From the NCBI RefSeq assembly GCF_021390195.1, contig NZ_CP090003.1, positions 4,051,501-4,115,500 of the forward strand: 64,000 nt of DNA. The letters are read 5' to 3'. The notes beneath the pieces are model-generated. The model ran no database searches, had not been told where the DNA came from, and saw only the letters and a program-made list of their open reading frames with translations. A program made the position numbers and the translations under genes. Positions 1 through 64,000 of the stretch are shown here, in pieces (position 1 is the stretch's first letter; every line of letters begins with the position of its first letter). This DNA is from Flagellimonas sp. CMM7 (GTDB taxonomy: Bacteria > Bacteroidota > Bacteroidia > Flavobacteriales > Flavobacteriaceae).

Positions 1-477
1 TGCTAAAACACCTATTTCTGCAGCTGTTATTTGAACACCCGGTTTAAGCAGTTCTTTGCTCTTAACAATATCACTCCCTGTGTAATGAATATTTTGACCT
101 TTTATGACTGGTTTAAGCAATGAAAAAGCTCCATTATCCAAGGAGATATGCTCATACATGACGACAGTATCTGCATTTTCAGGAACCATGGCACCGGTCA
201 TTACCTCTATACATTCCGCATTGTCCTGCAGAACTTGTTGTGGACTCCCTGCTTGCGCAATTCCTGAAACTTTAAAGGTTTGATTTGGGGATAAAATTCC
301 ATCAGAATTAATGGCAATTCCATCCTTGGTAGCTCTATCAAATGGAGGGAAATCTCTATCCGCAATAATGGTTTCAGCAAGAATCCTATTGTTAGATTGT
401 ATAAGGTCAACACGTTCGTCCCCATAATCTTGGGCATTGTCCAGAACCTTTTGTAACGCAGTTTTAAAAGAAATCAT
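1..477 (-). CDS. moeA: Molybdopterin molybdenumtransferase MoeA, N-terminal part (runs off the left edge)
   Basis: MoeA inserts molybdate into adenylylated molybdopterin in the last common step of molybdenum cofactor synthesis, in the cytoplasm. Reading leftwards from the ATG at 477, 159 codons are open to the window edge. The translation has typical MoeA features: MISFKTALQKVLDNA at the N-terminus, then DFPPFDRATKDGIAI, a match to the conserved PPFDxSxxDGYAI region, then TGAMVPENADTVVMYE, which matches the TGAxLPxGADTVV motif. The start overlaps the stop codon of the upstream permease gene (ATGA arrangement), so the two are translationally coupled. The remaining two thirds of the protein lie outside the window. 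Identification is firm. One residue in the first motif differs from the usual (R for S, and I where Y is common). Confidence 0.93.
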   Translation of the reverse strand, partial: MISFKTALQKVLDNAQDYGDERVDLIQSNNRILAETIIADRDFPPFDRATKDGIAINSDGILSPNQTFKVSGIAQAGSPQQVLQDNAECIEVMTGAMVPENADTVVMYEHISLDNGAFSLLKPVIKGQNIHYTGSDIVKSKELLKPGVQITAAEIGVLA

Positions 478-1256
478 GAAAATAGAGTTAGTTCTAATCC
501 GTTTTTTAATAATACACGTATCCCAACAAATAAAACTAGAAACGCCGTAAGCAATTTGATTCTATTTGATGATAGTTTCCCAATACTCATTCTAACACCT
601 AATTGCCCCCCTAACAGCACAACAAATAACAATCCTACAATCTCAGGCCAAAATACTTCAAACGAGTTGCTTATAATCAATCCACCAATACCCGAAATAG
701 AATTAACAAGGATAAAAAAACTTGCCAAAGCGGCTATAACAATGGGTTTGTCCCATTTCATATGGTTAAGTATAGGGGCCAAGAAAATGCCACCACCAAT
801 ACCAACAAGACCAGATAGCAACCCAATACCTCCACCCAGTATGTAAGAAACATAATTTGGATATTTTTTGATGTTAGTCTTTGGTTTAAGTTTTAAGGTT
901 TGATAGGTAAGTGCTATGGCTGAAATAATTAAGGAACTACCTAAAAGAATAAAAAACACATGTTCCTTTAACCGAAACGAAGCTCCAATAAATGCAAATG
1001 GAATACTAGTGACTATAAATGGAAGAAACTTTTTAACCTGTAAGTGTCCGCTTTTATAAAACAGAAGACAACTCCCTAAAACGACAGTTAGATTGCATAA
1101 AAGTGCTGTACTTCGTATGGCAAAGAAGCTGGTAAGTACCAATGTTAAAATGGCCAAATAGCTTGAACCACCTCCAAAACCAACAGCAGAGTATAATGTT
1201 GCTACAATGAAAAAGGAAAGAAGTAGTAAAATAAAATCGCCAGAGGCTAGGGACAT
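474..1256 (-). CDS. TauE/SafE family sulfite exporter-like membrane permease
   Basis: A 260-residue integral membrane protein with about eight hydrophobic segments. It has the two-fold repeat of the TauE/SafE (DUF81) family: GFGGGSSYLA at residues 26-35 and GLVGIGGGIFLAPIL at 149-163. Members export or import sulfite, sulfoacetate or other small organosulfur anions; the substrate here cannot be read from the sequence. It lies inside the molybdenum cofactor operon, overlapping the MoeB-rhodanese gene upstream by 10 nt and moeA downstream by 4 nt. That placement suggests a role linked to cofactor sulfur chemistry or oxyanion traffic, but this is inference. Confidence 0.85.
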   Translation of the reverse strand: MSLASGDFILLLLSFFIVATLYSAVGFGGGSSYLAILTLVLTSFFAIRSTALLCNLTVVLGSCLLFYKSGHLQVKKFLPFIVTSIPFAFIGASFRLKEHVFFILLGSSLIISAIALTYQTLKLKPKTNIKKYPNYVSYILGGGIGLLSGLVGIGGGIFLAPILNHMKWDKPIVIAALASFFILVNSISGIGGLIISNSFEVFWPEIVGLLFVVLLGGQLGVRMSIGKLSSNRIKLLTAFLVLFVGIRVLLKNGLELTLFS

Positions 1257-2314
1257 ACGGTCATCATTTTATTCATACCTCCTAAAATATGATAAAAAGT
1301 CAAGTTTGGATGGGTGGTTCGGAGATGTTTTAATGCCAATTCACTTCTTTTTCCTGACTGACAGATGATATAAATCTCCTTGTTCGAGTCAATTTGATGT
1401 TCAAATACATCCAGATTATCCAGAGGGATGTTTACAGCCTCATCCAAATGATTTTGATTAAACTCTTCTGCAGTTCTAACATCAATTAAAGTAAATTTTT
1501 TATTTGATTCTCTTAATGATTGGTAAGTTTTTGCGCTTATGGAAGGAACTATATCACAGTCTACAGCTTCATAAAAATCTTGAAGCTGAGTTATTCTCTT
1601 GTTGGTAGGATTGGCTTTAAAATTAATTTTGCTAACATGTTGGTTCAGCCCGTTGTATATCATTAGCTTGCCTGAGAGCACTTCCCCTACTCCTGTCAAC
1701 ACCTTTACCGCTTCCAAAGCCTGCAGTGTTCCTATGATTCCTGGAATAACTCCAAGAACACCGTTTTCATTACAATTTGGAACCTCCTCAGCTTTGGGCA
1801 TTTCTGGATATAAACAACGATAGGTAGGTCCGTTTTGATAGTTAAAAACACTCACATGTCCTTCAAAACCATGCAATGCTCCATAAACAAATGGTTTTTT
1901 CAATATTACACACGCATCATTAATGAGGTAGCGTGTTGGAAAGTTGTCAGTTGCATCCACAACAAGGTCATATTCCTTAATGACTTCCACTGCATTTTCC
2001 TTGGTCAAAAAAGTATCGTGGGTAGTAAATATTGTTTTAGAATTTTGTGCCGAAAGTTTTTTATGAACCACATCCAACTTCAATCTCCCCAAGTCTTTTT
2101 CTGAGTACAGGACTTGTCTTTGCAAATTATGTAACTCAACAACATCTTGATCCATCAATCCCAATGTCCCAACTCCCATTGCATTAAGGTATTGAAGAAC
2201 AGGTAACCCCAACCCTCCTAGACCTACAACCAAAACTTTAGCTTCAAAAAGCTTTGCTTGCCCATCTGGGCCAAACTCTTTTAGACTGGTTTGTCTTATA
2301 TACCTAGAATTCAT
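1247..2314 (-). CDS. moeB: MoeB/ThiF-type adenylyltransferase fused to a C-terminal rhodanese domain
   Basis: Expected to adenylylate the C-terminal Gly-Gly of MoaD so that it can be thiocarboxylated. The N-terminal E1-like domain (about 1-250) has the nucleotide-binding GLGGLG loop at 31-36, acidic residues in MDQDVVE (54-60), NLQRQ at 63-67 and D123 in DATDN. A Cys in PNCNENGVLG (C181) corresponds to the conserved cysteine region. The C-terminal rhodanese domain (about 262-352) has an active-site loop CQSGKRS with C318 as the sulfur-carrying cysteine. This architecture resembles eukaryotic MOCS3/Uba4. The paired CxxC zinc motifs of E. coli MoeB are not evident (TYRC replaces CxxC, and no later CxxC pair). 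It overlaps both neighbours in the operon. A role in thiamine sulfur transfer cannot be excluded, but moaD, moaA and moeA nearby favour molybdopterin. Confidence 0.9.
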   Translation of the reverse strand: MNSRYIRQTSLKEFGPDGQAKLFEAKVLVVGLGGLGLPVLQYLNAMGVGTLGLMDQDVVELHNLQRQVLYSEKDLGRLKLDVVHKKLSAQNSKTIFTTHDTFLTKENAVEVIKEYDLVVDATDNFPTRYLINDACVILKKPFVYGALHGFEGHVSVFNYQNGPTYRCLYPEMPKAEEVPNCNENGVLGVIPGIIGTLQALEAVKVLTGVGEVLSGKLMIYNGLNQHVSKINFKANPTNKRITQLQDFYEAVDCDIVPSISAKTYQSLRESNKKFTLIDVRTAEEFNQNHLDEAVNIPLDNLDVFEHQIDSNKEIYIICQSGKRSELALKHLRTTHPNLTFYHILGGMNKMMTVCP

Positions 2315-2924
2315 TGGTCATTTCTAATTTAGATTTTATGAATTCATAATCTGAAACAGAATTGGCGTTATACAATAGTTCATCATGCTTTGGATTAATC
2401 AATTCCACATCTGAATTAATCAAAAACTTTCTAGGGCAGGTACTTTCAGAAGTTTCCAGATAGGAAATTGCTCTTTTCAACCCCTCTGGTTCCCAAATTG
2501 TGATTAAAGGCTCAGGTAAATTGTTTTTTTTTGTGGCATAAGATGTTGCTAATTTCTTAGGGTTTCTATTATCCGCCAAGTTTTTTAAAGCTTTCAAATC
2601 AATTAATGGAACGTCACATGCAAGTACAAACCAAGCTGCATTTGGATAGGTTTTGTGAGCACTTAATATTCCATTAAAAGGACCTCGATATTCGTTTTGA
2701 TCTACAATAGTATTGAAGTCATTGTCCATACCCGATTGTTGTTCTTCGCGCATGCTTAGAAAAACTTTGTCACAAGTACGTTCCAAGAGCTTATACAAGT
2801 GTTCTTGTTGTGGAATGGAATGATATTTAATCAATCCTTTATCAGATCCCATGCGAGTGCTCTTTCCTCCTGCCAATACCAAACCATATAAATTGGCTGC
2901 CTTATTTCCTCCTATTTCTTTCAT
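2304..2924 (-). CDS. mobA: MobA-like molybdenum cofactor nucleotidyltransferase
   Basis: A 206-residue nucleotidyltransferase with the signature loop LAGGKSTRMGSDKG near residues 17-30, which binds the NTP, and an acidic ACDVPLI motif typical of MobA/MocA/IspD-like folds. The loop resembles GTP-using MobA more than CTP-using MocA. I chose the ATG at 2924, which lies 23 nt after the moaA stop. An in-frame TTG at 2957 would add 11 residues and overlap moaA. The product would attach GMP (or possibly CMP) to the cofactor. This matters because the enzyme encoded upstream belongs to a family that often carries the cytosine dinucleotide form. The nucleotide used cannot be decided from sequence alone. 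Confidence 0.85.
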   Translation of the reverse strand: MKEIGGNKAANLYGLVLAGGKSTRMGSDKGLIKYHSIPQQEHLYKLLERTCDKVFLSMREEQQSGMDNDFNTIVDQNEYRGPFNGILSAHKTYPNAAWFVLACDVPLIDLKALKNLADNRNPKKLATSYATKKNNLPEPLITIWEPEGLKRAISYLETSESTCPRKFLINSDVELINPKHDELLYNANSVSDYEFIKSKLEMTNEF

Positions 2925-2946
2925 AATCAAAGTAGTAATGGTAACG

Positions 2947-3933
2947 TTAACCGCCAATGGAAGTCATGGAGCTATCAAAAACGGTCGTGGAGTGTTCATT
3001 CTGTGCTTCAAAACCTGTTTTAGCTCGGTTCCCAACAGCTTCTAAAATAGCATTCTTCACATTTTTTTCTGCCGAAGCTTTACGCATGATATCCCTCAGG
3101 TTTGCTTTCGGCTTACCATACAAACAGGTAATGACATCTCCGGTAGCAGTGACCCTAAGCCTATTACAACTTCCACAAAAAGTTCTGCTGAAAGATGGAA
3201 TAATACCAAATGTGCCTTTATGACCTTGTATTTTGTAATTGACAGATGTGGATGTCGCTGGTGATACTAGCTTTTCAAAATTTGGGTATTCTTTTATAAT
3301 ATGCTCCAGAATTGCTTTATGATTCCATTTAATAGCGACAAAGTTTTTGGAACCTCCGTTAAAAGGCATTTCTTCAAGAAACCGTACAGAAACATTGTAA
3401 TGCTTCATCAATTCCAAAATAGGAAGAATGTCCTGCTCATTTTGGCCATCTAAAACAATAAAATTAATGCGGACATTGAACCCTTCGGTAATAAGCCGGA
3501 TTAAATTGTTGTGTACGGTATCAAATTGTTTCCTTCTGGTAATGCGTTCAAAAGTCTCCCTATTTATGGAATCCAAACTGACATTAACATTTTTAATGCC
3601 AAGTTCCTTCAGTTCATCAATATATGGACCGATTAATGTCGCATTCGTAGTGACAGAAATGTCATCTAGACCTTTCATCTCACTTAATTCTCTCAACAAA
3701 ACCATCAAATCCTTCCTTACAAAAGGTTCTCCCCCAGTAATTCGGATTTTATCTATTCCCTGGTCTACCAAAATCCGGCTCACTTGCGAGAGCTCTTTTA
3801 TGGACAGCAGCTTGTCATTTTTTACAAAATCGATACCTTCTGAAGGCATACAATAATTACATCGCAAATTGCACCTGTCTGTTACAGCGAGTCTTAAGTA
3901 ATTAATTTGTCTATTGTGGTTGTCTATCAACAT
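2947..3933 (-). CDS. moaA: GTP 3',8-cyclase MoaA (radical SAM)
   Basis: Catalyses the first step of molybdopterin synthesis, rearranging GTP with S-adenosylmethionine. The 328-residue protein has the radical SAM cluster motif CNLRCNYC (C21, C25, C28), a GGEPFVRKDL SAM-binding stretch, and the second C-terminal cluster motif with C253, C256 and C270 in FCGSCNRLR...ITC. It ends in a C-terminal Gly-Gly, as functional MoaA proteins do. It lies 44 nt downstream of moaD and directly before the mobA-like gene. MoaC is expected elsewhere, perhaps beyond the left edge. All diagnostic residues are intact. Confidence 0.97.
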   Translation of the reverse strand: MLIDNHNRQINYLRLAVTDRCNLRCNYCMPSEGIDFVKNDKLLSIKELSQVSRILVDQGIDKIRITGGEPFVRKDLMVLLRELSEMKGLDDISVTTNATLIGPYIDELKELGIKNVNVSLDSINRETFERITRRKQFDTVHNNLIRLITEGFNVRINFIVLDGQNEQDILPILELMKHYNVSVRFLEEMPFNGGSKNFVAIKWNHKAILEHIIKEYPNFEKLVSPATSTSVNYKIQGHKGTFGIIPSFSRTFCGSCNRLRVTATGDVITCLYGKPKANLRDIMRKASAEKNVKNAILEAVGNRAKTGFEAQNEHSTTVFDSSMTSIGG

Positions 3934-3977
3934 AATTTATCCTCCATAGCTATCGTAAGATACTATTTATGCGCTTA

Positions 3978-4232
3978 TTATCCACCACTAACTGGAGGGA
4001 TAAGCGCTATTTCATCGTAAGAATTAATGGTTTCATTATCCTCGGCATATGCATTGTTAACAGCAACAGCCAAAGAGGATAATTTATTGAGTTCTGGATA
4101 GGTTTCACCCAGAAACTGTTTTAATTCTTTTACGGTTTTTGGAATTTTTCTACCTGTAACACTAGATGTGGGGACAGATAAGGTGGAACTTCCCACAATA
4201 TCTTTGGTAACCCCAAACAATAATATCGTCAT
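3978..4232 (-). CDS. moaD: Molybdopterin synthase small subunit MoaD
   Basis: An 84-residue ubiquitin-fold sulfur carrier. It begins MTILLFGVTKDIVG and ends in ALIPPVSGG, the C-terminal Gly-Gly that is adenylylated by the MoeB partner and then thiocarboxylated. MoaD works with MoaE (not visible here) to convert precursor Z to molybdopterin. It starts 4 nt after the stop of the molybdoenzyme large subunit and precedes moaA, so enzyme and cofactor genes form one transcription unit. Confidence 0.95.
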   Translation of the reverse strand: MTILLFGVTKDIVGSSTLSVPTSSVTGRKIPKTVKELKQFLGETYPELNKLSSLAVAVNNAYAEDNETINSYDEIALIPPVSGG

Positions 4233-4236
4233 AAAA

Positions 4237-6465
4237 TCAACCTATAATTTCCTTGCTCGGTACTTTTAAAAGTTCTGGTGTTTTGGTGAATGGTTGTTTA
4301 TAGAGTCTATTGCCGGTAGCTGCTTTGAATGCATTTGCTACTGCACCACCTGCTGGAGGTAAGGTCGGTTCCCCTAATCCGGTAGGTGAAAACTCATTTT
4401 TTACAAAGTGTGTTTCCACTAAAGGTGCCTCTCTCATTCTAATCATTCGGTATTTATCAAAATTGCTGGCCGTTGGTCTTCCGTTTTCAAATTGCAATTC
4501 GCCATACATGGAATGTCCAACGCCATCTATAACGCCACCTTCAATTTGATTTAGTGCTCCCATAGGGTTAACAACAATTCCGCAGTCTACCACGCAAGTA
4601 ATTTTCTTAACCACTGGCTCACCATTTTCAACTTCAACATCCGCAACTTCGGCTACATGGGTATTATGGCAATAGTAGCTCACAAACCCCTGATGTATGT
4701 TTTTAGGTTTTGTTCCCCAACCAGATTTCTCAACGGCAACTTTAATTACCTCCTTCATACGGTCCGGTGAGTACTGAATTCGTTCATCTTCTTCTGGCTT
4801 GACCTTATCGAGTAGATCCAATCTCATTTGAATTTTATCTACTTCCATCAACTCAGCCAGTTCATCAAAGAAACTTTGCTCAGCATACGCCAAGAAATTG
4901 GTATATGGAGCTCTCCAAGCCCCTGTAGTAATATTACTCTTATAATTAGCAGTATCCACTTGGTAATTTTCTATGGCACCAGCCGGAAAGAAGTTAGGAA
5001 TCAACCCATACATGTTATCGTTGATGGCCGCTTCTTTTAAATGGTAAGCTGTTACTTTTCCATCCTTCACCCCTGCTTTGATCCTGTATTTGATGGCCAT
5101 TCTATAAATACCATCTTCCATATCATCTTCTCTGGAGTAAACTACCTTAACTGGCTTTTTGATGACACTGGAGATTTCTGCAGCTTCAAGTACAAAATCC
5201 CCATAGAGCCTTCTACCAAAACCACCACCCATTCGGGTCATTTCTAAGTAAATGTCACTTTCTTCTCTTCCAAACATTTTGGCTACAAGACCTGCCTTCC
5301 ATGCTGGAGTTTGAATTGGGCCTGCCAAATGTACTCTCTCTTCGGTAACGTTTGCAAAGAAGTTCATAGGCTCCATACAGTTATGAGGTAAAAAAGGAGA
5401 CTCATAAGTACGTTCCAAAATTTCATCAGCTTCGGCAAAAGCCTTTTTTATATTACCATCTGAACGTTCGGTTTTAAAGTTACTTCCATCTAATAAATCT
5501 GTAAGTATCTTATCATGTTCTTCGGTACTTTCCATGGATGTGTCCTCTTCCCATTCAGCCTCAATTGCTTCTTTTGCTTTCATCGCCTGCCATGTAGACT
5601 CGGCAACCACCACAACCTTATCACTTGCAGATATTTTGCTAGAGAAACTAGGGTCTTCTGCAAGAAGTCCTCTAACCTTTTCACCAATTTTTATAACATT
5701 CAGCACACCCGGCATTGCTTTTGCCGCTGTGTCATCATAGGAAACCAATTTATGACCAAATGCTGGTGGACGTACCACGGCTGCATAGACCATTCCGTCA
5801 ACTTTATAATCCAATCCAAACAAAGGTTGCCCTGTGGCAATCTTATGGATGTCTACATTGGGAGCATCTTTACCAATAATTTTATAATCTTTTGGTTCTT
5901 TTAATGCCACATCTTCCGGAACTTCCAACATGGATGCTTCTTTTACGACATCTCCAAAGCCCAAAGTTTCACCTGCGGCATTGGTGATAACACCATCGCT
6001 AACAGTGCATTCTGACGCGTCAACTCCCCAACGAGCTGCCGCAGCATTGACCAACATTTGTTTAGCAGTGGCACCTGTTTGTCTTAGGGCGTCCCACCCA
6101 TGACGAATGGATTGACTACCTCCTGCTACTTGTCTAGTATAGTTTTCAGTATCTAGAATACCTTGTTCAACATAGACATCTTTCCATGCCACATCAAGCT
6201 CTTCGGCAATAATCATTGGCATGGAGGTTTTTACGCCTTGGCCTATTTCAGGATTAGGAGAGAAAATGGTTACTGCTCCATTATCTGCAATTTTGATAAA
6301 AGCGTTGAAGTCATTGTAATTTAACTGGGAAAGATCTATTGGTGGTGCGGCTTTTGGCTTGCACGCCTGGAATAAGTTGAAACCAATCAGCATACCGCCC
6401 CCTGCGAGAGATGAGGTTCGCATAAAAGCTCTTCTGCTGAATGTTAATGCTGTATTTGTTGACAT
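4237..6465 (-). CDS. Tat-exported molybdopterin-binding large subunit, xanthine dehydrogenase family (isoquinoline 1-oxidoreductase beta-like)
   Basis: A 742-residue protein of the aldehyde oxidase/xanthine dehydrogenase large-subunit superfamily, IorB-like subgroup. The N-terminus carries a twin-arginine motif SRRAFM (residues 10-15) and a hydrophobic stretch ending in LFQAC, so it may be a Tat-exported lipoprotein anchored at C35. The active-site Glu of the family is in GLGEPTLPPAGGA (E699). Central segments such as GGGFGRRLYGD and GAWRAP match cofactor-binding loops. It would hydroxylate an N-heterocycle or oxidise an aldehyde outside the cytoplasm; the substrate is unknown. The partner 2Fe-2S subunit is encoded 35 nt upstream. 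No cytochrome subunit is seen next to it in this operon. Confidence 0.92.
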   Translation of the reverse strand: MSTNTALTFSRRAFMRTSSLAGGGMLIGFNLFQACKPKAAPPIDLSQLNYNDFNAFIKIADNGAVTIFSPNPEIGQGVKTSMPMIIAEELDVAWKDVYVEQGILDTENYTRQVAGGSQSIRHGWDALRQTGATAKQMLVNAAAARWGVDASECTVSDGVITNAAGETLGFGDVVKEASMLEVPEDVALKEPKDYKIIGKDAPNVDIHKIATGQPLFGLDYKVDGMVYAAVVRPPAFGHKLVSYDDTAAKAMPGVLNVIKIGEKVRGLLAEDPSFSSKISASDKVVVVAESTWQAMKAKEAIEAEWEEDTSMESTEEHDKILTDLLDGSNFKTERSDGNIKKAFAEADEILERTYESPFLPHNCMEPMNFFANVTEERVHLAGPIQTPAWKAGLVAKMFGREESDIYLEMTRMGGGFGRRLYGDFVLEAAEISSVIKKPVKVVYSREDDMEDGIYRMAIKYRIKAGVKDGKVTAYHLKEAAINDNMYGLIPNFFPAGAIENYQVDTANYKSNITTGAWRAPYTNFLAYAEQSFFDELAELMEVDKIQMRLDLLDKVKPEEDERIQYSPDRMKEVIKVAVEKSGWGTKPKNIHQGFVSYYCHNTHVAEVADVEVENGEPVVKKITCVVDCGIVVNPMGALNQIEGGVIDGVGHSMYGELQFENGRPTASNFDKYRMIRMREAPLVETHFVKNEFSPTGLGEPTLPPAGGAVANAFKAATGNRLYKQPFTKTPELLKVPSKEIIG

Positions 6466-6500
6466 TTTTGTTGTTTTTGTTGTAAAAAGTTGGTGTTAAA

Positions 6501-6962
6501 TTAATCCATGTTATCAGCTGCAATCATGACAGCTTTTCGGATTCTGGAGTAGGATGCGCATCTACAAATGTTACCATGCATTGCATTTTTTACATCGTCT
6601 TCTGTAGGGTTTGGGTTATTCTCCAAAAATGCTGACGCGGTCATAATTTGTCCAGCTTGGCAATAACCGCATTGAGGAACATCCACTTCCTTCCATGCTT
6701 CTTGCACAGGGTGGGTTCCATCCTCGGATAGTCCTTCTATAGTGGTAATGGATTTACCGTCCAGCTGGTCCAATGTCATGGAGCAACTTCTCATTGCTGT
6801 TCCATCTACATGAATGGTACAGGCTCCACACTGCCCAATTCCACATCCATACTTGGTGCCGACCAAATCTAAATGATCTCTTAGCACCCATAAAACTGGA
6901 GTGTCCTCAGAAACATCTACTGTTTTGGATTCTCCATTGACTTTAATTTGATACGTTGGCAT
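6501..6962 (-). CDS. (2Fe-2S)-binding small subunit of the molybdenum hydroxylase (isoquinoline 1-oxidoreductase alpha-like)
   Basis: Electron-transfer partner of the large subunit. From the ATG at 6962 it is 153 residues. The plant-type ferredoxin domain has C40, C45, C48 and C60 (GCGIGQCGAC...SC). The helical C-terminal domain binds a second cluster through C98, C101, C133 and C135 (CGYC...CRC). The open frame extends 27 residues upstream, but MPTYQIKVNG is where the family normally begins. It has no signal sequence and is presumably exported with the Tat-bearing large subunit. It is the first gene of the minus-strand operon running to the left edge; the promoter should lie in 6963-7144. 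Confidence 0.95.
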   Translation of the reverse strand: MPTYQIKVNGESKTVDVSEDTPVLWVLRDHLDLVGTKYGCGIGQCGACTIHVDGTAMRSCSMTLDQLDGKSITTIEGLSEDGTHPVQEAWKEVDVPQCGYCQAGQIMTASAFLENNPNPTEDDVKNAMHGNICRCASYSRIRKAVMIAADNMD

Positions 6963-7144
6963 AGTTTCTTGAATTGATTGAATTTCAATTAGATTTCTTG
7001 TTGAAGTTACCAAAATTTGAATTGATTGACTTTTTTTTAACAAGACGGGGCTTTTTTTAACTTTTCTTTAAATCTATTGTTGGTTTGCGAAGTAATTTTC
7101 AAATAAAATGAGCGTTTTGCAAGAAGAACCTCAACTATTATAAA

Positions 7145-8233
7145 ATGAAAAACACATTGCAATACCTCATTATTTCAATTTTTACAATTGTTCTTTTTTC
7201 CTGTGGAAATGCTGACGATGATGCTAGTTTCGACCTTAATCAAGGTGAATTGGGACAAGGGAAAGATCCAGATAATTGTCTTGGTTTTGAAGATAACGAA
7301 CTGTTGTTGTCCATTCAGGATCAATTTACAGCATTGCCAGGAAAGGTTTCCATTCTGTTCAAAGTTTCTGACCTTCAGGGAAACCCTATTTCTGGTTTAA
7401 CGGCAAATCAGTTTACCATATATGAGCAAGGCAGAAATGATGATTGTTTTAACACCATCTCATCTTCTGAATCACAAGCCAGAATTTCTTCAAACTCCCA
7501 AGTTTTTAGCAATAACACCTTATTGATTCTGGATTTGAGCAATAGCGTGTTAGAAAGCAGTCTAGAAGAATTAAAGACAGCTTCAACCAGTTTTGTTGCC
7601 AATGTGATTCCATCACCTGAAACTGACTCTTTTAAAATGGCGATTTATTGGTTTGACGGAGAAAATGAATTACACCTTCTCAACCCATTAACATCCTCTG
7701 CAACAGAACTCACCGCTGCCATTGATGGCATTACAGCTGATATTAGTAATGATCCTTCAACTGACTTGTATGGAGCAGTTATTAAATCAACGAATATTGC
7801 TGAAGATTTAATTCAAGAAAACAATAAGGCTTCGGTAATAGGTGCTGCTTCCATTGTTTTATTTACCGATGGTACAGATCAAGCATCTCGTTTTACTGAA
7901 GAAGCCGCTCTAAAAGCTGTCAATGACACAAATCGTAATATTTCCTTTTTTACTATTGGTCTTGGCGCTGAAATTGATACCCAAGTATTAACAGAAATTG
8001 GAAAAACAGCCAGTGTTTTTGCTGGTAATAAAGAAGAACTGGAAACCACATTCACGCAGATATCTCAACGAGTATCTGAACAAGCCAATAGTTTCTACCT
8101 TTTTGAATATTGTACTCCCAAACGCGATGGCAGTGGAAACAACAACTTGGTTATTCAACTAAGTAATGGTGGTCTTCAAGGAGCGGTACAAACCAGGTTC
8201 AGTGCTGATGGATTTACTGGAGGATGTGAATAA
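7145..8233 (+). CDS. VWA-domain lipoprotein
   Basis: A 362-residue surface or periplasmic lipoprotein. The signal peptide ends in a lipobox with LFSC (C20). A segment at about 65-105 looks like an extracellular Ig-like region (GNPISGLTANQFTIYE). A von Willebrand factor A domain follows, with the metal-dependent adhesion site DLSNS at 130-134 and a second site TDGTD. It probably binds protein ligands through a divalent cation. It is divergent from the molybdenum operon and has no obvious functional link with it. The start is the ATG directly before the signal peptide. Confidence 0.82.
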   Translation: MKNTLQYLIISIFTIVLFSCGNADDDASFDLNQGELGQGKDPDNCLGFEDNELLLSIQDQFTALPGKVSILFKVSDLQGNPISGLTANQFTIYEQGRNDDCFNTISSSESQARISSNSQVFSNNTLLILDLSNSVLESSLEELKTASTSFVANVIPSPETDSFKMAIYWFDGENELHLLNPLTSSATELTAAIDGITADISNDPSTDLYGAVIKSTNIAEDLIQENNKASVIGAASIVLFTDGTDQASRFTEEAALKAVNDTNRNISFFTIGLGAEIDTQVLTEIGKTASVFAGNKEELETTFTQISQRVSEQANSFYLFEYCTPKRDGSGNNNLVIQLSNGGLQGAVQTRFSADGFTGGCE

Positions 8234-8330
8234 TCTTCTCATAAATAGCCATTTAAAATCCTATAACAAAATCGTTTGCTTGTGTCTTTTATAAAGTATT
8301 ATCTTGGCACTATATGTAAATGTTTTTGTT

Positions 8331-9284
8331 ATGATTTCTACTAAAAAGTTGTGTTCTGTTTTCATTTTCACATTTGTTCTTTGTTGCTCTTTCAACGCAA
8401 ATAGTCAAGATGCAAATCCTTTAGAGGGTAGATGGGATATTGAAATGGAATTTGAAGGAAAGACCGTTCCTTCTTGGTTAGAAATTAGACATTCTGGGCA
8501 TGCCACGTTTATTGGTCGCTTCGTATTTGCTTTTGGGAGTGCAAGACCTGTATCAGAAGTCAAAATTCAAGACAACACCTTTAGTTTCAGTATTCCACGA
8601 CAATGGGAGCCTGAAGGAGACGATATGCAGTTTGAAGGCACTTTGAAAGATAATGCTCTAAAAGGCACTATGAAATATACCAATGGGACCACTTGGAATT
8701 GGAAAGGAGTTAAGTCACCAAAACTAGACTACAACGAAAACCCTGAATGGGATAAACCTATAGCCCTTTTTAATGGAAAGGATTTATCTGGATGGAACAC
8801 GGATGGTGATAACCAATGGGTGGTTAAAGACGGGGTATTAACAAGTCCTAAATCCGGTATAAACCTCATTAGTGATGAAAAGTTCATGGATTTTAAACTG
8901 CATGCCGAGTTCCGTTATCCAGAAGGCAGTAACAGCGGTATTTATCTTCGTGGCCGTTATGAAGTTCAAATAGCGGACAATATTGGGCTTGAGCCTTCTG
9001 ATATTTATTTTGGAGGTATCTATGGGTTTTTGGAACCCAATGAAAATGCTGCCAAAGCTGCCAATGAATGGCAGACTTATGATATTACCTTGATTGGAAG
9101 AAGAGTAACCATTGTGGCCAATGGGAAAACCATTATCAGTGACCAAACCATTCCGGGAATTACCGGAGGTGCTTTGGATAGCAGGGAATGGCAACCAGGT
9201 TCTTTTATGATTCAAGGAGACCATGGCCCCGTTGAATTTAAAAGTTTTGAGGTTACACCTATTAAATCACCATCTTACGAATAA
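8331..9284 (+). CDS. Secreted DUF1080 (3-keto-disaccharide hydrolase-like) protein
   Basis: A 317-residue protein with an N-terminal signal peptide (MISTKKLCSVFIFTF..., cleavage near NSQ-DA). The N-terminal third is a small beta domain (WDIEMEFEGKTVPSWLEIR). The C-terminal part is the DUF1080 lectin-like fold, recognised by ALFNGKDLSGW, NSGIYLRGRYEVQI and FMIQGDHGPVEFK. Some family members hydrolyse 3-keto-glycosides, others may only bind sugars. I used the ATG at 8331; the frame is open to 8304 but the extra nine residues precede the signal peptide. It converges with a second DUF1080 gene 12 nt away, probably an old duplication. Confidence 0.85.
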   Translation: MISTKKLCSVFIFTFVLCCSFNANSQDANPLEGRWDIEMEFEGKTVPSWLEIRHSGHATFIGRFVFAFGSARPVSEVKIQDNTFSFSIPRQWEPEGDDMQFEGTLKDNALKGTMKYTNGTTWNWKGVKSPKLDYNENPEWDKPIALFNGKDLSGWNTDGDNQWVVKDGVLTSPKSGINLISDEKFMDFKLHAEFRYPEGSNSGIYLRGRYEVQIADNIGLEPSDIYFGGIYGFLEPNENAAKAANEWQTYDITLIGRRVTIVANGKTIISDQTIPGITGGALDSREWQPGSFMIQGDHGPVEFKSFEVTPIKSPSYE

Positions 9285-9296
9285 GGTACTTGTTGG

Positions 9297-9899
9297 TTAT
9301 TTAATAGGTTTTAGTTTGATGTTACGCCATCTTACTTTAATGCCACCACCATCATGAATTTGCAACGCTATGGCTCCTTCTCCTTTGCCTATTATTTCAT
9401 CGGTTAGCTTTACCATTTCAACACCGTTGAGCCAAGTTGTAATATTTGGTCCATTGGCTAAAATCTTCATGGTGTTCCACTCCCCCATTTTTAATGCCTT
9501 ATCCTTTTCCGGTTCTGGTTTTATCAACCAACCACGACCATAAGATTCATATATACCACCGGAGCTATGTTCAGGTGGAGCAACTTCAACTTGCCATCCT
9601 GTTACTTTTGTGCCTTCAAAAGTTGACCTAATGAAAACACCACTATTGCCGTTGTTTTCTTGTTTGAATTCAACCGTAAGTTCAAAATTCTTGTAAAAGT
9701 CTTTGGTGCTTAGATATCCGTATGCGGCATCAGGGCCACTCTCACAGACAAGTTCCCCATTTTCAACATACCATTTTTCGGTACCATGATTTATCCAACC
9801 GTCAAGATTCTGGCCATTAAACAAATTGATAACGGTTTCCTGTGCACTACCTACTTGGACCAGTAATACGACTAAAAGGGTAAAAAGAGTGTTTTTCAT
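9297..9899 (-). CDS. Secreted single-domain DUF1080 protein
   Basis: A 200-residue protein with a signal peptide (MKNTLFTLLVVLLVQVGSAQ) followed by one DUF1080 domain. Family marks are LFNGQNLDGW, NSGVFIRST, GGIYESYGRGW and a closing VRWRNIKLKPIK. This is the typical arrangement of periplasmic 3-keto-disaccharide hydrolase-like proteins in Bacteroidetes. It is convergent with the larger DUF1080 gene. The substrate cannot be derived from the sequence. Confidence 0.86.
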   Translation of the reverse strand: MKNTLFTLLVVLLVQVGSAQETVINLFNGQNLDGWINHGTEKWYVENGELVCESGPDAAYGYLSTKDFYKNFELTVEFKQENNGNSGVFIRSTFEGTKVTGWQVEVAPPEHSSGGIYESYGRGWLIKPEPEKDKALKMGEWNTMKILANGPNITTWLNGVEMVKLTDEIIGKGEGAIALQIHDGGGIKVRWRNIKLKPIK

Positions 9900-10045
9900 C
9901 TTAATAATGTGCTTATTTAGACAATTAAGGTACAGATTCTTTGATTTTCTGGTAGGGTTTTTAGACCAATAGTTGTTTTAAACATATAGACAACAACTAA
10001 TTACATCCCAATAAACTATTCGCAAGTTTAACTCAAAAAAATGCT

Positions 10046-10213
10046 ATGGATGTAGTAAAAGAAATTATTAAAAACAGTGCTATAGGCCCACTTTCCAATT
10101 GGTACAAAGGCTTGGTACTTTCCTTGTTCTCTTCAATTGTGGGCATGCTATTAACTATGCTCGTGCTATTGTTGAAATATGGTCCCGAGATGAATATCCA
10201 ATATGGGTATTAA
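10046..10213 (+). CDS. Possible small single-pass membrane protein (55 residues)
   Basis: A short open frame with an A-rich region before the ATG. Residues 22-44 (LVLSLFSSIVGMLLTMLVLLLKY) form one clear hydrophobic segment, preceded by a polar amphipathic stretch (MDVVKEIIKNSAIGPLSNWY) and followed by a short polar tail. Its stop overlaps the stop of the convergent M14 peptidase gene by 3 nt. No known family is recognised. The clean membrane-segment layout argues for a real gene, but the length allows chance. Confidence 0.5.
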   Translation: MDVVKEIIKNSAIGPLSNWYKGLVLSLFSSIVGMLLTMLVLLLKYGPEMNIQYGY

Positions 10214-11676
10214 CGATAAATCAACCCGTTTCCAAAGTTTTGCTTTTCTATGGGTTTAGATAAATCTATTAGGAAGCCATTGATAACTGCATGGGTCAAT
10301 TTGCCATCTTTTTCTAAAAAGAAGGTTGGGTTTGCACCGGGTTGAAGATGAAAATCCTGCATTTTGTATGATTCAGATACAAAGTGGCCAGGTAGCTCCG
10401 TATAAGAAACTGGCGGTAAAAAATCCGATTTAAAATATCCATAACCTGATTTAAAAGGGCTATTTTCCGCGTTCCACATAGCTCTGGTATTTGTGTTTAT
10501 AGCTCTGGGGTAAAGCTTTGCAGGCACTATTTTGTATCCAGTGGCATCAAACGTCTCGTAACCATAAAAAGTGGATAGATCTCCTTGATCCATTACAACA
10601 CCCCTGTAATAGAAAGATTCGTGATTTTCATCATCAATTTCTTGTCGATGTATGCCTAAATCCAAAATATAATCTTTCCCTAAAAGTTCATAAGTCACGT
10701 TTTCCAGCTTTAAATCGAACAGTTTGCGATCATTGTGTGGAATTTTCTCGTATTCTTCAATGGCAATGTCTTGATAACTGTTCTTTGCTATTGTATAAAT
10801 CGCAGAAAGGATGGAGACATAGTTAAGTTTACGAATCTCTTGCTTTTCCACATCATTTGCATATCCTCCAGATTCTATCAAAATTAGGCTTGTGCCCCAT
10901 TTAGCAATATTGTCCCCAAAAGCTCTAGGCTCAAAATCATCACTGTAACGCCCCACCTGTCCTGGAGCATATTTTTGAATGATATTGTTCATATAAACAA
11001 TTACCTTCATCGCATTTGCACGTACTTCGTTTATATCTTTTTCATAGTTAAAAGCAGTAGCCAAATAGGAAATGGTTGCTGGTTTACTGGTTAGCTCCGC
11101 ATTATAGTATGTGCTTTGATCATGAAGGTTGAACCCAAATTTTGCATCCAAGCTATCACGAAGTCGTTTTAAAACTCTTCCTTCTGGGGATTGCAATCTT
11201 AATGCATCTCTATTGATGTCAATTCCCAAAGCATTCCTTCTTTGATAAACCTCTGCCCCATCAGGATTCAGCATAGGCAGAAAATGAAGTTTTAGTTTTG
11301 ATAGGATTTCCTCTTTTTCTGTTTTAAAAGCGGGTGCGTCCAGAAAGTTGAGAATATCAAAAATAGCCTGGGTAGCCGTTGGCTCATCTCCGTGCATTTG
11401 AGACCATAAGAAAATGTTGGTTTTTCCAGATCCAATGCTGATTAGGTTTAAATCACGACCTTCTATGGATTCTCCTACTTTTTGTACTTCAAATTTTGCA
11501 TTAGCATGAAATCTATTGATTAAAGGTTTTATCTGTTGATGCTTTATTCTTCTTTTATCCAAAGAGGGTTCTTTAAACTCCTCATAGGTTTCATACAATT
11601 TTGATGTTATGGTTTCTTGGGAATATGTTGCAAGTGTAAGGCAGCCTATTAGGAATAATACTATTTTTTTCTGCAT
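10210..11676 (-). CDS. M14 family zinc carboxypeptidase, secreted
   Basis: A 488-residue metallopeptidase with a signal peptide (MQKKIVLFLIGCLTLATYSQ). Zinc ligands are in HGDE (H95, E98) and H185 in FNLHDQ. The catalytic Glu is E268 in LILIESGG. NPDGAEVYQRRN and DINRD are the family substrate-binding signatures. The C-terminal half has no domain I recognise. I took the start at 11676 because the longer frame (to 11781) runs into the upstream amidase gene and lacks a signal peptide. It is the last gene of a three-gene envelope operon (3D protein, amidase, carboxypeptidase), so a peptidoglycan-peptide substrate is plausible but unproven. Confidence 0.9.
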   Translation of the reverse strand: MQKKIVLFLIGCLTLATYSQETITSKLYETYEEFKEPSLDKRRIKHQQIKPLINRFHANAKFEVQKVGESIEGRDLNLISIGSGKTNIFLWSQMHGDEPTATQAIFDILNFLDAPAFKTEKEEILSKLKLHFLPMLNPDGAEVYQRRNALGIDINRDALRLQSPEGRVLKRLRDSLDAKFGFNLHDQSTYYNAELTSKPATISYLATAFNYEKDINEVRANAMKVIVYMNNIIQKYAPGQVGRYSDDFEPRAFGDNIAKWGTSLILIESGGYANDVEKQEIRKLNYVSILSAIYTIAKNSYQDIAIEEYEKIPHNDRKLFDLKLENVTYELLGKDYILDLGIHRQEIDDENHESFYYRGVVMDQGDLSTFYGYETFDATGYKIVPAKLYPRAINTNTRAMWNAENSPFKSGYGYFKSDFLPPVSYTELPGHFVSESYKMQDFHLQPGANPTFFLEKDGKLTHAVINGFLIDLSKPIEKQNFGNGLIYR

Positions 11677-11680
11677 GTTT

Positions 11681-12340
11681 TTATTTTGATGGAACGGGTT
11701 TAAAATTAAATCTTTTTGTCGCTTTTCGCACTTTTTCCATGAAATCCATTCCTGGATCGGTCTTTTCCGTTCGGTATCCATCGTCTACTTCCAACCACAG
11801 CGGATGCCCTGCAAACTGGGTATATTCATAATGGCCGATTACATATTCGATATTATATTTTGTTGCCAGATAGTCAACCAGAAAAATGTTTGCCTTGAGT
11901 TGTTTTCGGGTTAATGGAGTTTCTTTCGTTCCTCCCACATTCTCAATCCCAATAGCGCAATGATTTAATCCAATGACATGTCTGGCCATAGTGGTTTCTG
12001 GCATTAACTGATAAATAGTACCATCTTGGTCTATCAGAAATTGAGAAGAAACGTTTAATCCACTCACACCTTTAATGTCCGGTCTCCAATTTGGCAAGGT
12101 CGGATTTTCAAAAGCCTCAAAAGACTTTTGAAGGGTGGGAATGGCAGTCCAATGCAAGACTATCATTTTAGGAACAATATCTGCCGTTTCCTGTTCCAAA
12201 TTGTAACGCTGTAACAGATATTCCTTTGTAAGAACAATCCGTTCTTCATTAAAAACAATAGGCATGTCCACTAGTTCTCTTTGAATTTTACAGGATGATA
12301 GAATACTTAAAACTAAAAGGATGACCCCAATTTTTTTCAT
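11681..12340 (-). CDS. N-acetylmuramoyl-L-alanine amidase lipoprotein (Amidase_2/AmpD-like)
   Basis: A 219-residue lipoprotein (lipobox LSSC, C17) with the Amidase_2 fold. The likely zinc ligands are H63 in VLHWTA, a later His (H170 in VIGHYEY or H179 in GHP) and D195 of KTDPG. It would cleave the bond between N-acetylmuramic acid and the stem peptide during cell-wall turnover, in the periplasm. The start at 12340 places a signal peptide at the N-terminus. The gene follows the 3D-domain gene by 5 nt and precedes the M14 gene by 4 nt, so the three are co-transcribed. Confidence 0.9.
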   Translation of the reverse strand: MKKIGVILLVLSILSSCKIQRELVDMPIVFNEERIVLTKEYLLQRYNLEQETADIVPKMIVLHWTAIPTLQKSFEAFENPTLPNWRPDIKGVSGLNVSSQFLIDQDGTIYQLMPETTMARHVIGLNHCAIGIENVGGTKETPLTRKQLKANIFLVDYLATKYNIEYVIGHYEYTQFAGHPLWLEVDDGYRTEKTDPGMDFMEKVRKATKRFNFKPVPSK

Positions 12341-12345
12341 GCTTA

Positions 12346-12768
12346 TTATTTGGAAGTAAATATAGTATCTATAGGGACCGCATAACAAATTTGTAATTTC
12401 CTTTTTCCCCACTCCCTTGCTTTTTTAACATCCTTTCCCATATAAATATCGATTCTGTTTTTCCATCTTCTATTCATTTTATCCTTTACATAAAAGGTGT
12501 CAGGAAAGGTATCGATCATGACCATGGTGTTATGCCTTAAGCCTTGGTGCAACAAATCTCTGGATATTGCAATACATTTCATTCCAGGTTTTAAGGTATC
12601 ACCCCAAGCTGCAATGTTTGGGTTGATGCTTTTGGTTTGCCATGTAACCGAATTGTATGCTGAAGCCGTTACTTCAATAGTTTTCCAGTCCCAATTGCTA
12701 TTCTTGGTGGGTTCAGACTCCTCTTTACAAGCAGTTAACATCAACAAACAAAGGATTAATCTCTTCAA
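12346..12768 (-). CDS. 3D (Asp-Asp-Asp) domain lipoprotein
   Basis: A 140-residue protein with a lipobox (LMLTAC, C14). The mature part resembles the 3D domain of lytic-transglycosylase-like proteins: VTASAYN near the start and KNRIDIYMGKDVKKAREWGKR at the end, which holds the conserved Asp. These are double-psi beta-barrel proteins of the RlpA/MltA type that act on peptidoglycan. It is the first gene of the 3D-amidase-carboxypeptidase operon. Enzyme activity is inferred only from family membership. Confidence 0.8.
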   Translation of the reverse strand: MKRLILCLLMLTACKEESEPTKNSNWDWKTIEVTASAYNSVTWQTKSINPNIAAWGDTLKPGMKCIAISRDLLHQGLRHNTMVMIDTFPDTFYVKDKMNRRWKNRIDIYMGKDVKKAREWGKRKLQICYAVPIDTIFTSK

Positions 12769-12814
12769 TAAAATGTATTAATGTTGGCATTTAAACATAT
12801 AAAATCTGCAAGCA

Positions 12815-13687
12815 TTATTTTGGAAGTGGTACATAAGAACTGTCGTGATCCATCATAGGGAAAGTCTTGTTCTCCCAGTTATTTTTTGCTTGATCTATTT
12901 TTTCCTTGCTTGATGAAACGAAGTTCCAATAGATATGGCGTTCTTCTTCAAACGGCTCACCACCAAATAAAAGCAAATGTGAGTTGGGTTGCAATGTAAT
13001 TTTACAAACATCCTCAACTTTGGACACCAGTATGTTTCCTTTTTCTATATTCTGATCGCATGCCAGTATTCCACCTTCAACAATGCAAATTCCAATTTCC
13101 CCTTTAAGATTCCCTTGGACATTAAGTTCATAGGTTGATTTATTTTTTACTTCAACCATAAAAAAAGGTGAATACGAAGGAACAGGAGATTTTTTACCGT
13201 AACCTTCTCCCGCTACCAAAGTAAACGCTGCATCGTCATCGTTCCATTTTGGTAAATCGGCCCCATCAATATGATGAAATTCGGGTTCCATTTCTTCCAA
13301 TTCTTTTGGGAGCGCCACCCAAATCTGATATCCATGGGCATTGAATACCTTCCCATTACGCATGTCCTCTGGAGTTCTTTCTGAATGGGAAACACCTTTC
13401 CCCGCGGTCATCCAATTTACAGAACCTGGACTTATGCGCTGTTGGGTGCCAATGCTGTCCTCGTGCATTATTTCGCCCTCCAACATAAAAGTTAAAGTAG
13501 AGAGTCCAATGTGTGGATGTTGGTCAACATCCATATATTTTGATGGGCCAAGTGTTGTGGGTCCCATGTGATCTATAAAAATAAAAGGGCCTATCATTCT
13601 TTTCTTTCTGAAAGGAATCAACCTACCCACAAGAAAATCCCCAATATCCCTGCTTCGTTCTTCTATGATCATTCCTAGATTGGACAT
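12815..13687 (-). CDS. Pirin family bicupin protein
   Basis: A 290-residue bicupin. The N-terminal cupin holds the iron ligands H57 and H59 (DQHPHIGL), H101 and E103 (VSHSERT). Bacterial pirins act as quercetin dioxygenase-like enzymes or regulatory partners; which applies here is unknown. A second, less conserved cupin occupies about 180-280. It is divergent from the serine hydrolase gene at 13738, with only 50 nt between them for both promoters. Confidence 0.92.
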   Translation of the reverse strand: MSNLGMIIEERSRDIGDFLVGRLIPFRKKRMIGPFIFIDHMGPTTLGPSKYMDVDQHPHIGLSTLTFMLEGEIMHEDSIGTQQRISPGSVNWMTAGKGVSHSERTPEDMRNGKVFNAHGYQIWVALPKELEEMEPEFHHIDGADLPKWNDDDAAFTLVAGEGYGKKSPVPSYSPFFMVEVKNKSTYELNVQGNLKGEIGICIVEGGILACDQNIEKGNILVSKVEDVCKITLQPNSHLLLFGGEPFEEERHIYWNFVSSSKEKIDQAKNNWENKTFPMMDHDSSYVPLPK

Positions 13688-13737
13688 GAAGTAAATGTTT
13701 ATATTTAGTCCCTGAAAGTTACAACAAATCTTAATCT

Positions 13738-15072
13738 ATGAAACTGTTTAAACGCGCTTTAGTCCTACTTCTCATTGTAGTTGGTGTATTGGTATACCTT
13801 AACTACACAAAGCTGAACATTATCTCTGGTTATGCATCAAAAAATATGGCTTCAAGTGTTTTTGTTGCTGGACGGTCTGCTGAATCGATTACGCAATATG
13901 ATAACAATGTTCCGCTCATTAAATTGGCGGAAACGGAAGTGGATAATGACACTAAATTGGCCTCGTCATCTGTTTATGGGTTTATGGAGCGTCAATCGGT
14001 CTATAGAGAAGGTTTGGGAACCGTGCTTATAAATGATGATTACGATTCAAGTGAGTTTACCTTAAAACCAAATCGAAACAAAGTATCCGATACTATTCCG
14101 TATCCATATGGTCAACTCAGTCCAAAAGACACTGTTTTTCCGGAAATTGATATGGCTCAAATGAATAAAGCGGTAGCAACTGCTTTTTCAAATGCTGATG
14201 TGCAAAAAACCAGAACCTTGTTGGTTTTGTACAAAGGACACTTAATTACAGAAAAATATATTGATGGATTTACCAAGGACACCCCTGTTTTAGGATGGTC
14301 TATGGCCAAAAGTGTTTTAGCAACCTGTTATGGAATTCTGGAACATCAAGGGAAGCTTGGTATGGACTGGCCTGCCCCTATTGCAGAATGGAAACAGGAT
14401 GAACGAAAGGATATCACCTTAAATCACTTATTACGTATGCAGAGTGGTCTAGATTGGGAAGAGGATTATACTAAAATCTCTGATGTTACTAAGATGCTGT
14501 TTTTGGATAGTGATATGACCAAAGCCCAGAAAGGGAAAAAGGCCATTGCAAAACCAACAGAAATCTGGAATTATTCTTCTGGCACTACAAATTTGCTATC
14601 GGGAATTCTTAGGCAGCAATTTAGATCGCACCAAGAATACTTGGATTTCCCCTATTCTGCATTGATTGATAAAATAGGAATGTATTCCATGGTTATGGAA
14701 GCGGATATCGCTGGAAACTATGTTGGGTCATCTTATGCTTGGGCAAGCACGAGGGACTGGGCACGTTTTGGACAATTGTATTTGGACAAAGGCCTATGGA
14801 ATGGAGACCAAATTTTTAACACCGCCTGGGTAGATTACATTACAGAGCCAACGCTGCATTCTGATGGTACTTACGGAGCTCATTTTTGGTTGAATGCCAA
14901 CGGGAAATATCCAGATGTGCCCAAAGATTTGTTTTCTTGTAATGGGCATGAAGGACAATATGTGTTTGTAATTCCTTCCAAAGATTTGGTTGTGGTACGC
15001 ACTGGATTGGCATCAGAACCCTCTTTTGATATCAATACCTTCTTGTCAGAGGTCGTTAAATCCGTGCAGTAA
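13738..15072 (+). CDS. Serine hydrolase, class C beta-lactamase/penicillin-binding fold
   Basis: A 444-residue protein with an N-terminal membrane anchor or signal segment (residues 5-22). The beta-lactamase-related domain spans about 155-440. The nucleophile motif is SMAK (S188, K191) in LGWSMAKSV, and YSSG provides the second (YxN-type) motif. NGHEGQY replaces the KTG box near the C-terminus. This group includes esterases, 6-aminohexanoate-dimer hydrolase-like enzymes and D-aminopeptidases, so antibiotic hydrolysis should not be assumed. It is a single gene followed by a terminator at 15219-15253. Confidence 0.88.
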   Translation: MKLFKRALVLLLIVVGVLVYLNYTKLNIISGYASKNMASSVFVAGRSAESITQYDNNVPLIKLAETEVDNDTKLASSSVYGFMERQSVYREGLGTVLINDDYDSSEFTLKPNRNKVSDTIPYPYGQLSPKDTVFPEIDMAQMNKAVATAFSNADVQKTRTLLVLYKGHLITEKYIDGFTKDTPVLGWSMAKSVLATCYGILEHQGKLGMDWPAPIAEWKQDERKDITLNHLLRMQSGLDWEEDYTKISDVTKMLFLDSDMTKAQKGKKAIAKPTEIWNYSSGTTNLLSGILRQQFRSHQEYLDFPYSALIDKIGMYSMVMEADIAGNYVGSSYAWASTRDWARFGQLYLDKGLWNGDQIFNTAWVDYITEPTLHSDGTYGAHFWLNANGKYPDVPKDLFSCNGHEGQYVFVIPSKDLVVVRTGLASEPSFDINTFLSEVVKSVQ

Positions 15073-15218
15073 ATCGATGTTTTGTATTAAAATTTAGTGT
15101 AAACCACAATAAAACGGCCCTTCACAACAATAATTTCATTTGTGGGAACTGTGGTGCTACATTTACATCGTAATAATAACCAAAAATAAATTTTTTCATT
15201 TTCATATAGTGTTCTCGT

Positions 15219-15253
15219 AAAAGAGTCTTGTCCTTAACGGCAAGGCTCTTTTT
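15219..15253 (+). terminator. Rho-independent terminator
   Basis: The arms AAAAGAGTCTTG and CAAGGCTCTTTT form a stem with one internal mismatch and a 10-nt loop, followed by T residues. It lies 146 nt after the serine hydrolase stop, so it may end a long 3' UTR or a short separate transcript. Confidence 0.7.
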
Positions 15254-15313
15254 AGTTTGTCCCCATTGGGTCTTTTGTCGTTTACACTGCTATGAAACAA
15301 TTGAACCAATCAT

Positions 15314-15336
15314 ACTCAGACAGGCTCAGTATGACG
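15314..15336. repeat. Degenerate REP-like palindrome (CTCAG...CTCAG-ATGAC family)
   Basis: ACTCAGACAGGCTCAGTATGA resembles the CCTGAAACAAGTTCAGG-TGACA palindromes that flank the GIY-YIG gene at 57326-57660, with one arm base changed. It sits 12 nt from the menB stop codon, in an intergenic space. Confidence 0.5.
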
Positions 15337-15347
15337 GTGAACTGGTA

Positions 15348-16190
15348 TTAAGGCAACCATTTATCTTCCCCAAAATCAGGTTTGCGTTTTTCCAAAAATG
15401 CATTTCTACCCTCTTTCGCTTCTTCTGTCATATAGGCCAAACGTGTTGCTTCACCCGCAAACACCTGTTGTCCTACCATACCATCATCCGTGAGGTTCAT
15501 GGCAAATTTCAGCATTTTTATGGACGTTGGTGACTTCGCCAGTACTTCTTGTGCCCATTGGTAGGCAGTACCTTCCAATTTTTCATGTGGAATTACAGCA
15601 TTTACCATTCCCATCTCATATGCTTCTTGGGCCGAATAGTTTCTACCTAAAAAGAAAATCTCCCTTGCTTTTTTCTGACCTACCATTTTTGCCAAATATG
15701 CGGAGCCATACCCCCCATCAAAACTGGTAACATCAGCATCTGTCTGTTTAAAGATGGCGTGTTCTTTACTGGCCAAGGTCATATCGCACACAACATGCAG
15801 GCTATGCCCTCCGCCTACGGCCCAGCCGGGTACAACGGCGATCACCACTTTTGGCATAAAACGAATCATTCGCTGTACTTCCAAGATATTCAATCTATGC
15901 TGACCGTCTTGACCAACATAACCCTGGTGCCCCCTAGCCTTTTGATCACCACCACTACAAAATGACCAAATTCCATCTTTGGTAGACGGTCCTTCAGCCG
16001 AAAGCAGCACCACTCCAATGGAAGTATCTTCCTGTGCATCATAAAAAGCCTTGATTAATTCACTGGTGGTATGGGGTCTAAAAGCATTACGCACATTGGG
16101 CCTATTAAAGGCAATACGGGCAACACCCTCACATTTTTTATAGGTGATATCTTCAAATTCTATGGCGGTCTGCCATTTGGGTGATTTCAT
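15348..16190 (-). CDS. menB: 1,4-dihydroxy-2-naphthoyl-CoA synthase MenB
   Basis: Closes the second ring of menaquinone by cyclising o-succinylbenzoyl-CoA, in the cytoplasm. The 280-residue protein has the crotonase fold. MenB-typical sequence includes ARIAFNRPNVRNAFRPHT, the oxyanion-hole SGGDQKARG segment, PGWAVGGGHSLHVVCD and TDADVTSFDGGYGS. The C-terminus RKPDFGEDKWLP is also characteristic. It stands alone here, convergent with the serine hydrolase. Identification is very secure. Confidence 0.97.
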   Translation of the reverse strand: MKSPKWQTAIEFEDITYKKCEGVARIAFNRPNVRNAFRPHTTSELIKAFYDAQEDTSIGVVLLSAEGPSTKDGIWSFCSGGDQKARGHQGYVGQDGQHRLNILEVQRMIRFMPKVVIAVVPGWAVGGGHSLHVVCDMTLASKEHAIFKQTDADVTSFDGGYGSAYLAKMVGQKKAREIFFLGRNYSAQEAYEMGMVNAVIPHEKLEGTAYQWAQEVLAKSPTSIKMLKFAMNLTDDGMVGQQVFAGEATRLAYMTEEAKEGRNAFLEKRKPDFGEDKWLP

Positions 16191-16310
16191 GTTGTTATTT
16201 TATGTAATAACAAAATAACGGAATTTACTTTTAGTTGTTTAGTGCTATTTAAAATCAATGGAATGCTAATAGGCTTAGGGGAATATGTTAAATAAGTAAT
16301 TATATAGGAA

Positions 16311-16344
16311 AATACTTACATAAGTATTTACTTTTATAAGTATT
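16311..16344. promoter_or_regulatory. Inverted repeat AATACTTA-CA-TAAGTATT plus third half-site
   Basis: A perfect 8-bp inverted repeat (16311-16328) followed 8 nt later by a third TAAGTATT (16337-16344). It ends 12 nt before the ATG of the broken fibre-like gene. The spacing and position suggest a repressor operator over the promoter or leader; the regulator is unknown. Confidence 0.45.
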
Positions 16345-16356
16345 AAACATATCAAA

Positions 16357-17008
16357 ATGAAAGAAACGGTTTTATTAGCAATGATTTATTTAGGAGTCAA
16401 ATGTCAGTTCACAAACAAACATATTTCCAGACAATGGAAACGTAGGAATAGGAACAAGCTCACCAAGCAACCCTTTACATATTTCAAGTAGCTCAGAAAA
16501 CCATCAATTGAGACTGCAAGGAACCAATGGTAAACATTCTTGGATTCAGTTTTACCCTAGTGGTGCCAATGTATTAAATTGGAAAACAGGTGTTAACACC
16601 AATGGGTTTAGTATTTATGATATTAGCAATGCTCAATATAGGTTTAATATATCGAACACAGGAAACGTAGGTATAGGCGCAACCAACACCAAAGGCTTTA
16701 AATTAGGTGTAAATGGAAAAATAGCGGCTACGGAAGTAAAAGTAGCAACATACGCTAACTGGTCGGACTTTGTCTTTAAAAATGATTATAACCTAGCAAC
16801 GCTAGCAGAAGTAGAAAACCATATAAAAGAAAAAGGACATTTAAAGGATATACCAAGCGCAGAGGATGTAAAAAAAGATGGTTTCTTTTTAGGAGAAATG
16901 GATGCCAAACTATTACAAAAAATTGAAGAGTTGACACTTTATTTGATTGAGCAGAACAAGAAAATAGAAGAACTCCAAAAAGAGATCATTACTTTGAAAA
17001 ATGAATAG
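16357..17008 (+). pseudogene. Frameshifted fibre-like surface protein (2-nt deletion)
   Basis: The ATG at 16357 opens a frame reading MKETVLLAMIYLGVKCQFTN, a secretion-signal-like start, which then stops being sensible near 16415. The following homologous text, FPDNGNVGIGTSSPSNPLHI, is in the +1 frame and continues to the stop at 17008. Restoring two bases in the CACAAAC run near 16412-16418 would give one 217-residue protein. The C-terminal part has the VGIG repeats and the coiled coil (KKIEELQKEI) seen in Bacteroidetes proteins related to phage tail fibres or endosialidase-chaperone-like tails, including LKDIPSAEDVKKDGFFLGEM. It could be a true pseudogene, a phase-variable gene or a sequencing error. 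Confidence 0.7.
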
Positions 17009-17124
17009 ATTATGCAGAGATTAAAAACAGTTTTAGATTAATTCTATCTGTATTTTATCGAGATCCCTACTTCATTTAAAATATGTTTTGTTGCCATGCG
17101 TTCAACTTATTAAATAAGAACACT

Positions 17125-18225
17125 ATGCGTAGCTTCAAATCCTATATTCATCTATTCACATTTCTTTTTCTTTCCATCTTAATCCTTTCTTGTAGCAAGG
17201 AAGAAAGTGGTATTGATGAATCAGCACAAGGCATGCCAGATTCCGATGAAGAGGTGGTAGATAATCCCAACAATACGGATACTCCCGATACCCTAACTCT
17301 TGAAGCAGGTTTCACTATAGATGACGAACAGATGTTCACCAATCTTATCCTTTCCGAAAGTGAGTACAACAAATTCATTACGGACGAAGGTGATATGCAA
17401 ATGGTCTCAAACAAGGTGTATGAGTATTTTAATGATGAGTATGATTTTATCATCATTCTCAATGTAGAAGACTCCCAACCAGATGGATTGTACTTTGGAT
17501 TGTCAACCCCGGCCAAAAATGAGATACAAGGCCTAGGAAGAAATGTTTGGAACAATACTGCTGCGTTTGGTTCCGCCGGAAAACTGAAAACGGTTATCCA
17601 TATGCCAAGGGTGGAGTATATAAGAAATGGACCCTTTTTACATGAAATACTACATTATTGGAGTAATCATGGTCTTATACCCACTACTGCTGGCGGGCAT
17701 TGGGGTTACTCAAGTGTTGGTGGACAATTGGGTGGTTTTGACGAAATTGAAGATTTAGGTGGGAATACCTATAGAGGTTTGGTGGATGGTGAAGTTGGCT
17801 TTGGTTTAGTAGCGAATGGTGGAAATTCAGTGCCTTATTCAAATTTGGAGCTTTATGCCATGGGACTTATTGATGCCGATGAACTAGAAGCGGTAACAGT
17901 TGCTGAAAACCCAAGTTCAACCTCAGAATTTGGGGTGTTTACTGCTGATGCCATTAACGTTTTAACACCGGAGGATATTATTGCCGAAAACGGCGCTCGT
18001 GTGCCCTCTTCTGAAAATGCCCAGACTGAATTTAATGCACTGGTGGTTGTGGTTTCTACCGACAATCTATCCCAAGAAAAAATAGATACGCTAAATTCCA
18101 ATCTTGAAAATTTTGCAGTAAAAAGCGACCCCAATGACTCATGGGGAGGTCTCTTTAATTTTTGGAAAGCGACATTGGGCAAGGCTTCCTTTAGCTTTGA
18201 TATAGCGAATGAACACTTAAAATAA
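17125..18225 (+). CDS. Lipoprotein with a zincin-type HExxH motif
   Basis: A 366-residue lipoprotein (lipobox ILSC, C23). The region after the signal is acidic and low in complexity (residues 25-60), probably a linker. HEILH at 173-177 is a zinc-metallopeptidase motif. H192 in GGHWG, or a later acidic residue, could be the third ligand. The surrounding text (PRVEYIRNGPFLHEILHYWSNHG) resembles secreted zincins, but I cannot name a family. The ATG at 17125 directly precedes the signal peptide; an upstream ATG at 17083 is in frame but gives no signal peptide. Confidence 0.68.
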   Translation: MRSFKSYIHLFTFLFLSILILSCSKEESGIDESAQGMPDSDEEVVDNPNNTDTPDTLTLEAGFTIDDEQMFTNLILSESEYNKFITDEGDMQMVSNKVYEYFNDEYDFIIILNVEDSQPDGLYFGLSTPAKNEIQGLGRNVWNNTAAFGSAGKLKTVIHMPRVEYIRNGPFLHEILHYWSNHGLIPTTAGGHWGYSSVGGQLGGFDEIEDLGGNTYRGLVDGEVGFGLVANGGNSVPYSNLELYAMGLIDADELEAVTVAENPSSTSEFGVFTADAINVLTPEDIIAENGARVPSSENAQTEFNALVVVVSTDNLSQEKIDTLNSNLENFAVKSDPNDSWGGLFNFWKATLGKASFSFDIANEHLK

Positions 18226-18373
18226 GCTCCGCCTGAGTTTGTTAAGCCCTAATGTGTCTTCTTCTGATTATTTCCCGAAAGCATCGTGATTGAGAAAACT
18301 GTATTCCGCTCTGGTAGTGCATTGGGTCTACTATGACATGAGATAGGTTGTTGAAAAATACGCAATAACCTAC

Positions 18374-18455
18374 CGTATAAACGTTTGATTCTGACAGAAA
18401 AATCAACGAACTTCGTTATCGGTTGATATAGCTCATTAAAACGAGACCATATCTT
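18374..18455 (+). repeat. Cassette-type intergenic element, short copy 1a
   Basis: Contains the hairpin core AACGAACTTCGTT (18405-18417) inside ATCAAC...GTTGAT arms, then CTCATTAAAACGAGACCATA and TCTTAAACG. It abuts the long copy 1b without a gene between them, as if a cassette had been lost. The preceding 18226-18373 holds no gene. It contains a 10-bp imperfect hairpin (TAGGTTGTTG at 18344 and CAATAACCTA at 18363). Confidence 0.65.
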
Positions 18456-18653
18456 AAACGATAACGAAACCTACTTCTTACTCTTTTCTTCTATTTATAT
18501 GATTTTGATAATTAGAATATAATAGTTGCTTAGCTGCTAATAACGCTTGGGACTAGAGCAGTATATTTTTTGAGTTTATAGGGGAAATCAACGAACTTCG
18601 TTGTTGGTTGATATAGTTCCCTAAAACGAGAACGTATCCTAAACGTTGTAGTA
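18456..18653 (+). repeat. Cassette-type intergenic element, long copy 1b
   Basis: Begins ATAACGAAACCTACTTCTTA and contains AACGCTTGGGACTAGAGCAG (18542-18561), TTTATAGGGG...TTCCCTAAAA stem arms, the core AACGAACTTCGTT (18590-18602) and the closing AAACGTTGTAGTA. It is about 90% identical by eye to copy 3 at 21290-21480. GTTGTAGTA (18645-18653) is the reverse complement of TACTACAAC at 20482-20490, beyond the next gene. From here to 18793 there is no gene, only leader sequence. Confidence 0.75.
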
Positions 18654-18793
18654 CATTCCTTGCATCAGAATCCAATTAATTCCTCGATCTAACAAGGAGA
18701 AAAAGACAATGATAAAGGAAGGAGTGTAATTAACTGATTGTTAATATAAATATTTAATTTTAAGCGAGATTATCAAATTAAAATCAATAATTT

Positions 18794-20470
18794 ATGAGAA
18801 TTAATTTTTTTTATGTTTTTTTATTTTTATCAGTGATGCTTTCTTGCACTGAGAAGGATGATGAATCTATGGAAGTAAAAGATTCTGCCATAACTATATC
18901 TGTAGAAGATTTAATTATAAGTATTAATGAAAATCCTAGTAATGATTTTGTTTTAGGAAAAGTTAAAGCTAAGACGAATAAAGGAAATTTAACGTATAGT
19001 ATCGAAGAACAAAATCCGAGTGAGGCTCTTTCTATTATTGATTCCACAGGAGAATTAGTAGTCAAAAACAATTCTCTTTTTGATTTTGAAGTTAACCCCA
19101 AAATAACTGCTAAAGTTAAAGTATCTAATCTTGATGTATTTGAATTAGTCACAGTAACTATTACTCTAAATAATATTGAAAACACAAGCTATATTAGTAT
19201 GATTAATGAAAATCACATTTGGGTTAGTAGTACTTATGATAATAATGATGGGTTCGATACCTTTATAGAACATAAAATTTATTTTAATGGTATCGACCTA
19301 GTTAATAATGAAACATACTTTAATTTATATTACAAACAAATAAACTATAGTTACGGTAGCCCTTGGTTTATAATAAATAATAGTTCGGTTGAAGATGAAG
19401 GACAGTTACTTTATAAAATAAGAGAAGATACTGAAAGAGAAAAAGTATATACTTTAGATAGTAATAATAACGAAGTTTTGCTTTACGATTTCTCCTTAGA
19501 AGTAAATGAAGCAGTTGATTTATGGGATCATAAAACGGGTAGTTATATTACACGAACTTTGGAATCTAAAGGTCAAGTTAAACTCTTAAATGGTGAAACT
19601 AGAAAACGAATGTTTTTTAATGACAATTATATTGTAATTGAAGGAATTGGCGCTTTATATAATTCCAATTCTAATACCGCTTTGTACTACCTTTTTAATG
19701 GAGATTTACCTTTATATGATGGGAAGAATTATCAATATGTAGACCTAAATGATTATTGGCAAGAAGGAGGACTACCTGTCATAAGTTTAAAGGAAGTTTC
19801 TCAAGTAGGTGATGAAATTATTTTTAGATCTAATTTATCAAGCGACGGAGGGAATTATATTGAAAATAATATTTTGGAAAAAGGTGTTTGTTGGAGCAGT
19901 ACTTCTAATACTCCAACAATCGATGATAGTCATACAATGGTTTTCTCAAATGAAAATGATGATGGTAGTAATAGAGTTAATTACCTGGGGACTTTTTATG
20001 CCTCTATTAATTATTCTGAATTACAACCAACCACTACCTATTATTTCAGAGCTTATTCAAAAAACAATAATGGCGTTGCCTATTCGAACACTATTTATAC
20101 CTTTGATACGACGTTCTTATCTATCACTTTAAATACCGAATTAATTAACCAAGAAGAAGAGATTGAAAATGGACGGAGAATTATTAAATATACCGTAGGA
20201 GGCAAAGTTGTATCAAATAACCTTCCTAGTTCCATTAGTATTATTGAAAAAGGTATAGCTGTTTTTAATAGGTTTAGATTTAGTAATGATCCAAACCCGA
20301 GTGAGAGCGAATATTACTCAATAGAAGCTGGCACTTTAGATAATTTTCAATATATACATTATATTGCTCCAGATGCTTATGACCCACTTACTGACCCTTT
20401 TCTTTATTCAGTTTTTTGGTCTTACGTAAAGCTTAGCAATGGACAAATTGTTTATGGAAACCCAGTATAA
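18794..20470 (+). CDS. Cadherin-like and Fn3-like repeat lipoprotein
   Basis: A 558-residue lipoprotein (lipobox VMLSC, C18). Residues 30-130 look like one cadherin-type repeat (LIISINENPSNDFVLGKVKA, NLTYSIEE, GELVVKN). A central region (150-330) has no recognised domain. Residues 340-430 match the Fn3-like module common in Bacteroidetes surface proteins (KGVCWSSTSNTPTIDD, TTYYFRAYSKNNNGVAYS). A degenerate second module may follow. It is probably exposed on the outer membrane. Base composition is clearly more AT-rich than in the flanking core genes. It forms the body of putative cassette 1 (18645-20490). Confidence 0.75.
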   Translation: MRINFFYVFLFLSVMLSCTEKDDESMEVKDSAITISVEDLIISINENPSNDFVLGKVKAKTNKGNLTYSIEEQNPSEALSIIDSTGELVVKNNSLFDFEVNPKITAKVKVSNLDVFELVTVTITLNNIENTSYISMINENHIWVSSTYDNNDGFDTFIEHKIYFNGIDLVNNETYFNLYYKQINYSYGSPWFIINNSSVEDEGQLLYKIREDTEREKVYTLDSNNNEVLLYDFSLEVNEAVDLWDHKTGSYITRTLESKGQVKLLNGETRKRMFFNDNYIVIEGIGALYNSNSNTALYYLFNGDLPLYDGKNYQYVDLNDYWQEGGLPVISLKEVSQVGDEIIFRSNLSSDGGNYIENNILEKGVCWSSTSNTPTIDDSHTMVFSNENDDGSNRVNYLGTFYASINYSELQPTTTYYFRAYSKNNNGVAYSNTIYTFDTTFLSITLNTELINQEEEIENGRRIIKYTVGGKVVSNNLPSSISIIEKGIAVFNRFRFSNDPNPSESEYYSIEAGTLDNFQYIHYIAPDAYDPLTDPFLYSVFWSYVKLSNGQIVYGNPV

Positions 20471-20481
20471 GAAAATTAACA

Positions 20482-20746
20482 TACTACAACACGAATATAT
20501 GAAGTCACAATACCCTAACGGGATATTACGCCTCATACATAAACCGATAACGAAACCTTCTTTCTACCTCCTACTTTTCTTCCATTTATATGATTCTGAC
20601 AACTAAAAACAGTAGTTTATTTAACTGTTAAGAACGCTTGGCACTAGAGCATTATATTTTTTTGAGTTTATAGGGAAAATCAACGATATTCGTTATCAGT
20701 TCATACAGCTCATTAAAACGAGACCACATCTTAAACGTTGTGTAGC
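20482..20746 (+). repeat. Cassette-type intergenic element, copy 2
   Basis: Starts with TACTACAACACG just after the lipoprotein gene and ends with TTAAACGTTGTGTAGC just before the next gene. Between them are ATAACGAAACCTTC, AACGCTTGGCACTAGAGCA and a variant core AACGATATTCGTT (20682-20694), in which the changed bases still leave AACGA...TCGTT paired. The right end matches the 3' boundary of the next gene unit at 21198-21210. Confidence 0.75.
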
Positions 20747-20759
20747 ATCTAATATAATT

Positions 20760-21194
20760 ATGGAATCAAATGTAGCATTATGGGAAATCATCCTTAAAGC
20801 AATCACTGTATTGATTGCTGTTATTGGATTTGCTTATCAAATAATCGGACTTGACCCTCAAAAGAGAAGTAGGTTAAAAACAGATTTAGAGATTCTTGAG
20901 AAGTTTAAAAAAAATGGATTAGAAGAAGAATATGAAAGATTATCCAATCACATAAAAAACCGAGTTCCTAGTATTTATCGAAAACCTGAAGAAACGGATA
21001 CAGTTCTCAGAATACCAGATATTCAAAGACTAATTATTGGAGTTATTCTTACAATTTTCTTTTCTGGTATTACTGTTTATTATTACATAAATTTAAATGG
21101 ATTTCAGTGGTGGATGGTAGTTACAACATTACTCGTTATATCTGGAATTGGAAATATATTGCAAGGTGTTTTAGGTGACTCAAGTAAAAAATAA
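20760..21194 (+). CDS. Hypothetical membrane protein (144 residues)
   Basis: No family recognised. One hydrophobic segment lies near residues 10-28, a charged helix follows (30-75, rich in Lys and Glu), and two more hydrophobic segments lie near 88-110 and 117-135. This gives three likely membrane spans around a cytoplasmic or periplasmic coiled region. The ATG is 13 nt from the end of element copy 2, so there is little room for a promoter. The gene is enclosed by the cassette-specific ends GTTGTGTAGC and GCTACATAACAAC, and makes up putative cassette 2. Confidence 0.7.
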   Translation: MESNVALWEIILKAITVLIAVIGFAYQIIGLDPQKRSRLKTDLEILEKFKKNGLEEEYERLSNHIKNRVPSIYRKPEETDTVLRIPDIQRLIIGVILTIFFSGITVYYYINLNGFQWWMVVTTLLVISGIGNILQGVLGDSSKK

Positions 21195-21197
21195 AAC

Positions 21198-21483
21198 GCT
21201 ACATAACAACGACTATAATTCATTATGGCGGATTTTCCTACGGAAAATCACTACCTATAAATTATCGCTTGGTCCTCGCGGACAATTCCACAACGAAACC
21301 TACTTCTTACTCTTTTCTTCTATTTATATGATTTTGATAACTAGAATATAATAGTTGCTTAGCTGCTAATAACGCTTGGGACTAGAGCAGTATATTTTTT
21401 GAGTTTATAGGGAAAATCAACGAACTTCGTTGTTAGTTGATATAGTTCCCTAAAACGAGAACGTATCTTAAACGTTGTAGGTA
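21198..21483 (+). repeat. Cassette-type intergenic element, copy 3
   Basis: Starts GCTACATAACAACGACTATA, includes a local hairpin (GGATTTTCCTACGGAAAATC, 21233-21252), then CAACGAAACCTACTTCTT, AACGCTTGGGACTAGAGCAG, the core AACGAACTTCGTT (21419-21431), and ends AAACGTTGTAGGTA. An imperfect stem pairs AACGCTT with AAACGTT and TTTATAGGGAA with TTCCCTAAAA. The 310 bases between genes hold nothing else. Confidence 0.75.
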
Positions 21484-21504
21484 AAATAAAAAAAACGACT
21501 AAAA

Positions 21505-21996
21505 TTGAATATAAGAAAAGCAACAGAATTCGATTTTGACAAAGTCTGGGAAATATTCTCAAAAGTCATTAATACTGGAGACACTTACGTCTTTAATCCA
21601 AATACACCAAAAGAGGATTTAAAAAGACATTGGTTTGCGGACTATATGGAAACTTATGTAGTTGAAGAGAACGGACAAATACTTGGCACATATATTATCA
21701 AACCTAACCAAATTGATTTAGGAAATCATATTGCAAATTGTAGCTATATGGTAAATCCGAATGCGCAAGGAAAGGGAATTGGAAAAAAACTTTGTGAACA
21801 CTCGCTTGAAATAGCAAGGAAGAGAAATTTCAAGGGTATTCAGTTTAATATTGTGGTAAGCACAAATAAAGGAGCAGTAGCGTTATGGAAAAAGTACGGA
21901 TTTCAAATAATTGGAACCACACCTAAAGGGTTTAGACATTCTAAACTAGGTTTAGTGGACACATACATTATGTATAAAGGCTTGAAAGAAAATTAA
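21505..21996 (+). CDS. GNAT family N-acetyltransferase
   Basis: A 163-residue GNAT enzyme that would acetylate a small molecule or a protein N-terminus using acetyl-CoA. MNIRKATEFDFDKVWEIF is the usual start of the pat-like (phosphinothricin-type) subgroup. The acetyl-CoA loop QGKGIG lies at residues 88-93. No in-frame ATG fits this N-terminus, so I use the TTG at 21505. The gene lies between GTTGTAGGTA (21474) and its exact reverse complement TACCTACAAC (22003), and makes up putative cassette 3. Only 21 nt separate the cassette end from the start codon. Confidence 0.85.
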   Translation: MNIRKATEFDFDKVWEIFSKVINTGDTYVFNPNTPKEDLKRHWFADYMETYVVEENGQILGTYIIKPNQIDLGNHIANCSYMVNPNAQGKGIGKKLCEHSLEIARKRNFKGIQFNIVVSTNKGAVALWKKYGFQIIGTTPKGFRHSKLGLVDTYIMYKGLKEN

Positions 21997-22002
21997 TAAA
22001 AC

Positions 22003-22222
22003 TACCTACAACAACAGCTATAATTAATTGCGGCTGAATTCCCTACCTCCTTTTTTTCTTCTATTCATATGATTCTGATTACTAGAAAACAGTAGTCATT
22101 TAGCCGTTAAGAACGCTTGGTGCCAGAGCAGTATATTTTTTTGAGTTTACAGGGAAAATCAACGAACTTCGTTGTTGACTGATACAGCTCATTAAAAGAG
22201 GCCATATCTTAAGCGTTATATA
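22003..22222 (+). repeat. Cassette-type intergenic element, copy 4
   Basis: Starts TACCTACAACAACAGCTATA, contains GAACGCTTGGTGCCAGAGCA, the core AACGAACTTCGTT (22161-22173) with flanking GTTGACTGATACAGCTCATT, and ends TTAAGCGTTATA. The left end AACAACAGCTATAATT matches those at 21206 and 32963. Confidence 0.72.
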
Positions 22223-22260
22223 TAAACTTAAAAGAAGAAGACTACAGATTAAGATTATCA

Positions 22261-23088
22261 ATGAATACCATAATTAATTCTTTTAAAAACCACATTAGTT
22301 TTTCAAATTTTTGGATTAGAAATGGCTTTATAATTGTAATGCTATCTATTTTAGTCAATCATCTTACGGAGCCAGAAAACTTCCCGTTTCATAGAGATTA
22401 TAAATTTCCTTTATTGCCTATTCTTGTTTCAATTATTGCAGGAAGTGTAGTATTTCTTATCGCTAGCTTTAATTTCAAATATTATAAAAACAAATACTTC
22501 GCAAAAAAAACGAACACTCAACTACTATTACGTTTCCTGTTCTCAACGTTAGGCTATATTACCATACTATATCTCTCTTTGTACTTTGGTTTAAACGGTT
22601 TTATTAATGGAACTGAATCATACAATATTTATTATCTATTAACTGGGCTATCGGTTACCTTACTAATGAACACGCTCCTAATTGCCATTTTATTTGCACC
22701 TGATATTTATAAACTTCACAAGCTTGTCTCCATAAAAGGTACACTTAAAGTTCAGCAAGGAGGTAAACTAACCTTAGTTAAGTATCCTGAAATTGCCTTT
22801 ATATACAGTGAAAACAAAATAGTATACATCATAAAAACTGATGGAGGTTCCGTTATTACAGATTTTACTTTAAATGAAGTTGAAAGTAAAATCAGCGAAC
22901 AAAGTTTTTTTAGAGCAAATAGACAAATAATTCTTCACCCGCGCTCTGTTAAACAAGTACAGTCCATAGAAAATGGAAAACTATCTGTGCTACTCAAACC
23001 TACTATTGCCAGCAAAAAACCTTTTCAGATAAACATTAGTAGGTATAAAAAACAAGAATTTATGAACTGGTTAGAGGGTAAGCTATAA
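22261..23088 (+). CDS. Membrane-bound LytTR-type transcriptional regulator
   Basis: A 275-residue protein with four likely transmembrane helices in the first 160 residues (near 20-35, 55-72, 92-112 and 130-152). A C-terminal LytTR DNA-binding domain follows (about 172-275: LVKYPEIAFIYSENKIVYII, FFRANRQIILHPRSVKQV). It has no receiver domain, so the signal is probably sensed through the membrane helices. A CPBP protease gene follows 115 nt downstream, with a strong hairpin directly before it, so the pair may be a regulator-target unit. Confidence 0.85.
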   Translation: MNTIINSFKNHISFSNFWIRNGFIIVMLSILVNHLTEPENFPFHRDYKFPLLPILVSIIAGSVVFLIASFNFKYYKNKYFAKKTNTQLLLRFLFSTLGYITILYLSLYFGLNGFINGTESYNIYYLLTGLSVTLLMNTLLIAILFAPDIYKLHKLVSIKGTLKVQQGGKLTLVKYPEIAFIYSENKIVYIIKTDGGSVITDFTLNEVESKISEQSFFRANRQIILHPRSVKQVQSIENGKLSVLLKPTIASKKPFQINISRYKKQEFMNWLEGKL

Positions 23089-23161
23089 AATACAATGATT
23101 ATTCAGCTATTATTTTGCTACCATTCAGTAAAAATGAGCTGTATATCACTGTTTATCTTGC

Positions 23162-23200
23162 TTTATCGTTTTTACTTCGTTTAAAATTAAAAACGATAAA
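23162..23200 (+). promoter_or_regulatory. 13-bp perfect inverted repeat before the CPBP gene
   Basis: TTTATCGTTTTTA (23162-23174) and TAAAAACGATAAA (23188-23200) are exact reverse complements around a 13-nt loop. The right arm ends 3 nt before the ATG at 23204. It could be an operator for the upstream LytTR protein or an RNA hairpin hiding the start site. It is not followed by a T run on the plus strand, so a forward terminator is unlikely. Confidence 0.6.
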
Positions 23201-23203
23201 AAA

Positions 23204-23854
23204 ATGAATAAGACCTTTTTCACTACAAAACTAATACCTGTAATCGCCGTTATTCTTTGCTGTATTCTATACCTATCTAGGTATGATCAAATAATCATAG
23301 CAGCATTAATACTATTATTGGCAAGTGCTATAGAGTATAAAAAAGATTGTTTTAAGTCTTTAGGCTTTCAACGTAAAAGAATAAATGCAAAAAGTCTATT
23401 AGTAACAGCGCCACTATTTGGTACAGCTCTTTTTCTGTTTTATTACTACATAATGGTGCCAGGTGTGACACATCTTACAGGACAACCCATGGACTTTTCT
23501 GCCTTTGAAACTTATACGGGGAACTTACCTGCCACAATGATTTTACTTGTTTTTATCTGGATATCGGCGGCATTCGGTGAAGAAATTGTCTTTAGAGGAT
23601 ATTTAATGAGACAGTTTACCAAGTTTTTTGGCTCAAGCAAAATAAGTCTTGTAGTTAACATTCTAATCTTCGGTTTTATTTTTGGGTGGATTCACGCATA
23701 TCAAGGAATAAGTGGTCAAATAATAACTGGTATTCTAGGTATGCTCTATGCGATGATTTTTCATATCCGTAAAGACGACTTGTGGTTCAATGTTGCTGCT
23801 CATGGTTTTTTTGATACCACTGCTTTGGTATTTATTTATTATGGTTGGAGTTAA
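23204..23854 (+). CDS. CPBP family intramembrane glutamic endopeptidase
   Basis: A 216-residue polytopic membrane protein of the CPBP/Abi family. The catalytic motifs are present: EEIVFR (E126, E127, R131), H164 in FGWIHA and H200 with D204 in AAHGFFD. Related proteins process prenylated substrates or give immunity to self-made bacteriocins. Its stop codon TAA overlaps the first bases of the next repeat element (GTTAAGAATGCTTGG), so the element's usual left half has been deleted up to the gene end. The pairing with the LytTR gene upstream suggests coregulation. Confidence 0.88.
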   Translation: MNKTFFTTKLIPVIAVILCCILYLSRYDQIIIAALILLLASAIEYKKDCFKSLGFQRKRINAKSLLVTAPLFGTALFLFYYYIMVPGVTHLTGQPMDFSAFETYTGNLPATMILLVFIWISAAFGEEIVFRGYLMRQFTKFFGSSKISLVVNILIFGFIFGWIHAYQGISGQIITGILGMLYAMIFHIRKDDLWFNVAAHGFFDTTALVFIYYGWS

Positions 23855-23960
23855 GAATGCTTGGGACTAGAGCAGTATTTTTTTTTGAGTTTATGGCGAA
23901 AAGCAACGAACTTCGTTGTCGCCCGTTGTAAGGCGTTAAACGAGACCATATTTTAATAGA
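23852..23960 (+). repeat. Cassette-type intergenic element, copy 5 (left half missing)
   Basis: Begins GTTAAGAATGCTTGGGACTA, which is the middle of the complete elements, then the core AACGAACTTCGTT (23905-23917) and CGAGACCATATTTTAA. The left terminal sequence with CTACAAC is absent, and the right GTTGTAG end is also not recognisable. The 305-nt gap to 24160 holds no gene that I see. Confidence 0.65.
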
Positions 23961-24159
23961 TGCCAAACATATTAGCATAAGTAGAGCACATGAAAACTGA
24001 TAAATGATTAATACTGACAATCGTTATAGCATTAAACACTGTCTTTGTTCAAGAAAATATTGAAAAAACTTCAGGCAACCATTTGATAAAATTAAATGTC
24101 ATATAAGTAATGGCTTATATGCTAAACCTAAAGTGTGAAAAATTCTCAATAGTTATTTT

Positions 24160-25020
24160 ATGATGAAAAATCCCATAATGCTGTCGCTTGTACTTCTAAT
24201 TTTTGGTTGTAAAGAACAAGATATAATACCAGCAAAAACCATTGAAAGTGTAAACAGTAAAGAAGTACTGCTAGTTGGAACATTTCATTACAACAATCCT
24301 GGGGCCGATGTGGCGAAAACAAAGTCATTTGATATCCTGAACGAAAAGTCGCAACTTGAACTAAAAGAAATTTCCGTGAGTATCAAAAAATACAATCCAA
24401 CCAAAATATTCGTGGAATGGCCCTATAACGAGCAAAAAGAATTAGACTCTTTATATCAACTATATACAAGCGGAAACTATTTTGAAAACGATAGTCTTTC
24501 CGATTTTTACCTTAAAAATGAAATATTCCAATTGGCATTTAGGGCAGCAAAGGAAAATAATCTAACAACCCTTTATGGTATTGATTATTCTACCTCATTT
24601 CCTTTTGGAGATGTCATGGCTGCCATTGAACAAAACAATCAATCCGAGCTTAAAGCGCAGATAGAAAATGGCATTTCTAAGTTTACAGCAGAATTTGATG
24701 ACAAAATTGATTCTGGAGCTTCACTTAAGGAGCTCACCTATTACCTTAATAGTCCTGAAATGCGCAGTTTTTCCAACAATTTTCATAATAATTTAATGTT
24801 GATGGCTGGAAAACCAAATGATTTTTCCGGCCCACTCTTAACCGCTGAATGGTTTAAGAGAAATCTGTACATGTGGTCCTTAACACAAAAGAACACAGGC
24901 CCCTCTGATGAAAGAATCATGGTTCTGGTTGGCGCAAGTCATGCTGCTATGTTTGAATTGTTCATAAGGGAAAATGAAGATTGGGAAATCAAAGAATTGA
25001 AAGAACTAATGGAAAAATGA
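24160..25020 (+). CDS. DUF5694-like lipoprotein (TraB/erythromycin-esterase-like fold suspected)
   Basis: A 286-residue lipoprotein (LIFGC lipobox, C17). The mature part has LLVGTFHYNNPG, PTKIFVEWPYNEQ, LYGIDY and VLVGASHAAMFELFIRE. These invariant His, Glu and Gly-rich strands are typical of DUF5694 proteins, which are distantly related to TraB and haem-binding/erythromycin-esterase-like proteins. The molecular function is not known. The ATG pair at 24160 and 24163 gives two equivalent starts. Confidence 0.72.
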   Translation: MMKNPIMLSLVLLIFGCKEQDIIPAKTIESVNSKEVLLVGTFHYNNPGADVAKTKSFDILNEKSQLELKEISVSIKKYNPTKIFVEWPYNEQKELDSLYQLYTSGNYFENDSLSDFYLKNEIFQLAFRAAKENNLTTLYGIDYSTSFPFGDVMAAIEQNNQSELKAQIENGISKFTAEFDDKIDSGASLKELTYYLNSPEMRSFSNNFHNNLMLMAGKPNDFSGPLLTAEWFKRNLYMWSLTQKNTGPSDERIMVLVGASHAAMFELFIRENEDWEIKELKELMEK

Positions 25021-25053
25021 TACCTGTTATGCGCTCTTTCCAATCCAATAGGT

Positions 25054-25119
25054 CAACTTCTTGATTATGAGTTAAAATTCATCGAACTTCGTTTTAAGCC
25101 GTTGATGCTTATCTCATCT
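25054..25119 (+). repeat. Hairpin-core intergenic element, copy 6 (degenerate)
   Basis: CTTGATTATGAGTTAAAATT, the core ATCGAACTTCGTT (25081-25093) and GCCGTTGATG. The outer parts are diverged but the order TTGAT-TGAG-core-GTTGAT is shared with the copies at 30115 and 32197. Confidence 0.5.
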
Positions 25120-25147
25120 ATTTGGCAGCACTATTTAAAACGACATT

Positions 25148-25702
25148 ATGAAATATTTATACTTCTCACTTCTTATGCTATTCACAAGTTGCCTATCACA
25201 AGTAAAAGAAGAAAAAAAAGAAACTCCGCTATATGACTATGATGTAGAAGAGAAAATAGTTGAGTTGGGAATAGAACTGCATACTCCAAAAGTTCCGCCA
25301 GGCCTAAAAATTAAGTTGGCCAACAGAAGTAACAACCTGATCTATTTGTCAGGAAATGGGCCAATAGCGCATGATGGGGAACGTACCATAGGAAAAGTGG
25401 GGACCGATTTAACTGTTGAACAAGGGTATGAAGCAGCCCGGTTGACCGCAATCAACCATTTATCAGTTTTGAAAGAAGAGATTGGGGATTTGAACAAGGT
25501 CGTGAAAATTATAAAAGTATTGGGAATGGTAAATTGTGATACTTCGTTTGAAAATCACCCACAGGTTATCAATGGTTATTCTGATGTATTGATCGAGGTA
25601 TTTGGAGAAAGAGGGAGACATGCCAGGTCTGCAGTTGGGATGGGCTCTTTGCCCTGGAATCTTGCTTGTGAGGTTGAAACCATTGTTGAAATAAGGGATT
25701 GA
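25148..25702 (+). CDS. RidA/YjgF family lipoprotein
   Basis: A 184-residue protein with a lipobox (LFTSC, C15), so it is exported, unlike classical cytoplasmic RidA. The body is the YjgF/Yer057c fold: GNGPIAHDGERTIGKVG, ARLTAINHLSVLKEEIGDLN and a C-terminal GRHARSAVGMGSLPWNLACE. In place of the catalytic Arg environment of RidA, R158 or R161 in GRHARS may serve. Such four-type RidA homologues lack proven deaminase activity, so the role is open. A weak terminator follows. Confidence 0.82.
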   Translation: MKYLYFSLLMLFTSCLSQVKEEKKETPLYDYDVEEKIVELGIELHTPKVPPGLKIKLANRSNNLIYLSGNGPIAHDGERTIGKVGTDLTVEQGYEAARLTAINHLSVLKEEIGDLNKVVKIIKVLGMVNCDTSFENHPQVINGYSDVLIEVFGERGRHARSAVGMGSLPWNLACEVETIVEIRD

Positions 25703-25724
25703 AGCTTAATTTAAAGCTTTTTTT
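25702..25724. terminator. Short bidirectional terminator-like hairpin
   Basis: AAGCTT (25703-25708) and AAGCTT (25714-25719) surround a 5-base loop and are followed by a T run. It lies between the converging RidA gene and the 1000-residue gene. The stem is only about 6-7 bp. Confidence 0.4.
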
Positions 25725-25743
25725 GATAAAAATTTAGCCCTAA

Positions 25744-28700
25744 TCAGTACGGAAGCATCCCATTATTGGACAGATTCATGACTTTGTATTTTACGTTTCG
25801 TTGACGTAACGTAATCATTTTTACATCTTCCTCATTGGTTTGGTTGTTTCTTAATGTGAACTTCAAATATGTTGGTAAATTGACCTGATTGCCTAAATAG
25901 GTCATGTTTATCAACCATTGTCCCTGTTGCATATCATCAATATCAAAACTTTCAGATAATGCTCCTTGTAAACGCTTTTCATTAGCAATTTCTGTCGCAT
26001 TGTTCCAATTGTAATACTGGCCTTGAGGATTTACAAATTGAAGTTCAAATTGAGTGTTGGGGTCGTTCCATTCAACCAATAAACTATAATTACTCTGTTC
26101 TTCAAACACAAATTTCGATTTGTCTATCCCAATTTCCTCGCCATGCCCTTGCAATACATCCAACATCTCTTCCTTAACAATTTGGTCCAATCCTTTACTT
26201 TCAAGAATGTTCTGTATACCAATGTAACTCTTGTACATATTCCATGCTTCTTTATACTCCCCTACTTCAACAAGCATTTTTGCTAAATCCCGTTTTGCCT
26301 GCGGAGTCTCTTTAATGGCATGAATTTGTTTATAAATGGATAGGGCTTCTTGATTTTGCTGTTCTTCCTCATGGGCATAAGCAAGAATTTTAAGCGCGTC
26401 TATTTGTTCGGGAAATTGCTCCAGTAGATTTGATTTTATACGATTCGCTTTTCTTGGATCATTCCAATGATCATCAAAGATTTTACTGGCTTCAAAATAA
26501 AAACTGGGGGTGTGTCCATAGTTTTTTCTATCACTTACATATTGTGCGTACGCTTTATCTACTGTAGGTGAATTGGCTATTCGTTGCGCATAGAGCGGTT
26601 TACTTGCTAATCCATTGGCCAATTCAATAGCATCATTGGAGTATACATTCTGTGATTTGTTTTTAGAATCTTCAGTGACTTCTATACCATCAAACGTATT
26701 ACTTATGGTACGAACAATGATGATTCCACCCGGAGCCAAACTACCATACCTGGCAGCTGACCAAGCAGGTGGCATTAGCGTTATGTCTTTTATATTTTGA
26801 AGGTTAATGTGAAATGGAGGGTCATCAGCTGGATATACATGCCCGTCAACGTCCCAAGACATTGGCCTCCTCCTGTACATTACTATCTCATAATCTTCTG
26901 GATATTTTCTTACCACATCAATACCCGCAAATTTGCCTTCTACAGCATCCATTAGTGTCTGTGCTGACGGACTAATTTGCGAACCTTCCATTTGCTTAAC
27001 ACTAAAACCAACTTTATTCATGTCCAGAACACCAAAACGTGTATTGATATTTTTGTTTATGGGTTTATGAAGTTCCTTTAATCTTGCATTTTCTTCCAAG
27101 ACCACTTCATCCAAAGCCGTAATGCCCAATGGCATAATAATCTTCAGCATTCGTGCCGATGTATTGACCACTGTTGAAGTAGCCTCTCTTCCTGGGTATG
27201 AAAAATCCAAAACCTCCCCATTAAGCGCTTTAATGGAAAAATTACCTCTAGAATTTGTCCTAGTTTGTCTATCACTATCTCGCACCTTAACCAGCACATT
27301 TTGTAAGGGGGTATCCAAATCGCCAACGCTACCCGTAACCTCTGATAACTTCTGAACCGTTCGGTTCGTGTATTCCAAGTTGTCCACCATGTAGCGCTCC
27401 GTAAATTGAACCGCCAACGCCATGTTGTCCAGTTTTTCAAGGTTGATGTAATTTCCGCCATGTTCTTCGGCTATTTCTTTTAAAAGGGTATGATTGGCAG
27501 TATTGTCACCATTTATGGTAAACAGCGTACCGTACCAATCTTTGGTGGCATCCACGGGAAAGTTTTTCCCATCGGTAAAGAACAAGGTTTGTTGAGAGGT
27601 TTCCAGTTTTTCCCAAAGCCTATGATCAATGGCCCCATCATAGATGGTAGATTCAATAGTCTTTTTTAACGTACCCCAATCACCGTTAGCGATTTTATGA
27701 GACGTTCTTTCCCCAAGATAATAGCTCATCGGTTGAAAATCTACCTGTACATCTCCCAAATTTTTAAAGTAGTTATCTAAAAAACGGAATTCTTTATCCA
27801 GATTTCTATCCTTCATCGATAGCGAAGTGTCCCAAAGCAGCATTATGTTGCTGGGTTTATCCCTGAGCTTGGCTTTTACTTCAACAATCTTTTCTTCTTT
27901 CTCTACGGCAGACGTGTTTAGGTTGAAAGCAATCGTAAATCCCTTTCGCATGCGCTTCCACCGATCTTGACTCAATAGCCTGGTATATGACCTAGACCCA
28001 TCATCAAAGGCAGAAATTCCAATACCTACCCTACCCCCATAAATTTTTAAAAGCTCCAAGCTTATTACAAAATGGGAATCCACTACAATGTTGTACGGAG
28101 AAAGGTCTATAGCAATAGTGCCTTGTCGCTGTCTTATGGTATATAAAATGTTTCCGTTGGAGATATTTTTTCCAGGAAGCCCGTTTTCAAACTCATACAC
28201 GTTTACACGCACCAATAGGCTATCCGAGATATTGGCGATGATATTGAAAGAAACATCCTCTAGTTTTAGAGGGCCTTTGCGCATCAATATTTTTGAGGCG
28301 TGTTCCCCTCCCAACGCCAAACTATCGTTCCAAAATCCAAAAAGGCGTTTGGATCTGCTTTGGTACCCAACCTTTCTTTTGTCCGCATCACTACTTTTAA
28401 CGGTAACCCCTTCAAGTTCATAAGGAACGGGCTCCAAACCAATAGCCTGGTCTGTCTTAAGCATTTCGATAAACGCTTGGGTAGAGAACTTGAGTGTTTT
28501 ATAACCTATCCGGGATATTTGAAGGATGTCTTTTTGATTGATTTCATTTTCATCCAATTCGAATTTAAAAGTGCCATCAAAATCTGAAACGGTTCCTTTT
28601 GCACGATCTACCACTCCAATATTAGCAAAGTCTACAGGTTTTCCCGTGCTCAATTCGATAATGCTCCCTTCAACGGTAATTTGACCACTTAATTGATTGC

Positions 28701-28746
28701 AAAACACAAAAATAAATACCAGAAAAACTACCCTTAAACCACCCAT
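25744..28746 (-). CDS. Multidomain secreted protein: carboxypeptidase-regulatory-like, VWA, TonB-plug-like and TPR regions
   Basis: A 1000-residue exported protein (signal peptide 1-21). Residues 24-110 form a carboxypeptidase-regulatory-like beta-sandwich (ELSTGKPVDFANIGV, GTVSDFDGTFKF). Residues 300-455 look like a VWA domain with a DTSLS MIDAS motif (306-310) and TDGKNF. A second regulatory-like domain follows at about 468-545. Residues 560-690 resemble the plug of TonB-dependent receptors (TLMDAVEGKFAGIDVV, APGGIIIVRT). TPR-like helices lie at about 770-860. There is no TonB-receptor beta-barrel. It may be a surface scaffold that borrows receptor parts. The first residues (MGGLRVV) are a reasonable start. 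Confidence 0.72.
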   Translation of the reverse strand: MGGLRVVFLVFIFVFCNQLSGQITVEGSIIELSTGKPVDFANIGVVDRAKGTVSDFDGTFKFELDENEINQKDILQISRIGYKTLKFSTQAFIEMLKTDQAIGLEPVPYELEGVTVKSSDADKRKVGYQSRSKRLFGFWNDSLALGGEHASKILMRKGPLKLEDVSFNIIANISDSLLVRVNVYEFENGLPGKNISNGNILYTIRQRQGTIAIDLSPYNIVVDSHFVISLELLKIYGGRVGIGISAFDDGSRSYTRLLSQDRWKRMRKGFTIAFNLNTSAVEKEEKIVEVKAKLRDKPSNIMLLWDTSLSMKDRNLDKEFRFLDNYFKNLGDVQVDFQPMSYYLGERTSHKIANGDWGTLKKTIESTIYDGAIDHRLWEKLETSQQTLFFTDGKNFPVDATKDWYGTLFTINGDNTANHTLLKEIAEEHGGNYINLEKLDNMALAVQFTERYMVDNLEYTNRTVQKLSEVTGSVGDLDTPLQNVLVKVRDSDRQTRTNSRGNFSIKALNGEVLDFSYPGREATSTVVNTSARMLKIIMPLGITALDEVVLEENARLKELHKPINKNINTRFGVLDMNKVGFSVKQMEGSQISPSAQTLMDAVEGKFAGIDVVRKYPEDYEIVMYRRRPMSWDVDGHVYPADDPPFHINLQNIKDITLMPPAWSAARYGSLAPGGIIIVRTISNTFDGIEVTEDSKNKSQNVYSNDAIELANGLASKPLYAQRIANSPTVDKAYAQYVSDRKNYGHTPSFYFEASKIFDDHWNDPRKANRIKSNLLEQFPEQIDALKILAYAHEEEQQNQEALSIYKQIHAIKETPQAKRDLAKMLVEVGEYKEAWNMYKSYIGIQNILESKGLDQIVKEEMLDVLQGHGEEIGIDKSKFVFEEQSNYSLLVEWNDPNTQFELQFVNPQGQYYNWNNATEIANEKRLQGALSESFDIDDMQQGQWLINMTYLGNQVNLPTYLKFTLRNNQTNEEDVKMITLRQRNVKYKVMNLSNNGMLPY

Positions 28747-28812
28747 AGAAGAATTTGTTTCCCCTAAACTAATAAAATGATTAAATATTCATTCGTCAAT
28801 TAATCAATATTA

Positions 28813-28832
28813 TTTTCATTTCGAAATGAAAA
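28813..28832. promoter_or_regulatory. Perfect 20-bp palindrome between divergent genes
   Basis: TTTTCATTTCGAAATGAAAA is identical to its reverse complement. It lies 66 nt before the 1000-residue gene (minus strand) and 115 nt before the serine hydrolase gene (plus strand), a good position for a repressor site serving both. Confidence 0.55.
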
Positions 28833-28947
28833 GCTTCTAAAGGGTTAAAAATAGTAGACCCGCTGCGTTTTAAAATTCATTAGAAAAAAACAATGAATGT
28901 TGTAACTATTTTCTTTTTCCCAAGTATACCTGTTATAAAACAAAACA

Positions 28948-30054
28948 ATGAAACTCAAATTAGCATTAGTATCCATTTTGACAATTTCTAATATTACAAA
29001 CGGTCAAAAGCAGCACAATGATTATGAAATGATTCAGGCAGAATGTAATAGTTTATTGCTTGACCAGGAGATACAAGCCGTTTCGTTAGGAGTTATCACA
29101 AATGGTAACGTGTATAAATTTCACCTAGGTAAGTTAACTACCGGAGAAACACCAAATGAAGATACCTTATATGAGATAGCTTCCTTGACCAAAACATTTA
29201 CAGGGACTTTGCTGGCGCAAGCCATTTCGGAAAAGAAGGCAACTATGGATGATGATATCAGAAATCATTTATCCGAGAACTTTCCCAACTTAGAATTTAA
29301 CCAAAAACCCATTACGTTTCGCCATTTGGTGACGCACACTAGCGGTTTGCCTAGGATTTTCCCTGATAGCCCTGGACTCTTTGAAAATCCCGATTGGGAT
29401 AACCTTCCCTATGAAATCAACAAACTACAAGCGGGATTTAGTGAATCTCAATTTTTAGAAGAACTGCATCAAGTAACATTGGATACCATTCCCGGATTTA
29501 AATTCGGTTATTCAAATGCTGGAGCTAATTTGCTAGGTTTTTGTTTGGAAAATATTTACGGTAAGACCTACGAGAAATTGTTATCCGAATATATTCTTGA
29601 ACCTCTTCAAATGACGAAAACTCGTATTACCGCTCCTTCTGGGGAAAATAAAAAGCTGTTGGCCTTGGGGCTCAACCCAAATGGTTTGGTGATGCCCTCT
29701 AGAGCAGAAAAAGAAATGAAGGCAGAAGGCGGATTATTTTCAACACTGGACGATATGATAAAGTACATGGAATTTCAGCTAAACGAAGCAAATGAAGTAG
29801 TGAAAATTTCCCATCAAGAGTTATTGAACGGAAGATATGGGGATTTTGAAAATGGTTTGTTCTGGCAAATCTTTAAGAATGGGCAAAGCCATACAAAAAT
29901 CTTTCAAAATGGGGGAGCTTATGGAACTTCCAGTTGGCTGACCATTATTCCAGAATCTAAAGTTGGAGTAATTATTCTAACCAATGTATCCGGTCCCACA
30001 ATACATGAAAAGTTAAATGCAACGGCAGATAGGATAATTGAGCGTTTAGAATAA
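28948..30054 (+). CDS. Serine hydrolase, class C beta-lactamase fold, secreted
   Basis: A 368-residue protein with a signal-like N-terminus (MKLKLALVSILTISNITNGQ). The active-site motif SLTK (S79, K82) is in YEIASLTKTF. A YSN triad (FGYSNAG) and a closing NGGAYGTSSW segment in place of KTG complete the class C-type active site. Esterase or peptidase activity is as likely as beta-lactam hydrolysis. It is the first of a run of plus-strand genes each followed by a hairpin-core element. Confidence 0.87.
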   Translation: MKLKLALVSILTISNITNGQKQHNDYEMIQAECNSLLLDQEIQAVSLGVITNGNVYKFHLGKLTTGETPNEDTLYEIASLTKTFTGTLLAQAISEKKATMDDDIRNHLSENFPNLEFNQKPITFRHLVTHTSGLPRIFPDSPGLFENPDWDNLPYEINKLQAGFSESQFLEELHQVTLDTIPGFKFGYSNAGANLLGFCLENIYGKTYEKLLSEYILEPLQMTKTRITAPSGENKKLLALGLNPNGLVMPSRAEKEMKAEGGLFSTLDDMIKYMEFQLNEANEVVKISHQELLNGRYGDFENGLFWQIFKNGQSHTKIFQNGGAYGTSSWLTIIPESKVGVIILTNVSGPTIHEKLNATADRIIERLE

Positions 30055-30064
30055 ACTGGTTGCT

Positions 30065-30182
30065 ACAATGGTTTTAGACCATTGTTAAGAAGTAAGCAAT
30101 AATCCATGATAATGCTTCTTGATTCTATGAGGATAATCAACGAACTTCGTTATCAAAGGAAATTGAACCCTAAATAGTGATA
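30065..30182 (+). repeat. Hairpin plus hairpin-core element, copy 7
   Basis: Directly after the serine hydrolase gene, ACAATGGT (30065-30072) and ACCATTGT (30078-30085) form a perfect 8-bp stem. The repeat core follows as GAGGATAATCAACGAACTTC GTTATC (core 30139-30151), with an 8-base GATAATCA/GTTATC relation extending the stem. It resembles the copy at 32197. Confidence 0.6.
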
Positions 30183-30205
30183 CCCTTTAGAAAGAAACTT
30201 CGAAA

Positions 30206-30979
30206 ATGAAGATCAAAACCCTCAAAGGATTATTTATCAGGCATAACAAAATAGATGAGAACAGACAGTCAATTTGGTTTTTACATGGATTTGCCGATTC
30301 CGGATTGGCATACAAAGAGGTTTTTGATTCGAACCTTTCTCCTGAATTTAATCTTTATGTGGTGGACTTACCAGGATTTGGTGTCAGCCCTTTAAATAAA
30401 GACTATGTATCTATCAAGGAACAGGCAGATTTGCTCTCGGAAATAATTCAAACGGAAACCAAAAACAGTGGAAAAGTAAATGTTGTAGCCCATTCCATTG
30501 GTGCACAGATAGGAACTTGGGTTTGTGAGAAACTGTCAGATAAAATCAATTGTTTTTTTAATATAGAAGGTAATTTGACCGAGGCGGACAGTTATTTTTC
30601 AAGCAAACCTTTGAGTTTTAAAACTGCCGAAGATTTTGTGAAATCATTTGAAGATGAAATTTTTGAAAACGCAATCGGTGAAGAAAGGTTTAGGAGATAT
30701 TACAGCAGTTTAAGATTTGCCGAGCCACAAGGAATGCGTAACTGGGCATTTACAAGTCAAGAACATATAAAAAACAATAAATGCGGATTTGAATTTAAAA
30801 ACCTGAGCTGCAATAAAATATATATTTGGGGAGATTTGGATACACCAAAAGAAACGCAGAATTTTATAAAAGAACAAAATATCCCGAATAGACTATACAA
30901 AGGAATTGGTCACTGGCATATGGTCGAAAATGCAAAAAACTTATATGATGATATTAACAGCTTCCTAAAAACAGTATAG
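30206..30979 (+). CDS. Alpha/beta hydrolase
   Basis: A 257-residue cytoplasmic hydrolase. HGFADSG is the oxyanion-hole loop. S97 in AHSIGAQ is the nucleophile (GxSxG-like, with A in the first position). The catalytic Asp is probably in YIWGDLDTP, and the His in GIGHWHMVE. No substrate can be assigned. It is flanked by hairpin-core elements on both sides. Confidence 0.88.
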   Translation: MKIKTLKGLFIRHNKIDENRQSIWFLHGFADSGLAYKEVFDSNLSPEFNLYVVDLPGFGVSPLNKDYVSIKEQADLLSEIIQTETKNSGKVNVVAHSIGAQIGTWVCEKLSDKINCFFNIEGNLTEADSYFSSKPLSFKTAEDFVKSFEDEIFENAIGEERFRRYYSSLRFAEPQGMRNWAFTSQEHIKNNKCGFEFKNLSCNKIYIWGDLDTPKETQNFIKEQNIPNRLYKGIGHWHMVENAKNLYDDINSFLKTV

Positions 30980-31070
30980 AGGAATGGTTGTAATTAGAAT
31001 GAACCTATGGGCTTAGATGCTATAATGTAAGTTGTTAAAAATTGGACAATAACCTTAGGTCTAACCTTTT

Positions 31071-31140
31071 CATTCCGAAAGAAAAATTACGAACTTCGTT
31101 ATCGTTGGATATAAATCACTTTTATGATTTATATTGTTCT
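31071..31140 (+). repeat. Hairpin-core intergenic element, copy 8
   Basis: ACGAACTTCGTTATCGTTGG (from 31089) with following ATATAAATCACTTTTATGAT, itself a small inverted repeat. It keeps the core and the GTTGGATATAAA tail seen at 32217-32244. Confidence 0.55.
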
Positions 31141-31163
31141 AACCATATACCATTAAACAAAAA

Positions 31164-31973
31164 ATGAAAAAAATATTCTCACTATTAATTTTTGTTATAG
31201 TAAGTTACTGCTCATCTGCTCAAGATACTATTTGTATAAGTAATACGATTGAGCATAGTATCTATTCCAAACATTTAAATGAGAATAGAAATTACTGGAT
31301 TAGCTTACCTCTAAAATATTCTGATTCAATAAAATACCCAGTTATTTACGTTTTTGATGCAGAATGGAGGTTTGATTTGATTAAAAATATAACTTTTGAT
31401 TTGGGAGCAAACGAGAAAATTAAAAACTCAATAGTTGTAGGAATCCCGCATATTGATTGGAATAAAAAAAGGGGACTTGATCTTACTTTTAGTCAATCGA
31501 GAATAGAATATGATGGTGAAGAAGTGGACTCAACTTGGTACAATGGTTCAAATTCTGGGGAAGGAATGAAATTTTACAACTATTTAACGGAAGAGCTAAT
31601 TCCAGATGTAAATAAGAAGTATGCTACAAATAATCACGAAACACTGATCGGTCATTCTTACGGAGGCTATTTTGGTGGATACATACTATCATTGGACCAT
31701 CCATTTGAAGTAATACATATATACGATCCTGCTATTTGGTTTAGTAATGGAGAGGTAACCAACAGATTTAAAAAATACCAATATAATAAGCCAACTAAAA
31801 TTCATTTAACCTATCAGCCCAAGCCTGAATTTCATAAAAATAAAATAGAAGAGTTTATCAATGAACTCAAAAAGAATCAGAATATCATTTTAACGACCAA
31901 CCTCTATGATTCAGAAACTCATAATTCATTGTTTTTAGATAGCTTTTATCAAGGAATTTTAAAAACAAATTAG
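31164..31973 (+). CDS. Secreted esterase of the Fes/IroE-like (putative esterase) alpha/beta family
   Basis: A 269-residue protein with a signal peptide ending near SSAQ (residue 20). The beta-sheet entrance PVIYVFDAEW and the nucleophile motif GHSYGG (S165) are typical of the esterase D/enterochelin-esterase-like superfamily. The His is probably in DSETHNS near residue 253. Related enzymes cleave siderophore or sugar esters; the substrate here is unknown. The gene is unusually AT-rich compared with the core genes to its right. Confidence 0.83.
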   Translation: MKKIFSLLIFVIVSYCSSAQDTICISNTIEHSIYSKHLNENRNYWISLPLKYSDSIKYPVIYVFDAEWRFDLIKNITFDLGANEKIKNSIVVGIPHIDWNKKRGLDLTFSQSRIEYDGEEVDSTWYNGSNSGEGMKFYNYLTEELIPDVNKKYATNNHETLIGHSYGGYFGGYILSLDHPFEVIHIYDPAIWFSNGEVTNRFKKYQYNKPTKIHLTYQPKPEFHKNKIEEFINELKKNQNIILTTNLYDSETHNSLFLDSFYQGILKTN

Positions 31974-32044
31974 CTGCATACAGCTAGAGCCATAGTCAAC
32001 ATGGTTGATGCTCTTATCTCCTGTTCCTTTCTAAAATCATAAAA

Positions 32045-32071
32045 TGTCATTTCGAGTGCAGTCGAGAAATC
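32045..32071. repeat. REP-like palindrome (TGTCATTTCGA...TCGAGAAA)
   Basis: TGTCATTTCGAGTGCAGTCG followed by AGAAATC. The TCGA/TCGA arms around GTGCAG resemble the copy at 62143-62166 (TCTCGACTCCGTTCGACATG), and it carries the same TGTCA end in the opposite orientation. Confidence 0.55.
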
Positions 32072-32196
32072 TTTACAAGGGTATTCTTAAATAGGCCCAG
32101 TGATGGGGAACCTAGATTTCGCTCACTCATTACATTTTATTTTAAATGACAATAGGTTAGTAGTTTAAAACAGGTAATAAGTTGAAGTATTAACCC

Positions 32197-32279
32197 TTGA
32201 TTCTGTGAGGATAATCAACGAACTTCGTTATCCTTGGATATAAACCATTAAAACGGATTATATCTTTTTAGTTACTATG
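32197..32279 (+). repeat. Cassette-type intergenic element, copy 9
   Basis: TTGATTCTGTGAGGATAATC, the core AACGAACTTCGTT (32217-32229), CCATTAAAACGGATTATATC and the end TTTTTAGTTACTATG. GTTACTATG (32271-32279) is the exact reverse complement of CATAGTAAC at 32957-32965, beyond the next gene. The 349-nt gap after 31973 also holds the REP-like repeat at 32045; nothing else is seen. Confidence 0.72.
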
Positions 32280-32322
32280 TATTGAAGAAAATGTTTATGA
32301 AATCGATATAGTAAAGAAAATT

Positions 32323-32951
32323 ATGACTGTAATAAGCCAACTTTCATCATCATTAGGGCAGAAAGGGAATGATGCAAATATAGCCTTAGCTAAAGAAATT
32401 GCAGAAACTGAAAATAGTTATGCGATTAAAGAACTTGTTCAAAATTTGGGGAATAAGGATAAAAAATACAAGCAGATTGTATAAAAACACTGTATGAGAC
32501 AGCCTATATAAAGCCTGGTTTGATTGCCGAATATTATGCTGAGTTTTTAGGATTATTATCAAATAAAAACAATAGATTGGTTTGGGGAGGAATGATTGCT
32601 TTATCGACAATTTCAGATTTGAAAAGTAAGGAGTTATTTGAATCAATAGAGCAGATTTCTAGCACTGTAAATAAAGGTTCTGTAATAACGGTTGATGCTG
32701 GAGTTGAGATATATACAAAACTCAATAAATATTCAGAGTTTCAAGACAAAGTTGAAAACTTACTGACTGACCAACTGTGGAAATGTCCAATTAAACAATT
32801 GCCTAAATACATAGAAAAATCAACTATCTCTATCAATGAAAAGAACAAGGAAATTTATCAAAAAATAATAAATGAACGAATGACAGAATGTGAAAAGGAG
32901 TCACAGGTAAAAAGGCTTGATAAAATACTTAAACTGATTCATAAAATATAA
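32323..32951 (+). pseudogene. Frameshifted helical-repeat-like protein (one A lost in a homopolymer)
   Basis: From the ATG at 32323 the frame reads MTVISQLSSSLGQKGNDANI...NLGNKDKK and then stops at 32484. One extra A in the A6 run near 32459-32466 would join it to IQADCIKTLYETAYIKPGLI and on to the stop at 32951, giving about 209 residues. The predicted protein is all-helical with HEAT-like pairs. No family is named with confidence. It is the content of a putative cassette with ends GTTACTATG and CATAGTAAC. The shift may be real or a homopolymer sequencing error. Confidence 0.7.
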
Positions 32952-32956
32952 AAACG

Positions 32957-32978
32957 CATAGTAACAATAGCTATAACG
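32957..32978 (+). repeat. Cassette 3' half-site without right half
   Basis: CATAGTAACAATAGCTATAA CG is the left end of an element: AACAATAGCTATAAC matches AACAACAGCTATAAT at 22009. The rest of the element is missing and the minus-strand glycosyltransferase gene begins its 3' end at 32987, so this is the right border of the array. Confidence 0.6.
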
Positions 32979-32986
32979 AAACTCTT

Positions 32987-34222
32987 CTATCCCCTATTCT
33001 TTTCTTCAATCCATTTAGCCATATACTTGGTACTGGCCATGGAATGATGCTGTGCTAGTCGCCCAATAAAGTTATTGCTACGGTGTGTTTCCAGATTTTG
33101 CCGTAACTGCTCTATTTGTTCTCGTACCTTTTTTTGCAATGCGGTTTTATCATAAAACGTATTGATAAGGGTAACTCCATTGGTTTGTGCTGCTTCCCAC
33201 TTTTCCTTGTTTTGGTAATGTTCCACTGCAGCCGTTACAAAAGCATTCCAATCGTTACATATGACTCCATTCCAAGGTAAATTACCGTGCATGCCTTCTG
33301 CACCAATAACCGTGGTTATGCTGGGAATTCCGTGTTGCATGGCAGTAATCAATTTTCCCTTTATCCCGGCTCCAAATTGTAAGGGAGCTAGATTCACTCT
33401 GGCATGTTGCAATACGGTTTCCAAATTCTTAGCCCAACCCATAACATGAAAGCCTTCACCTGGTTTATGGAGTTCCAGCACCCGATTTGGTAGGTATGCA
33501 CCGTAGATATGTAGCTCAGCATCTGGTAATGCCTTTCTAATTAAAGGCCAAATAGTATTTTTTAGGGTGATAATGGAATCTACATTGGGAGCATGCTTGC
33601 CATTTCCCACACAAACAAAATCCTTCCGCTCTTCAAAGGTGGACCATTCACCCATTGTTTTTGCATCCAGTTTTTCCAGCATAAATGGCAGATGCATCAA
33701 CAAGCTTTTTGGAGTGCCCAATTCATTTTGCAATAATTCCATCTCATAGGAAGAAATCATCAATGACAAATCTGAACGGTAAATGCTCGCTGCCTCTCTA
33801 AGTGTCATTCCATGGTTCTTCCATTTCTGTGGCGTAAAAGCTTCATTTTTTTTATGGCATTCTTCCCGAGTTTTTCGCAGGGAATGTAAATCCTCCGTAT
33901 TTAAAACCCTAAGTGCCTGTGGAGCAAATTGAGCAACACGCCATCCATACTGTTCCTCAGTCATAAACCTATCAAAGACAACCATGTCTGGCTCCAATTC
34001 CTTAATAAAACTATCAAAACTGGAATGATTCAGCTGTATGGTTGTTTCCTCTACTCCCATCGCTTCTAAATCTAAACTGTATTCAGATTTTGCTGCAGCA
34101 GAGCCAAAGGTTATATGGTATCCGAAGTCATTAAAAGCGTGAAGCAATTGTTGCATACGATGGCCCGCCGCCGTAGTAGACGGTTCTGGCCATACATAAC
34201 CAATAAAAAGTACTTTTTTCAT
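32987..34222 (-). CDS. Glycosyltransferase, GT4-like
   Basis: A 411-residue GT-B-fold enzyme. The N-terminal domain starts MKKVLFIGYVWPEPSTTAAGH, a typical opening. The C-terminal domain has FVCVGNGKHAPNVDS, LHIYGAYLPNRV, GFHVMGWAKNLETVLQHARV and PLQFGAGIKGKLITAMQHGI, where the Glu of the EX7E motif appears replaced. The sugar donor and acceptor are not identifiable. Its stop is 5 nt from the array border and it overlaps no other gene. The helicase gene lies 5 nt upstream. Confidence 0.87.
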   Translation of the reverse strand: MKKVLFIGYVWPEPSTTAAGHRMQQLLHAFNDFGYHITFGSAAAKSEYSLDLEAMGVEETTIQLNHSSFDSFIKELEPDMVVFDRFMTEEQYGWRVAQFAPQALRVLNTEDLHSLRKTREECHKKNEAFTPQKWKNHGMTLREAASIYRSDLSLMISSYEMELLQNELGTPKSLLMHLPFMLEKLDAKTMGEWSTFEERKDFVCVGNGKHAPNVDSIITLKNTIWPLIRKALPDAELHIYGAYLPNRVLELHKPGEGFHVMGWAKNLETVLQHARVNLAPLQFGAGIKGKLITAMQHGIPSITTVIGAEGMHGNLPWNGVICNDWNAFVTAAVEHYQNKEKWEAAQTNGVTLINTFYDKTALQKKVREQIEQLRQNLETHRSNNFIGRLAQHHSMASTKYMAKWIEEKNRG

Positions 34223-34227
34223 CTTGG

Positions 34228-35763
34228 CTACATTAGCGCCGCGAACTTTTTAGAGATACTGGAGCGTAGTTTACGTTCATAATCTTCCTCTAACCATTCC
34301 TTGTAATTCTTGGTGTTGTTCATGATGCAATAAGAATACTGGCGCACCCGGTACGCAATCTCTTCTTTTAGCTCCTTGGCCAAAATACGGGCATCAAAAA
34401 CATCCTCACTGTTCTCTAAACAGATTTGAGCGTGTTGTTCAATACTCATCTCTAACACCAATTTGGACTTTCCGCCTTTGGCAAATACCTTTTTGTATTC
34501 CTCTTTTATATCAAAAGTGATGTTTTCGGATTTGCTGAATTTAGCTTTTAGCTCATCAGACATTACATACACAAACTCTCGTTCTATTTCTTCATCATTT
34601 TTGATGTTTTCCAAATAAAAATCAGGAAAATGGAAGATTTCTTGCCAATCTAACGGAGAATCCCATGGACCAAACCTAGCAAGGTTGTTCCCCATGTCTA
34701 TCACGGAAAATTCATCTTTATTGGGTAAAATCCTTGAACCCCTTCCAATCATTTGGAAGTATAACGTGAGTGAACGTGTAGCTCTGTTCAGAATAATGGA
34801 TTGTACAGTAGGTTCATCAAAACCAGTGGTTAAAATACTTACTGATGTTAGAATGGCCTGCGGAGTATTGGCAAACCAATCCAATATTTCTTTCCGTTCG
34901 GATGCGGTATTCTTATTGTCTAAATGCCGGATGTCATACCCCGCTTTTTTAAAGGTTTCGTACACATAAAGCGATGTATTGATACCATTATTGAAGATAA
35001 GTGTTTTGGTGCCTTTAGCAATTTCTTCGTATGCAGAAACCAATTTTCCCAGCATACTATGGTTACCATAAAACTCATCTGAAGACTTTACGGTGTAGTC
35101 TCCATTTATACCCAGTTTTAGGGTTTTTAAACTTACATCATAATTGTACAGATTGGCTTTGGCCAAAAAACGTTTTTCAATTAATGATTTAATGGATTCC
35201 CCTATGATCAAATGTTTATAATGATCTTTCATAGGGAGTTTTATATTGGAGCTTAACGGAGTGGCCGTAACGCCCAATATAGTAGCTCCTTCAAAATACT
35301 TGAACAGTTTTCTAAAAGAATTGTAATGCGCCTCATCTATTATGACAAGACCTATGTTGTTGATAGTGACCTTTTCTTCTTGTAGCCTATTGTTCAAGGT
35401 TTCTACCATGGCCACAAAACACATATAGTCATCTTGGTCATTCAGCTCTTTTACCTCGCTATTGATGATTTTATTTGCCACCCCAAAACCGTGAAGCATT
35501 TTGGAAGTCTGCCTGCTCAGCTCTATTCTATGAGTAAGTACCATCACCTTTTTACCCGTATCCTGAATGTATTTTCGGGTTATTTCAGAGAAAACCACTG
35601 TTTTCCCCCCTCCCGTAGGCAACTGGTATAAAATATTGGTGCCATCTGGCAACTCATTGATATGCTTGAAGATTTTTTTTAGATCTTCTTGCTGATAATC
35701 GTATAATGTCTTTCTGTTTACTGCTTTCTCTACCTCCAAAGGAAAATGGATTAAATGTTCCAA
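34228..35763 (-). CDS. DEAD/DEAH-box superfamily 2 helicase
   Basis: A 511-residue protein related to the UvrB/RecG-like SF2 helicases. Motif I is PTGGGKT (49-55), motif II DEAH (143-146), and motif VI lies in YFQMIGRGSR. The Q-motif-like YDYQQEDL precedes motif I. The C-terminal part beyond 400 has no recognised domain. It is likely an ATP-dependent nucleic acid motor; the specific role is unknown. It is divergent from rpoD, 218 nt away. Confidence 0.9.
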   Translation of the reverse strand: MEHLIHFPLEVEKAVNRKTLYDYQQEDLKKIFKHINELPDGTNILYQLPTGGGKTVVFSEITRKYIQDTGKKVMVLTHRIELSRQTSKMLHGFGVANKIINSEVKELNDQDDYMCFVAMVETLNNRLQEEKVTINNIGLVIIDEAHYNSFRKLFKYFEGATILGVTATPLSSNIKLPMKDHYKHLIIGESIKSLIEKRFLAKANLYNYDVSLKTLKLGINGDYTVKSSDEFYGNHSMLGKLVSAYEEIAKGTKTLIFNNGINTSLYVYETFKKAGYDIRHLDNKNTASERKEILDWFANTPQAILTSVSILTTGFDEPTVQSIILNRATRSLTLYFQMIGRGSRILPNKDEFSVIDMGNNLARFGPWDSPLDWQEIFHFPDFYLENIKNDEEIEREFVYVMSDELKAKFSKSENITFDIKEEYKKVFAKGGKSKLVLEMSIEQHAQICLENSEDVFDARILAKELKEEIAYRVRQYSYCIMNNTKNYKEWLEEDYERKLRSSISKKFAALM

Positions 35764-35850
35764 AATATCAAACCTTACAAAATTAGGAGTTTTTTAGACC
35801 ACCGCTAAGCTTTATTTCAGCATTTCTATTAAGATACTATCAACAATTGT

Positions 35851-35879
35851 TTTGGGAGTGATTTTTGCCCATATTTTAG
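35851..35879 (+). promoter_or_regulatory. Possible Bacteroidetes sigma-A promoter for rpoD
   Basis: TTTG at 35851 and TATTTTAG at 35872, 17 nt apart, resemble the Bacteroidetes consensus TTTG / TAnnTTTG with one mismatch. The spacing is near the lower limit. It lies about 103 nt upstream of the rpoD start. Confidence 0.35.
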
Positions 35880-35981
35880 TGTTGCTCATAACATTTTGAT
35901 AACAATAACAATTGTCATTTGGAAAATAGCCTTTTATGATGTATCATGTAAGCTATAATCACGTAGAAACTAAATACACCT

Positions 35982-36845
35982 ATGAGGCAGCTAAAAATCA
36001 TAAAGCAGGTTACCAATCGAGAATCTAAATCCTTAGATAAATACCTTCAAGATATTAGCAAGATTGATTTGATTACTGCCCAAGAGGAAGTAGAGCTAGC
36101 GCAACGGATTAGAGATGGGGATCAGATTGCCTTGGAGAAATTGACCAATGCAAACCTTAGGTTTGTGGTATCAGTAGCCAAACAATACCAAAATCAAGGA
36201 TTAAAATTGCCAGATCTTATTAATGAAGGCAATGTAGGTTTGGTAAAAGCAGCCAAACGTTTTGATGAAACCAGGGGCTTTAAATTTATCTCTTATGCCG
36301 TTTGGTGGATCAGACAGTCTATTCTTCAAGCTTTGGCAGAACAGTCAAGAGTGGTGCGTCTTCCGTTGAACAAGATTGGTTCGATCAATAAAATCAAAAA
36401 AACATTTTCTTACTTGGAACAGGCGCATGAAAGGCCACCTTCTCCTGAAGAGATTGCCAAGGAACTGGATATGACCGTTACAGAGGTAAAGCAGTCGCTT
36501 AAAAACTCAGGCAGGCACGTTTCTATGGATGCTCCGTTAAAGGAGGGAGAAACTTCAAGTTTGTATGATGTGCTGAATTCGGCCGAATCTCCAAATCCCG
36601 ATAAGGATTTGATGCATCAATCCCTGAACACTGAAATCAACAGAGCTTTAGAGACACTTTCTCCTAGAGAAGCTGATGTTGTTCGGTTGTATTATGGTAT
36701 TGGCGACCAGCAGTCCATGACTTTGGAGGAGATTGGAAGCACTTTTGATCTTACCCGTGAACGCGTTAGACAAATACGGGAAAAGGCGATTAGAAAGTTA
36801 CGGCACACTTCTAAAAGTAAAATCTTAAAATCCTATCTAGGTTAG
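35982..36845 (+). CDS. rpoD: RNA polymerase primary sigma factor RpoD/SigA
   Basis: Recruits RNA polymerase to housekeeping promoters. The 287-residue form lacking the long N-terminal region 1.1 is typical of Bacteroidetes. Region 1.2 begins [20 protein letters not shown]. Region 2 has [17 protein letters not shown] and [17 protein letters not shown]. Region 3 follows, and region 4 ends with the helix-turn-helix [20 protein letters not shown]. All regions are intact. It is monocistronic, with a strong terminator at 36860-36892. It fixes the phylum for this window. Confidence 0.97.
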
Positions 36846-36859
36846 GATTTACAGCAATA

Positions 36860-36892
36860 AAAAAGGGGATGTTATAATTACATCCCCTTTTT
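36860..36892 (+). terminator. Rho-independent terminator of rpoD
   Basis: AAAAGGGGATGT and ACATCCCCTTTT form a perfect 12-bp stem with a 7-nt loop, with T residues on the right. It ends the sigma factor gene. Because A runs flank the left arm, it could also stop minus-strand transcription coming from the micro-ORFs. Confidence 0.88.
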
Positions 36893-36913
36893 CATGATAT
36901 ACACTTTAAACTA

Positions 36914-37015
36914 TCACGGACGGCTCAACTGACTAATATTAAAGTCAGTTAGCATTTCATTTAAATCTTGAATAAAATTCAAGTAAGCTGTATTTTCTTG
37001 GTTTTGATTTTTCAT
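36914..37015 (-). CDS. Micro-ORF a (33 residues), paralogue of micro-ORF b
   Basis: The peptide begins MKNQNQENTAYLNFIQDLNE and ends ISQLSRP. It shares YL-F-[IL]-Q-[DE]-LNE-[MI]-L with the next micro-ORF, a similarity unlikely by chance. The shape is a short amphipathic helix with no signal peptide. The gap after the 121-residue gene contains both micro-ORFs. A 5' extension is not needed. Confidence 0.55.
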   Translation of the reverse strand: MKNQNQENTAYLNFIQDLNEMLTDFNISQLSRP

Positions 37016-37036
37016 AAGATAAAGTTTGGGCTATTA

Positions 37037-37135
37037 CTATAAATAATCTAACTCTGCAAGTTCGTTTATGCTCAAAATTTCATTGAGTTCCTGAAGGAAC
37101 GCCAAGTATTCTTCTCCGTAGGTATCGTACAACAT
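37037..37135 (-). CDS. Micro-ORF b (32 residues), paralogue of micro-ORF a
   Basis: The peptide begins MLYDTYGEEYLAFLQELNEI and ends ELAELDYL. It aligns with micro-ORF a along the central 20 residues. Both lie downstream of the 37309-38507 gene pair on the same strand. Nothing else recognisable is in 36846-37308 apart from the terminator at 36860. Confidence 0.55.
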   Translation of the reverse strand: MLYDTYGEEYLAFLQELNEILSINELAELDYL

Positions 37136-37308
37136 AGTATTAGGTGATTTAATCTTTGGGTTGTTGTTATAACGTAAACCTATTGGAAAGATTATGACAG
37201 TGCAATAATTTGTGGTGAAATTCCTGGTATAAGTTGTGAAATTGCAAAAAATATACTTTATAAGAAAAATAGCACATTTGTCGAGTTTGGGCTAAGAACA
37301 AAGAACAA

Positions 37309-37674
37309 TTATTGATTTTCTTTCTCCGATTCAAAAATGTGCAGAGAAACCTCAAAATCCATATTCAAGTCCTTTACTTTTGCTGGCATAATATTGAATT
37401 CATCGTACAAAAAACAAAGGTTCATGGGTAACAATCGCTGTTCTTTGGCAGAACGCCCCAATTTATCCAACAATGCACATTTGACCTCAAATGCTTTATT
37501 ACTGATCGTGAGGTTTTCGTTGTTTTCAAGTTCTTCAAGTAGCGGAATCTCTTTGGTATCCCCTATCTCTAAAATTTGATTTAGTAAAATTAGTTTACAG
37601 TCTAGATCAGTAGCGTGTTCAAACAACTGATGAAAGATACTTTGAAAATGTTCAGGTAGGTCATTATCTTTCAT
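37309..37674 (-). CDS. Hypothetical helical protein (121 residues)
   Basis: No family recognised. A Glu/Leu-rich, probably all-helical cytoplasmic protein (PEHFQSIFHQLFEHATDLD, EIPLLEELENNENLTISNKA) with HEAT-like character. No signal peptide. It starts 17 nt after the stop of the 271-residue gene, so the two form an operon, and the two micro-ORFs follow on the same strand. Confidence 0.7.
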   Translation of the reverse strand: MKDNDLPEHFQSIFHQLFEHATDLDCKLILLNQILEIGDTKEIPLLEELENNENLTISNKAFEVKCALLDKLGRSAKEQRLLPMNLCFLYDEFNIMPAKVKDLNMDFEVSLHIFESEKENQ

Positions 37675-37691
37675 GATGTTGGGTTTGGTTT

Positions 37692-38507
37692 TTACATATC
37701 TCTCAGCACATCAATTTCAAAATCAACCAGCTCTTCAACCTTAGGGTATTCTACTAAGAATTGGTTGTATAGAAAGTTAAGGTACTTTATATCGTTATCC
37801 GTTTTGCAAACGGCACTCATTTGATTGGTAATTTCAAGTAAGCTGACCGTTTTCATCATTCGGAGGCATGGCTGTATTTTTTGACAAGCAAAATCCACTC
37901 CTCTAAAGTTTTTGGTTTGTAAGTGTACTTTTATGCCACCTATAAATTCCAGTATGTTTTGTTTGTAAAGCCTAATCAGTTCTTCCAATAACTCCATTTG
38001 ACCCATACATTCCGTTAAAACAGGTTTTAGGTTTACTTTTTGGGTTGAAAAGACTGATTCTAAATTTTCTTCCACAATTTTGGTACTGGGGATTGTGCTT
38101 TCTATATGTTCCATATGCTCAGGGTTCTCTCTATCATTGTCATTCAAATGCTTACTAACCGTTTTAAGGGCCTTTGTAATGCGTTCTTGCTTTTTGGTCA
38201 AATTGGTTGTTTCCAACAATTGAATCAAGGAAAAAAGCAATTCGGTATTTGAGGGCGTTTTTTGTAAATCTTCAGAAAGAGGTTCTGGTAGTTTTTTCTC
38301 TGCTCCCTTAATGCCAATCTGTTCATAAATTACCTCTAACTGGTTCATTTCCGAAACACCAAAAACTTTGTCCTCTAAACCTGTTTTAAAACTATAAAAT
38401 GACTTTTTTAACTTTCCTGCCTCTACCGTACCCAATTCTTCATAAGAAAAGCTACTTAGCCCTATTTCCAATTTTTCTAAATACGTCAGTAATTCTCGTG
38501 TCCCCAA
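37692..38507 (-). CDS. Hypothetical protein with a degenerate HPt-like C-terminal domain
   Basis: A 271-residue cytoplasmic protein. Residues 165-271 resemble histidine phosphotransfer domains (LLEELIRLYKQNILEFIGGI, then ACQKIQPCLRMMKTVSLLEI). The position of the phosphorylated His in the usual AHKIKP loop is taken by Gln (CQKIQP, near 209), so phosphorelay is unlikely. The N-terminal half is charged and has no recognised domain. It probably acts as a protein-protein adaptor. Its divergent neighbour is a dipeptidase. Confidence 0.62.
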   Translation of the reverse strand: MGTRELLTYLEKLEIGLSSFSYEELGTVEAGKLKKSFYSFKTGLEDKVFGVSEMNQLEVIYEQIGIKGAEKKLPEPLSEDLQKTPSNTELLFSLIQLLETTNLTKKQERITKALKTVSKHLNDNDRENPEHMEHIESTIPSTKIVEENLESVFSTQKVNLKPVLTECMGQMELLEELIRLYKQNILEFIGGIKVHLQTKNFRGVDFACQKIQPCLRMMKTVSLLEITNQMSAVCKTDNDIKYLNFLYNQFLVEYPKVEELVDFEIDVLRDM

Positions 38508-38636
38508 AACTTCTATTATTAGTGTTATTAAGTATCTCTAAAAATGTTGATTTTGGTTTGGGAATACAACTTAATGTTCTATACGGTGCGCATTTTGTTG
38601 TCAAATTGCTTTATTTGTAGGTGTAAAAAAAAAGAC

Positions 38637-39920
38637 ATGAGATATTCTTACTTATTGGCTGCTATTACAATTCTATTTTCATGTGCAGAAAAGAATCCTA
38701 AAAAGACCGAAACCTTGGAGGAAAAAGCAAAAAAAATACATGAAAACGTAATTACTATTGATACTCATGATGATATCAATATAAAGAACTTTACAGATAG
38801 CATTAACTACACCCAAAATTTGGACACTCAAATAAATTTGCCAAAAATGGAAGCCGGCGGGTTGGATGTAGTTTGGTTGATTGTGTATACTGGTCAAGAT
38901 TCTTTAAATACTGAAGGATATGCCAAGGCTTCCGAAAATGCCATTTCTAAGTTTGATGCCATTCGTAGATTATGTGAAGAATATGCTCCAGATAGAATAG
39001 AATTGGCACTTACTTCTGATGACGTAAGAAGAATTAGTGCTTCTGGTAAAAAAGTTGCAATGATTGGCGTTGAAAATGCTTATCCTATTGGTGAAGACTT
39101 ATCAAAGTTTGAAGAATATCAAAAACGCGGAGCACGTTACATTTCCTTATCCCACAATGGACATAGTCAATTTTGCGATTCCAATACGGGCGAAAAGGAT
39201 AGTATATGGCTACACAATGGTTTAAGTGACTTAGGCAAAAGTGCTGTGAAAGAGATGAATAGGTTGGGAATGATGATAGATGTCTCTCATCCGTCCAAAG
39301 AGTCCATGAAACAAATGATTGCGTTATCCAAAGCACCTATTATTGCTTCCCATTCTTCCGCAAGAGCTTTATGTGATCATAGCAGAAATTTGGATGATGA
39401 ACAGCTTTTATTATTAAAAGAAAATGGAGGTGTAGTACAAACAGTGGCATTTAGTTCATATTTAAATACCGAAAAGCATGAGGCACGAGCAGCTTTTATG
39501 AAGGAAATTCACAAGAAGGTAGCGGACTCTCTTAAGATAAACTGGTATGAACGGTCACAATTCTCATCCCTAACTGATGTTCAACAAGCTGAATTTATTG
39601 AAAACTATCCTAAAGTACTTAAAATAGCCAATGCCATTGCTGAAAAAGACAATTCGGCTCCACCAGCGGTTGATGTATCAGATTTTGTAGATCATATTGA
39701 TTATATGGTAAACCTTATTGGGATTGATCATGTTGGAATTAGCTCAGATTTTGATGGTGGAGGCGGGATTGAAGGTTGGTCAGATGCTTCTGAAACGTTT
39801 AATGTTACATTAGAACTGGTAAAGCGTGGTTATTCCGAAGAGGATATAGCTAAACTATGGGGCGCAAACTTGCTCAGAGTATTGGATGAAGTGCAAGCAA
39901 TAGCCGTTTCTCTCAACTAA
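38637..39920 (+). CDS. Membrane dipeptidase, M19 family lipoprotein
   Basis: A 427-residue zinc dipeptidase of the renal dipeptidase family, exported as a lipoprotein (LFSC, C16). The first metal motif is DTHDD (H44, D46). Further ligands lie in MIDVSHPS, IIASHSSAR and HVGISSDFDGGGGIEGW. It cleaves dipeptides, often with a D-residue, in the periplasm. The ATG at 38637 places the lipobox correctly; the longer frame from 38544 lacks a signal. Confidence 0.9.
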   Translation: MRYSYLLAAITILFSCAEKNPKKTETLEEKAKKIHENVITIDTHDDINIKNFTDSINYTQNLDTQINLPKMEAGGLDVVWLIVYTGQDSLNTEGYAKASENAISKFDAIRRLCEEYAPDRIELALTSDDVRRISASGKKVAMIGVENAYPIGEDLSKFEEYQKRGARYISLSHNGHSQFCDSNTGEKDSIWLHNGLSDLGKSAVKEMNRLGMMIDVSHPSKESMKQMIALSKAPIIASHSSARALCDHSRNLDDEQLLLLKENGGVVQTVAFSSYLNTEKHEARAAFMKEIHKKVADSLKINWYERSQFSSLTDVQQAEFIENYPKVLKIANAIAEKDNSAPPAVDVSDFVDHIDYMVNLIGIDHVGISSDFDGGGGIEGWSDASETFNVTLELVKRGYSEEDIAKLWGANLLRVLDEVQAIAVSLN

Positions 39921-40324
39921 AACTCCTCTTTTTCTCTTTTTGCCAGACGGTCCTTAACGTATTCCACTTTGGTTTTTCCGTGAGGTTTGGGGTTCCCTTT
40001 ATCGTCCAAGTTTACCATGATAATGTTATCTACGGTAACAATACTTTCATGTGTCATTTTGTTTCTCACCTCGCAATTAAGCGATATTGAGGTGATCCCA
40101 AACTTTATGACCTCTATTCCAATTTCTACGATATCACCCTTTTCCGCTGTGCTCATAAAATTGATTTCTGACATATATTTGGTAACGACTTTTTTACTTT
40201 CTAACTGCACAATACTATACAGCGCCGCTTCTTCATCAATCCAAGCTAGGAGCTTGCCTCCAAACAAAGTTCCGTTCGCATTTAAATCTTCTGGTTTAAC
40301 CCATTTTCTTGTGTGAAATCTCAT
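39917..40324 (-). CDS. Acyl-CoA thioesterase, hotdog fold (YciA-like)
   Basis: A 135-residue hotdog-fold enzyme. GTLFGGKLLAWIDEEAALYS is the active helix with the conserved Asp, and VVTKYMSEINFMSTAEKGD follows. It hydrolyses acyl-CoA in the cytoplasm; chain-length preference is unknown. Its stop overlaps that of the dipeptidase gene by 4 nt (convergent). Confidence 0.9.
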   Translation of the reverse strand: MRFHTRKWVKPEDLNANGTLFGGKLLAWIDEEAALYSIVQLESKKVVTKYMSEINFMSTAEKGDIVEIGIEVIKFGITSISLNCEVRNKMTHESIVTVDNIIMVNLDDKGNPKPHGKTKVEYVKDRLAKREKEEF

Positions 40325-40521
40325 TTTACCGATACTTTAAATTGTTCAGTCAGAATAAAATTAGGCTTTTGAGCTCTCCAATTAACTTTCATTTGAGTTT
40401 TAACAAAAAGATTCAATTATTATAAAGTTTGTTAATCTTAAAATAAATTTTTCTTAATTAAGTCGCTTAAAAACTGAAATAAAAATAAATTCATACATCA
40501 ATCAAAACTAATCTAACACAA

Positions 40522-41373
40522 ATGGATGCTACTTCGAATTATTATTCGGACCCCAGCTTTACCGTTTTTAGAGTACCTACATGGCGTGCGCGTTTTTACA
40601 AATTTCTGTCAGTTGATATTTGGGGCAATCTTCCCGGGAACCTTCAGCGTAAAATTTCTGCTTGGTACAGTTCATTCTACAACAAGCCTGTTTCCAAAAA
40701 AATTATTAAGCCCTACATAAGAGTAAATTACTCAGATCAGAACTATCTGGAAAAGTTTAAGCCACCTCATGGAAAATCAGATTTTGACTGTTTCCAAGAT
40801 TTTTTTATTCGTGAGTTTAAATCGATTCCAAAAAACGAAAGTCCTTATGTTTGGCCATGTGAAGGCTTACTTTGCGATGCAGATAAAGTACATGACCTAA
40901 ACTTGGTACATGTAAAATCCGATACCCGTTCGGTCGCCACCGTTTTTGGATTACAGGAAGGACAAATACCAAGGGAGTATACTTTTACCAATGTTTTTCT
41001 GCACAATAAGAATTATCACCGAATACATTCTCCCATAAATGGAACTATATCCAGGATACAACATATACCTGGTGATCTTGTGGTGCTAAGGCCATGGATA
41101 TATAAAGAAAACCCCTCTTTACCTGCATTTAGAAATGAGCGTTATAATATAGATATTGAAGACGAAGAGGGTAACATATGGTTTATATCCATTATTGGAG
41201 GGCCTGCCGTGGGAACAATAGCACTTTCAGAACATATTTGTGTTGGCAATACAGTTAACAGGTTGCAAGAATTGTCGCTGTTTTATTTAGGGTCAACTTG
41301 TTGTATGGCTGCTCCTATCAAGCCAAGATATCACACCAAAAATACTTTTGTAGAGGTAGGCATTCCGTATTAA
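40522..41373 (+). CDS. Phosphatidylserine decarboxylase-related protein
   Basis: A 283-residue protein with the self-processing motif LGST (256-259), where Ser258 would become the pyruvoyl group. Upstream, NYHRIHSPINGTI and VFLHNKNYHR hold the usual His. DFDCFQDFFIREFK is also conserved. It would decarboxylate a phospholipid serine head group or a related substrate. The N-terminal part (1-75) is longer than in short bacterial PSDs. The stop overlaps the end of the DUF72 gene by 4 nt. Confidence 0.85.
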   Translation: MDATSNYYSDPSFTVFRVPTWRARFYKFLSVDIWGNLPGNLQRKISAWYSSFYNKPVSKKIIKPYIRVNYSDQNYLEKFKPPHGKSDFDCFQDFFIREFKSIPKNESPYVWPCEGLLCDADKVHDLNLVHVKSDTRSVATVFGLQEGQIPREYTFTNVFLHNKNYHRIHSPINGTISRIQHIPGDLVVLRPWIYKENPSLPAFRNERYNIDIEDEEGNIWFISIIGGPAVGTIALSEHICVGNTVNRLQELSLFYLGSTCCMAAPIKPRYHTKNTFVEVGIPY

Positions 41374-42269
41374 AATAAGGTGTTGGGCTTATTTTGATGG
41401 AGTGTTTTTGGAATTGGAAGATCTGTTTTAAATTCTTTATTGAGTTTTTCAATAAAATAAGCAGATAACAAAGGAGATTCCAGTTCCAAATTCTGATGCA
41501 CAAAAAAATGAATATTCTTCAAGCCCAAATTCTTCCATATAGCTAATCTACTAATCCAATCATCTAGTCTTGGATAATCTGTGGCGTGATTTGCGCCCAC
41601 ATACCTAATAAATGCTTCGTTGTTCGTTAATCGCATATGCATTAAATCCCGTCTACCGGCAGTATCTACCAAAACGTTGGCAATATTATTTTCTTCCAAC
41701 AAATGGTATAGCTCCTGTGCAACTTTCTCGTCATTAAACCAGTCCGTATGTCTAAATTCCATGGCCAGCGGGAATTCTTTTGGCCAATATTCTACAAACT
41801 GCACTACCCTATCCCAGTTTTTTGGATTAAAGTTATTATGCATCTGTAAAAAAATAGTTCCTAATTTATCTTTTAGAAGCGAGGTTACCTCTAAATAACG
41901 ATCTGCCACTTCATACACCTTATCATTAAGCCTTCTCAAATGGCTCACTTCGTTGGTCATTTTTGGAAAGAACTTAAAATTTTCAGGAGTTTTATCGTAC
42001 CACTTCTCATATTGCTCTGCCGGAAAGATTCTATAAAAAGTAGCGTTCAACTCAATAGAATTAAACTGCGAAGAATAGTACACCAACTCATCTTTAGTTC
42101 CCCTTGGGTAAAAATTCTTAAGGTCTTGCCTGTTCCACTTTGCACAACCAACATAAATGTTAGTTTTTTCACCTTTTTCGCTTTTGGAAAGAAGAACTGA
42201 GGTATCTATATGGTCCTTTGGGAAGGTAAAATCAATTAACTCTGGCTGTTCAACTTTTCCAAACTTCAT
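41370..42269 (-). CDS. DUF72 domain-containing protein
   Basis: A 299-residue TIM-barrel-like protein. IYVGCAKWNRQDLKNFYP near the start, SSQFNSIELNATFYRI, FPLAMEFRHTDWFND and the later LVDTAGRRD are conserved in DUF72 (YecE-like). The function is unproven, with a suggested role in nucleic acid or nucleotide metabolism. It is divergent from the lipoprotein-sorting-like gene. Confidence 0.88.
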   Translation of the reverse strand: MKFGKVEQPELIDFTFPKDHIDTSVLLSKSEKGEKTNIYVGCAKWNRQDLKNFYPRGTKDELVYYSSQFNSIELNATFYRIFPAEQYEKWYDKTPENFKFFPKMTNEVSHLRRLNDKVYEVADRYLEVTSLLKDKLGTIFLQMHNNFNPKNWDRVVQFVEYWPKEFPLAMEFRHTDWFNDEKVAQELYHLLEENNIANVLVDTAGRRDLMHMRLTNNEAFIRYVGANHATDYPRLDDWISRLAIWKNLGLKNIHFFVHQNLELESPLLSAYFIEKLNKEFKTDLPIPKTLHQNKPNTLF

Positions 42270-42383
42270 ATCCTGGTAAAATTCATGTTCCCATCAAAAG
42301 TAAATGATAGATTTTAAATATAAAATATGTAACATATTACTTACTTTTAATACTGATAGCTAAACTCAAATAAAATAACTAAA

Positions 42384-43148
42384 ATGAAAACATTTAAAAC
42401 TACAATCTTACTATTTTTTGCAATGGCTTTATCTGTACAGGCTCAAACAGCGGATGAAATTATAGCAAATTACTTTGAAAACACGGGAGGACTTGAAAAT
42501 TGGACAAACCTAAAAGGTCTCAAAACATCTGGGGTAGGAATCCAGCAAGGTTTTGAGTTTCCCATTGGAGCCATACAGCTCAAAGATGGCCGCCAGCTGT
42601 TTTCTGCTAACATTCAGGGTAAGGAATTTAAACAACAGGTTTATGATGGAGAGGTGCTTTGGAGTACCAATTTCATGACCATGAAAGCTGAAAAAAGTGA
42701 CGCCGAACAAACTGAGAACTTTAAATTGAACACCAATGATTTCCCCGATCCTTTCATTGATTACAAAGCCAAAGGATACACTGTGGAATTATTGGGAAAA
42801 GAAACCGTGGATGGAGCGGAAACTTTCAAAATAAAGTTAATAAAAGAACCTATTATGGTAGATGGCACTCAAGAAGACGATATCTCTTTCTACTATTTTG
42901 ATACTGAAAACTTTGTCCCTATTGCTGTGGAGACAAAAATTACATCTGGACAAGGAAAAGGTAAAACAGCTAGATCCATAATGAGTGATTATCAAGAAAT
43001 TGATGGGTTATACTTTCCCCATTCCACTTCTCAATATATTGATGGCGCTGTGGTTTTTTCAATGAACATGGAGAGTTTTGAGTTGAATCCAGAAGTGGAA
43101 GAAAATACTTTTTCTTTTCCCGAGGAGATGACCGAAGAAAAAAAATAA
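42384..43148 (+). CDS. Outer membrane lipoprotein-sorting (LolA/DUF4292-like) protein
   Basis: A 254-residue periplasmic protein with a signal peptide (MKTFKTTILLFFAMALSVQA). Its beta-rich core, with LELLGKETVDGAETFKIKL-type strands, resembles LolA/LolB-like folds that bind hydrophobic ligands, typified by YVGGLENWTNLKGLKTSG-like openings. Its real cargo is unknown. It ends in a Glu-rich tail. A terminator-like hairpin follows at 43170. Confidence 0.75.
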   Translation: MKTFKTTILLFFAMALSVQAQTADEIIANYFENTGGLENWTNLKGLKTSGVGIQQGFEFPIGAIQLKDGRQLFSANIQGKEFKQQVYDGEVLWSTNFMTMKAEKSDAEQTENFKLNTNDFPDPFIDYKAKGYTVELLGKETVDGAETFKIKLIKEPIMVDGTQEDDISFYYFDTENFVPIAVETKITSGQGKGKTARSIMSDYQEIDGLYFPHSTSQYIDGAVVFSMNMESFELNPEVEENTFSFPEEMTEEKK

Positions 43149-43169
43149 CCCTTTCATCTTATAATCTTT

Positions 43170-43194
43170 AAAGACCCAAACAATGGGTCTTTTT
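43170..43194 (+). terminator. Rho-independent terminator
   Basis: AAAGACCCA and TGGGTCTTT form a 9-bp stem with a 6-nt loop and end in a T run. It ends 14 nt before the next start codon at 43208, so little room is left for a promoter of the BNR gene, and read-through or an internal promoter is likely. Confidence 0.75.
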
Positions 43195-43207
43195 GAATTG
43201 AAATCAA

Positions 43208-46200
43208 ATGAAAAAACTAGTATATAATCTCTTACTAATAACAGTTTTCGCTCCTGCTTTTGGGTTTGGGCAGCAAACTATAGAATCCATTAAAGGAAAA
43301 GAACTTTTTGGAGACATGAAGGCACGCCATATAGGTCCTGCTTTGATGAGCGGTAGAATAAATGACATGGAAGTGCATCCTACCAATAGCAGGATCATCT
43401 ATGCAGGAACAGCCGGGGGCGGTGTATGGAAATCAAGTGATGCGGGAGCTACTTTTAACTCTCTTTTTGATGAGCACTGCCAATCAATTGGTGCTGTAGA
43501 ACTTGACCCCAACAATCCAGACAATGTAATTTATGTTGGTACGGGAGAAACATGGACACGTAATAGCGTTTCTATTGGTTGCGGTTTATTCAAGTCAACG
43601 GATGGTGGCGCAAACTGGAATAAGATAGGGTTCGAGAAATCGGAACGCATAGCCCGCGTAATTGTAAACCCAAATAATTCTCAGGAGATTTATGTTGGAG
43701 TACTGGGAGCCCTCTGGGGAGACAGTGATGAAAGAGGTGTTTACAAATCCAACGATGGCGGTTCAAGTTGGGAAAAACTTCTTTACCTAGATGCTAAGAC
43801 CGGATGCGCAGATTTAACCATTGATCCCACCGACCCAAACATACTCTATGCTTCTATGTGGGAATTTCGCAGAACAGGATGGTCTTTTGAATCTGGTGGT
43901 AACAACAGTGCTTTATACAAATCTATTGATGGAGGTAAAACATGGAACAAAATACACAATGGATTTCCTTCTGGAAATCTTGGAAGATTGGCCATAGCCG
44001 TTGCCCCGTCCAATCCCAATGTACTATACACTGCTATTGAAGCGGAAGAAGATGCTAGAAAAGGTTTATATAAAAGTAATGATGCCGGGGAAAGCTGGGA
44101 GCAGCTTAACAATGATTTTGGCATCACGGTTCGTCCATTTTATTTTTCAAGAATAGTTGTTGACCCTAAAAACGAAGATGTCGTTGTTAAAGGGGGACTA
44201 ACAGGATCTATTTCAAGAGACGGAGGCAAAACCTTTAAGAATTTGGGAAATATGCATTCAGACATTCATGACATAGCGTTTAATATCAATAATTCAGATG
44301 TGATGTATGTGGGTACAGATGGTGGAGTATATAGGACTTGGGATGGTGGCACCACCATGGAAATTGTCCAAAACCTTCCACTATCGCAGTTTTATCATAT
44401 AAGTGTTGATGATGCAAAACCATATAATGTTTATGGGGGACTACAAGATAATGGTTCATGGTACGGCCCTTCCTCATCACCTGGTGGTGTTGAAGCTAAA
44501 GATTGGAATTCAGTAGGCTTTGGCGATGGATTTAGAGTGTTAAAACATCCTACGAAGAACGTTATATACTCAGAGATGCAGGGTGCAGCAAATGTCTGGA
44601 GGTATGACACGGATAAAATGTTGCTTAAAACAATTCAACCTCTTCCAATTTCCGAAGAAACCAAACTCCGTTTTAATTGGAACGCCCCAATGGCAGTAAG
44701 CGTTAACCAGCCTGAAAGATTTTATATGGGAAGCCAATTTTTGCATAAATCAGAGGATATGGGCAATACGTGGGAAATTATTTCTCCAGATTTAACCACC
44801 AATGATCCCACAAAACAGAATCAAGAAGATTCAGGCGGACTTTCCAAGGACAATTCGGGAGCAGAAAACCACACAACCATTTTTACCATAGCGGAATCCT
44901 CCTTAGATGAAAAGGTAATATGGGTCGGTACAGATGATGGCAATGTGCAGATTACGCAAAATGGAGGAAAAACATGGACCAACACTACTCCAAACATCCC
45001 TGGTTTACCAGAGAATACATGGTGTTATCATATAGAAGCAAGTGTCTTTAATAAAGGTACTGCCTATGCGGTTTTTGACGGCCATACTCAAAATGACATG
45101 AAGCCTTACGCATACAAGACAACAGATTTTGGAAAAACATGGAGCGCTATTATTACTGATGATGTAGAAGGTTTTGCTCGAAATATTCAGGAGGACTATG
45201 TAAATCCAGACTTGTTGTTTCTAGGAACTGAATTTGGACTTTTCATAACCATTGATGGTGGTAAAAACTGGAAAAAGTTCACTAATAACATGCCAGCCGC
45301 AGCCGTTCACTTTATAGACTTGCAAAAGACGACCAATGATTTAGTAATGGGAACACACGGTAGAGGTGTTATTATTATAGATGATATATCTCCTTTACGT
45401 GAAATAAATTCAGAATTATTGAACAAAAACATTCACTTTTTTGATACACCTATAGCAACTATTAATGAGAAAAGTAGTTTCTCTGGCAGTTTTGGTAATG
45501 AAACGGAGTTCGTTGGTTCAAGCAAGCCCTCGAGCATGCAACTGAAGTATTTTCTAAAAAAACGACATACGTTCGGTAAAATGACTTTAGAAATACACGA
45601 TACAAATGGAAATTTAATTTATGAACTAACACCAGGAAAGTCAAAGGGAATCAATATTGTCAATTGGAATTTCAGCAGAAAAATCCCAAAGATTGCAAAA
45701 GGCAAAACATTTACGTTTGGTGGATTTACCGCTCCCAAAGTTGCTGCCGGAAATTATGTGGCAGTACTCAAAAAGGGCAAAGACACGTATGAACATCCTT
45801 TTGAGCTTGCTTATGATAAAGATTCTCCGCTTTCAAAGGAAGATAGGGATTTGAAGAACTCCACTACTCTACAGCTTTATGATATGACGCAAGATTTGGC
45901 TTATTTGGTATATGAAATCGATGAGATCATATCAAGTGCAGAACAAACTGGCGATAAGAAAATGGTTTTGAAGTTGAATGATTTAAAGAATCAGTTGGTG
46001 ATAACTACCGGTGATAACTATGTTGGTTCTGCAGAACCTCAGTTAAGGGAAAAAATGACCACATTGTATAGCAAAGTGGCGGCCAGCTATGATAAACCCA
46101 CAAAATCAGAACTGGAAAACCTAGCGCTAATTTCTAGCAAGTTTGAAGAGGCCAAAGTGACTTTCTCAAAACTTAAAACCAAATACTTGAAGAAACAAAC

Positions 46201-46243
46201 TGTTGAGTTAAAAACATTTGAAGAGTTTTTAAAAGCGAAATAA
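43208..46243 (+). CDS. Secreted BNR/sortilin-like repeat beta-propeller protein (glycosidase-like)
   Basis: A 1011-residue exported protein (signal peptide about 1-22, FGFGQQ). Several Asp-box (BNR) motifs are visible: SSDAGATF, STDGGANW, SNDGGSSW, SIDGGKTW, SNDAGESW, QNGGKTW and TIDGGKNW. They form beta-propellers like those of VPS10/sortilin-type glycosidase-like proteins common in Bacteroidetes. The last third (about 750-1011) is a C-terminal beta domain plus a helical region (AKVTFSKLKTKYLKKQ). Hydrolase activity is not proven, and catalytic residues cannot be picked out with certainty. Confidence 0.85.
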   Translation: MKKLVYNLLLITVFAPAFGFGQQTIESIKGKELFGDMKARHIGPALMSGRINDMEVHPTNSRIIYAGTAGGGVWKSSDAGATFNSLFDEHCQSIGAVELDPNNPDNVIYVGTGETWTRNSVSIGCGLFKSTDGGANWNKIGFEKSERIARVIVNPNNSQEIYVGVLGALWGDSDERGVYKSNDGGSSWEKLLYLDAKTGCADLTIDPTDPNILYASMWEFRRTGWSFESGGNNSALYKSIDGGKTWNKIHNGFPSGNLGRLAIAVAPSNPNVLYTAIEAEEDARKGLYKSNDAGESWEQLNNDFGITVRPFYFSRIVVDPKNEDVVVKGGLTGSISRDGGKTFKNLGNMHSDIHDIAFNINNSDVMYVGTDGGVYRTWDGGTTMEIVQNLPLSQFYHISVDDAKPYNVYGGLQDNGSWYGPSSSPGGVEAKDWNSVGFGDGFRVLKHPTKNVIYSEMQGAANVWRYDTDKMLLKTIQPLPISEETKLRFNWNAPMAVSVNQPERFYMGSQFLHKSEDMGNTWEIISPDLTTNDPTKQNQEDSGGLSKDNSGAENHTTIFTIAESSLDEKVIWVGTDDGNVQITQNGGKTWTNTTPNIPGLPENTWCYHIEASVFNKGTAYAVFDGHTQNDMKPYAYKTTDFGKTWSAIITDDVEGFARNIQEDYVNPDLLFLGTEFGLFITIDGGKNWKKFTNNMPAAAVHFIDLQKTTNDLVMGTHGRGVIIIDDISPLREINSELLNKNIHFFDTPIATINEKSSFSGSFGNETEFVGSSKPSSMQLKYFLKKRHTFGKMTLEIHDTNGNLIYELTPGKSKGINIVNWNFSRKIPKIAKGKTFTFGGFTAPKVAAGNYVAVLKKGKDTYEHPFELAYDKDSPLSKEDRDLKNSTTLQLYDMTQDLAYLVYEIDEIISSAEQTGDKKMVLKLNDLKNQLVITTGDNYVGSAEPQLREKMTTLYSKVAASYDKPTKSELENLALISSKFEEAKVTFSKLKTKYLKKQTVELKTFEEFLKAK

Positions 46244-46262
46244 GTTCTAATATGGCACAACT

Positions 46263-46291
46263 AAAAACCACCTAAGTTTTAGGTGGTTTTT
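46263..46291 (+). terminator. Rho-independent terminator
   Basis: AAAAACCACCTAA and TTAGGTGGTTTTT pair in a 13-bp stem with a 3-nt loop, followed by T residues. It terminates the BNR gene. Confidence 0.85.
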
Positions 46292-46374
46292 TTGTTTATA
46301 ACATCGTTAAAAACTATTGTATCGGTAAATTTTGTGTGGTTTTTGATTATGTAATTTTATTAAAACTTACAATT

Positions 46375-46782
46375 ATGGATTCAAGATCCAAGAATCTTTT
46401 GGACATTCGCCCAGAGATCAAACAAGCTCAACTACATGATGATATGGGTTTAGATGAGCGTTTTCAAAATCAAACTTTACGGCCGGTAATCAAACTTCAA
46501 AACTTTTTATTGGTTGAAGTTTTTAAAAACTACATCCATAAACACAAGGATGCCTTTTATGAGTTGTCACTAGAAAAAAGGCTAGAATATATTGAAAGAG
46601 CCATCCAAAAAGACGTCAAATTCCGAAATTCCTTAAAAGGCATGATCATCGGTCAGTTTACTGTTGAGGAATATCAAATGTATACCATGAACTCTTCTGC
46701 TCTAAACAAGAGAATGATGAATATGGTCATAGAACGATTAAAAGATCAAGTTCAATTATTGGAAAATGAAGTGTTAGTCTAA
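46375..46782 (+). CDS. Conserved hypothetical protein (135 residues)
   Basis: Starts MDSRSKNLLDIRPEIKQAQ, which I take as the true start; the frame is open to 46336 without a better start. It is a charged, mostly helical cytoplasmic protein. No catalytic motif is visible and I cannot name a family. It overlaps the end of the convergent DUF2461 gene by 9 nt. Confidence 0.8.
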   Translation: MDSRSKNLLDIRPEIKQAQLHDDMGLDERFQNQTLRPVIKLQNFLLVEVFKNYIHKHKDAFYELSLEKRLEYIERAIQKDVKFRNSLKGMIIGQFTVEEYQMYTMNSSALNKRMMNMVIERLKDQVQLLENEVLV

Positions 46783-47502
46783 AATTGACTCTCCATTTAA
46801 ATTGGTGGTCAAGATATCGCTCATTAAGTCGAAATATGGTCTTATCGCTTTAAAGGATTTATCCACTTCTTCAATAAAGGAATTAGATAGAACTTCTTTG
46901 TCTGTAAAGTTTCTGACGAATATAAATTGCTTCTTCTTGATTAAATCAATGTTTTGATGCTCTTTATCAAACCCTTTTGGTGACGTTTTTACACCATCAC
47001 CTTCCAATTCTCCCCAAATCTCTTTAAAAGATTTTTTGTTGATGATACCTCTAAATTCAGATGCATCCATCTCTAATTCTTTACGTATTCTGAACAAATC
47101 TTCTTTATTGGGTTCCCAAAAACCGGTAGCAATAAACGACTCACCCGGTTTAACCCTTAAATAATATCCGCCTCTTAAATGCGCTCCTAGTCTTGAGAAC
47201 GAACCTGCAAAATGTGTTTTATATGGCGTCTTATCTTTAGAAAAACGAACGTCTCTATAGATACGGAACATCTTCATTTTTTCAATTTCGTCATGGTCAT
47301 TTAAGTGATCTTGAATATTTTCATAAAAAGATTTAACATCCGCTTCATGTTTTTTAAAGGTGGTTTTATTTTTTAGGAACCATTCTTTATTATTGTTTTT
47401 TGCCAGTTTTTTTAGAAAGTTGAAAGCTTCTTTTGTAATTGTTGAATTATTCACAGGACTAAGATGTTGTGTTATTTTTAAGCTAAAGTTAGCTATTTCC
47501 AT
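46774..47502 (-). CDS. DUF2461 domain-containing protein
   Basis: A 242-residue protein with DUF2461 marks: NNNKEWFLKNKTTFKKHEAD, FRIYRDVRFSKDKTPYKTHF and GGYYLRVKPGESFIATGFW. The function is unknown. It is divergent from the serine acetyltransferase gene, 46 nt away. Confidence 0.9.
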   Translation of the reverse strand: MEIANFSLKITQHLSPVNNSTITKEAFNFLKKLAKNNNKEWFLKNKTTFKKHEADVKSFYENIQDHLNDHDEIEKMKMFRIYRDVRFSKDKTPYKTHFAGSFSRLGAHLRGGYYLRVKPGESFIATGFWEPNKEDLFRIRKELEMDASEFRGIINKKSFKEIWGELEGDGVKTSPKGFDKEHQNIDLIKKKQFIFVRNFTDKEVLSNSFIEEVDKSFKAIRPYFDLMSDILTTNLNGESILD

Positions 47503-47548
47503 TATCGAGTGGTAAGGATTTGGCTATTTTTAAACTTTATTTTTCATC

Positions 47549-48340
47549 ATGGATAAAGAAAAAATCATAGAAGAACTAAAGAGGCACAAAAAACAACCCT
47601 ATTTAGACTATAGGTTAAAAGAAGAAACTGAAAGGTTTACCAATGCCCTTTTTTACATGCTTTTTGATGTGAATACCCCGGTAGCGGAAAACCTGGATGT
47701 TTTAGGGGGAAAATTTAGCCAACTTGTAGATTTGGCATGCTGGGATTTAGAAAGTCCATGCACCAAAGTATGGGACAATTATGTTTCCTGTTTACCAGGA
47801 GTTTTAGAAAAACTGAATTTGGATGCGGAAGCAATTCTCAATTGTGACCCAGCCTCTCTTTCAATTCAAGAAATATATATGGCCTATCCTGGTTTTTATG
47901 CTATTGCCATTTACCGGTTAGCCCATGAACTTTATACTCAAGGTTTTCCTTTGGTTCCCAGATTAATGACTGAGTACGCCCATAGACAAACAGGTGTGGA
48001 TATCAACCCTGGGGCAGAGATAGGCAAATCATTCTTTATTGATCATGCGACAGGCGTCGTAATTGGGGAAACAGCCATAATACATGATAATGTAAAAATT
48101 TACCAGGGTGTTACTTTAGGGGCGCTTTATGTCGCCAAAAATCTTCAAAAAACAAAAAGACATCCAACCATAATGTCCAATGTGACCATTTATGCCAATG
48201 CAACTATTCTTGGCGGGGAAACGGTTATTGGTGAAAATTCCATTATTGGAGGAAACGCTTGGTTAACGTCTTCTGTTCCGGCTAATTCAACAGTTTTTCA
48301 TACACCAGAAATAAAAATAAAAACAGTTGCTAATGTCTAA
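47549..48340 (+). CDS. Serine O-acetyltransferase (CysE/EpsC-type)
   Basis: Acetylates L-serine with acetyl-CoA to give O-acetylserine, the substrate of the next gene product. The 263-residue protein has an N-terminal helical domain and a C-terminal left-handed beta-helix ([59 protein letters not shown]). H in FFIDHATG and a downstream His are the catalytic base region. The gene overlaps cysM by 8 nt, so the two steps of cysteine synthesis are coupled. Confidence 0.93.
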
Positions 48341-49214
48341 AAGTATACTTGACCTTATTGGTAATACCCCTTTGGTTGAATCCAAAATTTTAAATACCAA
48401 CCCTAATGTAAAACTGCTTTTTAAATTAGAGGGGCACAACCCTGGTGGTAGCGTTAAGGACAGACCAGCACTTAATATGATCAAAAGTGGTTTGGAGCGA
48501 GGTGAAATCACTAAAAATTCCAAACTAATAGAAGCCACTAGTGGAAACACCGGTATTGCACTTGCTATGATAGCCGGGGTCTATGGGCTGGATATTGAGT
48601 TGGTTATGCCTGAAAACTCTACAAAAGAAAGAGTTCAAACAATGAGAGCTTATGGAGCCAAGGTTACTTTAACATCCTCAGATATAGGTATAGAGGGTGC
48701 CAGGGATTATGCCGAAGCAAAAGTTAAAGAAGGCTATCAAATGCTAAACCAGTTTGCCAATAATGATAATTGGATGGGCCACTACAAAACTACTGGTCCA
48801 GAAATTTGGAAAGACACAGAAGGAGGCATCACCCATTTTGTTTCCAGTATGGGAACAACCGGGACAATCATGGGTACTTCTACTTTTTTAAAAGAAAAGA
48901 ACCCAGATATTCAAATCGTTGGAGTGCAACCAACCGACAACTCTAGAATTCCTGGAATACGAAAATGGCCTGAAGAGTACTTGCCCAAGATTTTTAATCC
49001 GGAAAAAGTGGATACGGTAATGGAAGTCAGCCAAGAAGAAGCTCAAGAAATGGCCAAAAGATTGGCGAAAGAAGAGGGGATATTTTCTGGAATGAGCAGT
49101 GGTGGAGCAGCAACAGTCGCTTTACGAATAGCAGAAACGTTAAGTAGCGGAACTATTGTTTCTATAGTCTGTGACAGAGGAGATAGGTATTTATCTTCGG
49201 ATTTGTTTGATTAA
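48333..49214 (+). CDS. cysM: Cysteine synthase CysM (PLP-dependent)
   Basis: Condenses O-acetylserine with sulfide (or thiosulfate) to cysteine. The 293-residue fold-type II PLP enzyme has K42 in [10 protein letters not shown] as the cofactor Lys. [10 protein letters not shown] binds the substrate, and [11 protein letters not shown] holds the PLP phosphate. The start is the ATG at 48333, inside the last codons of the acetyltransferase gene; a TTG at 48327 is in frame but less likely. Whether it is CysM or CysK type is judged from the length and the [10 protein letters not shown] region. Confidence 0.9.
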
Positions 49215-49215
49215 G

Positions 49216-50013
49216 CTATTGCAGTTCTAACTTGATACCTTCTCTGTACACCCTAAATTCATTCAAGTTATTGTGATTACCGTTTTCAATGGTATACATT
49301 TTTTTGTTTGTATTGGGAATGACATCAAAGAGCTTTTTTCCTGATTCATAAGAAACTACATTGTCAGCGGTACCGTGAAAAATGCGAATTGGAGCCTTTA
49401 TGTTCTGGATGTATTTATAAGAGGCCATTTTATACTTTAAAACCTGTTTTATGGGTAAAAAGGGAAAACGGTCTTCAGCCACATCAAGCAAACTATAAAA
49501 AGGAGTTTCCAATATAAGTTTTGCAGGATTGTTGTTGGAAGCTAAATGTGTTGCAATACTTGCTCCTAAAGAACGACCATAAACTGTGATTTTTTCTTCA
49601 TCATAGGTGTTCAATGCATATTCGTAGAACAATTGGGCATCTTCATACAGTGCATTTTCACTAAGTTTTCCGGTACTTTTACCATAACTTCTATAATCCA
49701 TTATAAGAACATCATACTTCAAATCAACAAAGGATGATCCAATCTGCCCCCATCTGGACAAATCTCCAGCGTTACCATGAAAATATAATATTAATCCTTT
49801 TGGGTTTTCTATTTTGAAATGAATAGCATTCAGTCGAGCTCCATCAGCGGTATCTAAAAAGACTTCTTCAAACCCTGAATTGAATGAATATTCATAATCA
49901 GCAGGGAGTTGTGTGGGTAAAAAAATGAGTTTTTCTTGAAGAAGGTAAAGCATCAGAATTGAAAAAGATAAAATGGTTAGAAGAAGAAGACCAAAACGTT
50001 TAAGCTTTTGCAT
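49216..50013 (-). CDS. Membrane-anchored alpha/beta hydrolase (copy 2)
   Basis: A 265-residue protein with one N-terminal membrane anchor (residues 7-27). The hydrolase core has YFHGNAGDLSRWG (oxyanion loop), YGRSLGASIATHL with the nucleophile Ser, FHGTADNVV with the Asp and NGNHNNLNEF with the His. It resembles serine aminopeptidase/BEM46-type proteins. It is a tandem paralogue of the next gene, which overlaps its start by 14 nt. Confidence 0.9.
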   Translation of the reverse strand: MQKLKRFGLLLLTILSFSILMLYLLQEKLIFLPTQLPADYEYSFNSGFEEVFLDTADGARLNAIHFKIENPKGLILYFHGNAGDLSRWGQIGSSFVDLKYDVLIMDYRSYGKSTGKLSENALYEDAQLFYEYALNTYDEEKITVYGRSLGASIATHLASNNNPAKLILETPFYSLLDVAEDRFPFLPIKQVLKYKMASYKYIQNIKAPIRIFHGTADNVVSYESGKKLFDVIPNTNKKMYTIENGNHNNLNEFRVYREGIKLELQ

Positions 50014-50881
50014 TGGCGCGTTTTGATGAATGTTTTACATTAATACTTGAACCTTCTAGATTTACTTTCTGAGGACGCGTAGTAATGATTTCTGTTAGCA
50101 TTTTATGGTATGACTCAAAAGTATTCAAATTCTTGTGCCCCCCTCCTATTACGGTATAAAGTTTTGTTAGTTCTGGTTTAATTTTAGATAATTTCACACT
50201 TGTTTTGTAGGGTATCAACCTATCATCTGTCCCATGGATAATGTGAATGGGGCAGTTTACGTACTTCATCCATTTATGAGTTGGCATAGGAAATTTTATA
50301 AGCAACGACAACGGCATAAAAGGGATGTATTTTTTAGCTACTTTACTTAAACTATAATACGGCGCATCCAATATCAACATTCTGGGGTTATTCATAGAAG
50401 CCAGTTTTGCTGCAAACCCCGAACCCATAGACCGCCCATAGAGAATAATGTACTTTTCAGAAACTTTTTCCTTAAGCTTGTTGTAGATTACTTGCATATC
50501 CCTTTTTACGGCCTTTTGGGTTCTTCTGCCCGTACTCTTTCCAAAACCGCGATAATCTACCATGATTACATCATAGCCATGTCTTGTAAAGTCAACGGCA
50601 AACTTTCCCCATCCTTTAATACTTTTGGAATTTCCCTTTAAATAAAACACAATCCCTTTAGGATTTTCCGCTTTAAAACGTAATCTATTGATTGTGGCTC
50701 CATCTCTCGTTTCTACATTATATTCCTCTATTTCTTGATTGTCATAGTAAAATTGAAAATCCTTAGAAAGTTTTTCAGGTTTAAATAAGAAGTAGTCTTG
50801 TAGGAAATAGAGCAAAACGCTTATCAAAATATAAACTGAAAGTACAATCAGTAAAATATAAAGCCAGTTTTGCATATTCAT
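50000..50881 (-). CDS. Membrane-anchored alpha/beta hydrolase (copy 1)
   Basis: A 293-residue protein with an N-terminal membrane anchor (near residues 4-25). Catalytic parts are YLKGNSKSIKGWG, YGRSMGSGFAAKL (Ser nucleophile), IHGTDDRLIP (Asp) and GGGHKNLNTF (His). It is first in a two-gene operon with a closely related second copy. I use the ATG at 50881; the frame is open to 50902. The substrate is unknown. The gap 50903-51142 shows no further gene. Confidence 0.88.
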   Translation of the reverse strand: MNMQNWLYILLIVLSVYILISVLLYFLQDYFLFKPEKLSKDFQFYYDNQEIEEYNVETRDGATINRLRFKAENPKGIVFYLKGNSKSIKGWGKFAVDFTRHGYDVIMVDYRGFGKSTGRRTQKAVKRDMQVIYNKLKEKVSEKYIILYGRSMGSGFAAKLASMNNPRMLILDAPYYSLSKVAKKYIPFMPLSLLIKFPMPTHKWMKYVNCPIHIIHGTDDRLIPYKTSVKLSKIKPELTKLYTVIGGGHKNLNTFESYHKMLTEIITTRPQKVNLEGSSINVKHSSKRANAKA

Positions 50882-51142
50882 CGTGTTTGTTCCAAAATAC
50901 AAAAAATCCAGTTAAGCATTCTTACTTGCTTAAATAACCAATAATTGACCTTTTAAGCAAAACAAGAGCAATATCAGATTTTGTAGGATATTCTTATAAG
51001 ACAAGACGATTAGTAATAAGCAGGATGGTGGTTTTTTCGGATGAACGAGCATTATTTACTGTTAGTCGATTTGTTTAAAATAACCTGATGGTTAATCCCG
51101 TTCTTTGAATGAAACTTTTGAGTATCCCAAATCTCATTGATT

Positions 51143-51625
51143 ATGAACCTAATTTCAAGTTTGCTTACATGGAGAAGAAACAACATTATTATATTAATAA
51201 TACTTCTTGCTTTAATTGTCCTAAACTTTTACGGACTCTACACCAATAAGTTCTATTTTTTTAAACCGGACAATTACATTTTCCCACTATTAAGTATTGT
51301 GCATTTCTTGTATCTGTATGTAATCTGGTTTAAAATCACAGAAGACGAATTGCCCGATCCTAAAATGCGTAATTTGGAATATGCGTTGTATGCAATAATG
51401 ATTGTCTATCTGTTTAAAATTTATGATAGTGCTTTAGTGTTAAGTAGTATTTCAGAGTACCAAGAGCATATTATGCCAGTTACTTTTATGCCTGTTGGTA
51501 CTATTACTTTGGTTTTATATTGCTTATTGACATTGTTTACGTTAATGTCTTTCTGGCATAGAAAACAATTTATTGGCAAATATAATTTTGAAAATTATAA
51601 TGACAATTTAAACATTTGGCAGTAA
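51143..51625 (+). CDS. Hypothetical four-helix membrane protein
   Basis: A 160-residue protein with four likely transmembrane segments (about 13-32, 43-62, 77-98 and 114-138). No family identified. The ATG at 51143 is preferred to the TTG at 51137. It converges with the AAA ATPase gene, whose stop is 10 nt away. Confidence 0.75.
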   Translation: MNLISSLLTWRRNNIIILIILLALIVLNFYGLYTNKFYFFKPDNYIFPLLSIVHFLYLYVIWFKITEDELPDPKMRNLEYALYAIMIVYLFKIYDSALVLSSISEYQEHIMPVTFMPVGTITLVLYCLLTLFTLMSFWHRKQFIGKYNFENYNDNLNIWQ

Positions 51626-51634
51626 TCTTATGGT

Positions 51635-53104
51635 TTACAAGCCTCTAATGTAGCTTCCATACAAGTCCTTAAACTGATATCCTTGCGTAAACCTTTGTTT
51701 ACTGAGCTTCTTATGGGCAACCAATCCCCAAAGCAACAATTCCTTTATAAAATAAGAATCTTCTTTTGAAACTTCTGGCTGGTGTTTCGCTAACAGGTCA
51801 TTCAAAGGAACCACTACATCTAACTTTGTACGATACTCTTTATCGGAATCTTCATCCAATAATTCAAAGCCTTCTCCATCAAAAAACCAATGGATCAAAT
51901 CATCATAGGCTGTTTCAGCATCTTTACGTTCTAATTTGGAAATTTCTGGAAAGTAATTAGGAAATAAAGATTTTATGGCGTCTTCAACAAGTATTTCCGC
52001 TACTGACCCAGCACCTTCTTGCTCTCCTTCGTAAACCAATTCAATCTTACCGGTTATAGATGGGATTACCCCCATAAAATCACTTAAACGAACGGTAGTG
52101 TTCTTTTCATTCGACTTCATCATTCGTCGTTCCGCAGTACTCAGTAAATTCTCAAAAGCGGTTATACTCATTCGTGCACTCACGCCACTTTTTGCATCTA
52201 CATATTCACTTTTGCGCGCCTCAAAACTGATTTGTTCCAAAACATCCATTGCAATATCTGGAACATAAATATTTTCTGATTGCCTTTTATCCAATTGTGC
52301 CTCCTGTTTTGTTATTTTTTTGGCAATCGTAATATTTTCAGGATAATGGGTGAGTATCTGGGAGCCAATTCTATCTTTCAATGGAGTTACTATACTACCT
52401 CTGTTGGTATAATCTTCTGGGTTTGCGGTGAACACAAATTGTAGATCCAAAGCTAGTCTTAATTTAAAACCTCTAATTTGTATATCACCTTCTTGCAATA
52501 TGTTAAATAGCGCTACTTGAATTCTTGCTTGAAGGTCAGGTAATTCATTTATAACAAAAATGCAGCGGTTTGCTCTTGGTATCATTCCAAAATGGATGAC
52601 CCTATCATCCGCATACGAAAGTTTTAGGTTTGCCGCCTTTATAGGATCTATGTCCCCTATTAAATCAGCAACAGTAACATCTGGTGTGGCCAATTTTTCA
52701 TAGAATCGTTCGTCCCTATGAATCCAACTGATAGGGGTTTCTTCTCCTTTTTCCTTAATAAGCTCCGTAGCAAATCTTGAAATTGGCTGAAAAGGATCAT
52801 CATGGACTTCAGAACCTTCAATAACTGGAATCCATTCATCCAATAACTGCACCATTAATCTAGCCAATCTAGTCTTTGCCTGCCCACGAAGCCCTAGTAG
52901 ATTGATATTGTGCCGAGATAAAATGGCACGCTCCAATTCCGGTATTACTGAATTTTCATAACCCCAAACTCCATGAAAAGTTTCTTCTCCGTTAGCGATT
53001 TTCTCTAATAGATTTTCTCGCAATTCATCCTTAATTCCTTTGCTCTCGTACCCAGAAGCTTTTAATTGCCCAAGGGTTTTTATTTTATTGTGATCTAGCT
53101 TCAT
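51635..53104 (-). CDS. MoxR/Mg-chelatase-like AAA+ ATPase
   Basis: A 489-residue AAA+ protein with Walker A GLRGQAKTRL (71-80) and a sensor region in FTANPEDYTNRGSIVTPLKD. It forms a pair with the VWA protein encoded 12 nt upstream, as in ChlI-ChlD and MoxR-type systems, where the ATPase remodels targets selected by the VWA partner. The target is unknown. No cobalt or magnesium chelatase catalytic subunit is nearby, so pigment synthesis is unlikely. Confidence 0.88.
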   Translation of the reverse strand: MKLDHNKIKTLGQLKASGYESKGIKDELRENLLEKIANGEETFHGVWGYENSVIPELERAILSRHNINLLGLRGQAKTRLARLMVQLLDEWIPVIEGSEVHDDPFQPISRFATELIKEKGEETPISWIHRDERFYEKLATPDVTVADLIGDIDPIKAANLKLSYADDRVIHFGMIPRANRCIFVINELPDLQARIQVALFNILQEGDIQIRGFKLRLALDLQFVFTANPEDYTNRGSIVTPLKDRIGSQILTHYPENITIAKKITKQEAQLDKRQSENIYVPDIAMDVLEQISFEARKSEYVDAKSGVSARMSITAFENLLSTAERRMMKSNEKNTTVRLSDFMGVIPSITGKIELVYEGEQEGAGSVAEILVEDAIKSLFPNYFPEISKLERKDAETAYDDLIHWFFDGEGFELLDEDSDKEYRTKLDVVVPLNDLLAKHQPEVSKEDSYFIKELLLWGLVAHKKLSKQRFTQGYQFKDLYGSYIRGL

Positions 53105-53116
53105 CGTGTATAAGTG

Positions 53117-54268
53117 CTATCCTTTAATTCTTTTTCTTCTATTTTGTTCATAATCCTCAAAAATCATTTCACCAAGCCCCTTTAATCCAGTGTAAAATGC
53201 TTTCCCTTTATTGGCTTGGGTAAATTCTCGCACAAACTGCATGAGATACGGGTCCTGCGCAATCATAAACGTAGTTATGGGAATGTGCAGCTTTCTGGCC
53301 TGTTGGGCCATGGCATAGCACTTCTCTACTATATAATCATCTAGTCCAACACTATTTTTATAATAATCGCCATTAGGAAGCCTTAAACAAGATGGTTTTC
53401 CATCGGTAATCATGAAAATTTGCTTGTTGGTATTCCGCTTTCTTCTGAGCATGTCCATGGCCAACTGAAGACCAGCAACGGTATTGGTATGGTAAGGACC
53501 CACTTTTAAATAAGGCAAATCTTTTATTGGAATAGGCCAGGCATCATTCCCAAAGACCAAAATATCCAGGGTGTCCTTAGGATATCGGGTTGTGATTAAC
53601 TCTGCAAGTGCCATAGCCACTTTTTTGGCCGGAGTTATTCTGTCTTCTCCATATAAAATCATACTATGGCTAATATCAATCATCAATACAGTACTCATTT
53701 GAGCTTTGTACTGTGTATCTTCTACAACCAAATCTTCTTCGCTCAGCGAAAAACTATCCAGACCATGATTAATCTGGGCATTTTTAAGACTTTCGGTCAT
53801 AGAAATATGTTCCAACGAATCTCCAAAACGATATTCTCTAAACTCACCTGTATGCTCATCTCCCCTGCCAGACTTTCCCGTTTTATGATTTCCAGAACCA
53901 CTTCTTTTTAACTTACCAAAAATTTGCTCTAAGGCCTTTTTACGTAAGGCACGTTCCAATTTGGCGGTAATGGACAGACTTCCACCGCCATCACCTTCTT
54001 CTCCTTCTCCTTGCTCGGCATCTGTATCAAACTCTTCGCGGATAAAACCTTTGGCCTTTAAATCCTCTATAAAATCATCAATAGTATAATCTTCATCGGT
54101 AAGCTCATATTCCTTGTCCAATTCGCGAAGCCAATCGAGGGCCTCTTCCACATCTCCAGAAGTATGCGTAACCAATTCCTGAAAAATCTCAAAAAGCTTT
54201 TCAAAGGGAGTTTGCTCAGGGGCTTCGTACGTAGTAAATCGAAATCCCTTTCTTGTATTCATAGCCAT
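53117..54268 (-). CDS. VWA-domain partner of the AAA+ ATPase
   Basis: A 383-residue cytoplasmic VWA protein with the MIDAS motif DISHS at 198-202 and ITDGKPS. The N-terminal part is acidic and contains a Gly/Glu-rich stretch (about 80-100). A basic linker (119-150) precedes the VWA domain. It is first in the operon with the AAA+ ATPase. DUF1853 is encoded divergently 77 nt away. Confidence 0.88.
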   Translation of the reverse strand: MAMNTRKGFRFTTYEAPEQTPFEKLFEIFQELVTHTSGDVEEALDWLRELDKEYELTDEDYTIDDFIEDLKAKGFIREEFDTDAEQGEGEEGDGGGSLSITAKLERALRKKALEQIFGKLKRSGSGNHKTGKSGRGDEHTGEFREYRFGDSLEHISMTESLKNAQINHGLDSFSLSEEDLVVEDTQYKAQMSTVLMIDISHSMILYGEDRITPAKKVAMALAELITTRYPKDTLDILVFGNDAWPIPIKDLPYLKVGPYHTNTVAGLQLAMDMLRRKRNTNKQIFMITDGKPSCLRLPNGDYYKNSVGLDDYIVEKCYAMAQQARKLHIPITTFMIAQDPYLMQFVREFTQANKGKAFYTGLKGLGEMIFEDYEQNRRKRIKG

Positions 54269-54345
54269 TATATAAAATTAACACATTCTGCTTTTACCTT
54301 CACGGCTTTAATGAAAACTTAACGCTTCTGTTTATGTTTGTAGCA

Positions 54346-55152
54346 ATGGAACAAGAATTATGTTTTGGCTTTTACCATACGCCACCACTTTGGACGAATG
54401 AACAATTTGGCATTCAACAATTTGAATTTCCACCGCTGCAATTAGGAGATTTTGAGTCGAATTCCATCAATGAACGTTTACGGCTCGGCCACCAAATGGA
54501 ATCTGTTTTTGAACAACTTATCTCATTTTCTGAAGACTGGGAGATCATAGCAAAAAATGCCTTGGTTGATAGGAATAGAATTAGATTGGGTGAGCTCGAT
54601 TTTATTGCTAGAAACAGCGAAACCAATCAAGTTTACCATATAGAATTGGCCTACAAATTTTACATTGTCAATCCAACAATATCAGAACCTATTCATCGTT
54701 TAATGGGACCCAACAAACGGGATATGTTCTTTACCAAATTGGATAAGCTAAAGGAAAAACAATTCCCATTGTTATATGCTCCAGAGCTGAATGATACGTT
54801 GCAAAAATTACAAGTAAAACCGTATGCGGTTAAACAGCAAGCTTGCTTTAAATCCCAACTTTTTATTCCTTTTGAAGATACTTCTGTTCCCATACGACCA
54901 TTAAACAAAAATTGTGTAGAAGGCAAATGGATTCGGTTTAATGATTTTAATTCTGAAAGGTTTACGGCATCTGAATATTATATTCCTTTTAAAAGAGAAT
55001 GGGTAATAACACCAAGTTTAAATAGAAAGTATGTCACTCATTATCTAACGCTTCTAGAAGTGAACTTACGAATGCTAAAAGAAAGTGCTCCCATGCTTTG
55101 GATGAAAAAATCTGATGGCACTGTTGAAAAACTATTTGTTGTCTGGTGGTAA
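54346..55152 (+). CDS. DUF1853 family protein
   Basis: A 268-residue protein recognised as DUF1853 by RLGHQMESVFEQLISF, LGELDFIARNSETNQVYHIE and LAYKFYI. The D-x-E-x-K spacing (LDFIAR...HIELAYKF) resembles PD-(D/E)xK nuclease-type folds, so a nuclease activity is possible but unproven. The ATG at 54346 is preferred; 54334 is also in frame. Confidence 0.85.
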   Translation: MEQELCFGFYHTPPLWTNEQFGIQQFEFPPLQLGDFESNSINERLRLGHQMESVFEQLISFSEDWEIIAKNALVDRNRIRLGELDFIARNSETNQVYHIELAYKFYIVNPTISEPIHRLMGPNKRDMFFTKLDKLKEKQFPLLYAPELNDTLQKLQVKPYAVKQQACFKSQLFIPFEDTSVPIRPLNKNCVEGKWIRFNDFNSERFTASEYYIPFKREWVITPSLNRKYVTHYLTLLEVNLRMLKESAPMLWMKKSDGTVEKLFVVWW

Positions 55153-55273
55153 AAGGAATGACTTAAAAACTTGTTTTAGAGCACCTACTATTCCTGATAT
55201 TTGTAAATTAATCTTGTTTGTATGCAACCCTTCAAAATTTTAATTGTCTTTAACAAAATACAAACATTCATTT

Positions 55274-55954
55274 ATGCTAAATAACACTACTGGACTTTTG
55301 TTAATTCTATTATTCTTGCACTTTGGTTTATCATTGAAGGCACAAGAGGATTCTAAGGACTACATTGAATTTAATGATCGTAAGAACGTGGTTCACGGGG
55401 TCTATTTGGGGTTAACAGGACATTATGGAGAATTAAAAGGAATACCAACATATGGCCTTGGTATTAAATTCGCATATGTTGCTAATAGGAAATTTGAGGT
55501 TGGTCTGGCAGCAAATGTTTTACAGTCCAATCAAGAGTTCATTACCGTTGTGGATATTGATAATAAGCTCATTGGGGCTTATTTGGGCGCACATCTAGAA
55601 CCTATATTCTTTAGTAAGAAAAGATTGAATTTATCGTTACCATTGTTCATCGGTTTTGGAGCAATAGGATATGTCACTGGAGATGGCGACGACTTTAGCG
55701 AGGAGTTTATAGACACGGAATTTGAAAATGTAAATAACATTTATGTAGCCGAACCGGGGGTAAACGTACTTTTTAATATCTCCAGATACATACAATTAGA
55801 GGCAGGTGTCAAATATCGTTTTACAAACAAAATAGATCTTGCCACTAGTCCCATTAAGAGATTAAATGGTTTTTCTACTGGTATTGGTGTAAAAGTTGGC
55901 GTCTTCAACATGGGTAGAAATCGTTACAAGAAGAACATTTCGGAAAAGGAATGA
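55274..55954 (+). CDS. Predicted outer-membrane beta-barrel protein
   Basis: A 226-residue exported protein (signal about 1-25, SLKAQE). Alternating strands (KFEVGLAANVLQSN, LNLSLPLFIGFGAIGYV, YIQLEAGVKYRFTN) and a C-terminal strand ending VGVFNM suggest a small OmpA-like or opacity-like barrel. No family is certain. The ATG at 55274 gives a clean signal peptide; the TTG at 55244 would add ten residues. Confidence 0.72.
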   Translation: MLNNTTGLLLILLFLHFGLSLKAQEDSKDYIEFNDRKNVVHGVYLGLTGHYGELKGIPTYGLGIKFAYVANRKFEVGLAANVLQSNQEFITVVDIDNKLIGAYLGAHLEPIFFSKKRLNLSLPLFIGFGAIGYVTGDGDDFSEEFIDTEFENVNNIYVAEPGVNVLFNISRYIQLEAGVKYRFTNKIDLATSPIKRLNGFSTGIGVKVGVFNMGRNRYKKNISEKE

Positions 55955-55962
55955 TTCAACAG

Positions 55963-56562
55963 CTACTTGTGCCTATCGATTAAAACTTTTTCAATATCGT
56001 TCAGCTTATATCCTTTAGCTTGTAATAAAATCAGATAGTGAAACAATAGATCCGCACTTTCATTTAGAAAAAGATCATCATTGTTGTCCTTAGCCTCAAT
56101 AACCGTCTCCACCGCTTCTTCCCCAACTTTTTGAGCTATTTTGTTTATTCCTTTCTTAAATAGTGACGCTACATAGCTATCAGGGTTTTCAGCATTTTCT
56201 TTACGGGATGTGATAATATCTTCTAAAGTGGAAAGAAACCCATACCCTTGAGCATTTTCTTCTGCCCAACAAGTATCTGTTCCTTTATGGCACGTTGGGC
56301 CTTCTGGATTCACGGTTACGAGCAAAGCATCATGATCACAATCGTTTTTTATGCTTACAAGTCTTAAGAAGTTTCCACTCTCCTCCCCTTTTGTCCAAAG
56401 CCGATTTTTACTTCGACTAAAGAAGGTCACTTTTTTGGTAGCTTGAGTTACTGTTAGTGCTTCTTGATTCATATATCCTAACATTAAGACATTCTTTGTT
56501 TGAGCATCTTGGACAATTACTGGAACCAATCCATCTGTATTTTTGGTGAAGTCTACTTTCAT
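55963..56562 (-). CDS. hisIE: Bifunctional phosphoribosyl-AMP cyclohydrolase / phosphoribosyl-ATP pyrophosphatase HisIE
   Basis: Carries out the second and third steps of histidine synthesis. The 199-residue fusion has the HisI zinc region ([15 protein letters not shown]) in the first half. HisE follows, with [24 protein letters not shown] helices. It is the last gene of the his operon and overlaps hisF by 4 nt. Confidence 0.96.
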
Positions 56563-57314
56563 ATTCTAATAGGGATTCCCTCTTTCTTTAGTTCTTTTTT
56601 TAAATCTTTTATTTCGATTTCCTTAAAATGAAAAATACTCGCTGCCAATGCAGCGTCGGCTTTTCCATCAATAAAGGTATCTGTAAAATGTGAGACAGCT
56701 CCTGCTCCGCCTGAAGCAATAATTGGAATATTGACCATATCTGACAATTTAGCCAAAGCTTTGTTTGCAAATCCATTTTTTGTTCCATCATGATCCATTG
56801 AAGTAAATAATATCTCCCCTGCCCCACGTTCTTCAACTTCCTTGGCCCATTCAAACAAATCAATTTCAGTAGGTACTTTTCCGCCAACCAAATGCACTTT
56901 CCAGCTTCCATCGATTTGTTTGGCATCAATAGCAACCACGATGCACTGCGAACCAAACTTAGCCACTAGCTCGTTGATCAACTCAGGTCTTTTTACCGCA
57001 GAAGAATTAATGGAGACCTTATCTGCCCCATTTTGAAGCAGCATATCAACATCGGCAACAGATGAGATTCCCCCTCCAACAGTAAAGGGTATATTCACCT
57101 TTTCTGCAACGTGATATACCAAATCTGCCAAGGTTTTTCGTCGCTCTTCTGTAGCCGAAATATCCAAGAACACTAGCTCATCCGCTCCTTCTTGAGCATA
57201 GATTTCTGCAAGTTCAACAGGGTCACCAGCGTCACGCAAATCAACAAAATTGATTCCTTTTACAGTACGTCCGTTTTTAATGTCCAAACAAGGGATTATT
57301 CTTTTTGTTAGCAT
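56559..57314 (-). CDS. hisF: Imidazole glycerol phosphate synthase cyclase subunit HisF
   Basis: With HisH, makes imidazole glycerol phosphate and AICAR. A 251-residue TIM barrel with the catalytic Asp residues D11 ([12 protein letters not shown]) and D130 (VVAIDAKQ). [10 protein letters not shown] and [10 protein letters not shown] are the phosphate-binding loops. The GIY-YIG element ends 11 nt upstream of its start. Confidence 0.97.
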
Positions 57315-57325
57315 AATTTTCGTCG

Positions 57326-57660
57326 CTCTGAACTTGTTTCAGAGTCTCATTAATTTAGTAATCCAATGTTTCCAAAGATGGGTTATGTTCCTTGATTAAA
57401 TTCAATTTCCAATCGTGACGCCAATTCTTCAATTGTTTCTCGCGAGCAATTGCTTGATTAATATCCAAAAATGTTTTAAAATAGACTAAATCAGTTAAAT
57501 TATACTTCTTAGTGAATTTTGACCCTTCTCCCAATTTATGCTCAATAACCCTTCGGGACAAGTCAGAAGTAACGCCAATGTAAAAAGTTGTTCTATACTT
57601 ATTAGTCATTATATAAACAAAACTCTGTTGCATCTTTGTGACCCTGAAACAAGTTCAGGG
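57326..57660. mobile_element. GIY-YIG mini element bounded by inverted palindromes
   Basis: CTCTGAACTTGTTTCAGAG (57326-57344) and CCCTGAAACAAGTTCAGGG (57642-57660) are each palindromic and are inverted copies of one another (17 of 19 bases). The nuclease gene fills the space between, leaving only 10 and 8 nt. The element sits between the dinB and hisF genes of an otherwise tight operon, five bases from the dinB stop. No target-site duplication is evident by eye. Confidence 0.6.
57355..57633 (-). CDS. Small GIY-YIG family endonuclease
   Basis: A 92-residue single-domain nuclease (UPF0213/YhbQ-like). The first strands FVYIMTN and FYIGVT correspond to the GIY and YIG motifs (YIM/YIG). R28 in DLSRRVIEHK is the conserved Arg. 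The usual late Glu lies in AREKQLKNWRH. It has no function in histidine synthesis. The palindromes at both ends suggest it belongs to a small mobile or REP-associated unit. Confidence 0.88.
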   Translation of the reverse strand: MQQSFVYIMTNKYRTTFYIGVTSDLSRRVIEHKLGEGSKFTKKYNLTDLVYFKTFLDINQAIAREKQLKNWRHDWKLNLIKEHNPSLETLDY

Positions 57661-57665
57661 TGACA

Positions 57666-58175
57666 TTATTCATTTTTCACAGTGAGATCTACTCCATCAT
57701 AAAATCCTAGATCTTGGTTATTCAAAATTTTGGTCCACAAAGCTATTTGTCCTGTATGGTAGGACAAATGCTCAACAATGTGAACAATATTACCTATACC
57801 TGAAAATTCAAATCCTTGAACCAACCTTTTCTTCAGTAGCTCTTCTGTAGAAACTTCCGAAATGGTCTTTTTTGCAGTCTCTACAGTGTCAACAAGCTTT
57901 TGAAAAAGTTCATCCTTTGCGTATCCAGAAAGTATGGAAAACTCCTCACCCCTATTGCGATTGTCCTCTAAACCCCTGAGCGAAGCAATCCCGTATTGGG
58001 TAATATTACCACATAAATGCAAGATTAAATTCCCAATACTATTTGTTGTTTCGTTAGGTTTCTGCCATATGACATTTTCTGATAATTTGTCCAAGCAAAT
58101 TTTTATCATTCTTAAACTCTCATCCATCCGATAATTGGCATTGATGACTAACTCATTTCGTAGTTGCTTATCCAT
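57666..58175 (-). CDS. DinB superfamily protein
   Basis: A 169-residue four-helix protein. Metal ligands are His in LILHLCGN and the pair in [13 protein letters not shown] (HxxxH). DinB/YfiT-like proteins include metal-dependent thiol transferases and DNA-damage-related proteins; the role here is unknown. The gene overlaps hisA by 8 nt and the his operon continues after it. Confidence 0.87.
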
Positions 58176-58947
58176 TTTCCAAAATATAGTGTTCCAACTG
58201 CTTCAAACTTATTCTGTTTTCATAAATGGCTTTGCCTATAATGGTTCCTTCACAGCCAATTTCCGCGAGCTTTGGCAATTCTTCAAAACTAGAAATACCT
58301 CCGCTGGCAATCAAATTGATGCCAACAACTTCTGTATCTTCAACTCCACTTCCGGTCACCGAAGTTTCAATTTTCATAGTCTTGGACAAAATCTTTTTAT
58401 AAAGGTCAAATGATGGGCCTTCCAACATTCCATCTTTACTGATATCTGTACAAATAATGTATTTAACTCCTTTTTTTTGATAGGATTGAATAAATGGAAT
58501 TAACTCTTTATCAGAGTCTTCCAGCCATCCTGAAATCGATACTTTTTCATCTTTGGCATCAGCACCCAATATAATTTTTGCCGCCCCATACTTTACCAAC
58601 CAGCCCAAAAAGGTTTGTTTATTCTTTACCGCAATGCTGCCTCCCGTAATTTGATTTGCTCCGCTTTCAAAAGCAATATGTAAATCTTCATCGGTTTTTA
58701 ATCCACCGCCAAAATCAATTTTCAAATTCGTTTTGGTTGCGATACTTTCCAACACTTTATGGTTGACAATGTGTTTAGATTTTGCACCATCCAAATCAAC
58801 CAAATGCAAATGCTCTATTCCATGAGCCTCGAATTGCATGGCAACTTCCAATGGATTTTCATTGTATACCTTTTTGGTGTCATAATCGCCTTTTGATAAC
58901 CTGACACACTTACCGTCAATAATATCTATTGCTGGAATTATTCGCAT
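58168..58947 (-). CDS. hisA: Phosphoribosylformimino-5-aminoimidazole carboxamide ribotide isomerase HisA
   Basis: Amadori isomerase of the histidine pathway. A 259-residue TIM barrel with the catalytic D8 ([13 protein letters not shown]) and a second Asp in [10 protein letters not shown]. The [10 protein letters not shown] and [14 protein letters not shown] loops bind the two phosphates. It sits between the dinB gene and a GNAT gene. Confidence 0.96.
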
Positions 58948-59364
58948 TTAGTTCTTCTTTTTAAACATCCATGTTTCAGGATTGGGAATGGATTCAAAAC
59001 CATAAGTCGTATAAAGTGAGTGGGCATCATTGGTGCGTAATCCCATTCCATTTACATTTTGTAATTCCGGGTAATTAAAAATATAATCCAAAAGCATTTT
59101 TCCGATTCCTTTTCCTTGATACTGTTCTACCACAAATACATCCATTAACCAAGCAAAAACCACAAAGTCCGTTGCAATACGTGCAAATGCAACCTGTCTC
59201 CCATCTTTGGCAAAAACACCAAAACACAGCGCATTCTCCATCGATTTAACCACCAACTCCTCACTTCTTCCTTTGGCCCAATAAGATTCTTCAGAAAGAT
59301 ATCTATGAATCAATGGAACATCCATTTTTGATTTCTCAGTCGATATATAAAAATCAGCACTCAT
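58948..59364 (-). CDS. GNAT family N-acetyltransferase in the his operon
   Basis: A 138-residue acetyltransferase with the acetyl-CoA loop QYQGKGIGKML near residue 85. It starts within the stop codon of hisH (1-nt overlap, TAATG) and ends directly before hisA. The tight packing means it is co-expressed with histidine synthesis. The substrate is unknown. It is unrelated in sequence detail to the other GNAT at 63463. Confidence 0.9.
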   Translation of the reverse strand: MSADFYISTEKSKMDVPLIHRYLSEESYWAKGRSEELVVKSMENALCFGVFAKDGRQVAFARIATDFVVFAWLMDVFVVEQYQGKGIGKMLLDYIFNYPELQNVNGMGLRTNDAHSLYTTYGFESIPNPETWMFKKKN

Positions 59365-59945
59365 TATAGTTCTAAAAAGTTTTTCAAAATCTGTGCTCCT
59401 ACGTCACTACTTTTTTCAGGGTGGAATTGTGTTCCATAAAAATTGTCTTTCTGCAAAGCTGCACTATATGCGAAGGCATATTCTGATTCTGCAATTGTTT
59501 CATCACCAATTGGCGCATGATAACTGTGCACCAAATAGATATGGGAGTTTTCTGGAATGTTTTTAAACAAATCCGATTTCAAATTACTTATTTGATTCCA
59601 TCCTATTTGAGGCACTTTAACAGATTTTGGAAACTTTATTACGTTCAAATCGAAAATCCCCAGCCCTTGCGTGTCACCTTCTTCAGAAAAATTACACATT
59701 AGTTGCATTCCCAAACAAATGCCCAACACAGGTTGCTTTAGCATTGTTATCGTCTTTTCTAAGCCACTAGCCTGTAGTTTCAACATGGCAGAACTTGCCT
59801 CGCCTACTCCCGGAAAAATAACTTTATCCGCATTTTGAATTTCCTCAACATTATCACTTAAAATAGCATCATAGCCCAAACGTTGTACGGCAAATTTGAT
59901 ACTCTGAATATTCCCCGCACCATAATTGATTATTACTATTTTCAT
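59364..59945 (-). CDS. hisH: Imidazole glycerol phosphate synthase glutaminase subunit HisH
   Basis: Supplies ammonia to HisF from glutamine. A 193-residue class I glutamine amidotransferase with nucleophile C77 (LGICLGMQL), H175 and E177 (FHPEKSS). It overlaps the GNAT gene by 1 nt and follows hisB with no gap. Confidence 0.97.
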   Translation of the reverse strand: MKIVIINYGAGNIQSIKFAVQRLGYDAILSDNVEEIQNADKVIFPGVGEASSAMLKLQASGLEKTITMLKQPVLGICLGMQLMCNFSEEGDTQGLGIFDLNVIKFPKSVKVPQIGWNQISNLKSDLFKNIPENSHIYLVHSYHAPIGDETIAESEYAFAYSAALQKDNFYGTQFHPEKSSDVGAQILKNFLEL

Positions 59946-61082
59946 CTATAGCACTCCTTTAGTAGATGGTAATACCATCTTTTCAACATCCCGCTTTACC
60001 GCCATTTTAATTGATTTGGCAAATGCCTTAAAAATTGCTTCAATTTTGTGGTGCTCGTTTGTTCCTTCCACTTTTATATTTAGGTTGGCCTTAGCGCCGT
60101 CTGTAAATGACTTAAAAAAGTGTTGAAACATTTCGGTTGGCATGTCCCCTACTTTTTCACGTTTGAAATCCGCATCCCAAACCAACCAATTACGTCCGCC
60201 AAAGTCTATAGCAACTTGGGCCAAGCAATCATCCATTGGCAAAGAGAAACCATAACGTTCTATGCCCAGTTTATCTCCAAGAGCATTTGAAAACACTTCT
60301 CCAAGAGCAATTGCGGTGTCTTCAATGGTGTGATGTTCGTCTACTTGCAAATCACCGTCAACTTTTATTTCCAAATCCATTTGACCATGTCTTGCCAATT
60401 GATCTAACATATGATCAAAAAATGCTAAGCCAGTATCTATATTGCTTTTTCCAGTCCCATCTAGATTTAGTTGAATTTGGATATCAGTTTCATTGGTTTT
60501 TCTGGAAATCTCTGCAGTCCTATTTTCCAATTTCAAATATTCATAGATTTTCTCCCAATCGTTACTTTCTAAAGCTATATGAGCATCCAATTCTTCGCGT
60601 TTCACTGTAATTTCCCCAGTCCCCAAGTTGGTGTCGTCATTAATGAAGATACCTTTTGCTCCTAGATTTTTGGCCAGTTCCATATCCGTAAGCCTATCCC
60701 CAAGAACAAAAGAATTCTTTAAATCATAATGTTCTGTAAAGTATTGCGTCAGCAGCCCCGTGCCAGGTTTTCTTGTATCTGCATTATCTTTGGGAAACGT
60801 CCTGTCTATAAAAACTTCATTAAAAACTACTCCCTCATTTTCAAAGGATTTCATAATGAAATTGTGCACAGGCCAAAAAGTTTCCTCAGGAAAAATGTCC
60901 GTGCCCAGACCGTCCTGATTGGTAATCATAACCAATTCGTAATCCAGCTCTTTGGCAATTTTACCTAAGTAGGTGAATACTTTTGGGTAGAAAATCATTT
61001 TTTCAAATGCATCTATTTGCTCATCAGCTGTCTCTCTGATGATGGTTCCGTCCCTATCTATAAAAAGTACTTTTTTGGCCAT
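59946..61082 (-). CDS. hisB: Bifunctional histidinol-phosphatase / imidazoleglycerol-phosphate dehydratase HisB
   Basis: A 378-residue fusion. The N-terminal HAD phosphatase domain has [11 protein letters not shown] with the nucleophilic Asp, and [10 protein letters not shown] with [12 protein letters not shown] later. The C-terminal dehydratase domain (about 190-378) has [13 protein letters not shown] and [16 protein letters not shown] for its two manganese sites. It catalyses steps six and eight of histidine synthesis. Its ATG overlaps the hisC stop by 1 nt. Confidence 0.97.
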
Positions 61083-62131
61083 TATTCTAGTTCTTTTAAT
61101 ATAGCAATCAATATTTTGTTTTCTTCTGGAGTACCTATTGTAAATCGCAATGTGTTTTCACACAAAGGCTGATTACTCCTGTTACGCACAACAATTTGGG
61201 CTTCCAATAGCTCTTGGTATCTTTTATCAGCATCGTCCACTTTGACCAGCACAAAATTTGAATCCGAAGGATAAACCTTATACACAAAATTTAACTCATT
61301 GAGTGCGTTTACCAAGGTTTTACGTTCCCGCACTATTTGTTGAACCTCCTCTTGAACCATGGTATCATCCAATACTCTTTTAAGCGCCTGATACTGTGTA
61401 AGCTGGTTTACGTTGTATGGAGGTTTTATTTTGTTCAACACTTCAATAATTTCTGCAGATGCATAGCACATCCCCAGTCGAATACCTGCCATACCATAAG
61501 CTTTTGACAATGTTTGGATGACTATCAGGTTTGGATACTTGGGTAAACTGAAAATCCAACTCTCGCTTTCTGAGAAATCTATATATGCTTCATCCACAAC
61601 TACCAAACCATGGAAATTATTCAGTAATTCTTCAATATGCTTCTTTTGAAAAGCATTGCCCGTAGGGTTGTTTGGAGAACAGATAAAAATAACTTTAGAA
61701 TTTTCATCCACTCGCTTTAGAATTTGAGATACATCTGGCTCAAAATCAGAGGTCAACAAAATTTCTCTGTTCTCAATAGCATTGATTCCGGAAAGTACTT
61801 TGTACATACCATATGTTGGCGGTAAAGTGATAATGTTATCTTGAATTGGTTCGCAGAAAGCTCTAAAAATCAAATCTAAAACTTCATCACTACCATTACC
61901 TAATAGGATATTCTTTTCAAGAACCTCTCTTTGTTCCGCTAAAAGTGTTTTAAGACTTCGCTGCTGTGGGTCCGGATATCGATTTAGACCATTTTCAAAA
62001 GGATTCTCATTGGCATCCAAAAAAATCATTTTGGAACCATCCGAAACGTACTCATCTCTCGCGGACGAATAGGGTCTTAAACCTTTTACAGTTTCCCGAA
62101 CTAGCTTTTCTAACTTAAATCCTGTTTTCAT
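61082..62131 (-). CDS. hisC: Histidinol-phosphate aminotransferase HisC
   Basis: A PLP-dependent aminotransferase (fold type I), 349 residues from the ATG at 62131. Family marks are [28 protein letters not shown] and the cofactor Lys in [15 protein letters not shown]. An in-frame ATG at 62161 would add MSNGVETSVQ, but those codons come from the REP-like repeat at 62143-62166, so the downstream start is preferred. Confidence 0.95.
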
Positions 62132-62142
62132 TTGCACAGATG

Positions 62143-62166
62143 TCTCGACTCCGTTCGACATGACAT
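62143..62166. repeat. REP-like palindrome between hisD and hisC
   Basis: TCTCGACTCCGTTCGACATG followed by ACAT, with TCGA/TCGA arms. Its TGACAT end abuts the hisD stop codon, as the CAGGGTGACAT end at 57657 abuts the dinB stop. Read in reverse it supplies the false upstream ATG of hisC. Confidence 0.6.
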
Positions 62167-63456
62167 TTAATCTTCTTTTAAACTTTTTAATCGAAGTGTT
62201 ACTGCATTTTTATGTGCCTGCAACCCCTCCGCTTCCGCCATTAACTCAATTGCATTGCCTATACCCAAAATACCTTGTTCCGTTATTTTCTGAAACGTCA
62301 TACTCTTCATGAAGCTATCCAAATTTACACCACTATATTGTCTGGCATAACCATTTGTTGGTAACGTATGATTGGTGCCAGAAGCATAATCCCCAGCACT
62401 TTCAGGAGTATAGTTTCCTATAAATACTGAACCCGCATTGAACGTATTCTCTATGTAGAACTTCTCATTTTCTACACAGACAATATAGTGTTCAGGGGCG
62501 TATACATTAATCAAATCGATTGCCTTCTCATCGTTTTCTATTAAAATAAGCTTACTGTTTTTAATAGCTTTTTCTGCTATAACCATACGCGGAAGTGCCT
62601 TTATCTGATTTTCTATCTCTAAAGCCACATTATCCAATAGTCTTTCTGAGGTAGAAACCAAAATTACTTGACTATCTGCCCCGTGTTCAGCTTGACTCAA
62701 TAGATCTGAAGCCACAAAAGAAGCGTTGGCTGTATCATCTGCAGCTACCAATAACTCGCTTGGGCCTGCTGGCATGTCTATAGCAACTCCATATTTTGTG
62801 GCCAATTGCTTAGCAACCGTTACATACTGATTGCCTGGACCAAATATTTTATAAACACTGGGAATACTTTCTGTTCCGAATGTCATCCCAGCAACAGCTT
62901 GTATTCCCCCTACTTTAAATATTTGGGTAACTCCGCAAAGATTAGCAGTATATAAAATTGTTGAATCTATTTCTCCTCTATCATTTGGAGGCGTGCATAG
63001 CACAATCTCTTTGCAACCGGCAATCTTGGCCGGAACTGCCAACATTAAAATTGTAGAAAATAGGGGTGCCGTGCCTCCTGGAATATACAACCCAACTTTT
63101 TGAATGGGTCTTTTCTCTTGCCAGCAAGAAACCCCCGGCATTGTTTCTAACGCTACCTTTTCGGTCTTTTGAACAGTATGAAATCTTTCAATATTACTCT
63201 TTGCTAAAGAAATAGCTTGCTTCAATTCTTCTGGAACTTGGTTGGAAGCTTTTTCAATTTCTTCTTTCGATACTAAAAAAGACTCCAAGCGGGCTTTATC
63301 AAACTTTTCCGTATAATCCCTGACCGCGGAATCCCCCAGAGCTTTTATTTCTTCAAAAATCCGAGTAACGGTTTCTTCAATATCAGAAACAGTTTGTGTA
63401 GGCCTTCTTAATAGCGCTTTCCATTTTTCTTTATTTGGATAAACAATTTTCTGCAT
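62167..63456 (-). CDS. hisD: Histidinol dehydrogenase HisD
   Basis: Oxidises histidinol to histidine in two NAD-dependent steps. The 429-residue protein has PGGTAPLFSTILMLAVPAKI, FGPGNQYVTVAKQ and the zinc-region LLSQAEHGADSQ. LPTNGYARQYSGVNL near the C-terminus is also conserved. It follows a GNAT gene by 6 nt. Confidence 0.97.
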   Translation of the reverse strand: MQKIVYPNKEKWKALLRRPTQTVSDIEETVTRIFEEIKALGDSAVRDYTEKFDKARLESFLVSKEEIEKASNQVPEELKQAISLAKSNIERFHTVQKTEKVALETMPGVSCWQEKRPIQKVGLYIPGGTAPLFSTILMLAVPAKIAGCKEIVLCTPPNDRGEIDSTILYTANLCGVTQIFKVGGIQAVAGMTFGTESIPSVYKIFGPGNQYVTVAKQLATKYGVAIDMPAGPSELLVAADDTANASFVASDLLSQAEHGADSQVILVSTSERLLDNVALEIENQIKALPRMVIAEKAIKNSKLILIENDEKAIDLINVYAPEHYIVCVENEKFYIENTFNAGSVFIGNYTPESAGDYASGTNHTLPTNGYARQYSGVNLDSFMKSMTFQKITEQGILGIGNAIELMAEAEGLQAHKNAVTLRLKSLKED

Positions 63457-63462
63457 AGCTTT

Positions 63463-63882
63463 TCAGAATCTTTTTTGATAGTGGTACCCTACCATTTGAT
63501 AGCCTTGACTTTCCCAAAATTTTTGACCAGATTCGTTCTTTGTATAACAATTAAGCTCTGAACCTTTACAGCCAATGGATTTAGCATAATTGAAAATCCA
63601 TTCCATCAGTTGTTTCCCTATACCCTTTCCTTGATATTCAGGTAGTATAAAAACATTATCAGGTTCAACATGTTTTCCAATGTAATATTTGGTCAATACC
63701 CACAAACCAGAAATACCAATAAGCTTGGAGCCTTCATAAATGCCTATACATTGATACCCATTTGAAAACATTTCTATCAATCTTTCATTCAAAATTTCAA
63801 TAGGAATAGAAGGGTCAAGGTTGTTCAAAAACGGAATAATAACTTCTTTGTCCTTTTCTTCTATGAATATTATAGTATACAT
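63463..63882 (-). CDS. GNAT family N-acetyltransferase between hisG and hisD
   Basis: A 139-residue acetyltransferase from the ATG at 63882 (a longer frame starts at 63903 within hisG). The acetyl-CoA loop is QGKGIGKQL in FILPEYQGKGIG. It begins one nt after the hisG stop, so it is translationally coupled to it. The substrate is unknown. It is the second GNAT inserted in the his operon. Confidence 0.88.
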   Translation of the reverse strand: MYTIIFIEEKDKEVIIPFLNNLDPSIPIEILNERLIEMFSNGYQCIGIYEGSKLIGISGLWVLTKYYIGKHVEPDNVFILPEYQGKGIGKQLMEWIFNYAKSIGCKGSELNCYTKNESGQKFWESQGYQMVGYHYQKRF

Positions 63883-63883
63883 G

Positions 63884-64000
63884 TTACAACACCATTTTTT
63901 CAATTGGACAAACCAAAATCCCTTCTGCTCCAGCCAACTTTAATTCGTCTATAACCTCCCAAAAAGTGTCCTTCTTAATTACGGTATGTACTGAACTCCA
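63884..64000 (-). CDS. hisG: ATP phosphoribosyltransferase HisG, C-terminal end (runs off the right edge)
   Basis: Thirty-eight codons and a stop. WSSVHTVIKKDTFWEVIDEL and AGAEGILVCPIEKMVL match the C-terminal ACT-like regulatory domain of the long HisG form, which catalyses and feedback-regulates the first step of histidine synthesis. The rest is outside the window. Confidence 0.9.
   Translation of the reverse strand, partial: WSSVHTVIKKDTFWEVIDELKLAGAEGILVCPIEKMVL

Follow-up and report, generated by a model that had tools for sequence, protein, structure and literature searches.

Positions 18374-32985 of a 64,000-nucleotide window from Flagellimonas sp. CMM7 (the whole stretch of DNA analysed here) contain four gene units that each start with a short sequence and end with its reverse complement. 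Are these units gene cassettes of an integron-like system, as a preliminary description had inferred, and if so, which enzyme moves them? Our results support the inference: arrays that obey this end rule recur in other genomes, a tyrosine recombinase gene lies near array starts, a relative differs in content precisely at these borders, and shuffled controls point the same way. We read the window, with a probability of about 0.87, as a partly decayed cluster of integron-type movable gene cassettes.

Candidate cassettes and insertion target in the window

The quoted arms of all four units were found where they had been placed (Table 1), and the window indeed lacks an integrase. The claim that all genes in this region share a single orientation has to be given up, as the stretch 25744-28746 lies on the minus strand. 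The intercassette stretches are composite, with attC-like sites or halves of them joined to a repeated insertion-target element, the leader; most sites are truncated or fused, and no recombinase adjoins the array. The sites had been called non-canonical and about 200-290 bp long. The former stands. As to length, the attC-like hairpins of relatives have a median of 124 nt, and those of the window appear longer because they are fused to the target element. When three whole stretches were folded, the z-scores were -2.58, -0.26 and -1.61, values that we attribute to the composite nature of these stretches. In the window, the gathering score was not reached by any Rfam family. A further match to the site model lies at 29475-29595.

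Table 1 Features of the cassette array in the window
Feature	Coordinates	Strand	Details
Unoccupied leader/insertion-target copy	18374..18460	+	comparison with G361, whose alignment ends at 18460
Second leader copy, immediately 5' of cassette 1	18540..18644	+	
Cassette 1	18645..20490	+	arms GTTGTAGTA (18645) and TACTACAAC (20482-20490); ORF 18794-20470, 558 aa
attC-like site of cassette 1, then the target's ATAACGAAACC	20488..20546	+	
Leader copy 5' of cassette 2	20547..20736	+	
Cassette 2	20737..21210	+	arms GTTGTGTAGC (20737) and GCTACATAACAAC (21198-21210), three-base bulge; ORF 20760-21194, 144 aa
attC-like site of cassette 2	21205..21315	-	covariance model from other loci: 40.4 bits, E 1.1e-8
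Leader copy 5' of cassette 3	21292..21473	+	
Cassette 3	21474..22012	+	arms GTTGTAGGTA (21474) and TACCTACAAC (22003-22012); GNAT acetyltransferase 21505-21996
Left half of cassette 3 attC-like site (AACAACAGCTATAATTAATTGCGG), then leader sequence	22010..22040	+	
Probable decayed cassette, start GTTATATATA after leader	22215..23088	+	LytTR gene 22261-23088
Leader-like copy 5' of cassette 4	32167..32270	+	
Cassette 4	32271..32965	+	arms GTTACTATG (32271) and CATAGTAAC (32957-32965); longest ORF 32520-32951
Truncated attC-like left end (AACAATAGCTATAAC)	32963..32977	+	

The start of the cassette 1 ORF is lipoprotein-like on our own reading, and neither this ORF nor that of cassette 2 has a Pfam match above the cut-off. 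Homologues of the cassette 3 gene sit between different flanks in two other genomes (G312 and G314). Cassette 4, whose reading frame appears broken on our reading, has an 87% homologue with identical border positions in G229, where it adjoins a recombinase. The LytTR unit has no matched end, and 80% of shuffles equal its best match.

The leader-bearing stretches 21292-21480 and 18463-18651 are 98% identical, and the leader element is dispersed across the genus. It is one repeated palindromic element whose stem weakly matches the attC model (12.5 bits, E 0.28). A syntenic relative, G361, holds a different cassette within the same flank where the window has an empty site, so the expected change of content at exact borders does occur. 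Its junctions read ..AAACG/TTGGCACA..cassette..ACCG/ATAACGAAACC, that is, exactly G/TT..G/ATAACG (slashes mark the junctions). In sequence comparison the junctions are compatible with recombination at G^TT, and in the empty target copy the crossover would fall between G18460 and A18461 (AAACG^ATAACGAAACC). Empty forms of the target also occur in L084 and L085, and one array in G157 has identical cassette copies. Searches with the element DNA matched 9 of 299 family genomes, our own among these, and gave no match against plasmids and phages; for wider counts they were replaced by pattern and model searches.

Unit-specific ends and covarying hairpins

Matched ends by themselves are not rare in the window, since 36 pairs of GTT plus six bases lie 200-2600 bp apart, against 23.1 (sd 5.1) in Markov-1 shuffles. 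The signal from the window alone is modest, and the question is settled by relatives. When we anchored on each unit start and shuffled the downstream stretch 500 times, the match of unit 1 was reached in 0.6% of shuffles, that of unit 3 in none and that of unit 4 in 1.6%, while the match of unit 2, counted without its three-base bulge, was not significant (45%).

Among 163 end motifs from genus loci (up to 2 mismatches allowed), 46% have a match of at least 6 nt after an upstream GTT, a rate that falls to 2.7% when ends of different units are combined and to 1.8% on the downstream side, so the match runs across the gene and is unit-specific, as the preliminary description had held. A search of other genomes for ends of this kind recovered tandem arrays of mostly single-ORF cassettes. 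In a stricter set of 198 chained cassettes (an earlier looser set includes chance pairs), the arms are 9-10 nt long in 196 and the longest ORF lies on the array strand in 172. Between unit 4 and its G229 homologue the two ends differ in concert (GTTACTATG..CATAGTAAC vs GTTACCATG..CATGGTAAC). As in integrons, the inverted R boxes belong to one and the same cassette.

Each cassette holds its ORF between GTT-R-N5-(A/C)-A and the reverse complement ending in AAC, followed by an attC-like site laid out as AAC, about 3 nt, L'' box, variable loop, L' box, about 6 nt and GTT. We aligned 48 of 67 listed sites, at lengths of 112-132 nt (alignment A3). In their stem 95.9% of cells are paired, double changes occur in 14 of 16 pairs, and 147 cells are compensatory compared with 41.7 after shuffling, a value reached in 0 of 500 shuffles; slid controls were far lower. 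The L boxes pair within their own site (at least 6 of 8) in 81% of cases, compared with 38.5% for another locus's site and 11% for shuffled sequence.

Could these be ordinary transposon-derived or REP-like repeats whose ends match by chance? The leader element is dispersed like a repeat, and about 23 GTT-plus-six pairs are expected by chance per 64 kb window. However, the arms are inverted and unit-specific, for which reason we rejected transposon target duplications, and the consistent arm length, the failure of swapped ends to pair, the two unit 4 arms changing in step and the stem covariation also speak against such repeats, making this explanation extremely unlikely.

The sites share with integrons a foldable R''-L''...L'-R' hairpin with bottom-strand polarity, where polarity means folding stability: the bottom strand folds more stably in 131 sites against 12, with little strand bias in canonical control sites (37 vs 27). 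They depart from integrons in the extrahelical bases on the R''-L'' arm, which were found in 34 of 147 of our sites and in 66 of 67 canonical ones (64/147 and 67/67 with a softer bulge penalty). The 147-site "short" set is defined by locus collection, so a recombinase need not adjoin each site; genus loci that hold the short recombinase described below have extrahelical bases in 2 of 39 sites, and the other groups of the set in 9/37, 10/47 and 13/35. The canonical sites came from 21 of 30 sampled loci. A G.T pair at columns 24/130 of alignment A3 is invariant in 48 of 48 sites.

A short recombinase at array starts

The tyrosine recombinase sought near an array end is present in relatives and also in the CMM7 genome, where its locus at 3.42 Mb lies 39 bp from a cassette start; an integrase gene beside the array start, as in integrons, is found there, but not for the window array nor for 17 of 18 further site-rich stretches. 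All 17 genus recombinases have a motif-to-motif span of 58 residues and lack the ~42-residue IntI insertion, whereas the span is 100 residues in all 29 measurable rows of canonical IntI (30 rows, 28 distinct). Apparent spans of 100-101 in L215, L219 and L237 were pattern errors. IntI4 (2a3v) aligns to the short recombinase in two stretches, with the insertion skipped, and the IntI-specific extra domain of integron integrases is absent from these proteins. Columns R242, K267, H331, R334, H357 and Y366, which we take to be those with catalytic roles, are invariant across 16 proteins. Seven tested recombinases scored 199.8-229 bits with NF040815, and two reached its cut-off of 220; in five, some 85-115 N-terminal residues have no Pfam match, and more where the SAM-like domain went unrecognised. 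An AlphaFold model gave a pLDDT of 82 and a pTM of 0.53.

The short recombinases might be bystanders or separate mobile elements, with host XerC/D or another enzyme moving the cassettes. They are about equally near XerA/XerC-like proteins and IntI by sequence, and 17 of 18 further site-rich stretches (13 genomes) had no recombinase ORF by our filter, so many arrays lie remote from one. A point against our main reading is that 18 of 32 Bacteroidota recombinase loci have no matched unit within 250 bp. Against the bystander explanation, the remaining 14 of the 32 Bacteroidota loci have a matched unit starting 23-247 bp downstream (2.3 expected), compared with 2 of 39 other loci (1.8 expected). 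These loci, with Bacteroidota sorted by hand, form a similarity-only sample (71 of 80 used, namely those in which we located the recombinase ORF and which extend 700 bp past it). This is a fairer test than the 21 genus loci, because the latter were partly chosen for known nearby arrays; 10 of these 21 have a matched unit no more than about 150 bp away, with both orientations represented. In a quick tree, from which we excluded rows lacking the motif and four nearly identical or fragmentary sequences (L178, L183, L185, L189), the short recombinases do not group with the host's XerC/XerD rows (98-99 SH-aLRT) and form a different clade from canonical IntI. We consider the bystander explanation quite unlikely.

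Alternatively, the window could be a canonical integron cluster (CALIN) mobilised by ordinary IntI. The architecture is identical, and 5 of the 10 phylum canonical IntI loci first examined (L295, L297, L299, L300 and L301) have the same chained across-gene arms. Of 395 phylum genomes, 105 also have an IntI over its cut-off. However, this holds for 0 of 70 genus genomes (TIGR02249 cut-off) and 1 of 98 own-class genomes (hand count), canonical sites nearly always carry the extrahelical bases scarce here, and our site model gave 4 matches in 30 canonical loci (474 kb), all in L336. This explanation is very unlikely. The model has at least one match in 153 of the 295 class genomes sampled, with the canonical loci as its control. 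L336 is a canonical IntI locus with 3-4 sites of the present type, 72 of 109 matching genomes lie outside the class, and canonical IntI exceeds the cut-off in 25 of these 72 (hand comparison); the site type is thus not tied to a single enzyme, and some of these sites could be substrates of host XerC/D or of IntI. The pattern AACAAYRGCTATAA occurs in 53 of 70 genus genomes, well above its reversed control; at phylum scale it is not clearly above control and serves only as a list of genomes. A gene-swapping system with integron organisation is found in many Bacteroidota.

Proposed mechanism and relation to known systems

We then propose a mechanistic model based on sequence comparison. The bottom strand of the site would fold into a hairpin and be recombined at G^TT by the short tyrosine recombinase, whose gene neighbours array starts in many Bacteroidota and is present at 3.42 Mb in this genome. 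The partner would be an attI-like site, a second attC-like site or the repeated leader element (AAACG^ATAA). Cassettes may enter and exit as circles, and G.T wobbles together with an asymmetric spacer may direct strand choice in place of extrahelical bases. In our judgement the system is a new variant, organised and probably working like an integron but without the IntI domain by which membership is decided. We give even odds to the broader proposal of a second Bacteroidota integron lineage, in which a short integrase free of the IntI domain performs folded-strand cassette recombination, and strand choice is encoded in polarised G.T wobbles and an asymmetric spacer; in that case either IntI and extrahelical bases are later elaborations of this ancestral design, or hairpin-cassette recombination arose twice.

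If the enzyme works, folded-strand cassette recombination needs neither the extra domain nor the extrahelical bases, which have been called essential or key (PMC8138268, PMC2727003), the origin of integrons becomes testable, and a large, mostly uncounted pool of mobile genes is exposed. Because surveys recognise integrases by the IntI-specific domain (PMC9668308), they would not score arrays beside a short recombinase as complete integrons. With IntegronFinder 2.0, a complete Bacteroidetes integron is reported in Salinibacter ruber, and the lack of complete integrons in certain clades is termed intriguing in the same paper (PMC9024848).

The likeness to integrons and CALINs is extensive: tandem, mostly single-ORF cassettes with across-gene arms, an attC-like hairpin of the bottom strand whose spacers are unpaired and whose end varies, a G after the AAC of R', junctions that fit G^TT and, in part of the loci, an array start with a recombinase and an attI-like stretch. 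In attG-type sites, a non-cassette target receives a cassette at a single G. The present target likewise appears to admit cassettes at one G, but it is one repeated palindromic element, unlike the attG-type sites named among unusual integron sites in PMC12901181. The arms of 9-10 nt compare with 9-11 nt reported for integrons (PMC2727003). IntI is recognised through its extra domain (PMC9024848, PMC9668308), an insertion termed essential for integron function (PMC8138268), and the present recombinases differ in lacking it and in their clade, as do the sites in mostly lacking R''-L'' extrahelical bases and in their polarised G.T wobbles. With XerA/XerC-like tyrosine recombinases (NF040815, titled site-specific tyrosine recombinase/integron integrase; PDB 4a8e, 5hxy) they share the catalytic core, but the present proteins adjoin cassette arrays and most of those tested bear extra N-terminal residues. 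They may be among the members without the IntI domain in the "integron-like" recombinase subgroup of PMC8138268; for these members the relevant parts of that paper mention neither cassette arrays nor attC-like sites, in contrast to the arrays and hairpins reported here.

Matched cassette ends in the window and across the genus

All four pairs of matched inverted ends claimed in the preliminary description are present in the window at the stated positions (see the table). Over the whole window, 36 pairs of GTT plus six bases were found 200-2600 bp apart, against 23.1 (sd 5.1) in shuffles. Shuffle tests anchored on the individual units bore out units 1, 3 and 4 (0.6%, 0 of 500 and 1.6%, respectively), whereas the match of unit 2 rests on a bulge. 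By themselves, the four pairs are a weak signal.

Features of the window and of the own-genome recombinase locus
Feature	Coordinates	Remark
Leader, empty copy	18374..18460
Leader palindrome	18398-18462	Dispersed across the genus; acts as a repeated insertion target
Unit 1	18645..20490
Unit 2	20737..21210	A3-model site, E 1.1e-8
Unit 3	21474..22012
Site-model match	29475-29595	24.9 bits, E 1.4e-4; within ORF 28948-30054
Short repeat	32030-32082	Around CATTTCGAGTGCAGTCGAGAAATC; matches in several genus genomes
Unit 4	32271..32965
L188	G000:C1:3414000-3430000	Own-genome locus holding recombinase and cassettes

Arrays that follow the same end rule were found in other genomes of the genus. The end motif AACAAYRGCTATAA is present in 53 of 70 genus genomes, frequently as same-strand runs, with six ends within 4 kb in one relative (G321). 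Among 163 ends in the fetched loci, the bases preceding the motif recur reverse-complemented directly after an upstream GTT (at least 6 nt) in 46%, compared with 2.7% when another end's bases are used and 1.8% downstream. From 49 loci, strict criteria retained 198 chained cassettes, and the arms measure 9 or 10 nt in 196 of them, a finding that amounts to a sharp upper limit, since 9 nt is the minimum arm by construction. The longest ORF lies on the array strand in 172 of these cassettes; the median ORF coverage is 0.93 and the leader 26 nt.

Probable cassette exchange at the leader element

A change of content at the exact cassette borders, as foreseen for related strains, was observed in one relative (G361). 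Its flank aligns with the window up to 18460, beyond which it carries another cassette (GTTGGCACA..TGTGCCAAC); at this place the window has an empty site, followed by units 1-3. With a slash marking each junction, the empty site reads AAACG/ATAACGAAACC, the junctions of the G361 cassette read AAACG/TT and ACCG/ATAACGAAACC, and the right junction of window unit 1 is again ACCG/ATAACGAAACC. These junction sequences fit insertion at a single G. Among 26 leader copies from the window and genus loci (hand count), ATAA comes next in 3 (empty), GTT in 20 and neither in 3, and 13 of the 20 GTT-followed copies have a matched end within 2.7 kb.

Unit 4 has a homologue in another relative (G229) with 87% identity over 32271-32976 and unrelated flanks, and the differences at its two ends match each other. 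Further homologues of unit 4 (G306 and G321) and of the unit 3 gene (G312 and G314) give alignments that span most of the unit, their matched starts not being clean. One array region of G157 (loci L313 and L314) contains a 547 bp cassette twice and an 822 bp cassette four times, the copies being 100% identical.

Recombinases beside the arrays

The reported absence of an integrase from the window stands: none of the own genome's 24 TIGR02249-like places lies within it. Sub-cut-off TIGR02249 matches adjoin arrays, and in some loci of relatives and in one locus of the own genome a tyrosine recombinase lies near the array start. Matched cassettes start at most about 150 bp from the recombinase, in the same or divergent direction, in 10 of 21 loci that were partly picked for nearby arrays; the own genome is among the ten, with a gap of 39 bp. 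In a named collection of 71 usable loci selected solely by recombinase similarity, a matched unit starts at most 250 bp downstream of the recombinase in 14 of 32 Bacteroidota loci (2.3 expected from shuffles) and in 2 of 39 non-Bacteroidota loci (1.8 expected). Collection loci with an adjacent matched unit include Winogradskyella, Seonamhaeicola, Rufibacter and Zunongwangia. Judging by the closest named relatives of its recombinase, the host of the window belongs to the Bacteroidota and probably to the Flavobacteriaceae. Three loci (L216, L243 and L305), which represent Spirochaetota, Peregrinibacteria and a different class of the phylum, may hold similar arrays or sites.

Of seven proteins tested, all contain PF00589 and six contain PF13495. 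A long N-terminal stretch without a Pfam match is present in five, with about 85-115 residues ahead of the SAM-like domain in proteins for which this was recognised. The same two motifs are separated by 58 residues in the short recombinases of the genus (17/17) and by 100 residues in canonical IntI (29/29 measurable rows). A quick tree unites 57 rows (SH-aLRT 91), almost all of them from Bacteroidota and all 17 genus proteins among them, separate from canonical IntI (99) and the genome's own Xer (98-99).

attC-like sites and comparison with canonical integrons

Median site length between matched units is 124 nt. An alignment of 48 attC-like bottom strands (A3) has a common 16-pair outer stem with 95.9% of cells paired, double changes in 14 pairs and one G.T pair invariant in 48/48 sites. 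The L boxes vary from site to site and pair within their own site. Compensatory cells number 147, compared with 41.7 in shuffles (0 of 500), and the covariation score is 0.576, compared with 0.05-0.16 in slid controls, the structure being derived from the same alignment, which favours it somewhat. A covariance model built from A3 matches 18 places of the own genome at E of at most 1 and gives 110 matches in 18 further stretches picked for such matches. The match within an ORF at 29475-29595 may be due to chance; no matched ends were found around it. In 30 canonical IntI loci the model gives four matches, every one in L336 (from G372), a canonical locus with 3-4 sites of the short-system type in which mixed use is possible.

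The cut-off for canonical IntI (TIGR02249) is exceeded in 0 of 70 genus genomes and in 105 of 395 from the phylum; by hand count, one of these 105 falls among the 98 genomes that belong to the own class. With a threshold of E 0.001 and no shuffled control, site-model matches are present in 153 of 295 genomes of the class and in 109 of 296 of the phylum. Among the latter, 72 lie outside the own class, and 25 of these also have canonical IntI (hand comparison); a given site type therefore does not always go with one enzyme. The short and canonical systems may exchange cassettes.

Together, it is very likely that the array system works like an integron. Judged by two marks of the integron family as currently defined, it falls short: the IntI domain is absent and the extrahelical base mostly absent. 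Among the papers listed in searches of an open-licence PMC library, no account of such arrays, or of integrons lacking the extra domain, in the own class was recognised; the system may be described in print elsewhere, for example in subscription papers or preprints.

When analysed with identical code, canonical IntI loci of the phylum likewise show chained across-gene arms (5 of the first 10 loci). The stems differ, in keeping with the earlier description of the sites as non-canonical: the R''-L'' arm carries an extra base in 66/67 canonical sites versus 34/147 short-system sites (Fisher p 1.9e-28; sites that share an array are not independent). When the bulge penalty is softened, the counts become 67/67 and 64/147. 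By source, the extra base occurs in 2/39 sites from genus loci with the short recombinase, 10/47 from other genus loci, 9/37 from named loci and 13/35 from other genomes. G.T to T.G pairs stand at 50:41 in canonical and 327:129 in short-system sites, and the bottom strand is the more stable in 37 vs 27 and 131 vs 12 cases, respectively. As described in two papers, extrahelical bases steer strand choice and contact the integrase (PMC2727003), and the insertion is termed essential, yet is not fully conserved within its subgroup (PMC8138268). We infer a link between the lack of the insertion and the lack of the extrahelical bases.
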